Shown: piece by piece, positions 1 through 64,000 of the stretch
Position numbering within the stretch: the stretch's first letter is position 1
Layout of the letters: each line of letters opens with the position of its first letter
DNA from: Sinohyriopsis cumingii
Lineage: Eukaryota > Mollusca > Bivalvia > Unionida > Unionidae
Reading direction: 5' to 3'
Assembly (NCBI GenBank): GCA_028554795.2
Contig: CM068830.1
Location: forward strand, 43,449,337-43,513,336
Length of the DNA stretch: 64,000 bases
Notes under the pieces: model-generated
What the model was told of the DNA's origin: nothing
What the model saw: the letters and a program-made list of their open reading frames with translations, nothing else
Databases searched by the model: none
Program-made: the position numbers and the translations under genes

Positions 1-1084
1 TGAATTCAAAATTTAATTAATCAAGGTTTAAGTCATTTTGCATCTTTCAGGTCTTACCCTGTGACGTTTTCGTTTTCTAAATATTAAATTGACTTTCAAT
101 ACTGCCGTCAAAAAAGAATTTGCTTGCTTATACCTGAAGTTATTTGTTATGTACTTTACCGTTTTGGTATGTCATGCAAAATATGTCTAGTTAATGTTTT
201 TACTGATTTCATGCCATGTCTGTAAAATGGTTAAGACAATTTGTTCTAAACTGTTTCTATAGATCATGCTGACTATAAATAAATCTTATTTTATCTTCTC
301 AAAATGAATCCCCTAAATTAAATAATAGCTGCTAAAACTGGTGCTGTTCTGAAGCGCATAAGCACAAATACTAATCTAAATTTCGGATTCTTTCGTCAAT
401 CCTGAAGTCATTTGGCTGTGGTTTTCTGACACGAATTTTTTTTTTCACTCCACATATTTAACCGTACTCCATAATGATTAGTCTATCAGCTTCTAGATTT
501 TTAGCTTCTCCAAAGGTCATTCGAGAATTTATATCGGTAATATTGGTATAATTGACGTAAGACGTCTTCCAAATCACTGTCTGCTGCGAGTGAATCTCCA
601 GCACAAAAAGAAAACGCTCGCAGAAGTTAAGTAAAGCGTTCAATAAGCGTGACCTCGTATTTTAATTTATTTTGTATCACTTATTGTGAGAATGATGGAA
701 GAAAAACTTTTAGCTGGCCGGTTATCAGCGTGTAAGACCCGTTTCAATATATCTAACTTTTTTTTTAAATACAAGAAATGACGTAAACAGTGGTGCATGT
801 TTTTCAAGTTTTACGATAATTCGACCAAGTTTTAACAAATTTGGAATCTCCATCATCCGTGACTGTATCCTCGGTAACTGTACACCATAATAAATTAGGT
901 AACGTTTCAAAGTTGACAGATTGCAAAATAAGTAGGTGTTTTTTTCCTCTAAAAATAACACAAGCACATTTGTGAATTATAAAGCAATTACTAATACATG
1001 TTTTAAACATCTAGATCCCATGGGTTTTGTACAGTTTGCCAGCTTCAAAGTTTTGGTGATCAAGTCGATGGCTTTCTAAGATTA
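1..1084. other. Non-coding host DNA, nothing recognised
   Basis: AT-rich sequence with only short chance reading frames in all six frames. I see no conserved protein motif, RNA gene or clear repeat here. Confidence 0.6.
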
Positions 1085-1480
1085 TCTAATACTGACGTAT
1101 TACTTGATAGTGATGGCGTTAAACGAGTAACAAATGCTGACGTTCTTTATAGCGATGACATTATACGAAATAACCAAAATTGACGTTCTTTATAGTGATG
1201 GCGTTAGACGAGTAACCAATACTGATATTCTTTATAGTGATGGCGTTATACGACTAACCAATACAAACGTTCTTTATAGTGATTGCGTTATACAAATAAC
1301 CAATATGAACGTTCTTTATAGTTATAGCTTATCCTGAATATCAGTACGACCGTTCTCTATAGTAATGGTTTTATACGAGTAACTAGTAAGGACGTTCTTT
1401 ATAGTGATGGCTTTATACGAGTAACAAGTGACGACTTTATACGAGTAAGAGATATACAGTGTAGCCCACACGAAATTTCG
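1085..1480. repeat. Minisatellite, unit about 44 bp
   Basis: About nine diverged copies of a unit containing gacgttctttatagtgatgg followed by a gttatacgagtaaccaata-like half. Copies differ by point changes and small deletions, the last ones being shortest. The short reading frame across it is a product of the repeat and not a gene. Confidence 0.85.
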
Positions 1481-1699
1481 TTATAGTGATAGTTATACAC
1501 GAGGTGTCAGAACTTTGACGCTTGCAAAGTATGTTATAGCCTGTCACTGTTTTTTTTTTTCACTAATGTTTGTGAATTCGTCAACCTTTAACGAAGCACT
1601 GTGATTATATAACGTGCCCTTTGGACATATTAATATACCCCAAAGAAGTTTTCTCATCTGGCACAATCAAAAGGTTCTTTCATATAAAAAAAAATTGAT

Positions 1700-1960
1700 T
1701 GGGCCCCAGGTGGCCGAGTGTTCCAAAGTGCTCGTCTTTACCGATCACTGCCATCTCGTCTCTGTCCGCGTGGATTCGAGTTTCAGGCTCGGCCAATGTC
1801 GGTATATGAGAAAGCTGCTAGTAACTTCCAATGTGTCGGCGGTTCTTACTGGGGATGGTCTTATACTGGATACCATGTATCGCATACTTTATCATGTGCT
1901 CAAAATAGCTTTAAACCGAAAACAACAACAACGTATAAACTTTATGATTTCCATCGCGAA
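1700..1960 (+). repeat. tRNA-derived SINE
   Basis: The head contains a box A-like block (ggtggccgagtgttcc, near 1709-1725) and a box B-like block (gattcgagtttc, near 1772-1783) about 50 bases apart, as in an RNA polymerase III promoter of a tRNA-Leu/Ser-like gene. It is followed by a non-tRNA body ending in an A/C-rich tail (aaaacaacaacaac). The tRNA part lacks a good acceptor stem, so this is a SINE copy and not a functional tRNA gene. The family is not identified. Confidence 0.6.
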
Positions 1961-2055
1961 ACGACAGTGGTACGAATCTATTTATGATGAAATTCTCCCT
2001 TTTCTTGTTGAACTCACTAAGCATTTTCTGTTAAATGGAACATGGTTTCTTTACC

Positions 2056-2119
2056 TAAAATTTCTTGAAATATCATGGAATGCAAGAACTGAGCATAGGT
2101 GTCATTTCAAGAAATTTTA
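2056..2119. repeat. Perfect 16-bp inverted repeat (hairpin)
   Basis: taaaatttcttgaaat at 2056-2071 is exactly complementary to atttcaagaaatttta at 2104-2119, separated by a 32-base loop. It could be a MITE remnant or a chance AT-rich palindrome. Confidence 0.5.
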
Positions 2120-2639
2120 GTAACAGAACTAATTTGGGAACATAGATTTTGTATAATGTTACTTTGTCACCTTCAAAGTAAACAATCTCATATCTCCAGT
2201 ACAGAAAGCCGCGGACAGGATTTGTGGCCGCTAGGAAAACTTCTCCAGCAGGCCCCTATGAATTACAAAAAGTTGTCTTCTCTTCAGCGGTACCCCACTC
2301 TCCACGACCGTTTTGATTTTGTCCTCGTTGTCCTACTCTGTCTGAGATCCTGCCAGTACATTCAATTTTAGTGATTTTCTAGCAACACAAAATTTCCAAC
2401 GAAGAACTAAAAATGTCCACCTTCTGTGGTGGATGAGAAATTAAAATGAGGCGATACTGACTAAACGTGTTTTTCTACAGATATTACAATTACATTATAT
2501 TGGCTTATGTCTTGCAGTCAAACATTTGTCAGGTAGTTCAAAAACAAATTACAACTATTGCCAACAAACTTGATTGACGTCTTTTGTTTCATAGACTAGG
2601 TGTCCCCAGTCAAAATCATTGTATCACTAAGTCTTGTAC

Positions 2640-4180
2640 GCTACTTTATATTTTTATATGACCTTATCCTTGAATATAACCTAGTATTCGCTTATGACCT
2701 TGTCCTTGCATATGACCTAGTATTAGCATATGACCTTATCCTTGTATATGACCTGATTTTAGCATATGACCTTATCCTTGTATATGACCTAATATTAGCA
2801 TATGACCTTATCCTTGTATATGACTTGATATTAGCTTATGACCTTATCCTTGTATATGATCTAGTATTGGCATATGACCTTATCCTTGTATTTGACCTAG
2901 TATTAGCATACGACCTTATCCTGGTATATGACTTAATATTGGCATATGAAATTATCCTTGGACATGACTTGATATTAGCACATGATGGCCTTATCCTTGT
3001 ATATGACCTAGTATTATCATATGACCTTGTCCTTGCATATGACCTAGTATTAGCATATGACTATGTCCTTGTATATGACATAGAATTAGCATATGACCTT
3101 ATCCTTGTATATGACTTGATCTTAGCACATGACCGTATCCTTGCATATGACTTCATGTTAGAGTGTGACCATATCCTTGTATATGACCTAGTATTAGCAT
3201 ATGACCTTGTCCTTGTATATGACCTAGTATTAGCATATGACCTTATCCTTGTATATGACTTGATATTAGCATGTGACCTTATCCTTGTATATGACTTGAT
3301 ATTAGCATATGACCTTATCCTTGTATATGACTTGATATTAGCATATGACCTTATCCTTGTATATGATCTTGCATTGGCATATGGCTTATCCTTGTATATG
3401 ACCTAGTATGGCATATGACCTTGTCCTTGTATATGACTTGATATTAGCATATGACATTACAATAGACCTGATATTTTCATATGACCTTGTCATTGTATAT
3501 GACCTAATATTAGTATATGGCCTTATCTTTGTATATGATTTAACATATGACCTTCTATTACACCAAAAATTAGCATATGACCTTATCATTGTATATGACC
3601 TAGTATTAGTATATGACCTTATCATTGTATATGACTTGATATTTGCATATGACCTTATATTAGACATGATATTAGCATATGACCTTATCATTGGGTATGA
3701 CCTGATATTAGCATATGGCCATATCTTTGTATATGACCTGATATAAGCATATACCTTGTCCATATCGTGATACTAGCATATGACCCTATCCTTATATATG
3801 ACTTAATATTAGGAAATGATTTTATCCTTGTATATGGCTTGGCATAATCTTATCCTTGGATATGTCATTATATTTGCATATGACCTTATATTTGTGTAAG
3901 GTCTAATATTTGTATTTGTCGATATTTGTATATGATATTTTTAAATGAATATAATATTTGCTTATGATCTGGTAGTTGTAGAGAACCTGATATTTGTCTA
4001 TAACATGATATCTGCATATGATATTTTGTATATGACTTGATATAAGCATGTGATATTTGTACATGATTTGATATCTGCGTATGATACTTGTATATGACTT
4101 TATATATGCATGCTACTTGTATATGACTTGATATCTGCATATGATATTTGTAGATTACTTGATATATGCATATGAAATTC
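2640..4180. repeat. Large minisatellite, unit about 36 bp
   Basis: Dozens of copies of a unit made of two related 18-base halves, roughly tatgaccttatccttgta and tatgacctagtattagca. It is very regular from about 2640 to 3760 and decays into shorter tatgatatttgtatatgac-like copies up to about 4180. Because the unit is a multiple of three and has few stops, it stays open for 268 codons on + (2600-3406) and gives an apparent Tyr-Asp-Leu-rich protein. I take this to be an artefact of the repeat. Confidence 0.9.
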
Positions 4181-6030
4181 CATGTTGTCAAAAAACATGT
4201 TATGAACAAAGCCATCATAACATCTTCCGAGACACAATTCAATAATTTGATTAACACTAACATCCGGGCAATTTAAAGCCTTTTATTAAACTGACAATTG
4301 TTATCATACACGTGTCTCTTTTTAAACGTCTTTAACAATCGAATATAATGCATATATTTGACAGATAATGTTTTCAAAATTTCAACCACCTTTAAGAATT
4401 TTGCAGAGCATGTATCGATGTATCGTCTCGTGTCAGTGCCAAATTTGAATTGAAAGCAATGGATTTTCTCCACGATCCAATACTACACATGTTCCAAAGT
4501 ATCTATTGACGATTTGTATGTTTTGAAAATCTAATTTGACCATATTAGATGAGTTAGTGTCTTTAATTCGAGTTTTATTATTTTATTACCCGCAAGAGAT
4601 CAACAAAGTAATTATTTGTTCTTGGCGACCATTAGTAACCTAAGTGCAGTAAACCCGAAGACAAAAAGTCCCCGGGTTCTGATGCTGAAGGATGCTGGTA
4701 CTGCCACACGCAGCCATTAGGAAAAAATTTCATTAGTTCCACGCTTTTTGGCTAATTTGCTAAAACACCGTTTTAATACTTTGTTTTGGAGACGGATAGG
4801 GAAAGGGAATAAAGGCTTGTTCATACTGTTAAATGTCACACTTTGTACCAATCAAGTCATCTTTTATCTCCGTCCGCCGATGGCTCGTGGCGAAAACCAT
4901 TTAGAGACCGTCTGCCTTTAGCTAAGACAGAAACCTTTCTAATGTCTAAGATCGCACAAAAAGGAATTTTTCTGCAAATATCATCAATTTACAGCTTTTA
5001 GACGGTGTCGATCGTCACTCACTGCAATTATCAAAAAGGCTGTCGGGGATTAGGTACTATGTGAGGCCGTGAAATACAAGTAGAGGAAAATTATACGAAG
5101 AACATTTTCTTTCCCCTAGAGTCGGTTAATTTCCTGTCTTGTTGAACGTAACGAGTAATTTCCGATTCGTTGGCGATTTTTGTTGATAAAAGGCGGTTGC
5201 TTAAGTGTCGAGGTATAGGTTCAGGCTGAGATTCTGTTTTATTGCCGGTTTTGAAATCAACTTAATATTGGTAGCGTTGCCGCGGGAAACAGAATTCATG
5301 GGAAGATAACTGATGAGCATATTAGCGTACTTCGCATTCATGGGGTCTTTTTTCACAACAGGCAGATAATGATGACCGTTTCAGCATGGTGAAGAAAACA
5401 ACAGGCATGATAATTAATATTCAGGGAAAAAAAATCTAATGACGACCGACTCGCTTCTATTATTTCAATATTGTATGTATCTCGCTGCGAAATAAACAAA
5501 ACCCTTTATTGGCAGAAAGAGAATGTGGGTTTTCAACCAAAACTTCAGAGAAACCAATTATTTATGCAAATGGTAAATATCAAATGACAAATTAGTGACC
5601 GCTGATAAATTAAACGAAAGAGTTGTATGTTCTTATTGATTTTATCCTTGGTTGATGTGCAGAGGATGTCGTGAAGCGACGGGAGACTTGTGCTCAAGTT
5701 TTCAAGTATCTTTTTTATACTTTGGTAATATTAAAATCAAGATAACTGTCTAATTTGTTTTAGAGAGATGCCGTTTCTCGTCATGGTGATCTCAATTGTT
5801 TTTAAAAGACTCATCTTCAAGCATATCGATTTGCATGTTCAACATAACGTTAACAGTACTCCACTTGAATTATTTTTCTAAATTCCAAGAAAACTTAATC
5901 CGATAACACGCAGATTATCTCTATTTTCTTCGATCATTCCAACTTGAAATCATTTCATACATATTGTCCCGGGAGATTAAGAGTTAAACAAATTTTGTTT
6001 TAAACAATTCACGTCAAGCTTTCATAAAAC
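4181..6030. other. Non-coding host DNA
   Basis: No protein similarity, RNA gene or clear repeat. Short AT-rich frames only. Confidence 0.5.
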
Positions 6031-6096
6031 ACATATACATACATACATACATACATACATACATACATACATACATACATACATACATACATACAT
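6031..6096. repeat. (CATA)n microsatellite
   Basis: About 16 uninterrupted copies of acat. The same tetranucleotide recurs at five or more places in the window. Confidence 0.95.
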
Positions 6097-7142
6097 GAAA
6101 TGGAAACAAAAGGCAAAGACACATTCTAGGGCTTCAACATTTCCAGTGATGTAAGGTCAGCGGTTATTCACCGTCGACTCCAAAATTCTTTGCATGGCCA
6201 TTTAAGCAAATCATTTTTACGTACGAAATTTTTAATCTTTTTTGCAAGCGACAACTTTTTTCTCTCCAAATATTAGCGCCTTTATGACAACACTTTGATG
6301 AGAAATCTTCATCAATCTTCTTTCTTTCTCGATCATGAAAATAAATGTCAATATTCATTAGTTTGTTGAGACAAAATAAACAAAAACAACTGCCTGGCCT
6401 CTCCAGCATTAAAATAAAACTTTCAAATCTTTTTTAAAAAAATTATTTGTCGGTGCATGAATCTAAAATTTTATTAAAATTTAATTTTTGTTGTTACGGC
6501 ACCTATTATTGCATGTTTGAATTATTAAAACATGCATAAAGAAGTTGCAGAGTTACAGATTTAATTTATCCATTTTACAACTTTGATTACTTTCTTATGA
6601 CACGGTCGCAGAAATCTAAATTTGCGCTCAATCGTTATTCATATAAGCTGTCATACCATAACCAGGTTAGACATGTAGCTAGATTTTCAAGACAGCTGCT
6701 TTCATGATTGATTTAGTAATTAATCCACTGCATATTTGTGCAATTCATTATTTCCAAAATTTTATCTTTAGTTAGAACCATGTAGCCACTAGTGTGCTGA
6801 TGTGCCGTTAACTGTTACTACTTCTTCATACTTCGTCCACTTAGTCTATATTCTCCGTTTTGATCTATGTAAATTCCGTTTTCAGTTTCACTTTCATTCC
6901 ATGTTTTTGCTTTCTTCTTTTTTTATTGCTGCAGATATTACTTTCTCAAGCTGGATTTCTCCTCATGTATCAGTCGGACATCGAGTGTTTGTACGAAAGT
7001 AAATGATGTTAAGTTTGAATTTGGTCCTGTCAGAATATAAGGTAAGAAATGGCCATGGAGTGAGGTATGCTGAAGCACATTACATATTTACATTATAAGC
7101 ATTTTATTCCCTCCAATTTAATACCTAATCTTAGTTATGCAG
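6097..7142. other. Non-coding host DNA
   Basis: AT-rich, with no feature I can support. Confidence 0.5.

Positions 7143-7180
<38 letters not shown>
7143..7180. repeat. (CT)n microsatellite
   Basis: About 19 CT dinucleotides with one interruption. Confidence 0.95.
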
Positions 7181-7251
7181 ACACACAGGTAAATCTGACA
7201 AAAGTACTAATGTATTTATTGCATGTGTATCTAGAACTCATCACTGAAGTC

Positions 7252-7410
7252 AGTTGTGAAGGGGGACGATATATGGACAATGGGAATTAACATTACAAGA
7301 CCCCCTGGTACGATATACGGACAAGAAATACACGGACAAGGAATGTACAGACAAAAAGTTGGGACTATATACAGAGAAGGGAAATTTAACATAGGGGAAG
7401 AAATGATGGA
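7252..7410. repeat. Diverged minisatellite related to the 47.6-kb array
   Basis: Contains gacaatgggaattaacatta, a ccccctgg block, and gggaaatttaacataggg. These match the unit of the array at 47640-47990 (gggacaatgggaatt, ccctgggtc, aatttaacatggg). Each array lies beside a Gmr1-order retroelement, so it may be part of, or a preferred neighbour of, that family. Confidence 0.5.
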
Positions 7411-7739
7411 TACGCTAATTCATAATGAGAAAAAAGAAAATTCAGTTGCAAATGCAGCAAGAGAGAAGAAAGGAAACAAGAAATGCCGAGAGACGAAAGG
7501 GACAGGCAGAGAGAAACAGAAGAGAGGGAAATAAAATGCAAGGATAACACAAAATAAACTAGAAGAATAGAAACTGGCGAAAAACATCCGCCTCCCTTTT
7601 CACAGAAGTTCAGGTTGAGATTGTAATGTTACTAGAAATATTAGGTTAGTACCCCGTTTTGAAGACAATGAAGTAGTTAGATACTTTCCATAATTTTAGA
7701 AAATTGCTGAGAACTTCAAATGACGAACAAAAGCAATGA

Positions 7740-8335
7740 ACGTTTATATTACAAAGTGTACTTAGTGGCAGAGCTCGTGAAGTCTTTACTTCAATGTCGG
7801 TGGAACAAAGTGCTGATTATGATGTGGTTAAGGAATGCATGTTGAAGGGTCATTTGTTGGTACATGAAGTATATTGACAAAGTTTAGGAACTGTTTCAAC
7901 GGTATTGGAAAAACAATTGAAGAAGAACAACTATTTAATCGGTGGTGTTCAGCCAAGAAGGCTTATCGAGATTACAATAACCTCAGCCAGTTCATATTGG
8001 CTGAAAATTCCAGGTTCATAGAAATTTCAAAGCCTATCTTCATGAGCAAAAGGGAAAACATTTAAAAATGCTGCACGCACAGCTAATGATTATTCCTTGA
8101 CTCGCCAAGTTTCATGTGTCCTCCTCTCAGCAGTTTTGTTTGATGAAAAAGCCCATCTCAGGCTCATGCGGGTATTTCCAAATCTCAATGTGGCATATAT
8201 TTTAGAAAACAAACTTCTCCTAAGACTGATCAGAAATCCTTATCCTTTCCTATGTGCACTTTTTGTAATAATAAAGAGCACATAACTTTGGATTGCTACA
8301 GGTTGAAAACTAAGCAAGAGAATAAAGACGGAGCT
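7740..8335 (+). pseudogene. gag: gag remnant with zinc knuckle
   Basis: Around 7750-7850 the + strand can be read as a SCAN-like gag segment (leucine-rich, with VEQSADYDVVKECML at about 7800-7845), closely like the better preserved gag at 28.9-29.1 kb. Near 8250-8310 it encodes a CCHC knuckle of the form CTFCNNKEHITLDCYRL. Stops and frame changes separate these parts. The knuckle is typical of retroelement nucleocapsid and would bind RNA. Confidence 0.65.
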
Positions 8336-8559
8336 ACTCTAAATGATCCTGTGTATAGGTAACGGTTTGGTGTTCAAAAAAGAATACATTGGTTGGTAGA
8401 AACATACCACATTCTGGTTCTCTGTTGAAGAATAATGAACCATTTGATTCAAAATGTTTTATATAATTTACTTTTGATTCAACCAAGCGTATGCCTGTTA
8501 AACTGTTAAGGAGCAGGAACTTCTCGAAGTGTTTTGTTATATTGAAAATATTGAGCATG

Positions 8560-9870
8560 AAATCCCTGATTTGTATCATACTTGTGCAATTACCAGAGCT
8601 ATGACAAAACAAGCACTTGAGAATGACGTTGATAAGGAAATTATTCCTTTGGTTGACACATTAACTGGTTAGTCTTTTGATGAGGCCAACTTTGCTCATA
8701 GTATTGATCAATCTATAGAACTTTAAGACACACACCAATTTGTTATTTAATGAAAATTGTATACCTTATGAGAAATTGGAGAACACCTTGCGTAACCACT
8801 GGTGATGAATGGGTAATGAGCTAACACATTGTCATTTGGAGGTCATATCGACAAGATATTTTAGTATAGTCAATGAAATTCCATTGGCACGTCAATTAGG
8901 AGTCAACGAATCTTATCGCAAAATCTTCAATCATTTTTATTGGCCGAAAAAGTGATGTTTCTAAATACTGTAGATCTTGTCTCACTTGTTAAATGGTACA
9001 AACATCCAATCAGAAGATCCCTTTTGCTCATCTGCAACGTATTTCTGCATTTGACGAACATTTTAGCAGAATAATGGTAGAGGCCATCGGCCCCTTACCT
9101 AAGACCATACAACCAAAACTTGTTGATCATAATGTATGAGTTCACAAGATTTCCAGAGGCAATTCCCTTGATATACATTCAAACCAAAACCAGAGTAAAA
9201 GCTCTAATAATTTGTTTACACTTGTTGGCCTTCCCAAGTCTATCAGGTCTGATCAAGGGTAAAATTTTATGTCTGGAATGTTTCAAAACGTTATGCATGA
9301 ATTAGGCGTCCACCATTTTAAATCTTCTACCTATCTCCCTGAGAGGCAAGAGACTGGAAAAATTTCAACAAACTTAGAATAATATGATTTGGTTACAATG
9401 TTTCGATACAGGGAAAAATTGAGAAGGTGGGTGTTCATATTCATATTGTTTGCTGTTAGGAAATCAATTCCAGAATAATTGGCTTTAAGTCCATTTGAAC
9501 TTAATTTTGGACATACTATCTCTAGACCGTAGACGTTATTAAAAGAGAAACTTCTTTTAAATAATGCCTCCAAGATTAATCTTCGAGAATATGTTTCTGA
9601 TCTCAAATATAGGTTGCCAAAAGCTTGTCAGGTACCAAGAACTAATCTTCTTTCTGCTGAATCAAAAATGAAATGAAGGTATGACATAAACAAAAAATTA
9701 TTTTTCTGCCTGGTGATAGAGTTCTCGCTCTCCATCCCTTGCTACATAATCCTCCTTGGACTAAATACAATGTTTCTTATGAAATTCCAAAGATAATATA
9801 TGGCTTAAACTACATCAATAACATTCATATAAGGCGAAAACAGAAACAACTTTGTCATATAAATGTCATA
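8560..9870 (+). pseudogene. int: Integrase remnant (gypsy type)
   Basis: The linker before integrase reads CAITRAMTKQA at about 8588-8620. A zinc-binding region follows (HFYWPK near 8932-8946, then a C..C pair near 8970). The catalytic core is recognisable around IRSDQG (about 9240-9260), which keeps the second catalytic Asp, and LSPFELNFG (about 9485-9515). Near 9830-9860 a short RKQKQLCHINV segment resembles the end of the C-terminal domain. There are many stops, including one just after the DQG motif. Confidence 0.65.
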
Positions 9871-10289
9871 TAAATATCTATTTTCGCAGATGAAGATCAG
9901 TTAATCATTCGGTCAATTTAGTTGTATCTGTCCCACACAGTGAGGATGTGAACGATGGAATCAATATGACTGTAGTGCCTTTGGCACAACCAATCTTCAG
10001 AATGAGGAAATATTAAACAATCTGGAACGGAAACGTTCTCATCTACAAGCAAAAGAAAAGTGTTATAAATATTATATGAATATGAGCACTTGTTTTCTGA
10101 TGTTCTGACGTGGAATAGTGAAATGTATCTAGGTGTTAGAGTTTTGGATTCTATACTTGTGAAACAGCATCCTTACTGAATGAACCATCTCAATCAGGAA
10201 TGTTTGGAAAAACAAGAAAGTAAAATTTACTGGACAATCATTTTATAGACACCCCACCCCCCCAAAAAAAATATAACTGGAATTCGCCA

Positions 10290-10692
10290 CGCATTCTTGT
10301 TCCTAAATCAGATGATCCATTTCGAATGTGTACTGATTATAGCAAGTTAAGTGTCACCAATACAGATTCGTTTCCAATGCCAAGAATAGATGACTGCACT
10401 GACAAAATTAGAAATGAAAAAGATGTTAAAATGTTTGACCCGTTATAATGATTCTGGCAAATTTCACTCACAGAATAGCAAAGGAAATTTCGGCATTTAA
10501 GACTCCAAATGGACTCCACCATCATAAAGTGATTGTGTCTGGTATGAAAAAGCCTTCGTCAACATATCCAGCGTTTGATGAAGATGATAACATCTGGTCT
10601 CGATAAGTGTGACGCGTATATCGATACAATCATCATCTACAACGACACGTTTAAGATCCCTAGGAAACCATTTGGAAATTTTTTGATGACTC
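10290..10692 (+). pseudogene. Reverse transcriptase remnant, downstream of integrase
   Basis: Frames in this stretch read SPRILVPKSDDPFRMCTDYS (fingers/palm start of a gypsy RT), then GLHHHKVIVSGMKK (the GL.xYKVMPFGMKN region), then LDKCDAYIDTIIIYNDTF. The last is the catalytic Y-x-D-D box with the second Asp replaced by Thr. Its position after integrase is the basis for the Gmr1-like call. It is not functional. Confidence 0.7.
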
Positions 10693-10699
10693 GGTGATG

Positions 10700-11395
10700 C
10701 CAATCTGATAGCATAATTAAGTAAACGTTAGTTTTGCTTTGTATGTGTCACAGTTTTTTTTTTTTGACCATATTGTTTGACAAGGTCATGCTAAACCTGT
10801 GGAAGTTATCTAATAATACTTTCAAATTTGCCATAAGTAACATACGAAAATTTTAAATGATGACAATAGTTTTTTATGTTTACAACTAATCCCTTTACCG
10901 GGCATTATATCTAACTGTCAATAGTGTGACTTAATCTTTCATGTTATTATAATTTTTTGAACAACCAAGCATTTTTTTTCCTACTTTTTTTCTATACAGT
11001 TTCTGCGCTTCATGTTTATTTATCTGCACTGACATCGATCTGGAGAGATCTTTCCTGAAATATAATAGTACTTTCCATTTTTGTAGTTATTAATTGTCTC
11101 TCTGCCTTAGGTGCTCTGTTTTGTCGCAGAGCGACATTACCAATATCAGAACAGCAAGAATATAGTATACGAGTAATGAGAACTCCGCCAAAAACTTTCT
11201 CTTGTAAATATAAGAGTTTGTAAGGTATTATCATGGTTTTACAGAGTAGAGAGTAATTGAAGGTTTTAGAATTTCGAACTGGGCACTGGGTAAATTTTGT
11301 TTTGTTTGTTGTTGAAAAAGCCGGAAACATTTTTGTTTTAAATTTTGATTTGACAGACTTCCCAGTTGCTATCTACTTTTTTCATGCATGCCAGC
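10700..11395. other. Non-coding host DNA
   Basis: No recognisable gene. It could include part of the 3' LTR of the preceding element, but I could not find a matching 5' copy. Confidence 0.4.
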
Positions 11396-11440
11396 ATACG
11401 TACCTACCTACTAACCTACCTACCTACCTACCTTCATACA

Positions 11441-11469
<29 letters not shown>
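11396..11469. repeat. (CTAC)n/(CATA)n microsatellite
   Basis: A compound tetranucleotide tract, first tacc/ctac and then cata. Confidence 0.9.
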
Positions 11470-11471
<2 letters not shown>

Positions 11472-11794
11472 CCATTCAAGTGAAAAGCTGTCTGTAATCA
11501 CCATTTTACATAGTTATATGCATCACAGTTCCGTTCTGTTCGACTCGGTTTGGCTCTGTTCAGGTGTTTAGTTACATAATCATCATATTGGTTAACGTTC
11601 ATATATCAATAAATCTTAATTATTAAAGAGCACTGTCGTATTTATGTGCAAACTGTTGGCCAGACACTGAGTGCGAGAGTTGCTTTACAACTTTTTATTT
11701 AATATGCCTGTTCCCTTGGTCATATTCTAATTTTTTAAAAATGTCATTTGAGTTTATGTTGAAAGTACAGTCGTGTGTAGTACTTAATGTTCTA

Positions 11795-12245
11795 ACACAA
11801 GTTATATGAATCGTTACGTTTCTATCTAGTCTTCTAACACAAGTAGTATACATTATTCCATTTGCCCCTAATTTTCCAACACCAGTTATAGAATCGATCC
11901 AATTGATTGCTTCTAGTGTTCTACCACACGTCCAATAAATTTGTTACATTTGTATTTAGTGTTCTAACGCAAGTCATCAATCATTCCATTTGCTTCTAAT
12001 GTTCTATCACAAGTCATATAAATTGTTACGTTTGTATCTAGTGTTCTATCACACGTCATATAAATCGCTACGTTTGTATCTAGTGTTTTAACGCAAGTCA
12101 TGAATCACTCCATTTGCTAATGTTCTATCACAAGTCATATAAATCGTTACGTTTGTATCTAGTGTTCTATCACAAGTCATATAAATCGAACCATCTGCTT
12201 CTGGTGTTCTACCCCAAGTCCCGTGAATCATTCCACTTGCTTCTC
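11795..12245. repeat. Minisatellite, unit about 44 bp
   Basis: About ten diverged copies of a unit containing tctagtgttctatcacaag followed by tcatataaatcgttacgtttg. Some copies have cattccatttgcttctaatg in place of the second half, so two alternating unit types are mixed. Confidence 0.8.
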
Positions 12246-12714
12246 GAATATGAAGCTGGCACAAAGGCTACAATAAATCGTCGATCACTTTTAGATTAGA
12301 AGACTTTATCGCCATATTAGTCAACTGCAGGGTGAAAATGGACCCCGTAAGGGCACTGCATATCGATGATCAATTAACCTTCGTGATCCTAACAAAGCTA
12401 ATCCTGTCAGTTCTGAGGCAAGTAAATATGATTTGCTGTGGCGCCTGTAAATATGTCAAAGGAATATGAACCTTTCAGTGTACAAAGATGAGTCCGATTT
12501 ATTTATGGACATTTTATCGCCATCACCTGATAAGGTTCGCGAAGAACTCATGGAAATGACTTTTATATATTAATATCAAGTCTTCACAACCCTCTCTCAA
12601 TGTTTCTAACTATTAACTTCTCTTTCGAGTGAAACCGGGAATTTTCACTTTTCATACGTTTGAAAACACTTTATTGGATGTTGCAGCGAACTTTTTAAAA
12701 TGACGTGGAAGAAA

Positions 12715-15963
<3,249 letters not shown>

Positions 15964-15989
15964 TAGGGTTAGGGTTAGGGTTAGGGTTA
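15964..15989 (+). repeat. Interstitial telomeric repeat (TTAGGG)4
   Basis: Four perfect TTAGGG units followed directly by a short tandem repeat with unit gatctgaatagctgaaacca (15990-16072). This is the metazoan telomere motif in an internal position. Confidence 0.9.
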
Positions 15990-16074
15990 AGTGCTGAAAC
16001 GAGGATCTGAATAGCTGAAACCAGGCTCTGAATAGCTGACACCAGCGATCTGAATAGCTGAAAGTTAGGTATGA

Positions 16075-17035
16075 CTTGACATTGACTTATCAAGTGTCTG
16101 AACTGTAGGTTTATTTTAAGACTTGTCTGGTAAACTCAGGTCTGTTGTAAATTAAGTATCTCCGATTATTTACTGGAATCTGCTGGCTTAATTTTCAATT
16201 AACAAAAGTTATTGTCTACACAATCCGTTTTATCCGTCCGAATCCGGCAGATAAAACCCAAGAATGTCATAGATTTATTGACCCGGATTTCATACTCAAA
16301 CTCACCTTCCTGGCTGCGTAGTCAGTTTTTTTTTATTGCAAAATAATGGTAAAAACATAAAATTGTTAGATCTAAATGAAAAAGCAGCATTTCAAAATGA
16401 TTCGGCTTTACTTATAATTATTTTATTATAAAAATTTAATTAAGGAGATGGGATTAAATGCTAATGACTCATAAAAATGTAACAATTCGCATTTTTCTAC
16501 TCAACTTTCGGACAAGTCAGTTGGTGATTGCCTTGGCAGCTGCTCACAATGTTAAATTTATTGAGAAGTTAAAATTGAAAAAAAAGTGCCTAGACGGCCT
16601 TTATAAGTGTTTTCCGAATTTGTTTTAGTTTCTTTTATCTAATTATAAAGTGGCTTATTCCTTACTAAATAAAATAAATGTACAGTGATTCACAGCGTCA
16701 TACCACCATCACAACAACAACCACCACAATAATAATAATAATAATAATAGTGACAGCAACAACATCACTAATATTATTCCTCCCCTCCATTCTCTGCCTC
16801 ACTAGTATCACCCACCGATTTTACATTTGTTTTCTTGAAGCAAACGACAGCAGAATAAAACACGTGATAGATGTATTCGCATTACATGCGTGTTGGCTAC
16901 ATGACTAAACATTTCATTGCATGCGATTATGTTCCACGTGGCGGAAGAAGCACATTATGACACCTTTCCTTCCAGCATGACTACCAATACTGGTTGCATA
17001 AATTTGATGATTTGACTATATACACAAACACTATT
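16075..17035. other. Non-coding host DNA with a short trinucleotide tract
   Basis: No gene recognised. It holds a cac/aac/aat-rich trinucleotide stretch at about 16700-16755. Confidence 0.5.
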
Positions 17036-17039
17036 AAAT

Positions 17040-18960
17040 TAAACCGGGCAGTCGTACATCTGCGACCGGGTTGTCAATTACACCAGCAGTATTACATAAA
17101 AGCGGACATTAGTAGATCAAAGACTGGTTATCAACTAAATCTGCAGTATTTACTTGAACTGGGCATTCGTACATCTAAGGTCTCACTAAATAATTTCGTA
17201 TTTTGACACTCCCTAGGTTTTAAGGTAGAAGGCACGGATCTAATTATTACAAGCCTAGCGTTTACAAATTCATACAGAAGCTAAATCTGTAATGTCTTTT
17301 AGATTTACTTTGAGTTAGGCTTGGAAATTGGTTGGCTTGTTGGTGACTGCCTGTCACAGTTAGACGAGCATTGGAGATCAAGTGCGTAACTTGGGCTGCA
17401 AATGAGCAGCAGACATGGCTAACATTTTTACGCGCGTCTGCTACAGAGGTAAATATCTAAAAAATCGAGATGGTTGAGGGGTGATGAAAAGTATGCTAAT
17501 TTGTTATAGTACTAGTGAACTTTATTCATGCATAAGGCACATACTGATTCTTTTAGCTGCCTTGTCACAGGAAAATATGCAAAATAGCTCTTTGCTGTCA
17601 AAAATGAAGGTACAAATTAGGGGTTGTTGGCAGTGTTGGTTCAGTATAAAAGCCACCAGTTGCATCAGGAATTAACTTGATTGCCGCAGTCAAAGTCTCA
17701 ACATGTATGCTTTCTACAAAAATCATTAGTTTGTTTTTATTTGTATCTTCAGTGTAAAGTTATTCTCATTTTTCTGCAATAGGTCATTGTCGGATGAAAA
17801 TTCACCAGATAAACTGTCCAGTGAGACCTAAGACTGATGGTCAATTACACTAGCAGTGTCAACTTAGGCTGAGCATCCGAACATCTAAGACTGGTTGTCA
17901 ATAACATCAGCAGTCGGGTTTGATACCACAAAAATATTTGTATACCGCGGTACTTCTGAGCATACCGCCATCCGTACAGCGGTATACCGCAATTATATCA
18001 GGGACGCAAAAAAATGTATATTTTAGTCTGTCAATATCTGGAAATATATATTTTGCTGATTTATAGCAAAATGATGCCATATTATGTCAGTTTTACTGTT
18101 TGAACTTTTTTTTATTGAGATAAAATAAAATAAAATATTTTAGCTAAAAAGTCTTGCCCTTCCCCTAAAAAAATGTACACTGTCATTACCTTATAGAAAA
18201 CGAGTTAATTATGTATATGTTAACCGTTGTATTAGTTGTAACTTAAAAAGGATAACAAACGTGGGGGTAATTATGCTTACATCATAGCTGACAGAAAGAA
18301 AACAATTGTGCTCCTGAAAATCGTAGGATGATTCCCAGTTTTACAAACGAATATATGAACTTAACACATCAACATACACAGACAAACAACTAAAAATGAC
18401 ACTTTTGTTTGAATCCAAAATGTTTCCAAAAGTTGGATTTGTCCCCTAGTATATTTCACAACAGCCCATTTATTCACCACGAGACACCTGTCAAACATGT
18501 GATCATATATGTAATTATGTTTGCAAGATTCAAAATTGATTTTTAAACCGTTTTTAATAATAAAGACTGATTATCAATTAATTCAGCATTATTTACTTGA
18601 ACTGGGCGTTCGTACATCTAAGACTGGTAGTCAATTACATCAGCAGTGTCAACCTAATCTAGGCATTCGTACATCTAAGACTGGTTGCTAATTACCAGCA
18701 GTGTCAACTTAAACTTGGCATTCATACATCTGAGACTGGTGATCAATTACCAGCAGTGTCAACTTAAACTGGGCATTAGTACATCTAAGACTGGTTGTCA
18801 ATTACCAGCAGTGCGAACTTAAACTGGGCATTAGTATATCTAGGACTGGCTGTTAATTACCAGCAGTGTCAACCTAATCAGGCAATCGTACATCTGAGAC
18901 TGGATGTCATTTACCAACAGTGTCAGCTTAAACTAGGTATTAGTACATCTGAGACTAATC
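17040..18960. repeat. Interrupted minisatellite, unit about 55 bp
   Basis: Copies of a unit containing catctaagactggttgtcaa, accagcagtgtcaactt and aaactgggcattagta occur at 17040-17180, 17805-17915 and 18565-18960. Unrelated sequence separates them. The best block is 18600-18960, with about seven copies. The broken layout suggests later insertions into one older array. Confidence 0.8.
17941..17997. repeat. Palindromic TATACCGC cluster, possible transposon end
   Basis: Contains tataccgcggtac, then cataccgccatccg, then gcggtataccgcaa, all variants of one palindrome. Such motifs occur at the ends of some cut-and-paste transposons. I see no transposase ORF nearby and no matching second end, so this is only a candidate. 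It lies inside a break in the 55-bp minisatellite. Confidence 0.3.
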
Positions 18961-18969
18961 TTAATCGGA

Positions 18970-21900
18970 ATCTTACTCTATAATTATTTATCTGTGACTA
19001 ATCACTTATTGTATACGGCGATGGTCTGCAATTCGGTACTAAGTTACAAATGTTATTTGGTAAAAGCTGCGATATATTCTGGTTGATATTATTTTAAGAA
19101 CCCGAGATCGTGTCGATAAGACGGCCAATCAGAATTATACACATAAGATTAGGTGGGGCGGGACTGTCACTGAACATAAGAATACTCCTAGTACGAATCG
19201 ATGATCTTAAAACAAGTAATAGAACAGACTGAGAAGCAACAAGCTTTGTAAAATTCAACAAATAATTTATTTTCCTAAAATGCAAAGTGAAAATGTAAAA
19301 AAAGAGAACTTACGGTATTGCGAATTAAGTTCCAAATAAATCTAGAATTACAGACACAAGTCCTAATAATCAAAGTTCTAATAAACTTGAGTGAAAATCC
19401 AAATTAAATCCAACGCTGAAGGTGTTGATATGCCTGTTGTGGCCCGTATAATGCTGATGTGCCAACAGTCTTTTGATGGATCATAATAATACACTCAATG
19501 TATTAAATCCTTTTTTGAAATTTCAGAATAAATTCAAGTGTATTTCGAAGAATGTTATTTTATAAGAGCACTTTATATTTCCAGAGAGGAATCACTTGAA
19601 TTAAATAATTTGAATAAATAAATTCCAGCACAAATTATTGTTTGGACACAACAATAATACAATTGATTCTGCTTATCGCTTAAGGCAAGAATTAATACTT
19701 TTTTTCCAGGAACAAGATTATAAAATCATCTACTTGACCTCAGGTCACAATTATCGTTTTCTATATAAAAAAATACCTAATGGAAAATAACCTTGTAGAA
19801 ACTTTTTGATGTTAACAAAATAAAATCTTAGATATAACTAGAAGGTCTGATACTAAATAATAATATAGGATGTGGAATATATCAGGTATACCATGTATAT
19901 TTATAGGGGAATTCTAATAACCAAAATCTAGACCCAAATAAATATGTTTACTTCTATTAATAATGATCTTAATATTAAACCCATACATATATATAATGTT
20001 TTCGGTATGTACTAGTTGTTTACAGAATAAACAAATCAACGATTCAGGTCAAGTAGAAAATGAACTTGATTTTGGACAAGGTTAAGTCAAACATAAAATG
20101 TTACATTACAATAGCACATAATGAAACAAAACAATAAAATGAAAAACAAGTAAGAAACAATGTAAATCAAATATACATAACAACTCCCAAGGACGTCGTG
20201 TTCCTAAATGTGTTAGTTGCGATACAACAGAAAAACAACTTGAACTTTTACATCTTTTATCAGCTTGATTACTAGGAATCATGCACCATTATCGACATAA
20301 CGTTTAAGAAACAGATGCAAGTGTAAACAAAATATTTCATAAAGATAAAATGTTGTATTCATCAAAGTCCCAGAATCAAGTCAGCAAAACGTGAATTTAA
20401 TAAAATATACACAGAACGACATATGTGGTTTGTTCCGAATGATCGGAAATGACGAATCTTATACGTTTTTAATACGCCACATTTAAAGCGATGTTATGTT
20501 TGTAGCATATAACATAGTTTACGTTTTTTTTAAATCATATATAGTTGTACAGCGTGAAGGGAATTCAAGCAAACACTACTCTGAGATTATTGAGAACTCA
20601 TTTGAAGACATTCTAGAATGTATCATCGTGGCATATCATATATCTATGCACAGGTTCTGACCTCAGAGCGTTTTTCCATCGCTGAATCGTCCTTTGCTTT
20701 GTAAAACGTATTTACTCATATCCTTTGCAAGATTGATAATCTTAGCAGATAATAGGTAAATTTTGTTTAATGTAATAATGTACAGAAAGCCAATAAGACA
20801 CTTTGATAAGCAGAAAGGCACTAATAAGAAGCAGGTGTTTCTACATTATTTTTATTTGCGACATTTATGAAATGAAAATTCATCAACTTTGCCAAGCATC
20901 TTTCGAGTCTTAAGCAAGAACCGAGACGATTAACATTTTTCGACAGTTAATCTATAAATTGTTTTAATCAAAGACCCATCACGGAATTGATTCAATTCTG
21001 ATTTTTGGAAAGTCCAATATGTTTATCTATGAAACTATTTTTATTTTATTGTTTAAAAATTAAGATTTTGCAACTGGCATTGAGACGATAAACAACTGCA
21101 GTGTTGCTTTAATCTGCATGCAGTGTAACGTAGTTGGCTCATTATTGTTGGGCAGAATCTAGCTTACATTTGTTAGTTGTGATCATTTGTGTCACGAACC
21201 TCTACGAGGCGTGATGTTGTCTAGATCCATAAGAAATACATTTTTCACACATAAACATCAGTTTGTCAGTATTGAGTTTCCTTTTATAAAGTTATTATGT
21301 GTAAACTTGGCTCAGTTAAAGGCGGTATAATGATAAACCGCACGAAGAGTCTTACCGTGTGTATTTGCTTTTGCTTTAAGATAGCTAGGGGTCTTACATT
21401 TCAGTGAAATTGCTGGAAATTGGTTTGTTTTATTCGATCTGATACTTGGGGGTGGGGGAAATTTTCAATGCAACAATCAGTTAGACTGGTCGGCGTTTCT
21501 ATTTTCTTCTTAAAGTGCTAATGTCCACCACCATGATATATCTGTTCGTGAGTTCCATGTCATCATTCACAAGCTTAATCATTTTCATGACTCTGGCACC
21601 ACTTTTGTGTCTTATGTGGAACTGACAGATGCACTCAATTAGTTCTAAAAAAACATGCATGTGACAGGTCTCAAACACAAAAGGATTTCTTCCGAAATCG
21701 TTAGAGCTACATCTACGGCGTCTGTTGAAAAGGTTTACATGAAGCTATCGTCCACCTTTATTAACAAGAATGAAGAGTTATAAACAATACAACATACATT
21801 TAAGGTCTTTCTTCTTCTCAATAATACTGCCACCATAGATGTATATATTTTGATTATTTGAGTTCTAATTTTAATTCATTAAAATAAGACACTAACTTGC

Positions 21901-22090
21901 CCGTTACACGAAACGATGATTAGTTAGTATTTCGGAGGTGACTGATAGCATAACTTGAATTTTATATAAGTTGATTAGTTTAGCTTTAATTATTAAATGC
22001 AAGTGTAATTAATACCTTGCAAGTCAGGCAATTAAAGTGGACGCTTATGATCAAGTAATGTGATACGGTGAAGGAACACCTTATGTTGCA
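18970..22090. other. Non-coding host DNA
   Basis: About 3 kb AT-rich, with no recognised coding region, RNA gene or ordered repeat. Confidence 0.5.
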
Positions 22091-22091
22091 T

Positions 22092-22161
22092 ACATACATA
22101 CATACATACATACAATACATACATACATACATACATACATACATACATACATACATACATA
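22092..22161. repeat. (CATA)n microsatellite
   Basis: About 17 copies with one interruption near 22113. Confidence 0.95.
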
Positions 22162-22227
22162 CTATGCTTGTACGGCCATTGTAAGTTAAATTCATTACCT
22201 AAACAACAGTAATCTATAATAAAAAAC

Positions 22228-22365
22228 ATGCATGATTTTCAAACACTCATCTACATCATTGTCGTCGTCATCAGCAGCAGCAGCATCAAAAACAATATTG
22301 TCGTCATCATTGTCATCATTTTTTCATCGTCGTCATCGTCATCAGCATCGTCTTCTTGCTGCTGT
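22228..22365. repeat. Cryptic (TCA/TCG/GCA)n trinucleotide tract
   Basis: A mixture of tca, tcg, tcat and gca triplets. It gives Ser/Ile-rich frames on + that I regard as artefacts. Confidence 0.6.
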
Positions 22366-22369
22366 TGGC

Positions 22370-23190
22370 TCTTCAAAATACCGTCCAACTCGTATATATT
22401 TGAGGCATAACGGTATAAATTTTAACCATTGCTGTATATTTACTCAAATTAAGATATTATTTTGGACAATGATGAATGTAGTTGTAGACAATCAAATCAA
22501 AAGCAAATTTTGCATGTATTATTGAATGCAGAAAGCAAAGTCAATGTGAAAGGGAAATGATTCTGCATGTATTATTTGAATATATCAAAAAATCGAGTCA
22601 CCTTTGCTGGAACAGTGTTTGACAGACTGCTTCAATATCAAACGATCTTTTGAAAGAACTAGTAGAGTTACAATAGTATACTGTACCACAAAGACGTATT
22701 TACCTTCTTTTGTTGGCTAAACACAGCTGTAATTATTGTTGGTTTCAAAATGGTATCGCGAAATAGCATTAGATTCTACGTCTAAATATATATGAATGCA
22801 AGCAATTTATAAAATTGATGAAGATAATTTTATTTACAAAGTTTCAATTATTTCATGCTGTTACTTACTACGTTAACACAAATGATATGCATAATAATCA
22901 GCCTAGAATATCCAAGGCTCTCGAGTGGAATATATCATGGACATTTTGGAACACTATGGCATTTTCTTAAATTTAAAAACCGAATAATATTAAAAAGTTC
23001 TACCGTTTAAAGCTTGATTTTTCACATAGTTTGCGAACGAATGTTCTTGTGTGCCAATAATATGAAATATCTAAAAGACTGAACTAAATGATCAAAACAT
23101 ACACGGTCTTTTGTATAAAAAAATGTTATGAAGGACATATTCTTAAACAGAGGTCAATCTTTAATATGCCTAAAGGTGATTTGGTGCCAT
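22370..23190. other. Non-coding host DNA
   Basis: Nothing recognisable. Confidence 0.5.
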
Positions 23191-23194
23191 CTGT

Positions 23195-23470
23195 TTAGTT
23201 TTAGTACGAGTTTTGTAATTTGACTATATGTTGTTTTACGTACTGTACGAGTTTTTGCTATGTGAATATTTATTGTTTTGCGTACCGTACGAGTTTTGTT
23301 ATTTGACTCTATATATTGTCTTACGTACTGTACGAGTTTTTGTTATTTGACTATATATTGTTTTACGCACTGCACGAGACTTTGTTATTTGAATCTATAG
23401 AGTGTTGTAACTATTGTGCGAATTTTTTGTTACTCTATATGTTTTACGTGCTAAACGAGTTTTAAATGCC
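23195..23470. repeat. Minisatellite, unit about 55 bp
   Basis: About five copies of a unit with tttgactatatgttgtttta and cgtactgtacgagtttttgt. Confidence 0.75.
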
Positions 23471-23474
23471 TTCA

Positions 23475-24815
23475 GTTGTTATTTGCCTTGTTAACCTTTG
23501 CTATTGTGTTGAATGTCTCGTTTGTCTTTATTTAGTTCCCTTTGTTACCTGCTGCACTCTAATTCGTCTTCGAAATATTGTACTTTATTCATCTTGTCTC
23601 GCAAGGTTAACCCGAGAATCTTACATGCATGTTAGTAAAACGATAGATGCGATTCGTTCAGATTCAGGCCTTTTCCTGTGCAATTTGTAGCCAATCAGTA
23701 CTGAGTAGATATCTATCAATATACTAACCAGTTTTAAAGTAATTTCCCTCGGCCTCATTTTAAGAACACGATTTGCGATATTTGCAGAGAAAGGCCGTGA
23801 ATAATCTTTTGTCCTTGCTTTTAATGTAAACTGAAATTACACTGTTTCACTTGTTGTTTCAGGGTCATCTTTTGCTTTAGTCCTTTTTTTTTTAACTTCA
23901 ACTGTGACCAGTGTTAAATGAAAGAGTTTTGATTTCAGCCCACAAAGCTCTTTAATCTATGTAATGTTTATCTCATCCTTCAGAGTGAAGCAATAGCTTT
24001 TGTGACATATTAAACACCTTGTCCTTCGTGTAATAATTGGTATAAAAAACTTGATGTTCTCTTTCAAATCGGTGTAAAAGTTCTGAGTTTGGACATCATT
24101 ATACAATTAATCTGTATATATAATTATTAATAATAGTTTGAATTTTGCATTATACTAATTGTTACACAAAATTTGTTCCAATAAACGTCTTACATCGTCA
24201 CTTCTGTAATTCTAGATAGCAGAGTACCTTACATATATTTCACTTTTATCGTTCTGTTTTTCATCCTCACTAAAATCAAGTCTTCATCTATTATTGTTCT
24301 TCTAGAAAAATGGCAGCTCTTTCAGTCACTTTGAAAACTTCTTTGATATAGTTAAACAGTTTAATTTCATCTGATGCTTCTGTTCTGTTTATCGATGCAC
24401 TTTTCAAAATCTTTAGTGACTTTTTGTCTCAACGTTGTATCGAGTTCAAGGTATGATGTTAACCATGGTTGCTGACCAACCAAAACAACTCTGTGTATTT
24501 GTTTCAGTCTTACAGGCAATTATATATACAATTTGCATTTTTGCAGTGTATAACGTGTTGTATAACGTGTTTCTGTTTATTTCTCAACGCACAAATAATA
24601 TTAGTACTGATGATTGGTTCTCTTTGCTTGTTTCTTTAATGAATAGTGTCTGATGTTTGATAGATCTTTCATGTTAGGTGTTAGTTATTCCTGTGCTAGG
24701 CATTAAAATAGTAGTGTTAACTAGTTGGTCAACTTCTAAAAATGTCCTCCTGGTATATTTTGTAATATTCCTGCAAACATTTCTAAACTCTTCAAACATA
24801 TCGCAAAACATTAAT
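23475..24815. other. Non-coding host DNA
   Basis: Short open frames only, with no recognisable domain. Confidence 0.5.
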
Positions 24816-24817
24816 GT

Positions 24818-24891
24818 GAAGTGTAGAATTTTGAAGTACTGAAAGTTTAAAGTTGAAGTGTAGAATTTTGAAGTACTGAAAGTTTAAAGTT
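24818..24891. repeat. 37-bp perfect tandem duplication
   Basis: Two adjacent identical copies starting gaagtgtagaattttgaag. Lack of divergence suggests a recent event. Confidence 0.9.
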
Positions 24892-25554
24892 GAATGCATT
24901 TAGCAATTAAAGTTATCGCAGTTAAGCCAGAAAAGTCTTTGTGAAGGGTCACTCTGAACTTTCGTCGTTCATCTCCCCCCCCCCCCACCATGTCAGTGTA
25001 AACTTCAAAGGAACGATATTTCCGACCCGGTGAAATTGACCGGGGTATCTTAAAACGGTCTTTAGAAGAAAACATTGAGTTACCAACCCTAACCGCTTGG
25101 TAGGAACCTATGTCCACTTATCATATTTTCAAAGGGAAAATTGTCACGCACTGTCGTACACAGATTCTGAGCTGTCTAAATCTGATGAAAGAAATTGTTT
25201 CTTTGGGAAAGATTAGGGACCCTTGCCTACGATTGGGTAGAATAAATTAGGGCGTACACTTTAGAGCAATCTGACTTTAAAGTGACGACCCTAGTGTAAA
25301 TTCTTTAGTCTGGAAACTTCCTAGAAGAGGAAACTTTGTTTCGACACCGTGGAAGCCTCAGATTAGTGCTTTCCTCGTGAAACAAGAAAGGGACCAGTTG
25401 GTCGTCGTGTAAAAGGAAAGGCATGTTTAGTGCTAGGACGCACAAGTCCGGAGAAAATACAGCGACTAGGTACGCAATTTTAGTTTTACGTAATATTCTA
25501 TTATTTGATTGCTTGTTTTATGCAAATGTGTTTGCTATGACTAGGTTTCCATAT

Positions 25555-25730
25555 TATGTATCGTTTATTCAATTCATGGAAATGTGTTGATGTTAGAGTT
25601 GTTATGCAACTTACTTTATTCAATTTCATGGAGAGTGTTGATGCTAGAGTTATTATGCAATTTATTTTATTCAATATCATGGGAAGTGTTGATGATATAA
25701 TTGCTATGCAATTTACCTTTTTAATTATAG
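25555..25730. repeat. Three-copy tandem repeat, unit about 60 bp
   Basis: Three diverged copies containing agtgttgatgctagagttat and tatgcaatttactttattca. Confidence 0.75.
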
Positions 25731-25739
25731 AGTTATTAG

Positions 25740-28089
25740 TTCGTTGGTAGAATTGATTGCATGCGATCCAAATGTTCATATGTGTAGGATTTCATATGGT
25801 TATATGAAATAACTTCATTTATTGTTAGGATGATACAGATCATCGTGAGTTAACGATAATTACCTAACTATATCTGATTTTGTAACGCTTGGATAATCTT
25901 GTAGTTAAGGAATGCCGTGAGTTACATTTCTTTTAAATTTCATGCAATAGTAATCAAACATGTAGTAGCATATGTAAAATAATACGGTAAAATTTGGTAG
26001 ATGTTCACGTGGTATTTTAAGACTTGCCGCTGGAAACCGAGGTTAATGTCCTACCGTACGAAGTCAGAATTTACGCAGTTTGTGGATAGCCACAAGCTCT
26101 GAATAACTATTAAGTGAATTGTATATATGTCTATATAAAGTATACAGTATTATAGGGTAAATTTGTCCTTTAAGGAACAGATTTCGGAGAGAAGGACGAG
26201 ACAGACCGAAGACAGGAGTACGGGGAAAGAAAAGAAAGGAAGAAGGATGAGGTCAGAATAAAAGCACCAGGATGTCCATGAAGGGGCAGAACCCAGAGTT
26301 CAGGAAGGATGAACTAGGAGACGTTGATATACGATCAAAGCGAATGAAGGTGAACCAATTAATCGTGGACATTGCGCTCTCTTCACCTCTCGTTATGATG
26401 ATGTAATAAATCCAAATTGGACACACATGTTAAATTCTACTTATATAATCTAACTTAAATTTGAATTACCGTTTTAATTTGTTCTGATTAAATTTGTTAT
26501 ATTCTTGTCAAAGGGGACTCGTATTGTTTTGTTTCTCCCCAGTATTCTCGCTCAATTCTCTGTTGAAATTCCATTATTCTTTCACTCCCGCCGGGCTATA
26601 AGATCGAGGGAGGTCATCCCCTGGATAACGCAGCCAAACCCAATTAACCACCCCTCTTTCTCAGAGGGCGACGTTACAATTAGAATATCCCTTTATTACA
26701 TAGTAAACAACCTGATGATAGTTGAATGAAAAGTTTATAAATTTTAAAGATTTCAAATTGAAATTATATTCCCTATGAGCTCGACATTCAAGTCTAGCTA
26801 TTATGTGATCGTGGCCTTTATTCTAATTGATCTTTGTGCCGCAGATACGACAAATATTTGTTCTGTGGAAAATGGTTTTATCAACTTCCTCTGATAATAC
26901 CGTTGGTTTTCGTTCGTGGGCTTTAGTGCTAGACACGCGTGTCTTGCGAGTTTGCTCGGGGCATCGCAAACGAACTGAATGCAAACAATGCGTGTGTAAG
27001 TAATTGGTTTATAATTCTTGTGAGTTGGTTTTTAGAGTTATGAATTGACGCCAACAGGAAGATGCATTGCTCCTTTTTGATTGCTTTCAATTTCATATTA
27101 TTTATACTTAACCAGCTCACATTTTATTACAAATATAGAACATATACTTGACGTTAACAGCATTTGATGTTATGTATATTAAATTTATTCACTAGAGATA
27201 ATACCTTTTACAGAATTAGTTTGACCTTGACTGTTCGTTTTGCAAACACCAGGTGTTGACCTAGATCCTTACCGTGATTAAAAATTAGTAGCAACCACGG
27301 TAATAAGTTCTATTTTTATTTTGAAATGATTGGCTGTTGTCGAGGTCATGATTGGACTACGTGTTTAAAATGTAAAAAAAAATATTAAATTGTATTTCTT
27401 AGAGTAAAATGATTGGTTTTCGCCAGGGCCTCACTTGCTGTACGTGTATTTTAACAAGTAAATAATTTCGACGAGGTTCTGGAACATGATCACATGACAC
27501 CTTTTTGCGTTTAAGAATACGATATAACCTTTGTTTTGGAGAGAGATTCTCAGTAGTAGTTGGGCTCTTACACTGGAACTTGTATGTTGCGCTGTTTGAA
27601 GTTATTTCAAATTACTTAGATTCAAAAGGATTAATTCTTTTTTTTCTCTGTAAAATATGCGTGCTCATATGAAATTGTTGAACAAGGACAGATTTTATAA
27701 AAATGGATTCAGATATTCAAAACCGGAGTGATATGTATAATTCAACACTACAGATTACAGCATACATCATCATCTTCCATCTTGGATTCTTCGTCGGGAC
27801 TCGAACTTGAAATCATTAGAACGTTTTGTTATTAGGACTACTAAAATTTGTATTCGTGGATTATTCTCGGATTATTTTTGGATTTGATTCTTAAAACCCG
27901 TAAGTTTATATTTTTTCATTTTTCCAGAATTTTTCCAGGGAAATAAATTATTGTATTTCTTCAAAGCTTGTTGTTTTCTCTCTTTCTTATGTTACTGTGT
28001 ATTCGAGCCTAAACACGTAACATAAGAATTATTAGCTCGTCTTAAGGATAAGTTTGAATGTTAGCTGGAATATTTCAGATTTTTTTTAA
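25740..28089. other. Non-coding DNA upstream of a gag remnant
   Basis: No gene recognised. Because an isolated gag follows at 28.1 kb, this stretch may contain the 5' LTR and leader of that element, for example near 27.5-28.0 kb. No second LTR copy was found to prove it. Confidence 0.35.
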
Positions 28090-29335
28090 AAAAAAATTGA
28101 ATTCCCCATGTTTTTGAAATATTGAGTGAAATCGGCAAGCTTTTTAAAACATTTCATCAAAGTGGAAATCTTTCTTTCAAATGCTACCCAGGAGCAATTG
28201 AATCTTTACAAAAAAGACGAACTGATTCAAGTTGATAGAAAATACGACCATTCTGAGGTAAAGGCTTATTTAACGAAACAGGAAATAGGAAACATTTTGG
28301 TTCAGTACTTGGTAGAAAATAATGTTTTGGATAAAAGTGCTTTGGTTTCGATCAGTAAATCTGTATCATACTCTGGCATAAATGTAAAGGAATTACAATT
28401 AAAATACAACATGGAATTGGAGTTGAGGAAGCTGGAACTTCAGAAAGATAAAGAAGAAAAACGATGCAAATACAGATGTGATTGGAGAAAGAGAAAGAAC
28501 AAATGAAATTGGAGAAAGAGAAAGAACAAATGAAATTGGAGAAAGAAAAAGAACAAATGTTATTACAAAAAGAACAAATAAAAAGAGAGAAACAAAAACA
28601 TGCAAATGAAGGTAGATAAGGAAGAAAAAGAGAAAGAAAGACAAATGCAGTTACAGAAATAACAAATACAGTTACAGAAAGAGCAAATACATTTACAGTT
28701 GGAGAAAGAGAAGTAAGAGAGGGAATATCAATGTAGAATGAAAGAAATGGAATTGGCAAGTGAAAATCACATTCATACTTCAAATTCAAATGTTTTGATC
28801 TTACAAAGAATATTAGAGTAGTGCCCCCTTTCAGACAAAAAGAAGTAGACAAATAGTTTGGTTATTTTGAAGAAGTTGCTGAAAATTTGAAATGGCCAAG
28901 GGAGCATTGGACTCAGTTATTACAATGTGTACTCACCGGTAATGCTAGTGATATTTACCATTCACTGTCAGTTCAACAAAGTGATGACTATGATACGGTC
29001 AAAGAATGTATCTTAAGGGTTTGGGAGTTAGTCCCTGAAGTTTATCGGGAAAAATTCAGAAAAGAAGCTGGACAAACTCATGTCGATTTTGCAACCAATT
29101 ACAACCCATTCTAAAACTCAAACATGGCACAACATCTAAAAATCAAACTTCAGAGAAGCTTGATTCAAGATCCTTGTCTATTACTACGTGTACTTATTGC
29201 AAGATAAAAGGACACGTTATTTCTGATTGCTACAAATTGTAAAATAGGCATCAGAATCAAGACAGACCTATTCCAAATGCTCTTATTTCTAAGAGGTCAA
29301 GATCACGTTCATGTATTGAAAGCAATACATTTGTT
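28090..29335 (+). pseudogene. gag: gag remnant with SCAN-like domain and zinc knuckle
   Basis: Three successive pieces of one gag protein can be read on +. (1) An N-terminal helical part (28126-28506) rich in Leu, Lys and Glu, running into a Lys/Glu-rich coiled coil with tandem kleqlek-type codons to about 28720. (2) A SCAN-like capsid helix domain at 28887-29114 with the sequence WPREHWTQLLQCVLTG. (3) A CCHC knuckle, CTYCKIKGHVISDC, at about 29190-29231. Frame changes and stops separate them. No protease, integrase or RT follows, so only the 5' part survives. It is the closest in-window relative of the gag at 7.7 kb. Confidence 0.7.
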
Positions 29336-29494
29336 GGGTTTATTGAATAATATAAAATCTAAAACAATAGTTAAAGCTTTGATATAATTTTTTTTTTATA
29401 AAAAAAAACAAACTCAATTTGGCCTTTCCAAATTTCTTTTGAACTCTTGTTGTTTTGGTGATTTATTTTCGTTAATGATCACTTATCCTATTAA

Positions 29495-29635
29495 TGTTTC
29501 TCATTATTAATACCCTTTCTCATTATTAATACCCTTTCTCATTATTAATAACCTTTCTCATCATTAATACCATTTCTCATTATTAATACCCTTTCTCATT
29601 ATTAATACCCTTTCTCATTACTAATATCCTTCCCT
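29495..29635. repeat. (TTTCTCATTATTAATACCC)n tandem repeat
   Basis: About eight copies of an 18-19-base unit with a few single-base changes. Confidence 0.85.
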
Positions 29636-29797
29636 TAAAATGTGAAAATGCAGGATCAGCTTAAGATTCTTTAATAAGTTTAGAGTTGCTAATCTGTCAA
29701 CCATGTTTTATACACACACATAACTAACAGGTGTACTACAGGTACTACAGAGGGTTTTATGGGAGTGGCATGAAAAGAGTTATCTGAACTATTAACA

Positions 29798-29935
<138 letters not shown>

Positions 29936-30390
29936 CGGTACCATTTATTAATATAAAAAATGTCTTGGGTTTTTGATAACACAGGAAATAAATATTTCTA
30001 ACTAAAATTATAAAACTTTACTTCCTTATAGCGACATTTAATATCTAACTAAATAATTTTAGTGACAACCTTTATGGTTTCTTTTGAATTTTGTTCACTT
30101 TCCTTGAATAGTAGAATGCCTCGGCATGACATTTATTGCGTATCTCTTAACTGATATGTGGAATCTTTTTGTGAGCTTCAGAGCTATTTTGTTACACTAC
30201 TGTATATGTCATTTTTAACAAATGTTTTGTGCTTTGATGTACATGTTCGGAAAATTCCTTAGACAAAATTAGAATAAAATAAATAATTCAACAACAGTAT
30301 TAATGAGGCAAAGTAAATATTTTGATACAATAGCAAAGCCCGAAAGGACACACACGCACACACACAGAGAGATATATATAACCTTGAGAT

Positions 30391-32860
<2,470 letters not shown>

Positions 32861-33660
32861 GTACGTAAAAAATGAATATTGCTTGGAAAATGATGACATC
32901 GAAACATATATTATAATGAAAATGAATTAGATGCTTGAGCTGGGATATTGCCTATGAAAATTACGTATGACAACAGTTGAATACATGAGACTGGTTCCTG
33001 TCTTGGAGTTCTCTCTGAACTGTCTAGTGTGGACATTCATCAAGGATCTCTTCTGGGATTAATCCCCTAAAAGTGACATTCATAACTTCTCGGAAGGACA
33101 GCAATGGATTCATGGATTGCGTAACTTCAAGTGAATACAAGTGATTCAAGAACAACGAACTTCTGGAATCAGTGCAACTTTAAATAGAACTTTTATTTAT
33201 TAAGGCATAATATTGGCAGAATGACAATATTTATTTTTTGTGTTATTGAGATTTTTCATGAAGGTAAGGATGAGTATTGTATCCATAATATGTGTAAAGC
33301 ATGCATTGAATGGTTTCAGTATAAACACAGACTGTGTCCCTAAATCTGTACATTGAATGGTTTCAGTATAAACACAAACTGTGTCCCTAAATCTGTACAT
33401 AAATGCATCTCATTATTGTTGTTGATACAGGTATTTAATAAGAAGCTACATGTGCAGAATACCCTATAAGTGATAATACGCAATATATAATTGTGTATTG
33501 TTTAATAAACACATATTTTCCATTTGTTATCATAAATGTAAATGTAATGTAAATGTAATGTAAATGTAATGTAAATGCACATTGAAGATAAAGATGAATG
33601 TCATCCAGACTTACGTTAAATTCAAATCGAAGTTCTATTAACTTATAACATTTAAAATCA
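32861..33660. other. Non-coding host DNA with a 57-bp duplication
   Basis: Contains a near-perfect direct duplication at 33300-33400 (cattgaatggtttcagtata, tgtgtccctaaatctgtaca twice) and a short (aaatgtaatgt)n tract at 33536-33575. No gene. Confidence 0.6.
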
Positions 33661-33690
33661 GTGTTTGGATATGTCATACAGAAATTGGAG

Positions 33691-33712
33691 AGAGAGAGAG
33701 AGAGAGAGAGAG
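33691..33712. repeat. (GA)n microsatellite
   Basis: About 11 GA units. Confidence 0.9.
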
Positions 33713-33719
33713 ATTATTG

Positions 33720-34660
33720 TCATGCACAAGGCACGGAATGTTCAACAGCGTTTTCACATATTGTATTTTGTTTGCTCAGTGTTAAGCTGTAAAACATTGT
33801 GTAATGTAATATATAAATCAAACATCATTAGACTTAAAACCCGATTTAACAAATGTTGAATGAAATCTCATTGTTCGCAAAATGAACATTTGAATAACGT
33901 GTATTTCGAGCTGAACATATCGTATTCCCAAAACCTTGCTTTCTTGTAATCGCTGAATTGGGGACCAATTCTTAGAAGGCGGGGGTAGGGCTATGCCGCT
34001 ACTTCAGGTATCTTCCGTTCAGCTGATGTTAGTCACAAGACATTGTTGTAGTCGAGCATTGCAATTTTGAGATGCACACACATTCGAAGATGAGAAACAT
34101 ATTCGGGTATGTTTGTCACGACTGATCATGTTGTCTAATATTACGTAAAATTAGAAGAATTAAAATACGGAATTGTGTGTATTACTGTCGTTAGGTTATG
34201 TTCCGTGTGCTAAGTCGATTTAGATTGTCCGATCGATTGCAATACCTAAAGATCCATACCTTGTTTACCAGAATGCTTACAAGTGCCAAACAGCGTCGTT
34301 GTTCCAAGCTGGAGACAGAGAGGGGTAGGAATATGGGGAGGGGGGAGGCAGACGGAAAAAGGATAGAGGGAAGGACTGGTCAAGATTACTCCCTAGAATA
34401 AAGATTTAAGGAAAAGATTGATTAAGTCAGAAAAAATGAGAGGTAATTTTTGAAAAAGGAAAATTGTATATATGTATTTTGAAGAATAATTTGGAACTTA
34501 GACTTTAAGCAACACGTTCTTATAAGCAGACGAATTTTCTACACACCAATTTCGGAACCCAAATTTAGATTTCAAACAACATAATTTGCCCACGTTATAT
34601 TTTTAACACTCAGGCTTAGTTTTAGTAAATTATGAACTTGTTTAGATAATCGGGATATTT
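33720..34660. other. Non-coding host DNA
   Basis: No recognised gene. G/A-rich around 34320-34375. Confidence 0.5.
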
Positions 34661-34779
34661 CCACTCTGGTTCTTTCTCTTTATCTTTGTTGAATGTTAGT
34701 TTTTCTCTATTAATTTGCCATTCTCTTTGTCCACTTCCCCAATTTCTACCCTTAGTAGTGACTTATCTTTATCTTTATT

Positions 34780-35560
34780 TGATATTAAATCTTGCCCATT
34801 TTTATTGTTTTGCCCTTTTCCAATTTTTGATTCTCTTTCTTCCCTAGCGTTTTCTTTTTTCCTTCCTCTTTATTTTCTGCTAATTTTTGATCTATAATTT
34901 CTCCGTTTTCCTTCTCCAAGTTTATTTTTTCCACCTTCCCCAATGCCTTTTCTTTCTCGTCTATTTTCTCTTTTTCTACTTTGTTATTATTGGTATTGGT
35001 TAAATTTTTAATGGTTCTTTGAGGTATATATCGGGTTCTTCTAGATCTTCGAAAGGAATTTCTTAAGTCTGTTGTTGTTGCTGTTTTCTTTGTAATTCTA
35101 TTATTTCTACAATTTCCCGTAAATATTTTTCATTTTCAGATGAGAAAGTCCAATGAACTTGAAGAGGGTGATGAGGACATAGTAGATATGGATTTCCTAG
35201 AGGGCGAAATATTGCTATTTCTAATCTTTCCTGGAAAAAAACAGGCATAGGTAATGTTCTTTTTCTTTCGCACTGTTTGTGAGGAAGGACTTGTGGGAGG
35301 TGAATTCTTTTACCAACCTTTCTATTGCGTTCTTCATGAAACTCTCTAGTTCTGCTTCCTCCCTCTTTAACCCAGTTGAATGTGAAAAGAGATAAACATC
35401 CTCTTTTTGGGCCCTGCAATTATGCGGATTTTTGTTCCGTCTAAATATTTTCAGACATTTGCTTCATTTATATGCCACTCTCGAATGTTGTTCTCTCAAA
35501 TGCGTTATACAGGATGACTTAAGCTGAAAGGTCAAGTCCTCGCAAATACCACACTGGTAG
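34780..35560 (-). pseudogene. C2H2 zinc-finger and charged tail downstream of integrase
   Basis: After the GPY/F domain, the - strand has a C..C...(F)...H....H-type arrangement (CGICEDLTFQ then THLREQHSRVAYK, about 35555-35470). A stop interrupts it just before a second Cys/His cluster (KCLKIFRRNKNPHNC). Further on are a Gln-repeat (35063-35080) and a Lys/Glu-rich region to about 34790. This looks like a C-terminal extension of the pol polyprotein, and its role is unknown. An unrelated reading frame is possible. Confidence 0.45.
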
Positions 35561-35658
35561 GATATTATCTGTTTAGAAAACAAAAAGAAGAAAAAATATT
35601 TGCAAAACATAATTAAAGAATATTCAAGTAAGAAGTGATTGTTCTAGTCCCTTCTTTT

Positions 35659-36600
35659 TTACGATAGTTTGGTAAACCATTGAGCTACGTTTGCACCTCC
35701 ATATGGCCTTAATTTGTCATGGTGGACCACTTTCAGTTTTCGTTTAGGCCGTCCTTTAATTCTATACAATACATCATTAACTTTCTTCAGGATTTTATAT
35801 GGACCTTTCCATGGTCTTTGTAATTTTACATTTAACCCAATTGTTCTGATTGGATTGTAATACCAAAAATCATCACCTTCTTTATATTTATTAGAATTTA
35901 TTTTTGTGTCATAGTTTCTTTTCACACATTTACTAGCCAAATTAAATCTTTTTTTTGCAAACTCGTGTAAGTTTTTAATTTTAAATTCAAGATTATTTGC
36001 ATACTCTGGTATCTTTGTTCATTATCATTCTCATTTATTTCAGGTTTTCCGAGTACCATGTCAATGGGAAGAACTATTTCTCTACCAAATGTCATCATGC
36101 TGGGAGTTATTCCATTCATGTACTTACTGATCTGCACGCCATCGTGACCAAAGGTAAGATTTCACCCCAGTTATCTTGATGTGAGGACACACATGCTGAA
36201 AGCATGTTATAAATGTTTCTGTTAGCTTTCTCTGTCATGCCATCACTTTGGGGTCTGGCAATAGAAGTTCTTGTTTTCTCAATCCCTAATATTATTCAAA
36301 TCTCTTTGAAAAGTTCTGACTCAAAGTTTTTTCCCTGATCTGTGTGAACAAGAAGAGATATACACCACATCTTGTGAAAAAATTATCAATCAATTCTTTT
36401 GCCGTAGTTTTAGCATCAATATTTTCTACTGAGTATGCCTCTGTCCCGTTTGTAAAATAGTCACCTATGACCATGATGTATTTATTTCCTTGTTTGGTCT
36501 TGGGAAGTGGACCTGTAAAGTCAATATCCATTCTTTCCATAGGAACACCTACATTGTATAGGTTTGGCCAAAGTAGCAAACTGATACACATATAATCTGT
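35659..36600 (-). pseudogene. int: gypsy integrase remnant (core plus GPY/F-type domain)
   Basis: 36591-36292 reads MERMDIDFTGPLPKTKQGNK, the core start with its first catalytic Asp, followed by VIGDYFTNGTEAY. 36137-35922 holds MNGITPSMMTFGRE, the region after the catalytic Glu. 35940-35659 holds RPWKGPYKILKK and HHDKLRPYGG, the GPY/F-type C-terminal domain that binds DNA. The pieces are in different frames. The stretch between 36290 and 36140, which would carry the catalytic Glu, is damaged. Confidence 0.75.
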
Positions 36601-36604
36601 AAGA

Positions 36605-36775
36605 AATGAAGCTTCTAGCTTCCTTTATATTTTGGGGGGTTGGCCAGTCTCTTACCGCTGTAATTTTAGCTGTACTTGTGCCACTCCAGCTTCACTTATA
36701 TTATGACCTAAAAATGTTACCTCTTTTTGACAACAACGTGTTGTAACTAAAATAAGCTGATCGGAAGATACATAA
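36605..36775 (-). pseudogene. RT C-terminal (thumb) fragment, gypsy type
   Basis: The - strand reads EVTFLGHNISEAGVAQVQ, matching the conserved FLGH.IS..G region at the RT palm/thumb boundary. A shifted frame continues with a P.PP/N..E-RSF-like segment. It sits directly against the integrase remnant, so the region between them was lost. Confidence 0.6.
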
Positions 36776-36789
36776 CGATTATTTTAGGT

Positions 36790-37765
36790 AATGTAGATTA
36801 TGTGTCTTATAGACCGAGGGTGTTTCTGTCACACTGCAAATTTACGTTTCCAAAATATGTGATTAAAAATCATATTTCAAATCTTGAGGGAATTTGGAAT
36901 AAATTTGGAGATTTCCAAAAATAACTACCATGGTCAACAATACCCTTCCTTAATGTAAATTTTCGCACATACACCGTCCCCCTTGTGAAAATTGGCTAGT
37001 AGTTTGTATGAACGTATTAGAGGTAAATCTTTAAAAAATGACGTGATACTGTAGTCTGAGTTGTAGGTTGACAGTCGTCATTTTTGCCTAATTACTAACA
37101 GATAACTTTCTTAAAAAATGAATAAAACAAAAAAATAAAAATATTTTAACAAAGGCCGAAATAGAAGATCATTGGGAATAGATTGAAAATTGGAATCTGC
37201 ACACACACTGCAAAAAGAAACACTGCGACAACAAAGCGGCGGTTTTGACATTACGTGCGCCTTGACCATTAAAGGATAACGTGAATGCATAATGTTTACA
37301 CTTTAAATAATGGAGGACTCATTGGTGTGTAATTATTGGAGATGAATTTTCTTTTTCCGTTTTCAGGCTGTTTGAATTAATACATTTTTAGATGCAACGT
37401 CGGATACCATTCTTGATCACACCTGAAATCATCTTTAATGAATGTCGTCTTGTTATGCTTTCAACAGAAACAGAAGAAACAGAAAAAAACAAACACCTTA
37501 CTTTAGGATTGGCAAAAAAAAAATGGTTCAAGGACATTCCCGCTTTATGGATTTCGCACCTACTGAAGAAACAAGTTAGATCTTTATGTTGCATAAAAAA
37601 ATATCATGCGATCTCTGCCTCGTGTTCTATCCTAATTATTTTATTTGTTGTTGACACATGGCTAATACTGTAATGAGCTTAAAAATTTGGATTAAAAAAT
37701 CAGAAAGACTATTCCAGCGATTTCAGGTTTTGCAACAGGTTAAAGGTCATTCTAAAATGTTTAGA
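36790..37765. other. Non-coding host DNA
   Basis: Nothing recognisable. Confidence 0.5.
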
Positions 37766-37767
37766 TG

Positions 37768-37981
37768 AAAGATATTATATTATATTATATTATATTATAT
37801 TATATTATATTATATTATATTATATTATATTATATTATATTACTTTATATTATACTATATTATATTACATTACATTACAGTACAGTACATTATATTATAT
37901 TATATTATATTATATTATATTATATTATATTATATTATATTATATTATATTATATTATATTATATTTCATTATATTATATT
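37768..37981. repeat. (TATTA)n pentanucleotide microsatellite
   Basis: About 40 units of tatta with a diverged centre (ttacattacagtacagtaca at about 37868-37888). Confidence 0.95.
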
Positions 37982-38319
37982 GTTTAGCATTTTGTGTCTG
38001 GTCTCAAGTTCAATGGTGTTACAATTAGTTAATATAGAAACACCGAATCAACTTCTAGAGTCTGTTGTTAATTTTATAATTCTATTTCTCACAAAGTTCA
38101 AAAGTTAATTAATTTCCTTTGATGGACTATACCTCATTGGACATTGGACCATGTTTGACTTTATTGAACCATGTTATAGTTCAATGGACCATGTTATACT
38201 TTAATTCCTAGGACGGGTTTGCAATTAAATATCAAGAGCTCATGTTTGATGCCGTTTTTTTTGATATACATTGCCTTCTGTATTCTTTGGAGATTTCAAT
38301 TGGAAACATTGTTTTTATG

Positions 38320-38331
38320 ATGATGATGATA

Positions 38332-38368
<37 letters not shown>

Positions 38369-38389
38369 GAATAATAATAATAATAGTAA

Positions 38390-38440
<51 letters not shown>

Positions 38441-38465
38441 AATATTATCAATATTATTATTATCA
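38320..38465. repeat. (AAT)n/(ATT)n compound microsatellite
   Basis: ataata changes to attatt at about 38390, so the two halves are complementary and could form a hairpin. Confidence 0.9.
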
Positions 38466-38469
38466 TGTA

Positions 38470-39311
38470 GTTGTAGTTACGAAGAAATCTGATTATATCC
38501 AGACATTTACATCGATTAAAGCGATTGGATCATATACAATTTCAAAGAATTAGTTCATCATATATCTTGAAGTAAAGAAAAAGTTAACTCAGCATTTTTT
38601 TGTCCTGATACTCTAATAACATAAACGACACACAAAGTTGGCTGAGGCGTGATGAATGGCGTGGCATGCCATCAGGGGTTGTCGTCAGGAATTTCGTAGT
38701 GCATGTTATTGAATGAATGCTTCGAATCACAGGTGAAGTTGAAGGCAAAGAATTATCATTTTTGCAGATTTAATCATCATTTATCCTGCAAATTAAGAGT
38801 AATCTGAAAATCGGCTTTAAACAGCTTACGTTGGTATTATGATAGTCTTCTGTACGAACATGACATTTTATTTCTGAGCAAGTTAGATTGTTGTTGTTTT
38901 TTTCAATAGCTATAGAAATAATTAAAGCGTGCGATTCACTAGCAAAGCGTATTTTCATATAGATCAGACACAATTAATTATTAGAAGAAAACTCACGCCT
39001 TGATGATCCTTTACCGTCATACATATATTTGACATTTAAAAGTATGGTAATAACTTTCTGTATTGTGTTGGAGAGCAACACATGACAATAATTATTTGAA
39101 GCAGTAAGATCAATAATAAATGATGTTAATCTGTTGATGATAATAAATAAGACGTCCCTACTTTCTTAGATAATACAAAATTTAAAGCGCTAAAATTGTA
39201 GAAGAGGTTTTGTATTAATTTGGTTGTGTAGCTGTAAAAATTCTTTAAACTGTATGACAATATATATTTATGATTTTACTTCGTATTATGATCTATCCTC
39301 GTGTAGCATCC

Positions 39312-39346
<35 letters not shown>

Positions 39347-39436
39347 GATTTGATATTAAATTGGTTATGTAGAAATTGTTTAGTCTGTGCGACAATTTTT
39401 TTTTATTTAAAACTTTACTTCATAGTATGAAATCAT

Positions 39437-39484
<48 letters not shown>

Positions 39485-40040
39485 ATAATTCAGACAACAT
39501 TCCGGATTAAGCTTTCTTGATCGGAAGCAGCTAATTCTGAACTGCTCTAGTGATGTCGATATATGTTCCCAGGCTCACCATTTATCTTCTATAACTTCTT
39601 TTTCTTTGAATGATCTATGTAACAGCAAAACTTTGATACGGCGATGTTTCAATTAGCGAGAAACCCTAGAAAATCCAAATAAGATTTAGCACAAAATGTG
39701 TTGGCTCTCTCGCTTAAAAGCCCGTCAATTACCAATAATGAGATTTCAGTTCGCGAACGGTCTGAAGAAAGAAGCCAACAAATTTTGCTTGATTGATGCA
39801 TGTAACAATGTTGACAAATTAGGACCTAAGCTCCTTTTAGGAACATTTGGTCTGTCTCGATGGCATGGCTTCACTCAACTTTTGTGTCGTCAGAACTTAT
39901 TCAATTTCCTTGTTTTCAGTCATAATTTGCTATGAGTATAGATTTAAATCATTTTTAAACCATGTTACTTTCTATACATATACTGTGTATTCACAGACGG
40001 AATGGTCTGCTGTAGCTACTTCGGTTTTTATGCACATACG
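38470..40040. other. Non-coding host DNA with two (GA)n tracts
   Basis: (GA)n at 39312-39348 and 39440-39481. No gene. Confidence 0.6.
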
Positions 40041-40044
40041 CACG

Positions 40045-40136
40045 CACATACATACATACATACATACATACATACATGCATACATGCATGCATACATGCA
40101 TACATACATACATACATACATACATACATACATACT
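40045..40136. repeat. (CATA)n microsatellite
   Basis: About 23 units with catg variants in the middle. Confidence 0.95.
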
Positions 40137-40139
40137 ACT

Positions 40140-40708
40140 TATTACGTACAGTCTATTACAAATCTACTGTCTTTAATGAGAATATAGTCGGATCTACTCG
40201 AGGTTTTCCGTATGACAAGAAGACTCGTGCAGTACGTCGCGATCTGTGAAAATTACTGCCATCATTGAAATCGAAATAGGTATTTATAGAGGAAAATAAA
40301 ATTTATATTGCATTAAACCCCAAAATACTGAAACCCAATATATTTTGTCACAGGATGCAATTTTCACCTTATCGTTCCCATGTGAACTTAACATTCCCGT
40401 GTGAGCTGTCGATTTCATGGCCCACGTGTACAAAAATGGCACACGTGGTTTTCTTTTACACGGGAGACAGGTGCGTCATGAAACAAAAAGTAGGAAAACG
40501 CAAAGCACGCAAATATCTTGAGTGTATGGGTAATGTATACGTCTTTTCATCCTCACTTCGTACATATTGGGACATAAGTGTGTGTATAATTTCGAAGCCA
40601 GGTATTCCCATTTTTATGATGGAGTAAAGTCAGTAAAGTAGTTGAGGCAATCAAATTTGTTTAAACAATTTCCAATCATTCTGAAGGTATAAATTTTCAA
40701 CGTCCTTC
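40140..40708. other. Non-coding host DNA
   Basis: A 90-codon frame at 40355-40627 has no recognisable domain, and I do not call it a gene. Confidence 0.4.
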
Positions 40709-40826
40709 ACATAGATACATACATACATACATACATACATACATACATACATACATACATACATACATACATACATACATACGTATATGCATGCATGCAT
40801 ACATACATACATACATACATACATAC
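40709..40826. repeat. (CATA)n microsatellite
   Basis: About 29 units, with catg variants near 40790. Confidence 0.95.
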
Positions 40827-41069
40827 TGCCCCTTTTCGAAAACCTAGGAAATTAAATGAGAATATAGAAAAAAGGTATGTGTAATTTTTTGTGACAATGG
40901 GTAAATATTTCCAAATGAAATGTAAGAAATATTTGAAAAGAGAAAATTTCTTCGTCGTTAGACACATATTTTCTGCTTTTCATACTTATAACTTAAACTT
41001 TAGCCGATCTACTGCTAACTGACAATGCTACAGTCGAGGTGTTCTGGTTTTAAACGAGACATAAACTCA

Positions 41070-41072
41070 ATG

Positions 41073-41115
<43 letters not shown>

Positions 41116-41123
41116 TAATAATA
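41070..41123. repeat. (AAT)n microsatellite
   Basis: ataata units with a single g interruption. Confidence 0.9.
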
Positions 41124-41145
41124 TTTATAATAACACACACACACT

Positions 41146-41322
41146 CAATCAATCAATTAATCAACCAATCAATCAATCGATCGATCCAGTAACTGGGAAG
41201 CTAATCAGTCAGGTAGCCAATCCATCCATGCATCCATCAGCCATTCCATCAACCCACCAACCAGCCAACCACTCTAACCCTAACCCTAACCCACTAACCC
41301 TAACCCTAACCCTAACCCTAAC

Positions 41323-41357
<35 letters not shown>

Positions 41358-41625
41358 ATCAATCGTTTGAGCAACTGGGTAGCTAATCAGTCGGGTAACT
41401 AATCCATCCATGCATTCATCAGTAATTCCACCAACCGACCAACCAGCCAATCAATCAATCAATCAGTTAACCAATCAATCAATCAAGCAAGCAAGCGAGC
41501 CAATCAATCGGGTAGCCAATCGATCGGTTAACCAATCAACTAATCAATTAATCATTCGTTTGATCAATCAATCAATGAATCAATAAATCAATCAACCAAC
41601 CAAGCAAGCGATCAATCACTCATAG
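41146..41625. repeat. Degenerate (CAAT)n/(CCAT)n array with telomeric insert
   Basis: About 480 bases of caat, ccat, ccaa and gcaa tetramers, including a larger internal duplication (gggaagctaatcagtcaggt and gggtagctaatcagtcgggt). A telomeric CCCTAA block sits inside it. Confidence 0.85.
41274..41324 (-). repeat. Interstitial telomeric repeat (CCCTAA)n
   Basis: Three CCCTAA units, a short CCCACTAA break, then four to five more units. It is opposite in orientation to the TTAGGG block at 15.96 kb. Confidence 0.9.
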
Positions 41626-41639
41626 AGATAATACAAATC

Positions 41640-44600
41640 TAAAATGTTAGATGTTTGGTGATTTAGGGACCAGAGTCTCTGTTGATCCAGAACATATGAC
41701 CGTGACGTTAACAAAAGACACGACCGGTTTTATCTCGCGTACTTTATAAACCACCATTAGAAATCATTCCATATTCCAATCGTTCAATGTATGGTCAGTT
41801 TCTTTCTTTGCAACGACACTGTTGGTAAAGCGAAGTGTTAACTAAGCCACTATGTTCGTCAACAAATCAATATTAATCCTCGAGGATAACGCCAAATGGT
41901 GGTCACTAATAGTCATTAAAACCTCTTTTCATTTGATACTTGGATTTATTAACACACCGAAATATTTTCGTTCCGGTTGATATTAAGCGCGTTCAAATGT
42001 ATATTCCCAGTTGTAATGTAACACGACAAAGAAGCCATCAATCAGAAAGTTTGATAGGAGCGCGTGCCATTTTGAGGGTCTTACAGCTCATGCGACAAAT
42101 AGGAAAAATCTCAGTAATTAACGTGAGATGTCTGGGACTTGCGGACCGGCTCAAGTGTATAAAAACTAATAAGGAAGTTAAAAGACCTTCCTTCTTGTCA
42201 GTTTTGGTGTTGATTGCGCTGTGATTGTGTTAAATATGATACTATGGAAAACATAAAAGTGCTTTGATTTTAATTGCTCCATAATTAAAATGACGAAGTT
42301 GGATTTATTTTTTTTTTCCAAAGGGCATAAAATTGAAGAGTATAATTGACAATTATTGTGATACTAATTGATAAGATACAGAGATGTTCTCTTCAGAGAA
42401 TACAACATTCGACTGCGTGATTGTTCACATTATCCTTCGATATCACCACGCTAAGGATCCAGGGAGACAGCGGAAATTAAAGAAGTACTGTATTGAATTT
42501 ATATCTTTAAGACTTTCCAGTGTACAGTACCAACAAAACGATACAAGTACAACGATCTTACTGGCACTTAAGATAATTGTGGCTCCCACAATTGTACGCG
42601 CATTTATCGCATTTATAACAATCACTAAACCATTACGCTGTGCCAATATATTAATTTATTTTCTTGACGATTTCTTATTTTTACGTTATGCTAGAAAGTT
42701 TGTAATCAACTAGATTATGGCATTTGTATGCAGGTCTTGGTTTTTGTCAGAGGTATCCCGAATGATTACTTATTTAGATGAGATTTAATTACTGTGTCAC
42801 TTTGCAAGGCGATGGGTGTTGGAACCCGTGGGCTCAGTTTTAGCTCTCAATAAAGGACGAATTCAACTTTTTCTGACCTGCAAGATGACAATCTTGCTCC
42901 ATATATAGGATATATAATTTCACTTTACATTATCATGCATCCTCTTCCTTTTAAATAAAAATGAAAATTATATATTGTTAATTGGCAACCATTATATAGT
43001 CCTTTACAATTTTTGAATTATAATGTTCGCGAAGGACAGAGATGAAATAAGTTTCTTAAAACAAAAGAAACGAACGACAAAAAGTATATACTTCTGCACC
43101 GGAAGGAGTATGATGAATAGTTTCATAGTTGGCAACCAACTGAGAATATTATTACACTGAAACAAAAGTAATCTGTCATACACAAATCACGTATGCGGGA
43201 CGATATACCAATTGTATGCCTCTTTTCCGAAGACGTTCTGCTTTTGACATACCTCGCATTCAGTGACGATACGTTTTTAAGACACACGTCTCCCACGAAG
43301 ACTGCAGAATCGAAATGCAAGTTTAACGTATTGGAGCATCTTGAAGTTATAATATGCACGGCACCGGCATTTATACTGATAACAAAATCAGAGGATAAAA
43401 AATTCTAGATTCCTTAGTTTCACAATTAAATATGAAAATGTTACTCAAATCATGATCATCGACTACAATATCGACCATGTCCTACCTGGACAATAAATTA
43501 TATCACAGCAGCAATTACCTGAGATAACGCTGAAACATTTATAGCTAATATTTGCTAACACACAAAATGTCAAAGACTACAGACTGGTTAAATAGATACT
43601 AAACAATATCAAGGCACAATGGAAATCACGTTTATGCATTTAGACTTCTTTCAAATATCATTCAAAGAATGTATGGCCTCTATTCATGCGACTACTCAAT
43701 CAACTATGCATTTTTCCTGTATCATATATGTCTAATCAGTTGTTGTAGAATGTTACAAATGCGGCTCAGAAAAAGTGATAGAAAAAATGAAACAACGATA
43801 CTAGAGATGCAAATATTGTGTAAAAGAAAAGAATCTTAGTTTGGGTGCACAAGAAAAACCAATATTATATTGGTGAACAGTATTCAAATACAATTTTTTT
43901 TTAAAATTTGAAAATGTGTTAGTAAAAGCTAGAGTTAAATAAATTGATTTCATTTTCTGAACGTTAATAAGTACATTATATTAATCCTGCTCCGTTACTC
44001 AGTTTAATGCTATATCGGAACACTAATATTACAAAATAGATACAAAATGTACCATACTACACTCAATATCGTACGTTCAGACCAATAAACATGTTTAGAT
44101 TGTTATTTAAACATTGAAACAGATGACCAAATAAATAGATACAGACCACAGTGAACCATTAGATTCTGAAGGGGAAAAAACTAATGTGGACAGTGTGGAT
44201 GGCAACAGTTGATTTAGGTTATCCTACTGGCATTTAAAACGATATACCAAAATGAGTTCAATCGAGAACAATTTTTTTTTCCCCATACATTTCCTTCTTC
44301 TGTGGGTATGTTACTTGCCTGTCTGTTGTTAACCATTACGCAACTACCCGTCTGGGTTAAATTCAAAAGGAATTATCTAACCATGACGACGAGGTAGAGG
44401 CTCCAGCGTTTGTTTTGCAATCCGTTAGTGATGTCACGACCGACTTGAACGCATTTTCGGGCTCTGGGAAAACAGAAACCAGAGAGTGACAAAAAAGAGA
44501 CCAACCCGTATCCAATCAAAACTGAGAGATTCAAAAACAGGGCGGGGTGTAAACAATCAGCCTCTTATGTTAGAATCTTCCACGTATACCTGAATTATCA

Positions 44601-45213
44601 ACGTATCGAAATGTAGCCTAAAGCAAAATTATTAACATGCAAGATTAACGCATATATATTGTTGGACTGCAATCGAAGTGGATTGTGTAATTTACTACTA
44701 TGTTGCATCGTCATGCATAACTGAATTTATTAGAGAATTATGTTAGAACTTATACTTGCTTTATCAGTATATGAATATTAGATTGTGAATTATGCAGAGT
44801 TAGTCTTTGTTGGACTTATGAACACACAATTAGGTATTTGTATATTTGTATATGTCTTTTATAGTTCGTAGGGTAGGAAAAGTGGGCGGCATTGTCCGGG
44901 ATTTGAAAAAGACATAAATACCATCCTTACCAGCAAAGAATTATTATTAGGCAGTACTACTGTAAATCGTAACGAAGAGTTTCCATTCTGTGTATGTCGT
45001 ATTTTCACATTTGCATGCTTGTTAGCTTTCATTTACATAGAGTAGCTGTGAAGCAAATATCGGGCCAGATATCTTACCTGAGGTAAGTCGGTTTGTTTGA
45101 AACTGGTAAATATTTTGTCGGTAAGTATGTATTGCATCTGTTAACTCTGAAGTAAGTTGATGCAAAGTATCGTTTATTGAAAGCATTACTGTACGAATGC
45201 GACGGAAAGACAG
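41640..45213. other. Non-coding host DNA, end may hold an LTR
   Basis: About 3.6 kb with no recognised gene. The last few hundred bases precede a retroelement gag and may include its 5' LTR or leader, but no second LTR is present for comparison. Confidence 0.4.
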
Positions 45214-46140
45214 ATGATAAAGGAGTATCGTGCCATTTGCGTAGAAGACTCAGGATACGAGGGGGTCCCACATGCAGCGTTCATTGAAGAACGAATAAAT
45301 GAATGGAAGGCAGAGAAAGTAGCAAAAAGAGCAACTCAGAAAGAGCTGGCCAGGATAGAAGCTGCTGCGAAAAAAAGGAAAGCAGAACGAGGAGCGACAG
45401 AGAAGGAAAGAGAGCTCACTCACGCTCTTGCGATGGAAAGATTACGAGTAGAGGCTAGAACAGCAGGTTGAAAATACACCAGATAAAATGACGACCTGGA
45501 GAGAACCGATTGCTGACCACCGTATTATGCAAATAAACACGCCGCGATTGAATGAAAAGGTAGAATCGACTGACGATTTCCTAGTTCAGTTCGAAAAATT
45601 CGCGTGCGTACATAAGATTCCTGGACCACATCAGGCAATCAAAGTTTTGGCCTTTCTGCAAGGATTTAGGTAGTGACGTTTATCACGACTTAGCTGCGGA
45701 CACAGCAGACGATTATATCACACTTAAGAAGGCTTTCTTTTCCATGATCGGCTGGCCACCGAAACATACTGGAAACTTGTTCCAGAGTCAACGAAAAAGC
45801 AGACGGAGATTCGCTCTCAATTTCAAACACACGTTCGCTGATTATTTGAGAAGTGGACGAAAATGGCAGAGGTCGTCCGGTCGTATGAAGCTTTAGATAA
45901 AGTGATACTCTAGGAACACGTTCTGAATACATAAAGGCGACCGTTGACAGTTTTCCTGACGAAGAGAAAGCATAAGATTCTCGGAGACTGGCAGCATGGC
46001 GGAATGTCGCGTCGTGTGGTTGAGGGAGAGCCAGCCGTAAGCAACCGTCACGGGGACGGGAAGGTCGGAAGTGGATCTACGGGTAAGGATTCTTTCCACC
46101 GACCCAGACGGGCTTCAACCACGGAAAGGGCTTTGTAGGA
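45214..46140 (+). pseudogene. gag: gag remnant
   Basis: 45214-45471 encodes a Lys/Glu/Ala-rich coiled coil (NEWKAEKVAKRATQ). 45488-45673 encodes a capsid-like segment (MTTWREPIADHRIM, STDDFLVQFEKFACVHKIPG, LAFLQGF). Frame is lost near 45672 and the rest can be followed only in pieces. This would be the structural capsid protein of the retroelement. Confidence 0.6.
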
Positions 46141-46149
46141 CGCCGAGAG

Positions 46150-46545
46150 CCGCCGACATGCTATAACTGCAAACGCACAGGGCTTTTTGCCATGGACTGT
46201 CTCAAGGGCAGGCACACCCAGGAGAATGCAGTTGCTAGGGAGATACGTGCGACCGAGATCTGTGAATCATTATACCTCGCACCCGCCACCGTCAATGGCG
46301 AAGACGCCGACATCTTGTACGACACTGGGAATATTTATTCCGCCCTTGTCGACAAGAAGTATGTGAAGCCAGAAAACTATACAGGGGAGGCAAATGAGGT
46401 CCAGTACGCCAATAGCACGCGTGACTCGTTACCAGCTGCCCTCATTGGCCTCAATTCCTCGTTTGTAAAAGGGAAAATCGAAGCCGCTTACTTGTCTGGG
46501 TTGTCACATGACGTCATACTAGGATGTCGTTATGGGTTACCGTAA
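46150..46545 (+). pseudogene. pro: Zinc knuckle and retroviral-type aspartic protease
   Basis: The knuckle CYNCKRTGLFAMDC (46160-46201) keeps the first two Cys and the last Cys, but the usual His is replaced. It is followed by DILYDTGNIYSALVDKKYV, in which DTG is the aspartic protease catalytic triad, and later ALIGLNSSFVKGKIEAAYL and DVILGCRYGL, the usual I-L-G flap-end motif. The frame is open from 46192 to 46545. The protease would cut the Gag-Pol polyprotein. Confidence 0.75.
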
Positions 46546-46759
46546 TCTAACCACGAAACCTGTACACCTGTACCGGTGAGTGCTGTGTACACCATGTCTA
46601 AGTTCGTCAGGCAAATCAGACGCCGATGGAAGTTACGTCGTCGCCTGTTGGTAACGTACTGCCAGCCAAGTTGAAGAAACTTCAGCAAAAGAACGTAACT
46701 CTGGCGCAGATGCATAACACGCTGAATAAGGAACGAAGAAAAGAACTCCGAAGGTCGAG

Positions 46760-47560
46760 ATGAACTTTATGTGCGAGAATGAAATCTTGTACCGCCGAGC
46801 CAGGAAAGAGCACGAACACTTCAAACAAGTCGTCGTGCACAAGGCGAAGCGAGACGAAGTATTAAAGCTCGCGCATGAAAGGCTCATGTGGGGACACACA
46901 GGGATTGTCAAGACGCATGACCGTCTTGTCAAATGATTCTATTGGCCAGGAGTCCAGGTAGATGTTAAGCGGTTTTGTCTCTCATGTGACAAGTGTCAGT
47001 GAATGGCACCAAAAACAGATCATCTATCCATTCCCTTGGGGAATACACCTCTTACCGATAAAAACCGCGTCCGCACAAGCAAATCGATATATTTTAACTG
47101 CCGTTGATAACGCTATACGCTATCCGGATACTGTCGCGTTACGTAATATCGATTCGAAAGCCGTCGCTGAAGCTCTGCTTGGAATTTGGTCACGAGTCAG
47201 GGTGCCCGACGAGACCCTGACCAACCAGGGGACGCAATTTATAAGTCTCCTGATGGAATAGGCGAATCGACTGATATCGATTAAGCACCTCATTAACTCG
47301 CCGTATCATCCTCTGTGCAACGGACTTCTCGAACGGTTCAACGGGACTGTGATAAACACCCTTAAGAAGTTCTGTGAAGGCCGTTCTAGGGACTGGGATC
47401 GCTATATTCCTGCTAGGATATTTGTATATTGGGAAGTGCCTCAAACGAGTTTGGGGTCTTTTCCCTTTGAACCCTTATATGGGAGGACCGTACGTGATCC
47501 CATATATAAAAATATATATGTAGACCAGGACGTGATCGAACCTTCCAGTTCCCCGTTGTG
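46760..47560 (+). pseudogene. int: Integrase (H2C2 and core), upstream of RT
   Basis: The zinc-binding HHCC region is visible as LAHERLMWGHTGIVKTHDRL, then FYWPGVQVDV, then FCLSCDKCQ (46868-47000), with an in-frame TGA just before FYW. The core spans 46962-47560: AVDNAIRYPDTVALRNID, LTNQGTQFISLLME, NGLLERFNGT and PFEPLYGR. The catalytic Asp of DQG is Asn here (NQG), which would abolish activity. The catalytic Glu in LLERFN is kept. An additional TAG follows LLME. Confidence 0.75.
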
Positions 47561-47650
47561 TTAATCAGAAAGAAAGACGGGACGAACCCTTTTTTCATTG
47601 ACTTTCGGCAATTGAACAAAATCACCGTGTTCGACGCAGAACAGTAGTGA
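47550..47650 (+). pseudogene. Start of reverse transcriptase, cut off
   Basis: The + strand reads FPVVLIRKKDGTNPFFIDF and then RQLNKITVFDAE, the first conserved block of a gypsy RT, and ends with TAG at about 47645. It follows the integrase in a shifted frame. Everything after the first RT block is absent and replaced by minisatellite. Confidence 0.75.
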
Positions 47651-47990
47651 ATGGGGATACCCTAGGGACAATGGGAATTACCATTAAAAACACCCTTGGG
47701 TCAATCTGGGGACTATGTAAATTTAACATTAACCACCCTGGGTCACTCTAGGGACAATGGAAATTTAACATGGGCAAAAACCCTGGGTCACTCTGGGGAC
47801 AAGGGAATTTAACATTGGAGAAAGGAAATATCCATGCTAGGGACATTCTAGGGACAAAGGCATTCGAACAATGGAAATTTAACATGGGAGATATTGCTGG
47901 GTCACTCTAGGGACAATGGGAATTGAACATGGGGAATAGAATTTGGGCCTGTATAGGGACAAGGGGAATTGAACATGGGATTTTTTTTTT
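47640..47990. repeat. Minisatellite, unit about 40-45 bp, at the retroelement/virus junction
   Basis: About eight copies of ctagggacaatgggaatt, taacatgggg and ccctgggtcactc-like blocks. It fills the space between the truncated RT and the viral element, ending in a T15-like run at about 47980-47995. A diverged relative lies at 7252-7410. Confidence 0.85.
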
Positions 47991-48055
47991 TTTTTTAAAT
48001 TTTTTTAAAAAGGGGTAGGCAATGGAAAGTCAATCTCTTTTCGAGAAATGTGGGT

Positions 48056-48071
48056 GGCCCTGAAAAGGGCC
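48056..48071 (-). terminator. Histone-type 3' stem-loop
   Basis: On - this is GGCCCTTTTCAGGGCC: a 6-bp perfect stem with a TTTC loop. It is preceded by ACCAAA and followed by ACCCA (48051-48055), both matching the metazoan histone mRNA consensus. After 13 bases comes a purine-rich GAAAAGAGAT block (48035-48044) at the place of the histone downstream element bound by U7 snRNA. It starts 23 bases after the stop of the 193-aa gene. I infer cleavage after ACCCA without polyadenylation. Confidence 0.85.
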
Positions 48072-48094
48072 TTTGGTTTCATCATCATCTTCTT

Positions 48095-48676
48095 TTATTT
48101 CCTCCACTTCTGTAGCCATCCTCTTATTTTTTCCATCGATCCTTTCTTCTTCTTCTTTTCTGTTTCCGGTATCCAGTCCGGGTGACCCATGGCTCGGAAC
48201 TTTTGTTGGATTTTTATCCAGTTAGCGTTCAGTTTCTCTAGTTCTTCCTTTATCTTTCTATTTTCTTCTTCTTTTCTATCTTTTGCCCACCTGTCCTTTA
48301 TTTTCTCCACTTCTTCATCTATCACCTTTCTCATCTTTTCTTCCCCTTTTTTCAATCTTTCAACACTCCTTTTGACAAAGGGCCACTCTGACCTTTTTTC
48401 TATCTCTTCCAAAAACCTTCTTACTTCTTCTACCTTCTCCAGGGCCTCTTTTAATGTTCCCACTCTGACATAAGGGGGATTTATTAGCCCTCTCAGTCTC
48501 TTCACTTCTTCTTCAATTAATCCTTCTATCATCTCCCTGGCTAATTTTAGTTCGTTCACATAGTGCACACTGGTTCTTAACCTCCAATCTCTTTCAATCC
48601 TTTCAACTCCATATTCACCATCCACCATCCAAAAATAAACATGCCTTAAATCACTGAACAGTTGGGACACTTCCAT
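48095..48676 (-). CDS. Helical coiled-coil protein with histone-type 3' end
   Basis: Encodes 193 aa. It starts at ATG 48676, about 50 bases downstream of a TATAAG box and the shared promoter motif. The N-terminal 60 residues are aromatic and hydrophobic (LRHVYFWMVDGEYGVERIER). Then a segment YVNELKLAREMIEGLIEEEV resembles the start of the two neighbouring short proteins. The rest (about 90-175) is Lys/Glu-rich and predicted by eye to be long helices. It ends in a basic tail, IRGWLQKWRK. It has no signal peptide, membrane segment or catalytic motif, and no histone fold is recognisable. The function is unknown. The gene lies furthest left in the viral element, followed at once by a histone-type stem-loop. 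An accessory or regulatory role is inference from position. Confidence 0.75.
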   Translation of the reverse strand: MEVSQLFSDLRHVYFWMVDGEYGVERIERDWRLRTSVHYVNELKLAREMIEGLIEEEVKRLRGLINPPYVRVGTLKEALEKVEEVRRFLEEIEKRSEWPFVKRSVERLKKGEEKMRKVIDEEVEKIKDRWAKDRKEEENRKIKEELEKLNANWIKIQQKFRAMGHPDWIPETEKKKKKGSMEKIRGWLQKWRK

Positions 48677-48726
48677 CTTCTTTTTTATTCTTTGTAGAAT
48701 GGTTTGAACATCAAACCTTGTGGGTT

Positions 48727-48764
48727 CTTATAGTGAAAGCGCGGACGTGAAGGAACACATCCCC
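48727..48764 (-). promoter_or_regulatory. Shared promoter motif plus TATA, copy 1
   Basis: On -: GGGATGTGTTCCTTCACGTC continuing into CGCGCTTTCA, then CTATAAG at 48727-48733, 51 bases before the ATG at 48676. The ~30-base upstream motif is nearly identical before two other genes that carry the same 3' stem-loop. Confidence 0.8.
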
Positions 48765-48784
48765 TACTTTTCTCATTTCATATA

Positions 48785-49245
48785 ATATACTATCCACATA
48801 AGTGAAGCAACATTTAACAAACCCCAAATCTACTATTTACACACGCAAATCATTAAAACTAAATCCATAATCTACTATCCACACAATCGTACGTGAGTGG
48901 TTACAAAACCCAAACTATACTCTCCACATACGCTAAGAAACAATAAACAAATCCATAATCTACTATCCACATAATCGTACGTGAGCGGTTACAAACACAA
49001 ACACACAAACACAAACACACAGACACATACGCTAAGAAACAATAAACAAATCCATAATCTACTATTCACACAATCGTACGTGAGCGGTTACAAAACCCAA
49101 ACTATACTCTCCACATACGCTAAGAAACTATAAACAAACCCTTAATCTACTATTCACACAAACTTACGTGATCGGTTACAAACACAAACACACAAACACA
49201 TACACTCACACTATGAAAAAAGAGACAGTGTTTATATTCACACTA
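48785..49245. repeat. Tandem repeat, unit about 90 bp, between stem-loop genes
   Basis: Four to five diverged copies containing tccataatctactatccaca, a cgtacgtgagcggttacaaa core (near 48888, 48986, 49075 and 49165) and catacgctaagaaacaataa. (CA)-rich insertions vary the length. Another copy of the core is at about 49955. No coding potential. Possible enhancer, origin or recombination footprint. Confidence 0.75.
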
Positions 49246-49301
49246 CTCTACCTACACACATTGGCAAATCGATTGTTATTTCTTTTCTAGAGTATTGGGG
49301 T

Positions 49302-49317
49302 AGCCCTGAAAAGGGCT
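49302..49317 (-). terminator. Histone-type 3' stem-loop
   Basis: On -: AGCCCTTTTCAGGGCT, a 6-bp stem with a TTTC loop, followed by ACCCCA and, 13 bases after the stem, AGAAAAGAAA as HDE-like block. It starts 28 bases after the stop of the 101-aa gene. Confidence 0.8.
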
Positions 49318-49345
49318 GTTGGTTTTTAACTCCAGATGCACCTAT

Positions 49346-49651
49346 CTAATGCTGGCACTTTCCTGGCCTGGCGCCACACACACATCTTCTTCCCCAGTCT
49401 CTTTTCACTCTTTTGTGGCGAAGAGCAGAGGCTGGATATGTGGCTTCAGAATCCCAATTTTCTGTCTCTGGGATTCTGAAATTTCTTCTCTCCTTTTCCT
49501 CCTCTTCTTTTTTTCTTCTTTCCTCCTCCTCTCTCATCCTTCCCTCTTCGACAATGGCCTCTGCGGCCAGTTCGTTCAACAGGCGCCTGGCATATTCCAG
49601 GTGCATCTGGAGTTCTAGAAGCTTCACAATTCTGGTATTCATTCTCTTCAT
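49346..49651 (-). CDS. Short helical protein with histone-type 3' end
   Basis: Encodes 101 aa from ATG 49651; an alternative ATG three codons later at 49642 gives 98 aa. The start RIVKLLELQMHLEYARRLLNE is an amphipathic helix resembling the start of the next gene to the right (KLVKLNEAYVNLHRVRHSLI). It is followed by AAEAIVEEGRM and a Glu/Arg/Lys repeat (residues ~38-58), then a C-terminal part with two close Cys (RRCVCGARPGKCQH). Function unknown. TATAAA and the shared promoter motif lie 40-78 bases upstream, and a histone-type stem-loop follows the stop. The two neighbouring genes have the same layout, so I regard the three as duplicated cassettes that have diverged. Confidence 0.75.
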   Translation of the reverse strand: MKRMNTRIVKLLELQMHLEYARRLLNELAAEAIVEEGRMREEEERRKKEEEEKERRNFRIPETENWDSEATYPASALRHKRVKRDWGRRCVCGARPGKCQH

Positions 49652-49690
49652 CAATCAACAAGGGTAGCTAGACTGCCCAGCGAGTTTCAA

Positions 49691-49729
49691 TTTATAGTAA
49701 AAGCGCGGACGTGAAGGAAAACATCCCCC
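49691..49729 (-). promoter_or_regulatory. Shared promoter motif plus TATA, copy 2
   Basis: On -: GGGGATGTTTTCCTTCACGT continuing into CCGCGCTTTTA, then CTATAAA at 49691-49697. It precedes the ATG at 49651 by 40 bases. A weaker, decayed copy (cgcggacctaaaagaaacac) lies next to it at about 49772-49792. Confidence 0.8.
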
Positions 49730-50098
49730 TAAAACAAAATTGATCTTACCTAGATCATGACCAAAATAACGCGCGGACCTAAAAGAAACACTCACTCACT
49801 TTTTTATACTACCCATTACTATTCTAAAAAAAATTTCATTAATCACTTCAATATACTATCCACATACGCAAAGCAATCCAATCAAACCCCCAAATCTACT
49901 CTCCCCACACCTCAAACAGTCAAAAACATGATCTTAATCTACTATCCACACCAACGTACGTGAGCACTTACAAACACACAATCCTATACACAAACACATA
50001 CCCTCTCACTATAAAAAAGAGTTAGTGTTTATATTTACACTACTCTACCTATACACATTGGCAAATCGATTGTTATTTCTTTTCTAGAGTATTGGGGT
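49730..50098. repeat. Spacer with decayed promoter copy and duplicated 3' flank
   Basis: Holds no gene. From about 49955 to 50114 it repeats 49160-49317 closely: a cgtacgtgagc core, CA-rich stretch, tgtttatatttacactactc, then cattggcaaatcgattgtta and the stem-loop. This shows that the cassette's 3' flank was duplicated together with the gene. Confidence 0.75.
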
Positions 50099-50114
50099 AG
50101 CCCTGAAAAGGGCT
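50099..50114 (-). terminator. Histone-type 3' stem-loop
   Basis: The same 16 bases as the copy at 49302 (AGCCCTTTTCAGGGCT on -), followed by ACCCCA and AGAAAAGAAA after 13 bases. It starts 26 bases after the stop of the 119-aa gene. Confidence 0.8.
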
Positions 50115-50140
50115 GTTTTTTTTTGTTGTTTTTTTGTTTG

Positions 50141-50500
50141 CTATGGCAATCTTTTAGTTTCTAAGAATGCGACGTCCTCTGAGGACAGTCTTTCTGACGA
50201 TAGGTCTGCTTCTTCGGAAATATGACAATCGACAAAGCCTCTGTCAGGTTCAGGTTCCTGCTGCTGCTGCTGCTGCTGCTGTTGTTGTTGTTGCTGTTGC
50301 TGCTGTCTCGGAAGTCTGTACTTCTCTGTCCATTCTTCTTTCTCCCTGTTCACTTCTTCTCTGAAGAGCTCTTCTATCGGGTCTTCAGTGACTTTTAGCA
50401 TTCTCACATTCTCTATCTCTTCTGGCTTCGGTATCAGACTGTGTCTGACCCTGTGCAAATTCACGTAGGCTTCGTTTAGCTTAACTAGTTTGGAGCACAT
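50141..50500 (-). CDS. Short helical protein with poly-Gln, histone-type 3' end
   Basis: Encodes 119 aa from ATG 50500. An open frame extends 43 codons upstream without a stop but runs through the promoter motif, so I choose the internal ATG (MCSKLVKLNEAYVNLH). Layout: N-terminal amphipathic helix related to that of the 101-aa neighbour; a charged region (DPIEELFREEVNREKEEWTE); a Gln run of about 16 residues coded by a cag/caa microsatellite; and an acidic Ser/Glu-rich C-terminus (ISEEADLSSERLSSEDVAF). The Gln run would vary easily in length. Function unknown. It has the shared promoter motif upstream and a stem-loop downstream. Confidence 0.7.
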   Translation of the reverse strand: MCSKLVKLNEAYVNLHRVRHSLIPKPEEIENVRMLKVTEDPIEELFREEVNREKEEWTEKYRLPRQQQQQQQQQQQQQQQQEPEPDRGFVDCHISEEADLSSERLSSEDVAFLETKRLP

Positions 50501-50554
50501 CTTCGTAAGAGGATGAGTCGACAATGGATGGTTAGACTGGAAACTGCCCCGGTT

Positions 50555-50594
50555 CTTAAAGTCAAAGCGCGGACGTGAAGGAAAACATCCCTCT
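50555..50594 (-). promoter_or_regulatory. Shared promoter motif, copy 3
   Basis: On -: GGGATGTTTTCCTTCACGTC continuing into CGCGCTTTGA and CTTTAAG at the TATA position. It is 55 bases upstream of ATG 50500. Confidence 0.75.
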
Positions 50595-50720
50595 ACGGTT
50601 TTCGAGCCGCAACGTTCAATGAGTGTCATGAGAGGGATAGTAAGAAGTCAAAGAGCATAAATCAACATTCTTATAGCCAAACAAACCACAAAGGCATTTT
50701 TTTTTCAAAACACAACATTT

Positions 50721-50726
50721 TTTATT
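50721..50726 (-). terminator. Poly(A) signal AATAAA
   Basis: AATAAA on -, 236 bases past the stop of the 160-aa gene and before the first stem-loop gene. It would end the transcript of that gene, and possibly of the capsid genes, in the normal polyadenylated way, in contrast to the stem-loop genes. Confidence 0.5.
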
Positions 50727-50961
50727 CAAAATCACTTAACATTAACCAACAACTCTAACATTTTTTAACAATAATCCAACAATATAACATCAAACATTTT
50801 TTTCAAATGACAAACATTTTTTTCAATTTACACTCTACTTTAAACAGGGTTGGCAACGTTGTGAATAAAATGGTGATTTCCACTGTTGCAAGTCATTGAA
50901 TCATGGATGGACACTACGTTTCCTAGCTGAAGACAACAAAATAAGCATACTAGTTACAAAA

Positions 50962-51444
50962 TCAACGATTTACTTTCTCATCGTTTCTAGAAAAATCACG
51001 ATCAAAATAAGTCACTAAATGTTCTTTTGCTGATAATAAGTGATCAATTTCGATCTCGACTTTCTCTTTGAATTTGTCAAAGAGGGCTTTGATGTAATGG
51101 ATGTCTCGAGTCGTTAATGGAGGACAGAAATGTTCACGCAAGTCTTTATACCACCAACGTAACACGTCTCTTTTAAACAGACTCCAAGCTTCGTCCAGAT
51201 ATTCGTTGAATTTTTCTTCTTGACTGATGTTTTGACATCCATAGTAATCATGCTTCATCCATATCGTAATTGTGTCTGCCAGGTATGTAGCACAGTAGGA
51301 GACCAATTGCTGTTCTTGTTCTGGACATCTCGACTTGATCACGATGTCCTTTTCGTCTCTGTGTTGGGATTCTCCTTCCACGGTCTCCTCACATTCCATC
51401 TTCAAAGCTTCTCCACTAGGTAAAGAGGGAGAACAGTCTTCCAT
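50962..51444 (-). CDS. Unknown 160-aa viral protein
   Basis: ATG 51444, just 5 bases after the end of the MCP coding region (stop 51450). The N-terminal 40 residues are acidic (MECEETVEGESQHRDEKD). The remainder is helical with many aromatic and Cys residues: YCATYLADTITIWMKHDYYG, AWSLFKRDVLRWWYKDLREH, LFDKFKEKVEIEIDHLL. No signal peptide or membrane segment. I do not recognise the family. A TATAAAA lies at 51579-51586 inside the MCP 3' part. It ends before an AATAAA and not a stem-loop, so it is regulated differently from its left neighbours. An LxCxE motif was looked for and is absent. Confidence 0.7.
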   Translation of the reverse strand: MEDCSPSLPSGEALKMECEETVEGESQHRDEKDIVIKSRCPEQEQQLVSYCATYLADTITIWMKHDYYGCQNISQEEKFNEYLDEAWSLFKRDVLRWWYKDLREHFCPPLTTRDIHYIKALFDKFKEKVEIEIDHLLSAKEHLVTYFDRDFSRNDEKVNR

Positions 51445-51449
51445 AGCTT

Positions 51450-52758
51450 CTAATAGTCTAGACTGACTTCTCTCAAACTGTTGATTTCTATCGTATTATC
51501 GAATTCTGCATACAGGATGACGTTCACTGTCTTGTCCAGTGGTTCTGTAAACTGAAGTTCCACACGAATCTGGCCAGATTTTATAGGGTGGAAATGTCCC
51601 TCGTCGCTGCCCTGGTCTGGAGTGAAATCGAAAGCTCACAAAGCATAGCCTCCTGCGTAATCTTCGTACGTAATGCCGTGACTGGTGTTGGTCCCTAACT
51701 GTCCGGTGGCTTCGTACAAGGACAAGTACGATCTCAAGTAATTCATTTTATTGGGAGAAAAGTTAGGTTCGAAAGGTCTGGTACACAAGGTCTTGCCATC
51801 GCGACTGACTTCGATTTTCTTCACGTTGAAGTGTTGAAAGTTGAAAGGATTTTCTTTGAAGGCTCCGTTGAAGGCTGAATTCAGGACCATACCAAGGATT
51901 AAACGCTTGGGTAACTGTCCTTGAAACAGATGATCTTCGATCATGGAATGATGGTTAGCGGGAATGGTGAACGTTTTCACTTCCACACGTCGTATGGGAT
52001 ACTTGGCGGTCGTTCTGCTCAACGTTTGACTGATGCCATTTCCCACTTTGGGTAACACTTCCACGCGTCGTACGTAGAGTTTGACGTCCTCGATTTGGCT
52101 TTTAGGATTGCCATCAGCAGTATCAGCCAACAAATGGAAAGCGGTACTGCTGAGATTCAGTCTCAAGCGAACATTTACCCCGTTCAGCAAATATTTCTCT
52201 TGCAACCACATGTCCAAATGCAAACGATCCATCAGTTCTAAACTGTTCTTATTTAAGATTATTTTTTTGTCTTTCCTCAAAGCCGTCATTGCTTCCATCT
52301 ATTTTGTCGAACTTGCCCGCTTCGTCAGGTTCCCATAGCACACAAGCATTGAGATGAGTATTCTTGGCATCTATTCCGTACGTCAAGAGATTTTCCAGGT
52401 AGGCACGATAAGGGTAGGTATCCATGCTGCTGCTGAGCAGTTTGTTATTCAAGTACAAGTCCACTGAGCTGAACAAGGAATGCATGAAATTGTTGACGGG
52501 AGCTATATTCTCAGTGTCTTCTACTGCACCATCATCCTTATCTAGAACTTTGACTTTCAAGTACAAGTAACTGCTATTCAGATCGATGTAATCTTCGGGC
52601 TGTCCCTTGATTTCAAACTCGATGGGAGCGGAATCGGTCAGTGAGGAGACGGGGTGAAATTCCACCCACTGGGATTCTTGCATGGTCATCATGGTGGGCG
52701 GCATGGCAAACAGATCCAGTTCCGACTTGGAACAGGCGCATGACTCTCGGTGCATCAT
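51450..52758 (-). pseudogene. MCP: Major capsid protein (double jelly-roll), frameshift and in-frame stop
   Basis: Hexon-like double jelly-roll MCP of Polintons/adintoviruses; its trimers would form the icosahedral shell. From ATG 52758 the frame shows SAPIEFEIKGQPEDYIDL, HSLFSSVDLYLNNKLLSSS and YPYRAYLENLLTYGIDA, typical of the first jelly roll. The frame changes in an A7 run (on -) at about 52262-52268. The second frame continues with LHLDMWLQEKYLLNGVNVRL, RRVEVKTFTIPA and LPKRLILGMV. A TGA at 51636-51638 interrupts it. The same frame then continues for 62 codons to TAG at 51450 with the expected C-terminal part (IRVELQFTEPL, VNVILYAEFDN). Total length (~436 codons) is in the normal range. 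Indel at a homopolymer could be an assembly error; the TGA is harder to explain that way. Confidence 0.9.
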
Positions 52759-52775
52759 TTTTTTGTTGCTGTGTC

Positions 52776-53201
52776 TCAATAATCAAAAACGTCTAAGTCT
52801 CGAACGGTTCTTCTTTTCTTGGCCTTTCTAGTTTTAGAAGTGTGAAGTCTGGTGAAAGAGTGTTTTCTTCGTCGTCTCTTTCTGCCTTGTCCTTGCTGAA
52901 TGCCTGACTCGGTAGCGTGCAGGGCATTTATAGGTGTGTCTCGTTGGCCCAAAAGGTCTTTACCCGTTTGCAGCAAGACATTTTTGCCTGCCCTCATGAA
53001 AGCTTCTTTAGGGTTTTGTTTGTCGATGATGACATTTTGGAGAAATTCTTTGCCTTGCGTCAGTGCCGCATCTTTCAAGGCGTGCAATCCGCGTGTCACC
53101 ATCGGTTTCAACACCTGAGCCACCGAACGAAAGGCCGATTTTAACATATCTCCTAAACCGTGTCCTCGCTGTCGAGCAACCCCTCGGTACACTGGATACA
53201 T
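52776..53201 (-). CDS. Basic pX-like core/minor virion protein
   Basis: 141 aa from ATG 53201, 3 bases after the penton stop at 53205 and 17 bases before the MCP start. The N-terminus has Arg/Gly-rich RGVARQRGHGLGDMLKSAFR, which resembles the processing-site/pX-type region of adenovirus and adintovirus core proteins. The middle is helical (HALKDAALTQGKEFLQNVII). The C-terminal part is strongly basic (QGRKRRRRKHSF, KTRKAKKRR), as expected of a DNA-binding virion protein with nuclear localisation signals. The pX-like name is based on composition, position between penton and MCP and the RG..G motif. It is a moderate call. Confidence 0.7.
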   Translation of the reverse strand: MYPVYRGVARQRGHGLGDMLKSAFRSVAQVLKPMVTRGLHALKDAALTQGKEFLQNVIIDKQNPKEAFMRAGKNVLLQTGKDLLGQRDTPINALHATESGIQQGQGRKRRRRKHSFTRLHTSKTRKAKKRRTVRDLDVFDY

Positions 53202-53204
53202 GAC

Positions 53205-54161
53205 TTACGAATCGTGAGAGAACCGTTTTCGAAAATGGAGTTTCACCGTGACGTTTCTTTTGGTGAATGGAATATTTTGTCCCAAATCTCCTTTTATAGC
53301 AATGTTGACCGTGTCCAAATACGACTTGCTGACAGGCAAATAGTGAGGATGTACAAATTCGCGGTGAACGTGGTAAGTGTTTCCACCTTCCTCGTCAGTG
53401 GCCGTGGCAGAATTTACTTTGAAATGAATGACACGCAGTAACGGCACGGAGGTGTGTCCCACCACGTTATACTCCACCACATCGGAGTACACGAAGATCA
53501 AATTCAGTCCCTGGTTCAGTTCTACCGGGAAACGAAAATACCTCGCAAAATGCCCGTTGTTGTCAATGTCTGCTATGTGAATCTTTTTGGTCTGCTTATC
53601 CGTGACCAAATTGAGGTCTCCACCCAAAATGTCATACAATTCTGGGCAAAATTTAATACGTATACTTCTATCCTCACTTTCAAATTTGATGAGTAGACGG
53701 TGAGACTGTTTGTGGTACTCCATGGTGACACGTTTATTTAGTTTGGTCAGAACTTTGTCAAATGCTGCATAGAATTTGTCAGCGATGGCCTCCACCAGAT
53801 GTTGACCACTAAAATAATGGCCTGAGTTAATTTTAAAGTGATAAATGTAAAAAGGAGGAGAAGTGTCACTGCTGTGGAGTATTGGGGTCTTGGGAAGTGA
53901 TTTATGTTGAGAAGCGGTCGTCATGGTTTGCTGCACTGTTGGGTCCAGAATTTCGACGTCAAAAGTGTTTTGAGTTTCAGTGATGTTTTTGATTTGTGTT
54001 GGGTGAATCATTTCTACCAAAACCACTTCCCAATGGGCTTCGTGATCTAATGGGATGGCCTGAGGTAATTTGGCCGTGTAACAGCACAACGTGTTGTGGG
54101 GAAACACCTCCATGGAACTGTCACTGGGTAAGGTTAAGTAAAATTGGTTTTGGTGACTCAT
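53205..54161 (-). CDS. Penton-like minor capsid protein (single jelly-roll)
   Basis: 318 aa from ATG 54161, which overlaps the TGA of the upstream membrane-protein gene as ATGA. The start FYLTLPSDSSMEVFPHNTLC and LPQAIPLDHEAHWEVVLVEM is the typical Polinton/adintovirus penton opening (LPS..S...P.N....F/Y...LP..I.L.G.W.VaL.E). Later parts include FKINSGHYFSGQHLVEAI, RLLIKFESEDRSIRI and NLIFVYSDVVEYNVVGHTSV, the latter typical of this protein (YSD....Q.VG....PLLR). It would close the fivefold vertices of the capsid. No frame damage. The gene lies with pX and MCP in a capsid block. Confidence 0.9.
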   Translation of the reverse strand: MSHQNQFYLTLPSDSSMEVFPHNTLCCYTAKLPQAIPLDHEAHWEVVLVEMIHPTQIKNITETQNTFDVEILDPTVQQTMTTASQHKSLPKTPILHSSDTSPPFYIYHFKINSGHYFSGQHLVEAIADKFYAAFDKVLTKLNKRVTMEYHKQSHRLLIKFESEDRSIRIKFCPELYDILGGDLNLVTDKQTKKIHIADIDNNGHFARYFRFPVELNQGLNLIFVYSDVVEYNVVGHTSVPLLRVIHFKVNSATATDEEGGNTYHVHREFVHPHYLPVSKSYLDTVNIAIKGDLGQNIPFTKRNVTVKLHFRKRFSHDS

Positions 54162-54568
54162 AATTCCAGAGTTCTGTGGCTGTCCGAGGGGTTACTGGAC
54201 GTCAGAGGCGTGTCTCTGCCCAAAATGGGGTTCTGGTTGTGGTTGGAGTGGTGGCTGGCACTGGCACTGGACACAAGGTTTCCGTGGTTCACGTTCGAGG
54301 AGAATTTCAGGGAGGGATTGGGAAGTAGGTAACCGATGCAACTGCTCAATAAAATGGTCCACAATTGTTTGTCTCCTTGTTGCAAACTCAAATTGGCGAT
54401 GATTGCCCCGATGACACAATACACCACGAAGATTTGGCAGAAAAAGACGATTTGCGTTTTAGGCACACGTTCTCCACACCACACCCACAAAGGTTGTTTT
54501 TGTAAATCTTGTACAGAAGATCTAGGTGAAGGAGTGGTCGACGTAGCTGCGTCTGTGTGAAAGGGCAT
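54158..54568 (-). CDS. Small two-TM membrane protein
   Basis: 136 aa from ATG 54568; an earlier GTG at 54577 is less likely. Two hydrophobic segments: IVFFCQIFVVYCVIGAIIAN (about residues 40-62) and LWTILLSSCIGYLLPNPSL (about 70-90), separated by a short polar loop with GDKQ. The C-terminal 45 residues are Ser/His/Asn-rich and probably disordered. A small protein with this second-TM wording occupies the same place, between integrase and penton, in other Polinton-type elements as far as I recall. Its role (membrane anchoring, entry or release) is not known. Its end overlaps the penton start by 4 bases. Confidence 0.7.
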   Translation of the reverse strand: MPFHTDAATSTTPSPRSSVQDLQKQPLWVWCGERVPKTQIVFFCQIFVVYCVIGAIIANLSLQQGDKQLWTILLSSCIGYLLPNPSLKFSSNVNHGNLVSSASASHHSNHNQNPILGRDTPLTSSNPSDSHRTLEL

Positions 54569-54573
54569 GATGG

Positions 54574-55681
54574 TCACTTCTTTTTATAGTCGATGACTTG
54601 CGAAGCGTCGATCCAAGAATCAAATTGGGTGGATATCCTTTCCAACGTATTTTGACTTCTTTGACACGTCGTTTGCCTACTTTACGGGTTCTGCGTTCGA
54701 GAATGCTTTCGATGTCGTACACGTCGTCTTCTTTTTTGGTGACACGTTGTAACTCGGGCAAATAAAACGTTCCTTTGAGCACTTCTCCGTTCATGTCATC
54801 CAATTTATAGACGGCAGGATGAGGGCCATGCACTCGTCCAGTGACACGAAACAATTCGGTCGTCCAGTTAGGTAAGTAACCTTTGTCGAAAGTGCGCTTG
54901 GCTTTGCCAATGCGCACCCAATCTCCTACGGCCAACATTCCACTTTTCTTGGGGACAGCCCTCGTCGGGGACGTACCAAACAGGCATTCAAACAGCAGCA
55001 CTTCGTTGTCGGGAGTCACTTCTTGCGGGGCACGTCCGATGCTTCGATGGTAAAATTGGTTGTACGCTTGCACCAGGTGCGGTAAGATGTCGATGTACTT
55101 CAGAGTGTGGTGATGCGTAAAATATTTCCACATGCGTTCTTTCAAAGTACGTTGAAAACGTTCCACGATGCTGGCTTTGGTTTCGAGATTCTCTGTGGCA
55201 AAAAATGAATGTCACGTTTCTTTAATTCTTTTTGGAAAGCTTGGTTCAGAAATTCGGTGCCTTTGTCCGTTTGCCATCGAAGAGGGTGACGACCGCTTTG
55301 TTTCAACACCCGTTGCAGGGCTCGCACTAACTCGCTGCTCGATTTGGAAGTCAAGGGCACGACCCAGGCAAATTTGGAAAAGACGTCGATGACACAAAAC
55401 AAATATTTGTAGCCACGATTGTAGCTGGCCAAATGAGAGACATCGGCTAAATCGGCTTGCCATTGATGATCGATGCCTTCCACTCGGGTGCGACTTCTGG
55501 TAAACTTGCGTCGAATGGGTTTGTGTAAAGTGTAGGTAGCTTGTTCTTGTAACCATCGTTGCGCTTGAGGTAAACGGAGACTTTTCAGTCGCATTTTGGT
55601 AGCACGATACAATTTTTGAACTCCTGCGTAACCTGCAGGATGCGAGGGATCGTAGTAAATGCTGGCTAAGACTTTTTCCAT
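54574..55681 (-). pseudogene. int: Retrovirus-like integrase with chromodomain, two frame changes
   Basis: Starts at ATG 55681 (MEKVLASIYYDPSHPAGYAG). N-terminal helix region, then the rve core: HQWQADLADVSHLASYNRGY gives the first catalytic Asp, WQTDKGTEFLNQAFQKEL the second, and the Glu region follows in the next frame (RTLKERMWKYFTHH, AYNQFYHRSIGRAP). The C-terminal part is SH3-like (GDWVRIGKAKRTFDKGYLPN) and a chromodomain (VYDIESILERRTRKVGKRRV, IRWKGYPPN). Frame is lost at an A/T homopolymer at 55200-55205, just before the catalytic Glu region, and again near 54622-54624 inside the chromodomain end. The expected stop is at 54574. The enzyme would insert the element into the host genome. 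It was probably recently intact. Confidence 0.9.
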
Positions 55682-55698
55682 TTTTTTGTGTTTGTGTG

Positions 55699-56318
55699 TC
55701 AATAAGACACCCACTCTTGGAGGATGCTACTCTTTTTCTCTTGGGGTATTTTCTTGGATTGGAATGCTTTGCGTGTGCGACGGCAATAGGTGTCGAAGAG
55801 GAGGATGTCTGAGCGGGGGATATCGGTTCTTGTTTCACTTCTGTCTTCACTTTCTTTTTCTCTTGTGATGAAGAAGGGGTGGCCATCATCTTTTTAATCC
55901 ATCCAATTCTGGAGGTAGGTGGTGTTGTTAACTTGCGTACTTTTTCTGGTGGAGTTTGAAACCCTTCTTCTTCTTCTTCTCCTTTTTCTGTCTTGGTCAC
56001 TGGTAGTGGTGGTACTGGTACTGGTGATGGTGCTGGACTTTTCATCAAGGTCTTAAAATCTTTCAGAGTGGATATAGCTGTTTCGTCTAAAGCTTTCTGG
56101 TGAAAGAGTTGCAGTCGTTGCAAGAGTTGACCGTACTTTTGCGATTTTTCTGTTTCGGACAAATCTTGGCGATCCATCAAGGACTGCAATTCGTGTTGTA
56201 ACTGGGACATCTCGCTCAAATGGGGATTGGGAGGTAAATGCGGGGTGCGTTGTTCTTGCCAACGATGGTATTCCATCCATCGTTTGTAAGGCACTAAAGC
56301 TAGTTTTCGTCCTTCCAT
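55699..56318 (-). CDS. Pro/Ser-rich coiled-coil Polinton protein, probable frameshift near its end
   Basis: ATG 56318. The N-terminus MEGRKLALVPYKRWMEYHRW opens with the LVP-Y/E-W start that I associate with a conserved but uncharacterised Polinton protein. Residues 36-95 form a helical region (LSEMSQLQHELQSLMDR, KYGQLLQRLQLFHQKALDE). The rest is low-complexity: Pro-rich, Glu-rich, Ser-rich with basic patches. The same frame stays open to 55212, but that part lies entirely over the integrase in another frame, so I take it as accidental. A frame shift near 55740-55760 would end the protein at a TGA at 55699 with a short Trp-containing C-terminus, leaving a 17-base gap to integrase. That end is inference. 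Confidence 0.55.
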
Positions 56319-56362
56319 GGGGTTGTCAGGGGTCGATTCTGAGATCTTGGGACTTCCGAGGG

Positions 56363-56372
56363 CCTTTTTATC
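56363..56372 (-). promoter_or_regulatory. TATA-like box before the coiled-coil gene
   Basis: GATAAAAAGG on -, 45-54 bases upstream of ATG 56318, at the same distance as the other viral TATA boxes. Non-consensus first base. Confidence 0.4.
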
Positions 56373-56756
56373 TTGCTCCCACCAGTCCTCCCAACATGGT
56401 TCCCAAGACTCCTTTCAGTAAGGGACCTAACAAGAGGGGTAAAATGCCTCCACGTTGGACCAACATCTTCTTCTTTTGACGAATGGGAATTTTCTTTTGA
56501 ACCATTTGGCGAAGAACTAAGCATTGTTTCTGGTGTTTGGACAAAGGGATCGTGCCTTTCAAGACGTTCAAACAGCATTCGCACACGGTATCGATGACCT
56601 CTTTGGAGGCCGATTGAATGAGTTTTTTCGTAGGGGTGGAGAAGCTTTGGACAGGACAGATACCATGTCCCCATGTTTGACTAAACGAGGAGGTAGTCCT
56701 TTCCTTTTCTTTCCTTGGGGTTGTTTAGAAGAGGGATGTTTTCTGGAGGGTGACAT
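56368..56756 (-). pseudogene. Small 'NVL.G.I...GG' virion-type protein, one frame change
   Basis: ATG 56756. The first frame gives a basic N-terminus (SPSRKHPSSKQPQGKKRKG) and an MVSVLSKAS segment. The frame changes within about 56623-56640 (homopolymer-rich). The second frame gives SKEVIDTVCECCLNVLKGTI, then KKKMLVQRGGILPLLLGPLL, ending GLVGAR. The NVL-x-G-x-I...KK..L..R/K-GG...LL pattern is a conserved small Polinton/adintovirus protein of unknown function, hydrophobic at the C-terminus and possibly membrane-active. The next gene to the right carries the same pattern at its N-terminus, so the two look paralogous. Confidence 0.65.
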
Positions 56757-56810
56757 ATTTGAGTCTTCAGGAGCACCAAAAAACACTGATACCCTACTTG
56801 GTTACACACC

Positions 56811-56820
56811 TTTTTTATAC
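56811..56820 (-). promoter_or_regulatory. TATA box before the small GG-protein gene
   Basis: GTATAAAAAA on -, 55-64 bases upstream of ATG 56756, overlapping the end of the 306-aa gene. Confidence 0.6.
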
Positions 56821-57735
56821 TGGAACGCGTCGCCACTGATTGTCTTTACGTCGTATCAATTTGAAGACAGGCATGACACGTCGTGCAGGGATACGTAACG
56901 GACTAAATCGAGCCAGTTCTTGCTTGGACAAATCCAGTAAACTTTGTAACATGCCCGATCTTTCTTGGACTTTGATTTTGGGAGAAGGTACTTTGTGAGC
57001 AGCAGCCACTGCCACTAAATTGGAGGGTCCTGCCACTGGGGAAGTTCTTCTTGGGGTCATCAACGGAGAAGTTCTTGGTGTGATCAACGCCTCCAAGTAC
57101 TCTTCAGTTCTTGGTGTCATCAACGGAGAAGTGGATGAACTTGAGGCTGCCGGAGACACGGTCACCGTCGTGGCAGGTCGTGGTTTGCGAGTGTAAGGTT
57201 GCGTCCTGGCCGAAGTGCCTCTCTTGCGACTAGTTTTCTTCTGTGGACTTTTCTTTTTCTGGGGGCTTCTTTTCTTTTTCCGGGCAGGTGTCTGGTAAGA
57301 GGAGGGTCCCGCCACTGGAGAAGTTCTCCTTGGGGACCTGGTCTTTTTCTTCTTCTTGGAGCTTCGTTTGTCTTTTTTCTTGGGGAGAAGTTTGGGGGCA
57401 TTAGGATCCCATCTTAAGAGAGAGCGAATGATGACCCCTCCTAGAGTACCGCTCCCTCCAGGTTTCAAAATGATTTGTTTTTTGGTTTGAGTGTCGATGC
57501 GGGGATCGGCCAGTTGGGTCAAAGCGACTTTGTTTCGATCAAAAAAGCGTTTGGTTTGATGAGGAATCTGAATGATTCCTTGGAGTAATTGACGTGCCGT
57601 CACCGTGAACCATCGTAAGACTTCTTTGAGACTAGCTTCTAAGACACGAGCTCGTGTTTGTGGATTTTTTTCTCGACTGATGCCATACAAGGCACGAATC
57701 AATTTGACGGGAAGATGCGACTGAAGGGACGTCAT
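56815..57735 (-). CDS. Basic, repeat-containing protein with N-terminal GG domain
   Basis: 306 aa from ATG 57735 (MTSLQSHLPVKLIRALYGI). Residues 1-110 form a helical domain with FTVTARQLLQGIIQIPHQTK, ALTQLADPRIDTQTKKQIIL and KPGGSGTLGGVIIRSLLRW. This matches the pattern of the neighbouring small GG protein (N/Q-L-L-x-G-x-I, KK..I/L, GG). Residues ~120-185 are Lys/Ser-rich with SPQKK-type motifs, resembling histone H1 or viral DNA-condensing tails. Residues ~185-260 contain direct repeats (TSPLMTPR twice, RTSPVAGPS twice). The C-terminus is SPLRIPARRVMPVFKLIRR. A DNA-binding virion protein is my inference. The frame is intact and its stop overlaps the next gene's TATA box. Confidence 0.7.
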   Translation of the reverse strand: MTSLQSHLPVKLIRALYGISREKNPQTRARVLEASLKEVLRWFTVTARQLLQGIIQIPHQTKRFFDRNKVALTQLADPRIDTQTKKQIILKPGGSGTLGGVIIRSLLRWDPNAPKLLPKKKDKRSSKKKKKTRSPRRTSPVAGPSSYQTPARKKKRSPQKKKSPQKKTSRKRGTSARTQPYTRKPRPATTVTVSPAASSSSTSPLMTPRTEEYLEALITPRTSPLMTPRRTSPVAGPSNLVAVAAAHKVPSPKIKVQERSGMLQSLLDLSKQELARFSPLRIPARRVMPVFKLIRRKDNQWRRVPV

Positions 57736-57774
57736 GTTCAAAATGTGTGTGAGACAGACGAAAAGGGTCTGAGG

Positions 57775-57783
57775 TTTTTATAG
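57775..57783 (-). promoter_or_regulatory. TATA box before the 306-aa gene
   Basis: CTATAAAAA on -, 40-48 bases upstream of ATG 57735. Confidence 0.6.
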
Positions 57784-57802
57784 ATTTTTTTGTGGAGTGA
57801 AA

Positions 57803-58531
57803 TTAAGTCGAGGACGGAGACGTGTACAGGACAGGCCCTCCGTCTTGGCCCCAGTGGTGAAACAAGTGGGTACGAAATCGCAAATCCTCGGGGGTCGTAG
57901 GTTTCAAATCGACGAGTAAATAGGCGTGTGGAGTTTGAGTGGCATCGTCGTACGCCTGAGTCAGCCAAGGTGTCCCTAACTGTTTGGCTAAGACTTGCAC
58001 TTTCGATTTATCTCGAGGGCTTTTAAACAAGACCACGTAATGCGCATTGAGACTGATGGTGCGATGGGCTTTACTTTGTTGAAACAAATTTTGGGTGATG
58101 TAAACGACACTGGCATTACGGTGATGCCCTTTGCGCGTGAACCATAGTTTAATTTCTTCTTCGTCTTCTCCTAACATGTCGTCAAAAATGACCAAATGGG
58201 TTTGACGGGAGTCAGAGACGATGCCGTCGTCTTCTTTAGGAATGCCTTCCACAAACACGATGGAATCGCCTTGACTTTCTCGCAAGAGGCTGTACGCCGA
58301 TTGCCACTCTTTGTAACACCACACGATCCGCTGAGGTGGCCAATCGATCAAATGATGTTTATGTTCGATCAAACGTTTGACGAATTCGGTTTTGCCTGAA
58401 CCGCTAGGTCCAGCAATGAGCATGTTAAAGGGATGGCGAAGATACAAAGCCTCCCAACTGGCACGATCTAAGTGTTCGTCGATGACTTTGACAGTAGAGG
58501 AAGAGGGAGCAGAGACAGCAGAGGTAGCCAT
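57803..58531 (-). CDS. FtsK/HerA-type genome-packaging ATPase
   Basis: 242 aa from ATG 58531. Walker A is MLIAGPSGSGKTEFVKRLI (about residues 37-55). Walker B is HLVIFDDMLGEDEEEIKLWF (about 111-130), with the acidic DD and nearby Glu. A sensor-like block, SVVYITQNLFQQ (about 140-151), ends in Gln as in this family. It would use ATP hydrolysis to pump viral DNA into preformed capsids and is a hallmark of Polintons/adintoviruses and their relatives. Length is normal for this small A32/FtsK-like group, and no frame damage is seen. It has its own TATA box. Confidence 0.92.
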   Translation of the reverse strand: MATSAVSAPSSSTVKVIDEHLDRASWEALYLRHPFNMLIAGPSGSGKTEFVKRLIEHKHHLIDWPPQRIVWCYKEWQSAYSLLRESQGDSIVFVEGIPKEDDGIVSDSRQTHLVIFDDMLGEDEEEIKLWFTRKGHHRNASVVYITQNLFQQSKAHRTISLNAHYVVLFKSPRDKSKVQVLAKQLGTPWLTQAYDDATQTPHAYLLVDLKPTTPEDLRFRTHLFHHWGQDGGPVLYTSPSST

Positions 58532-58577
58532 AGTGTCAGGAATGTCACTTGTGACACGAAAACGAACAAGACGAGAG

Positions 58578-58585
58578 TTTATATA
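58578..58585 (-). promoter_or_regulatory. TATA box before the ATPase gene
   Basis: TATATAAA on -, 47-54 bases upstream of ATG 58531. Confidence 0.65.
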
Positions 58586-58601
58586 ATTTTTTCAGAAAAC
58601 G

Positions 58602-58607
58602 TTTATT
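58602..58607 (-). terminator. Poly(A) signal AATAAA
   Basis: AATAAA on - lying directly upstream of the ATPase TATA box. It would serve the small 62-aa gene and probably PolB. Confidence 0.5.
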
Positions 58608-58767
58608 GAATGTTTTAAACATGAATACGAAAGACAAAAAATACATAAAAGCCAAAGGCTTAAGTACAACGATAAAAGGCACATGTTAACCATCAACGTG
58701 GAATAAACACAAGTGTCTGTACAACATGTTTTGGGTAATGTTCTGACCAGTTCTATAGGGGGTAAGG

Positions 58768-58956
58768 TCACACAAGTGTCCTCCCGAAAGGGCCTTTCAG
58801 GCCTGTCCACGACAGTCCTGGGTGACGGGTTCTTCTGGCACCGTCACTAACACAGGTTGAAAAGTCGCAAGGCTCCCAATCGCATTCCACTTCAGAAGCC
58901 CCACACTTGAATTGTGCCTTTCTAAACTTGTTTTGTGTTTCTCTGAAAGTATTCAT
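58768..58956 (-). CDS. Small Cys-containing ORF (62 aa), own promoter
   Basis: ATG 58956 (MNTFRETQNKFRKAQFKCG). It contains four Cys in 20 residues (FKCGASEVECDWEPCDFSTC) and a basic GARRTRHPGLSW segment. Alone it would be doubtful. However, a strong TATA box (TATATAAAAAA) lies 56 bases upstream, inside the end of PolB, and AATAAA follows, so a transcript here is likely. Adjacent frames after the Cys cluster are also open, so a frame change could hide a longer C-terminus. Function unknown. Confidence 0.45.
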   Translation of the reverse strand: MNTFRETQNKFRKAQFKCGASEVECDWEPCDFSTCVSDGARRTRHPGLSWTGLKGPFGRTLV

Positions 58957-59001
58957 CTTGTTCACTTGGTCTTGGTAGTCACAATGAACTATATATCTTG
59001 C

Positions 59002-62000
59002 CTAGGGTTCCTTTTTTATATACAGACCAATACCGACGGGTCCATACGGTAAGGTGAAATGATTGGAAAGTCGCACTCGCTTCTGGTACACGATTTGATA
59101 GACTTTTTCCAAGGGTCGACTGACGATGTGGTGAGTGGGTAAATGTACAATCTTGATCGGTTGATAGGTGGTCACTTTAAAGTGTTCATCTTCTCCCGAT
59201 TGCAAGGCTTCTTTCAATACCCCAAAGTTGACCACACGACTAGTACGATAATTCAGAGTCAATCCTTTCAGTTTACACGTCGTGTGCACTTCTCCTTGTG
59301 GGTCCCGGTATCCGTAGCCGTAATTTTTGGGACCGCCACTGACGAAACTTAGAATCTTGTCGTCGGGATGCTCGTCTGTCCAGGCTCCTAAGCGGTCTCC
59401 TTCGATGACAGGGTGCTGTTGACTCGGGTGATGGATGTAAATGCAACTGTCCGTGTCAAAGTACAGGACACGTTCCCCTAACAGTTCTAAAGCTTCGTAC
59501 AATTTTAAGCGAGCATGAGCTGTCACGTAAGCCGCAATGATGACATTTCCAAAAGGGTCGTCTTGTACAAAGTCCAAATCTTCTTCGTAATTGACCAAGA
59601 TCAAATCCTCTCGAACGACGTCCACGTGTTTCATGTATTTGGTTTTGTCGTGAATCATTTGGAAGTAGCGGGAAGGTTCTGTCAAATATTCCGTCTTGGG
59701 TAAACACGGTCGTTGTGCCATTTTACCCCACAAGCAATTTAACATCACTTTGGCAAACGATCGCCTGCCTTCGTTTTTCTCGATGTGGTCTAAAGAGATG
59801 CCTTCTTGTTCATAGTATTTCTCTTTGAATGTCTTTTCGTCTTTGGAAGTGTGACACCAGGAAGGATAGCCGCTGGCTTCTTGCTTCAGTTTCAAAAAGG
59901 CATCCACGTAGTCTGCGAAAATGCCTTTCTGACTGGGGTCACCCTTGTGGTATTGTTGTGTCCTGGGAAAGTGGCAAATTTCGTACACTTCTAACAGTTG
60001 GTATCCCATGTCCAGAGCTTTGAACAATTCTACGCTGACCCACGTCCCCGTCAAGGCCCGTTCTTCCTGGGTGTGCTGACAAGGTTGGTCTTGGTTGCAC
60101 GTTTCGGCACAAGTACGGCACAAAGGAAACATCAGTTTGCCTTGGCAATGGTGAGGTAAGACGGGATGGTACAAGTCCGTGGGAGGCAAAACTTTACACT
60201 TGATCAAGCCTTCGTATTGTCGAATGTTTTTCAGGTCGATGTGTTCCGTCAGCAATTGCGGGTACCCTGCAGAAAAGTGACAATATTTGCACACGTAGGG
60301 ATACAGCGAACACACGTCCAAGTATTTGATTTCTTCTCCTTTCTCTTCGTCGGCTTGGTACAGCAAACAGGTGGCATTGGTCCTTCCTCCGTACAAACTA
60401 TCCCTCGGGTTCAGCGGGTCCATGAACTGGTAACTTTCCACGAGGCGTTTAAATTCGGGATCGGTTTTCATACGGTGATCGTATTCGTGTTCCCACATTT
60501 CCACCACTTGGTATCCTTCCTGTTCCAACTTTAGGCGTCGCTTACAAGTGTCCTGGTACAAGTCTTCCATGGTTCGTTGTAAAAACTGATTTTTAGTGCT
60601 ACGATCAGGGTAACAGACGGGACATCCGTGAAATAAGCAACCGTTAAACTCGTACACGATCTTGGGGTTTTCTAAGTCCCAGCCATCGACCGAATACGTT
60701 CCGATGGTCTTTTCACCCCCTCCGTTGCGGGCATGCTGAATCCACTTGTCTTCCTTGTCGTACAAGTAATGTAACCAACGTAGGGCTTTGACCGAGTATT
60801 GACGTTTGACAAAGTGGGTCGTTTGAGGACTGATGACAGCCACGGTGTTTTCAGGCATGAATCGTTGTCGATACACTAAGGAACACGCTTTGGCAATGGT
60901 GCAAGCTTCTTTAAAAGGATCGACCCCTCCGTGTTCCATGAACAGTTCTCGAAATTTTCCACAGCAACGCCGTAAAATGTCCACGTCGGAACGACAATAC
61001 TTTAACATTTCTTCCTTAAAGTCGAAAGGGTCCGAGGCGTGAGCCTGGTACCAAGCGTAGAAAGCTTCTCGTTGTTCGGTACGCATGTTGTCGGGGTCGT
61101 AATAGTGAGCCTCAGGTAAATGGGGTAGAACGGCGTGTTGATTGGCTTCCGTATTGAAAAAGTGTGGAAAGTACCCTTTAGCCATTTCTGTCATTCCAAA
61201 CGTTTTAGGCATTCGACTCAAAGGCATGGCCAAAGAGCTCATCGAATCTTTAAACTGCACTTGTCCCACTTGCATGAAAATGATTTTGGCTCCGTTCAAA
61301 GTGACTTTAGGACGTTCGGTGCCTTGTTCCGTATAGTATCTCAAAAGAAACTGTCCATCGTATCCGGAGAAATTGTGAGCCATCACTGTGGCATGACGAT
61401 GACAATCTCCGTAACGTTCGATGTCCTCTTGGCTCCACGTCTTGTCGATGGGGTCTAAGACCCATTGGGCAAAATCGGCTAACGTGTTCGGTCCTCGAAA
61501 GATTTTTTCACGCCCTCCGGGAATCTTACTGCAGTGAGGACAATGACTGAAGATAGGTTCCTGAATACACTTCTCGCACGCTCGATGAGCCACGCAGAAA
61601 GTAAGAATGTGAATGCCGGTCTCTTGCATGCATTCGAAATCAAAAAAGATGAAATTGCCTTTCTTCTTGTGACCGTCCTCTTTCTCTGGTGGGGGTTGGT
61701 ATTTTTGCACGTGGCATTCGTGTTCCAAGTCCACGATGTGGTGACAAATGTGACTTTTTTTTCCTGAACATACGTGTGTCTTGGTACTGTTGGTACGTAG
61801 GCCTTGTCCACACGTAGGGCACAATCTCAGCAGTTGACAAGCACATTTCTGCTGTGAACCTAGCGTCTTCAGATGTTGTTGGTAACAGGCAGAGCTGACA
61901 AACGTGCGCAGACAAGCAGGACAATGTACTCTTTCTTGTCCTTCGCTCAGACAGGGTGGAGAGGCCAAACATCCTGGGCATTTCCATCCGCAGTGTTTGT

Positions 62001-63046
62001 GTTGCTCTCGATTGTTATAGCCATAGTCACATTTCTCACAATAATAACCATATCCCAGGAATCCGGTGATAATGGTAATGGTATCGAAATGGTCATCGTG
62101 ATAATAGACATGAATGTATTTTCCGTCCTTAAAGTCGTTCCCTCGAAACAACAGAGGTCCGCGCATTTCTTGAGGGTGCACTTTCAAGGTGTAGAGTGGA
62201 GCTAGGACATCTTGCAATTTTTGCATCTCAGGAATGCCACAGGGTGTGTCTTTGGACAGTCCGGCTTGTTGTAACAGGAGTTCTGCTTCATTTCGTTGTT
62301 TGGCTCGGTCCGATTTTCGAATATTCTCCCAGGCTCTTTTCCATTCTACCGTCTCGTTCTTGTAGGCATAGGTTCGTCCCACCACGGGCTAAACACATCT
62401 GGTCTTGAGAATTGTGAATTCGGACGAGACTTGTTTTGGTGTTGCGAAGGCCGTCCACCAATAAGACCTTTTTGCGTCCAGTCCCTTGAGGAGGAGAGAC
62501 GTTGGCCATTTTCAGTGTGGCTTTACCATCGGTGATGTCAAACTGATCATTAGATTGTTGTACGTGTTGAATCTTGTCCATGACTTTGGAAGGGGTTAGT
62601 TCTGCGGGTCTGCTAAACTCGATCCAAACAGGGGATTTCAGGCTGTCGTGATCTATGGATAGTGTCAAGCAATCGTCTTCTTTGGGTTGACATTGTCGCT
62701 TGAGTGCGGTGAGCAAAGAATCCCACATCTCGGTGATAAACCCTTCTGCTTTCTCCAATGGTACGTCGGACTTGAAATCTTTAAACTTCACTGTGTAGGT
62801 GTAAGCCGTGGTTCTAAATTTTCTAGAGGAGCGCTTTTCCGTCTCTCGAATGGAATAGTACTTTTCAGGGTTGACTAAGGGTGGTGAACTTTGTTTAGAG
62901 GGTTCGGATTCTGGTTCACTCATGTCCTCTTCAAAATCACTGGCATGAATTTGTGCCAAGACTTCAGCTCTGGTACGAGGCGATAGATCACGTTTCTGCC
63001 TCTTACTTTCTTCTTCTTTCGTCTCGAATGAATAGGATCGTTTCAT
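59002..63046 (-). CDS. polB: Protein-primed family B DNA polymerase, one frame change
   Basis: Starts at ATG 63046 (MKRSYSFETKEEESKR). The first ~220 codons end in NSQDQMCLARGG, where the frame changes at about 62386-62392; 1127 codons follow to 59002. Visible in order: Cys/His zinc-binding clusters (GYYCEKCDYGYNNREQ, RVHCPACLRTF; about 62035-61850), exonuclease FFDFECMQETG (about 61640), an endonuclease-like EFNGCLFHGCPVCYP (60610-60655), motif A YLDVCSLYPYV (about 60295-60325), motif B KVMLNCLWGKMAQRP (about 59715-59755), motif C YFDTDSCIYIH (59435-59465) and KLKGLTLNY (59255-59280). Catalytic Asp residues of motifs A and C and the first exonuclease acid are present. It replicates the linear genome from a protein primer. 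Total (~1350 codons) is normal for Polintons. Upstream TATA at 63095. Confidence 0.93.
59012..59024 (-). promoter_or_regulatory. TATA box before the small Cys ORF
   Basis: GTATATAAAAAAG on -, overlapping the last codons of PolB. Confidence 0.6.
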
Positions 63047-63094
63047 CTTGAGTGCAGAACGTCAAATGACTCAAGTTTAAACACCATAGACTAA

Positions 63095-63101
63095 TTTATA
63101 G
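63095..63101 (-). promoter_or_regulatory. TATA box for PolB
   Basis: CTATAAA on -, 49-55 bases upstream of ATG 63046. Together with the + box at 63118 it makes a divergent promoter of about 150 bases. Confidence 0.6.
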
Positions 63102-63117
63102 TCATGGCAAACCAGCG

Positions 63118-63126
63118 TATATAAAA
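63118..63126 (+). promoter_or_regulatory. TATA box for the zinc-knuckle gene
   Basis: TATATAAAA on +, 69-77 bases upstream of ATG 63195. Confidence 0.65.
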
Positions 63127-63194
63127 GGGTGTGTGTCTTGTCCTTTCACTATTCATTTCACTCTCAAACCGAGCACAACGAAGAGACTACCCAG

Positions 63195-63593
63195 ATGGAA
63201 CGTTTCATCAGAGCTTTGCGAGGGGTTATTAGAAAATTCTCTTCAGACCAGCCGACGGACTACTCTCCTTCCTTTCGAGATAAAAGTCAAGATACTTGCT
63301 ATATCTGTCAGAAGAAAGGGCATTGGTCTTCAGAGTGTCCAGACCGTCAAAAAAGAACAAATACAGGGACTAAAAGAGACAAAAGTCAAGATACCTGTTA
63401 TTATTGTAAAGAAAAAGGACATTGGTCTCCAGATTGCCCAAAAAAGAAACAAGAGGAGTCAGAAGAAAAGAGGGATTCTTCAGAAGAAGAGAGAGATTCT
63501 TCAGAGGAAGAAAGCAGCCAGGTGAAGAAAAAAAACAGGAGAAGAAAAGAAGAAGGGAAGAAAGTGAGGAGGAAGAGGAGGAAAAGACTGTGA
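63195..63593 (+). CDS. Double CCHC zinc-knuckle protein with acidic and basic tail
   Basis: 132 aa from ATG 63195 (MERFIRALRGVIRKFSSDQP). Two perfect CX2CX4HX4C knuckles: CYICQKKGHWSSEC (63298-63339) and CYYCKEKGHWSPDC (63397-63438). Each is preceded by DKSQDT, so a 99-base block was duplicated. Then comes a Ser/Glu repeat (KRDSSEEERDSSEEESS) and a Lys/Arg-rich end. Another open frame runs on to about 63660, so the last part could differ by a frame change. Knuckles of this type bind single-stranded nucleic acid (retroviral nucleocapsid, CNBP family). It is the only viral gene on +, divergent from PolB. Possible ssDNA/RNA-binding or gene-regulatory factor; capture from a retroelement is conceivable. 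Confidence 0.75.
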   Translation: MERFIRALRGVIRKFSSDQPTDYSPSFRDKSQDTCYICQKKGHWSSECPDRQKRTNTGTKRDKSQDTCYYCKEKGHWSPDCPKKKQEESEEKRDSSEEERDSSEEESSQVKKKNRRRKEEGKKVRRKRRKRL

Positions 63594-63599
63594 CGGTGA

Positions 63600-63874
63600 A
63601 GAATTTGAAAAAAAAAGAGAGAGTAAAAAAAAGAAACAGAAGAAGTGAATGTAATTTATAAAGTGTTCTGTTGTAAATTGTGAATTGGATTGTAACTATG
63701 GAGAAAAGAATACATTAATTATATAAGGTAAGTGTCTTTGAGTTTTGATTTTAAATAAGAAGCTACACTCACGCACTCATACACAGACACGTACTATAAG
63801 GGTAAAATGTGTTTTTTGTTGATTTTTGAGTTATTGGCAAATTGAAAGGCTATCTCTTTTCGAGAGAAGTGGGT
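63600..63874. other. Spacer between zinc-knuckle gene and stem-loop
   Basis: The Lys/Arg-type codons decay after about 63660. The spacer then holds ttattggcaaattgaaaggc (63829-63849), a relative of the cattggcaaatcgattg block found beyond the other stem-loops. No gene. Confidence 0.5.
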
Positions 63875-63890
63875 GGCCCTGAAAAGGGCC
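63875..63890 (-). terminator. Histone-type 3' stem-loop of a gene entering from the right
   Basis: On -: GGCCCTTTTCAGGGCC, identical to the copy at 48056. It has ACCAAAAAA upstream, ACCCA downstream (63870-63874) and GAAAAGAGAT 13 bases after the stem. Confidence 0.85.
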
Positions 63891-63911
63891 TTTTTTGGTG
63901 TAGGGGTGAGT

Positions 63912-64000
63912 TTAAGCAATCAACTTTAACTGCCTTAAGCCTTTGCCACTTCCGAGGCCTACTTCTGATGATGATGATTGGGTTGAAATCACTAAGGGTG
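63912..64000 (-). CDS. C-terminus of a further viral gene (partial at window edge)
   Basis: On - an open frame enters from the window edge and stops with TAA at 63912-63914, 22 bases before the stem-loop. The same spacing holds in the three complete stem-loop genes. The visible 28 residues are Ser/Gly/Leu-rich (SSSSEVGLGSGKGLRQLKLI). Protein family not recognisable. The frame is chosen by the stem-loop spacing, so this is an inference. Confidence 0.4.
   Translation of the reverse strand, partial: PLVISTQSSSSEVGLGSGKGLRQLKLIA

Follow-up and report, generated by a model that had tools for sequence, protein, structure and literature searches.

Five accessory, non-histone genes of a Polinton element in Sinohyriopsis cumingii are followed by histone-type stem-loops, and it is probable, judging from sequence, that the 3' ends of their mRNAs are formed in the histone manner through the SLBP and U7 of the host. 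The sequence signals, their placement, their conservation and the covariation of the stem-loops are demonstrated, and they suggest that the host histone mRNA machinery has been borrowed by the Polinton. The window, i.e., the whole analysed stretch of 64,000 nucleotides, contains four of the five stem-loops.

The Polinton element and its genes

The stem-loops of the window belong to one element of 17.7 kb. It is a Polinton, as the preliminary description had proposed, with terminal repeats, a 6-bp target duplication, a type B DNA polymerase (PolB), an integrase and an A32-like ATPase. The terminal inverted repeats are 440 bp long with 98% identity (441 aligned columns), and the duplication CAGAAC lies at 47637-47642 and directly after the right repeat. 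The boundary and core features are as follows.

47643..48082, no strand: left terminal inverted repeat, with its partner at L021:1127-1566 (window-equivalent 64927-65366)
54522-55133, minus strand: chromodomain-like piece (PF00385, E 3.7e-4, below cut-off)
55142-55681, minus strand: integrase core (PF00665, E 7.4e-15)
57803..58531, minus strand: A32-like packaging ATPase (PF04665, E 6.7e-8)
59002..62226, minus strand: PolB (PF03175, E 6.7e-40)

The Pfam matches to PF03175, PF00665 and PF04665 are all over cut-off, and the integrase core and chromodomain-like piece (54522..55681, minus strand) are split over two frames. For the candidate capsid genes at 51636-54161, Pfam gave no match above cut-off; in the copy at L044, one N-terminus is presumably protease-like. 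The terminal repeats, the 6-bp target duplication, PolB, the retroviral-type integrase and the A32-like ATPase are shared with Polinton/Maverick elements and adintoviruses, whereas the five accessory genes with putative histone-type 3' ends set this element apart from the known ones. The copy in the window shows partial decay, and the fifth of its stem-loops is weakened.

The accessory gene set consists of genes of 193, 101 and about 119 aa on the left and of 185 and 76 aa on the right. The accessory genes in the window and the poly(A) signals are located as follows.

48095..48676, minus strand: 193-aa gene, product helical and charged, conserved in other copies
48723..48763, minus strand: promoter-like module of the 193-aa gene (repeat family D6)
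49346..49651, minus strand: 101-aa gene, the ORF before the 49302 stem-loop
50141..50629, minus strand: third left gene, a glutamine-rich 162-aa ORF
50721..50726, minus strand: AATAAA poly(A) signal 3' of the 50962-51444 gene, then a T/G-rich stretch
58602..58607, minus strand: AATAAA downstream of the polymerase region in this copy, the sole one of the examined copies to cover that position
63912..64000, minus strand: 3' portion of the 185-aa gene, the remainder of which runs on to window-equivalent 64469 (L021:112-669)

The stop codon of the 185-aa gene is at 63912 and its start is past the window end. Copies of the promoter-like module at 49687-49727 and 50551-50591 precede the other two left genes, and the module also occurs in other Polinton copies. 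The 162-aa ORF is probably a 119-aa gene with a putative start at about 50500, downstream of the module. Coding constraint is evident in two of the genes at least, those of 193 and 76 aa. The preliminary description had regarded these genes as non-histone, and a Pfam search of the five proteins likewise gave no match to a histone family. The single-sequence structure prediction of the 193-aa protein is helical, with a mean pLDDT of 57.3 that is too poor for a fold search; the PDB matches to this protein are all weak (best E 0.01).

AATAAA takes the place of a stem-loop in at least one core gene block, and the element would therefore have two 3'-end classes. The AATAAA of the 50962-51444 gene is retained in L167 and L168.

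The stem-loops and their purine blocks

The five stem-loops, with their scores against the Rfam Histone3 model (RF00032), are located as follows.

48056..48071, minus strand: stem-loop 3' of the 193-aa gene (41.8 bits), with GAAAAGAGAT 13 nt on
49302..49317, minus strand: stem-loop 3' of the 101-aa gene (30.1 bits, under gathering)
50099..50114, minus strand: stem-loop 3' of the third left gene (29.3 bits, under gathering)
63875..63890, minus strand: stem-loop 3' of the 185-aa gene (38.4 bits), with GAAAAGAGAT 13 nt on
L021:1133-1178, beyond the window: fifth stem-loop, 3' of the 76-aa gene, in the right terminal repeat (26.5 bits)

The four 16-base elements that had been reported on the minus strand, each with a perfect 6-bp stem and a TTTC loop, are exact: GGCCCT-TTTC-AGGGCC is read at 48071..48056 and 63890..63875, and AGCCCT-TTTC-AGGGCT at 49317..49302 and 50114..50099. 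Their 3' flank is ACCCA or ACCCCA, and a purine block, GAAAAGAGAT or AGAAAAGAAA, starts 13 bases past the stem at all four window sites, in agreement with the earlier reading. The distance from stop codon to stem is short and on the same strand as claimed; its range is 21-28 bases instead of the 22-28 given before (23, 28, 26 and 21 bases at the 48056, 49302, 50099 and 63875 sites, respectively). The purine block contains AAAGAG, named in an excerpt of PMC7026596 as the core that pairs with U7, or AAAGAA, the latter at the left 101- and 119-aa sites. At several sites an extra motif near TTTGCCAA comes after the purine block.

The Histone3 run that had been proposed as a check matched the four window sites with E-values of 1.8e-9 to 8.4e-5 (20 kb searched). 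The gathering cut-off of 34 bits is passed by two of the five sites (41.8 and 38.4 bits), and the other three (30.1, 29.3 and 26.5 bits) are significant and below it. The 49.3-kb and 50.1-kb stem-loops share a 112-bp duplication with 95% identity and are therefore not independent. The 48056 stem-loop is inside the left terminal inverted repeat.

The histone-type layout that had been recognised is thus borne out. As in replication-dependent histone mRNAs (RF00032, SLBP/U7), a 6-bp stem with G7 and a TTTC loop is followed, on the sense strand just past a stop codon, by an AC-rich 3' flank and, about 13 nt on, a purine block of the U7 type; order and spacing are fixed, the 3' UTRs are very short and the frames are uninterrupted. 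Unlike histone mRNAs, the genes match no histone family and lie in a virus-like transposon that also has at least one gene block with a poly(A) signal, and two of the left-gene site classes begin with an A-U pair.

The 18-base core GGYYCTTTTCAGRRCCAC occurs exactly 20,369 times in the 2.9-Gb host genome, against 0 occurrences of the reversed pattern. All 40 examined loci, out of 75 scored Histone3 matches in this genome, are copies of the Polinton; at L031, merely 579 of 9,000 bases align to the element. In the window and 41 loci, the purine block is present at 81 of 83 stem-loop sites, and 62 of the 83 are 15-30 nt past the stop of an upstream ORF. At the far ends, 3 of 13 expected sites were not found.

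Three other origins were rejected. Chance similarity is ruled out by the Histone3 scores and by the count of cores relative to the reversed pattern. Fragments of host histone genes are ruled out at the 40 loci examined, each of which aligns to the element, and a plain terminator hairpin is ruled out because the loop, the flank and the purine block are all specified.

Conservation, covariation and alternative explanations

Conservation of the stem-loops in related elements, on which the preliminary description had made its idea depend, is seen across many diverged copies and also in relatives that are more distant. At the 76-aa gene site, the differences per site are 0.026 in the stem-loop, 0.073 in the purine block and 0.204 in the spacer; at the 185-aa gene site, they are 0.044, 0.055 and 0.223, respectively, and the full form is present in 15 of 22 rows. 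The stem-loop of the 185-aa gene is scarcely better kept than the coding sequence (0.051) and the stop-to-stem gap (0.051), and conservation at anchor sites is inflated because the copies were found through the stem-loops. The pattern is also kept in 18 of 20 stem-loops at the 101-aa gene and 5 of 5 at the 119-aa gene, at sites found via the neighbouring coding sequence, where a pattern match does not test pairing.

These data bear on whether the signals are a passive relic, i.e., a host histone 3' end that was captured and spread by duplication and repeat exchange without a function. Such an origin is unlikely. Two left sites do represent a duplication, the terminal repeats are able to copy each other, and the right ends of the copies are fairly young, with a mean column conservation of 0.91. 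However, the spacer drifts while the stem-loop and the purine block are kept, and both right-end sites are shared with a relative of 69% DNA identity. Furthermore, in four relatives of the 193-aa gene, whose third codon positions are 41-56% different, the adjoining stem-loop is unchanged in three and has a single change in the fourth.

A functionless relic also does not account for the compensated stem pairs, G-C to A-U at pair 1 and C-G to U-A at pair 3. In the stem alignment, 97.9% of the cells are paired and 9 cells are doubly changed. The covariation score is higher than in any of the 500 shuffles or any slid control, in a set that includes three rows (L171-L173) chosen for being covariant; two measures are within the shuffles, namely pairs changed on both sides (172/500) and further pair types (489/500). 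G7 is invariant at all 24 chosen sites, and an excerpt of PMC10388802 describes it as the base that SLBP contacts specifically and requires.

That the stem-loop is a DNA-level palindrome for replication, packaging or recombination, which merely resembles the histone stem-loop, is quite improbable. It would fit the two sites, of five, that lie in the terminal repeats, as well as the motif near TTTGCCAA, which resembles a DNA-binding half-site. A palindrome, however, needs no TTTC loop, no one-sided AC flank and no purine block at a constant distance of 13 nt, and it leaves unexplained the sense orientation just past stop codons, the three internal sites and the invariant, strand-specific G7. 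It is very doubtful that the stem-loop RNAs instead titrate host SLBP/U7 and disturb histone supply rather than serve the five genes, a role that the number of exact cores would favour, but 62 of 83 sites keep the short histone-like distance after a reading frame, two or more of the genes (those of 193 and 76 aa among them) show coding constraint, and transcripts cannot be inferred from genomic copy number.

Predicted 3'-end formation and its significance

In the preferred reading, histone-type 3'-end formation of the five mRNAs, an RNA polymerase II transcript would pass the stop codon into the stem-loop, to which host SLBP would bind, and the host U7 snRNP would pair with the purine block, 13 nt past the stem. 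CPSF73 would then cut 4-5 nt past the stem, producing an mRNA end without poly(A). From such processing we infer that the five mRNAs would be stable and translated in S phase only.

Searches for the host factors in the host assembly had low power. RF00066 (U7) and PF15247 (SLBP) gave no match there, and their controls were silent too. A U7-like pattern had 17 occurrences and its control 43, none of the 17 being judged a U7-like fold, and a segment of human SLBP gave matches of E 2.85 and worse only. In IMG/VR, scans with the ATPase and PolB gave no viral relatives and the strict stem-loop pattern gave 0 matches; less strict patterns matched 3 and 101 stretches, with the AC flank and purine block in 0 of 104. 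The preliminary description knew of no such case in Polintons, and the literature searched yielded neither a precedent nor a paper joining Polinton and SLBP.

Viral histone or histone-like genes, such as bracovirus H4, also touch host histone biology. In those cases the proteins are histone-like, whereas here the resemblance appears to lie in the mRNA ends, the proteins having no match to a histone family. 'Histoid' genes are described for adomaviruses and tailtomaviruses in an excerpt of PMC11071296.

An excerpt of PMC7026596 states that no eukaryotic mRNAs other than the replication-dependent histone mRNAs are known to lack poly(A). Taken jointly, the sequence evidence tips slightly towards these being the first mRNAs known from non-histone genes, and the first known from a virus, to use the histone 3'-end pathway, in a genome divided into genes with poly(A) and a set of five with histone-type ends that is expressed mainly in S phase, with about 20,000 stem-loops for the host histone supply to withstand. 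If this is true, virus genes would break the rule that histone mRNAs alone lack poly(A), a DNA virus would have a new route to couple gene expression to S phase, and thousands of natural variants would be available to probe the requirements of SLBP and U7. So many genomic stem-loops also raise the question of whether the host must shield its histone supply.

Stem-loop genes of the Polinton element

The element at the right end of the window is about 17.7 kb long and continues past the window end, as seen in L021, a stretch of the host assembly (2.9 Gb in 1138 contigs). Its terminal inverted repeat at 47643–48082 is 98% identical to L021:1127–1566 (window-equivalent 64927–65366, counted on beyond the window end), and CAGAAC borders both ends as a 6-bp target duplication. 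Pfam matches in its coding regions identify a type B DNA polymerase (PF03175, E 6.7e-40), the core of an integrase (PF00665, E 7.4e-15) and an ATPase of the A32-like kind (PF04665, E 6.7e-8). Because of these repeats, the duplication and the three domains, the element, previously described as Polinton-like, is identified by sequence as a Polinton. The window copy is partly decayed, with some core genes broken across overlapping frames. Seven imperfect 36-nt repeats (TGGGTCACTCTAGGGACAATGG...) take up the outer portion of this terminal repeat (47653–47979).

Three accessory genes are read leftward at the left end (193 aa, 101 aa and a 162-aa ORF, in which the gene itself is probably 119 aa long), and two are divergent at the right end (185 aa leftward, 76 aa rightward); each has its own stem-loop, followed by an AC-rich flank, a spacer and a purine block. 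A promoter-like module with CACGTCCGCGC and a TATA-like box is common to the three left genes. Between the two right genes lie inverted CCAAT boxes and CACGTGACGTCA. Pfam gave no match to a histone family for any of the five proteins, nor any other match that passed its family's cut-off. The 76-aa protein is rich in arginine, and its C-terminus contains cysteine. Convergent with the 185-aa gene is another Polinton reading frame (132 aa; 63195–63593, plus strand), which encodes two CCHC zinc knuckles (PF00098, E 8.4e-14); from there to the end of the window the poly(A)-signal scan gave no AATAAA on the plus strand.

The covariance-model check proposed in the preliminary description was run as an Rfam scan of 44000–64000 with permissive filters. 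The four best matches were all Histone3 (RF00032, gathering cut-off 34 bits), and the four minus-strand stem-loops reported there were recovered exactly. The stem-loop sites are as follows.

Histone3 matches of the five accessory genes
48031–48076, minus strand: 193-aa gene, 41.8 bits, above the cut-off
49278–49322, minus strand: 101-aa gene, 30.1 bits, below the cut-off
50075–50119, minus strand: third left gene (162-aa ORF), 29.3 bits, below the cut-off
63850–63895, minus strand: 185-aa gene, 38.4 bits, above the cut-off
L021:1133–1178, beyond the window end: fifth gene, 76 aa (L021:889–1119; gene and match together window-equivalent 64689–64978)

The distance from stop codon to stem, reported as 22–28 bases, is 23, 28 and 26 at the three left sites, and the 21 bases at 63850 fall outside that range. 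The two weaker sites belong to a 112-bp duplication (95% identical), so the four stem-loops do not represent four independent events. Two of the stem-loops, those of the 193-aa and 76-aa genes, lie inside the terminal repeats and face outward. The window copy has a weakened stem at the fifth site (GGCCTTTTTCAGGGTC, 26.5 bits), and the full stem form is present at this site in 20 of 24 aligned right ends.

Conservation among copies and relatives

At the 76-aa site (24 rows), pairwise differences per site were 0.103 from stop to stem, 0.026 in the stem-loop (biased low, because most copies were chosen by that very stem-loop), 0.049 in the flank, 0.204 in the spacer, 0.073 in the purine block and 0.177 beyond it. 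The corresponding values at the 185-aa site were 0.051, 0.044, 0.054, 0.223, 0.055 and 0.109 in 22 rows, after removal of L013 and L039, copies that do not align there; with all 24 rows, the stem-loop (0.131) and purine block (0.136) approach the region beyond (0.149) and the contrast is masked. A bipartite signal would be expected to show this pattern, with a stem-loop and a purine block that stay conserved on either side of a spacer that drifts. The 185-aa stem-loop, with the full stem form in 15 of 22 rows, is conserved no better than the coding sequence of its gene (0.051).

When sites were located via neighbouring coding sequence, window included, the pattern held for 18 of 20 stem-loops of the 101-aa gene and for all five of the 119-aa gene. 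Eight stretches were taken at the opposite ends of stem-loop-anchored copies, of which five reached the end and three (L165, L166, L169) fell short. In these five, 10 of 13 expected sites were present, nine by Histone3 and one by pattern (L168); of the three missing ones, L163 lacked the site of the 76-aa gene and L164 that of the 185-aa gene, both in non-aligning surroundings, and L170 lacked that of the 119-aa gene.

The coding sequences were compared by differences at codon positions 1, 2 and 3. These were 0.22–0.29, 0.12–0.21 and 0.41–0.56 among four 193-aa relatives, and 0.14, 0.06 and 0.30 for the 76-aa gene; since third positions differ most, both genes bear clear signs of protein constraint. 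The near-equal values for the 185-aa gene (0.067, 0.074 and 0.083, all 24 rows) give such constraint no support there. The stem-loop is unchanged in three of the four 193-aa relatives and has a single change in the fourth. The latter belongs to a second, diverged Polinton copy (L021:6732–8864) that starts about 5 kb past the first and has an altered stem (GGGTC). In L044 (G000:C4:100898107–100902107), a 332-aa ORF ends at a stem-loop with a C-terminus as in the 193-aa gene; its start resembles an adenovirus-type protease, and the ORF is perhaps the product of an internal deletion.

Standard pairs fill 97.9% of the stem pair cells in 24 sites chosen to span different genes, element copies and relatives. 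Both bases have been replaced in nine cells: in six of them pair 1 went from G-C to A-U, and in the other three pair 3 went from C-G to U-A. Neither the covariation score nor the count of doubly changed cells was equalled in any of 500 shuffles or in any slid version; the test is inflated by relatedness, and the three U-A rows (L171–L173) were picked for showing that form. Two coarser measures did not rise above the shuffles (172/500 and 489/500). Position 7, the guanine contacted by SLBP (PMC10388802), is G in 24 of 24 sites, and position 6 is variable.

Conservation in related elements, the lack of which the preliminary description named as a refutation, was found in L171 and L172: related to each other and 69% identical to the window element at the right end, they have both right-end signals (34.7, 33.4, 29.8 and 29.3 bits). 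L173 (G000:C1:9689300–9691300) has a stem-loop of 40.7 bits and aligns with the ATPase region at 68% similarity along 461 columns; the stem-loop lies downstream of a gene, about 1.3 kb from the ATPase-like sequence. A motif close to TTTGCCAA occurs about 10–20 nt past the purine block at several sites of different genes (window, L171, L172, L173).

Abundance in the host genome

In a Histone3 search of the whole host genome, the best 75 candidates were scored and all were above the cut-off; among 14 control genomes, only Lactococcus lactis gave a match, below the cut-off. All 40 candidates examined of these 75 (20 loci returned by the search and 20 fetched) align to the element. The core GGYYCTTTTCAGRRCCAC occurs 20,369 times in the genome versus 0 for the reversed pattern, and the first 100 places listed include several minus-plus pairs about 1.1 kb apart, matching the spacing of the right-end pair. 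These samples suggest that most of the cores are located in Polintons; if the host uses this signal, its own histone genes must also contribute to the count. A pattern search of the window and 41 loci gave 83 stem-loop sites, of which 81 have the downstream purine block, 62 lie 15–30 nt past the stop codon of a preceding reading frame and 7 have no such frame.

Two predicted kinds of 3' end and the histone mRNA pathway

Downstream of the gene at 50962–51444 stands TTGAATAAAAAATG followed by a T/G-rich stretch, a poly(A)-type signal conserved in L167 and L168, the two other copies covering the site. A second AATAAA lies at 58607, downstream of the polymerase region, where the window copy is the sole copy covering the site. 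Judged by sequence, polyadenylation would serve at least one block of core genes, and histone-type processing the accessory genes. The 193-aa gene also has an AATAAA, at 48099, that overlaps its stop codon; it was read as chance because several other copies have TAGAAG there.

Host U7 and SLBP were not found in the assembly by weak searches, two of them with silent controls; the U7 pattern search relied on a guessed U7 sequence, and the SLBP protein search worked exon by exon. Among the matches listed from the open-access collection searched, none described mRNA ends of the histone type in Polintons or in any other virus, and no paper in that collection joined Polinton and SLBP; with the subscription literature mostly outside the search, this is weak evidence of absence.

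In the histone mRNA pathway, as described in PMC7026596 and PMC9756948, the stem-loop is bound by SLBP, U7 base-pairs through its 5' end with the purine core AAAGAG, and the cut is made by CPSF73 4–5 nt past the stem. Each signal of the element has the same order with fixed spacing. On this reading, the five accessory mRNAs would stop past the AC-rich flank and lack a poly(A) tail. In S phase, according to PMC12775136, SLBP increases about 20-fold, and histone mRNAs decay when the phase ends; since mRNAs of this pathway behave so, the stability and translation of the five accessory mRNAs would be largely confined to S phase.
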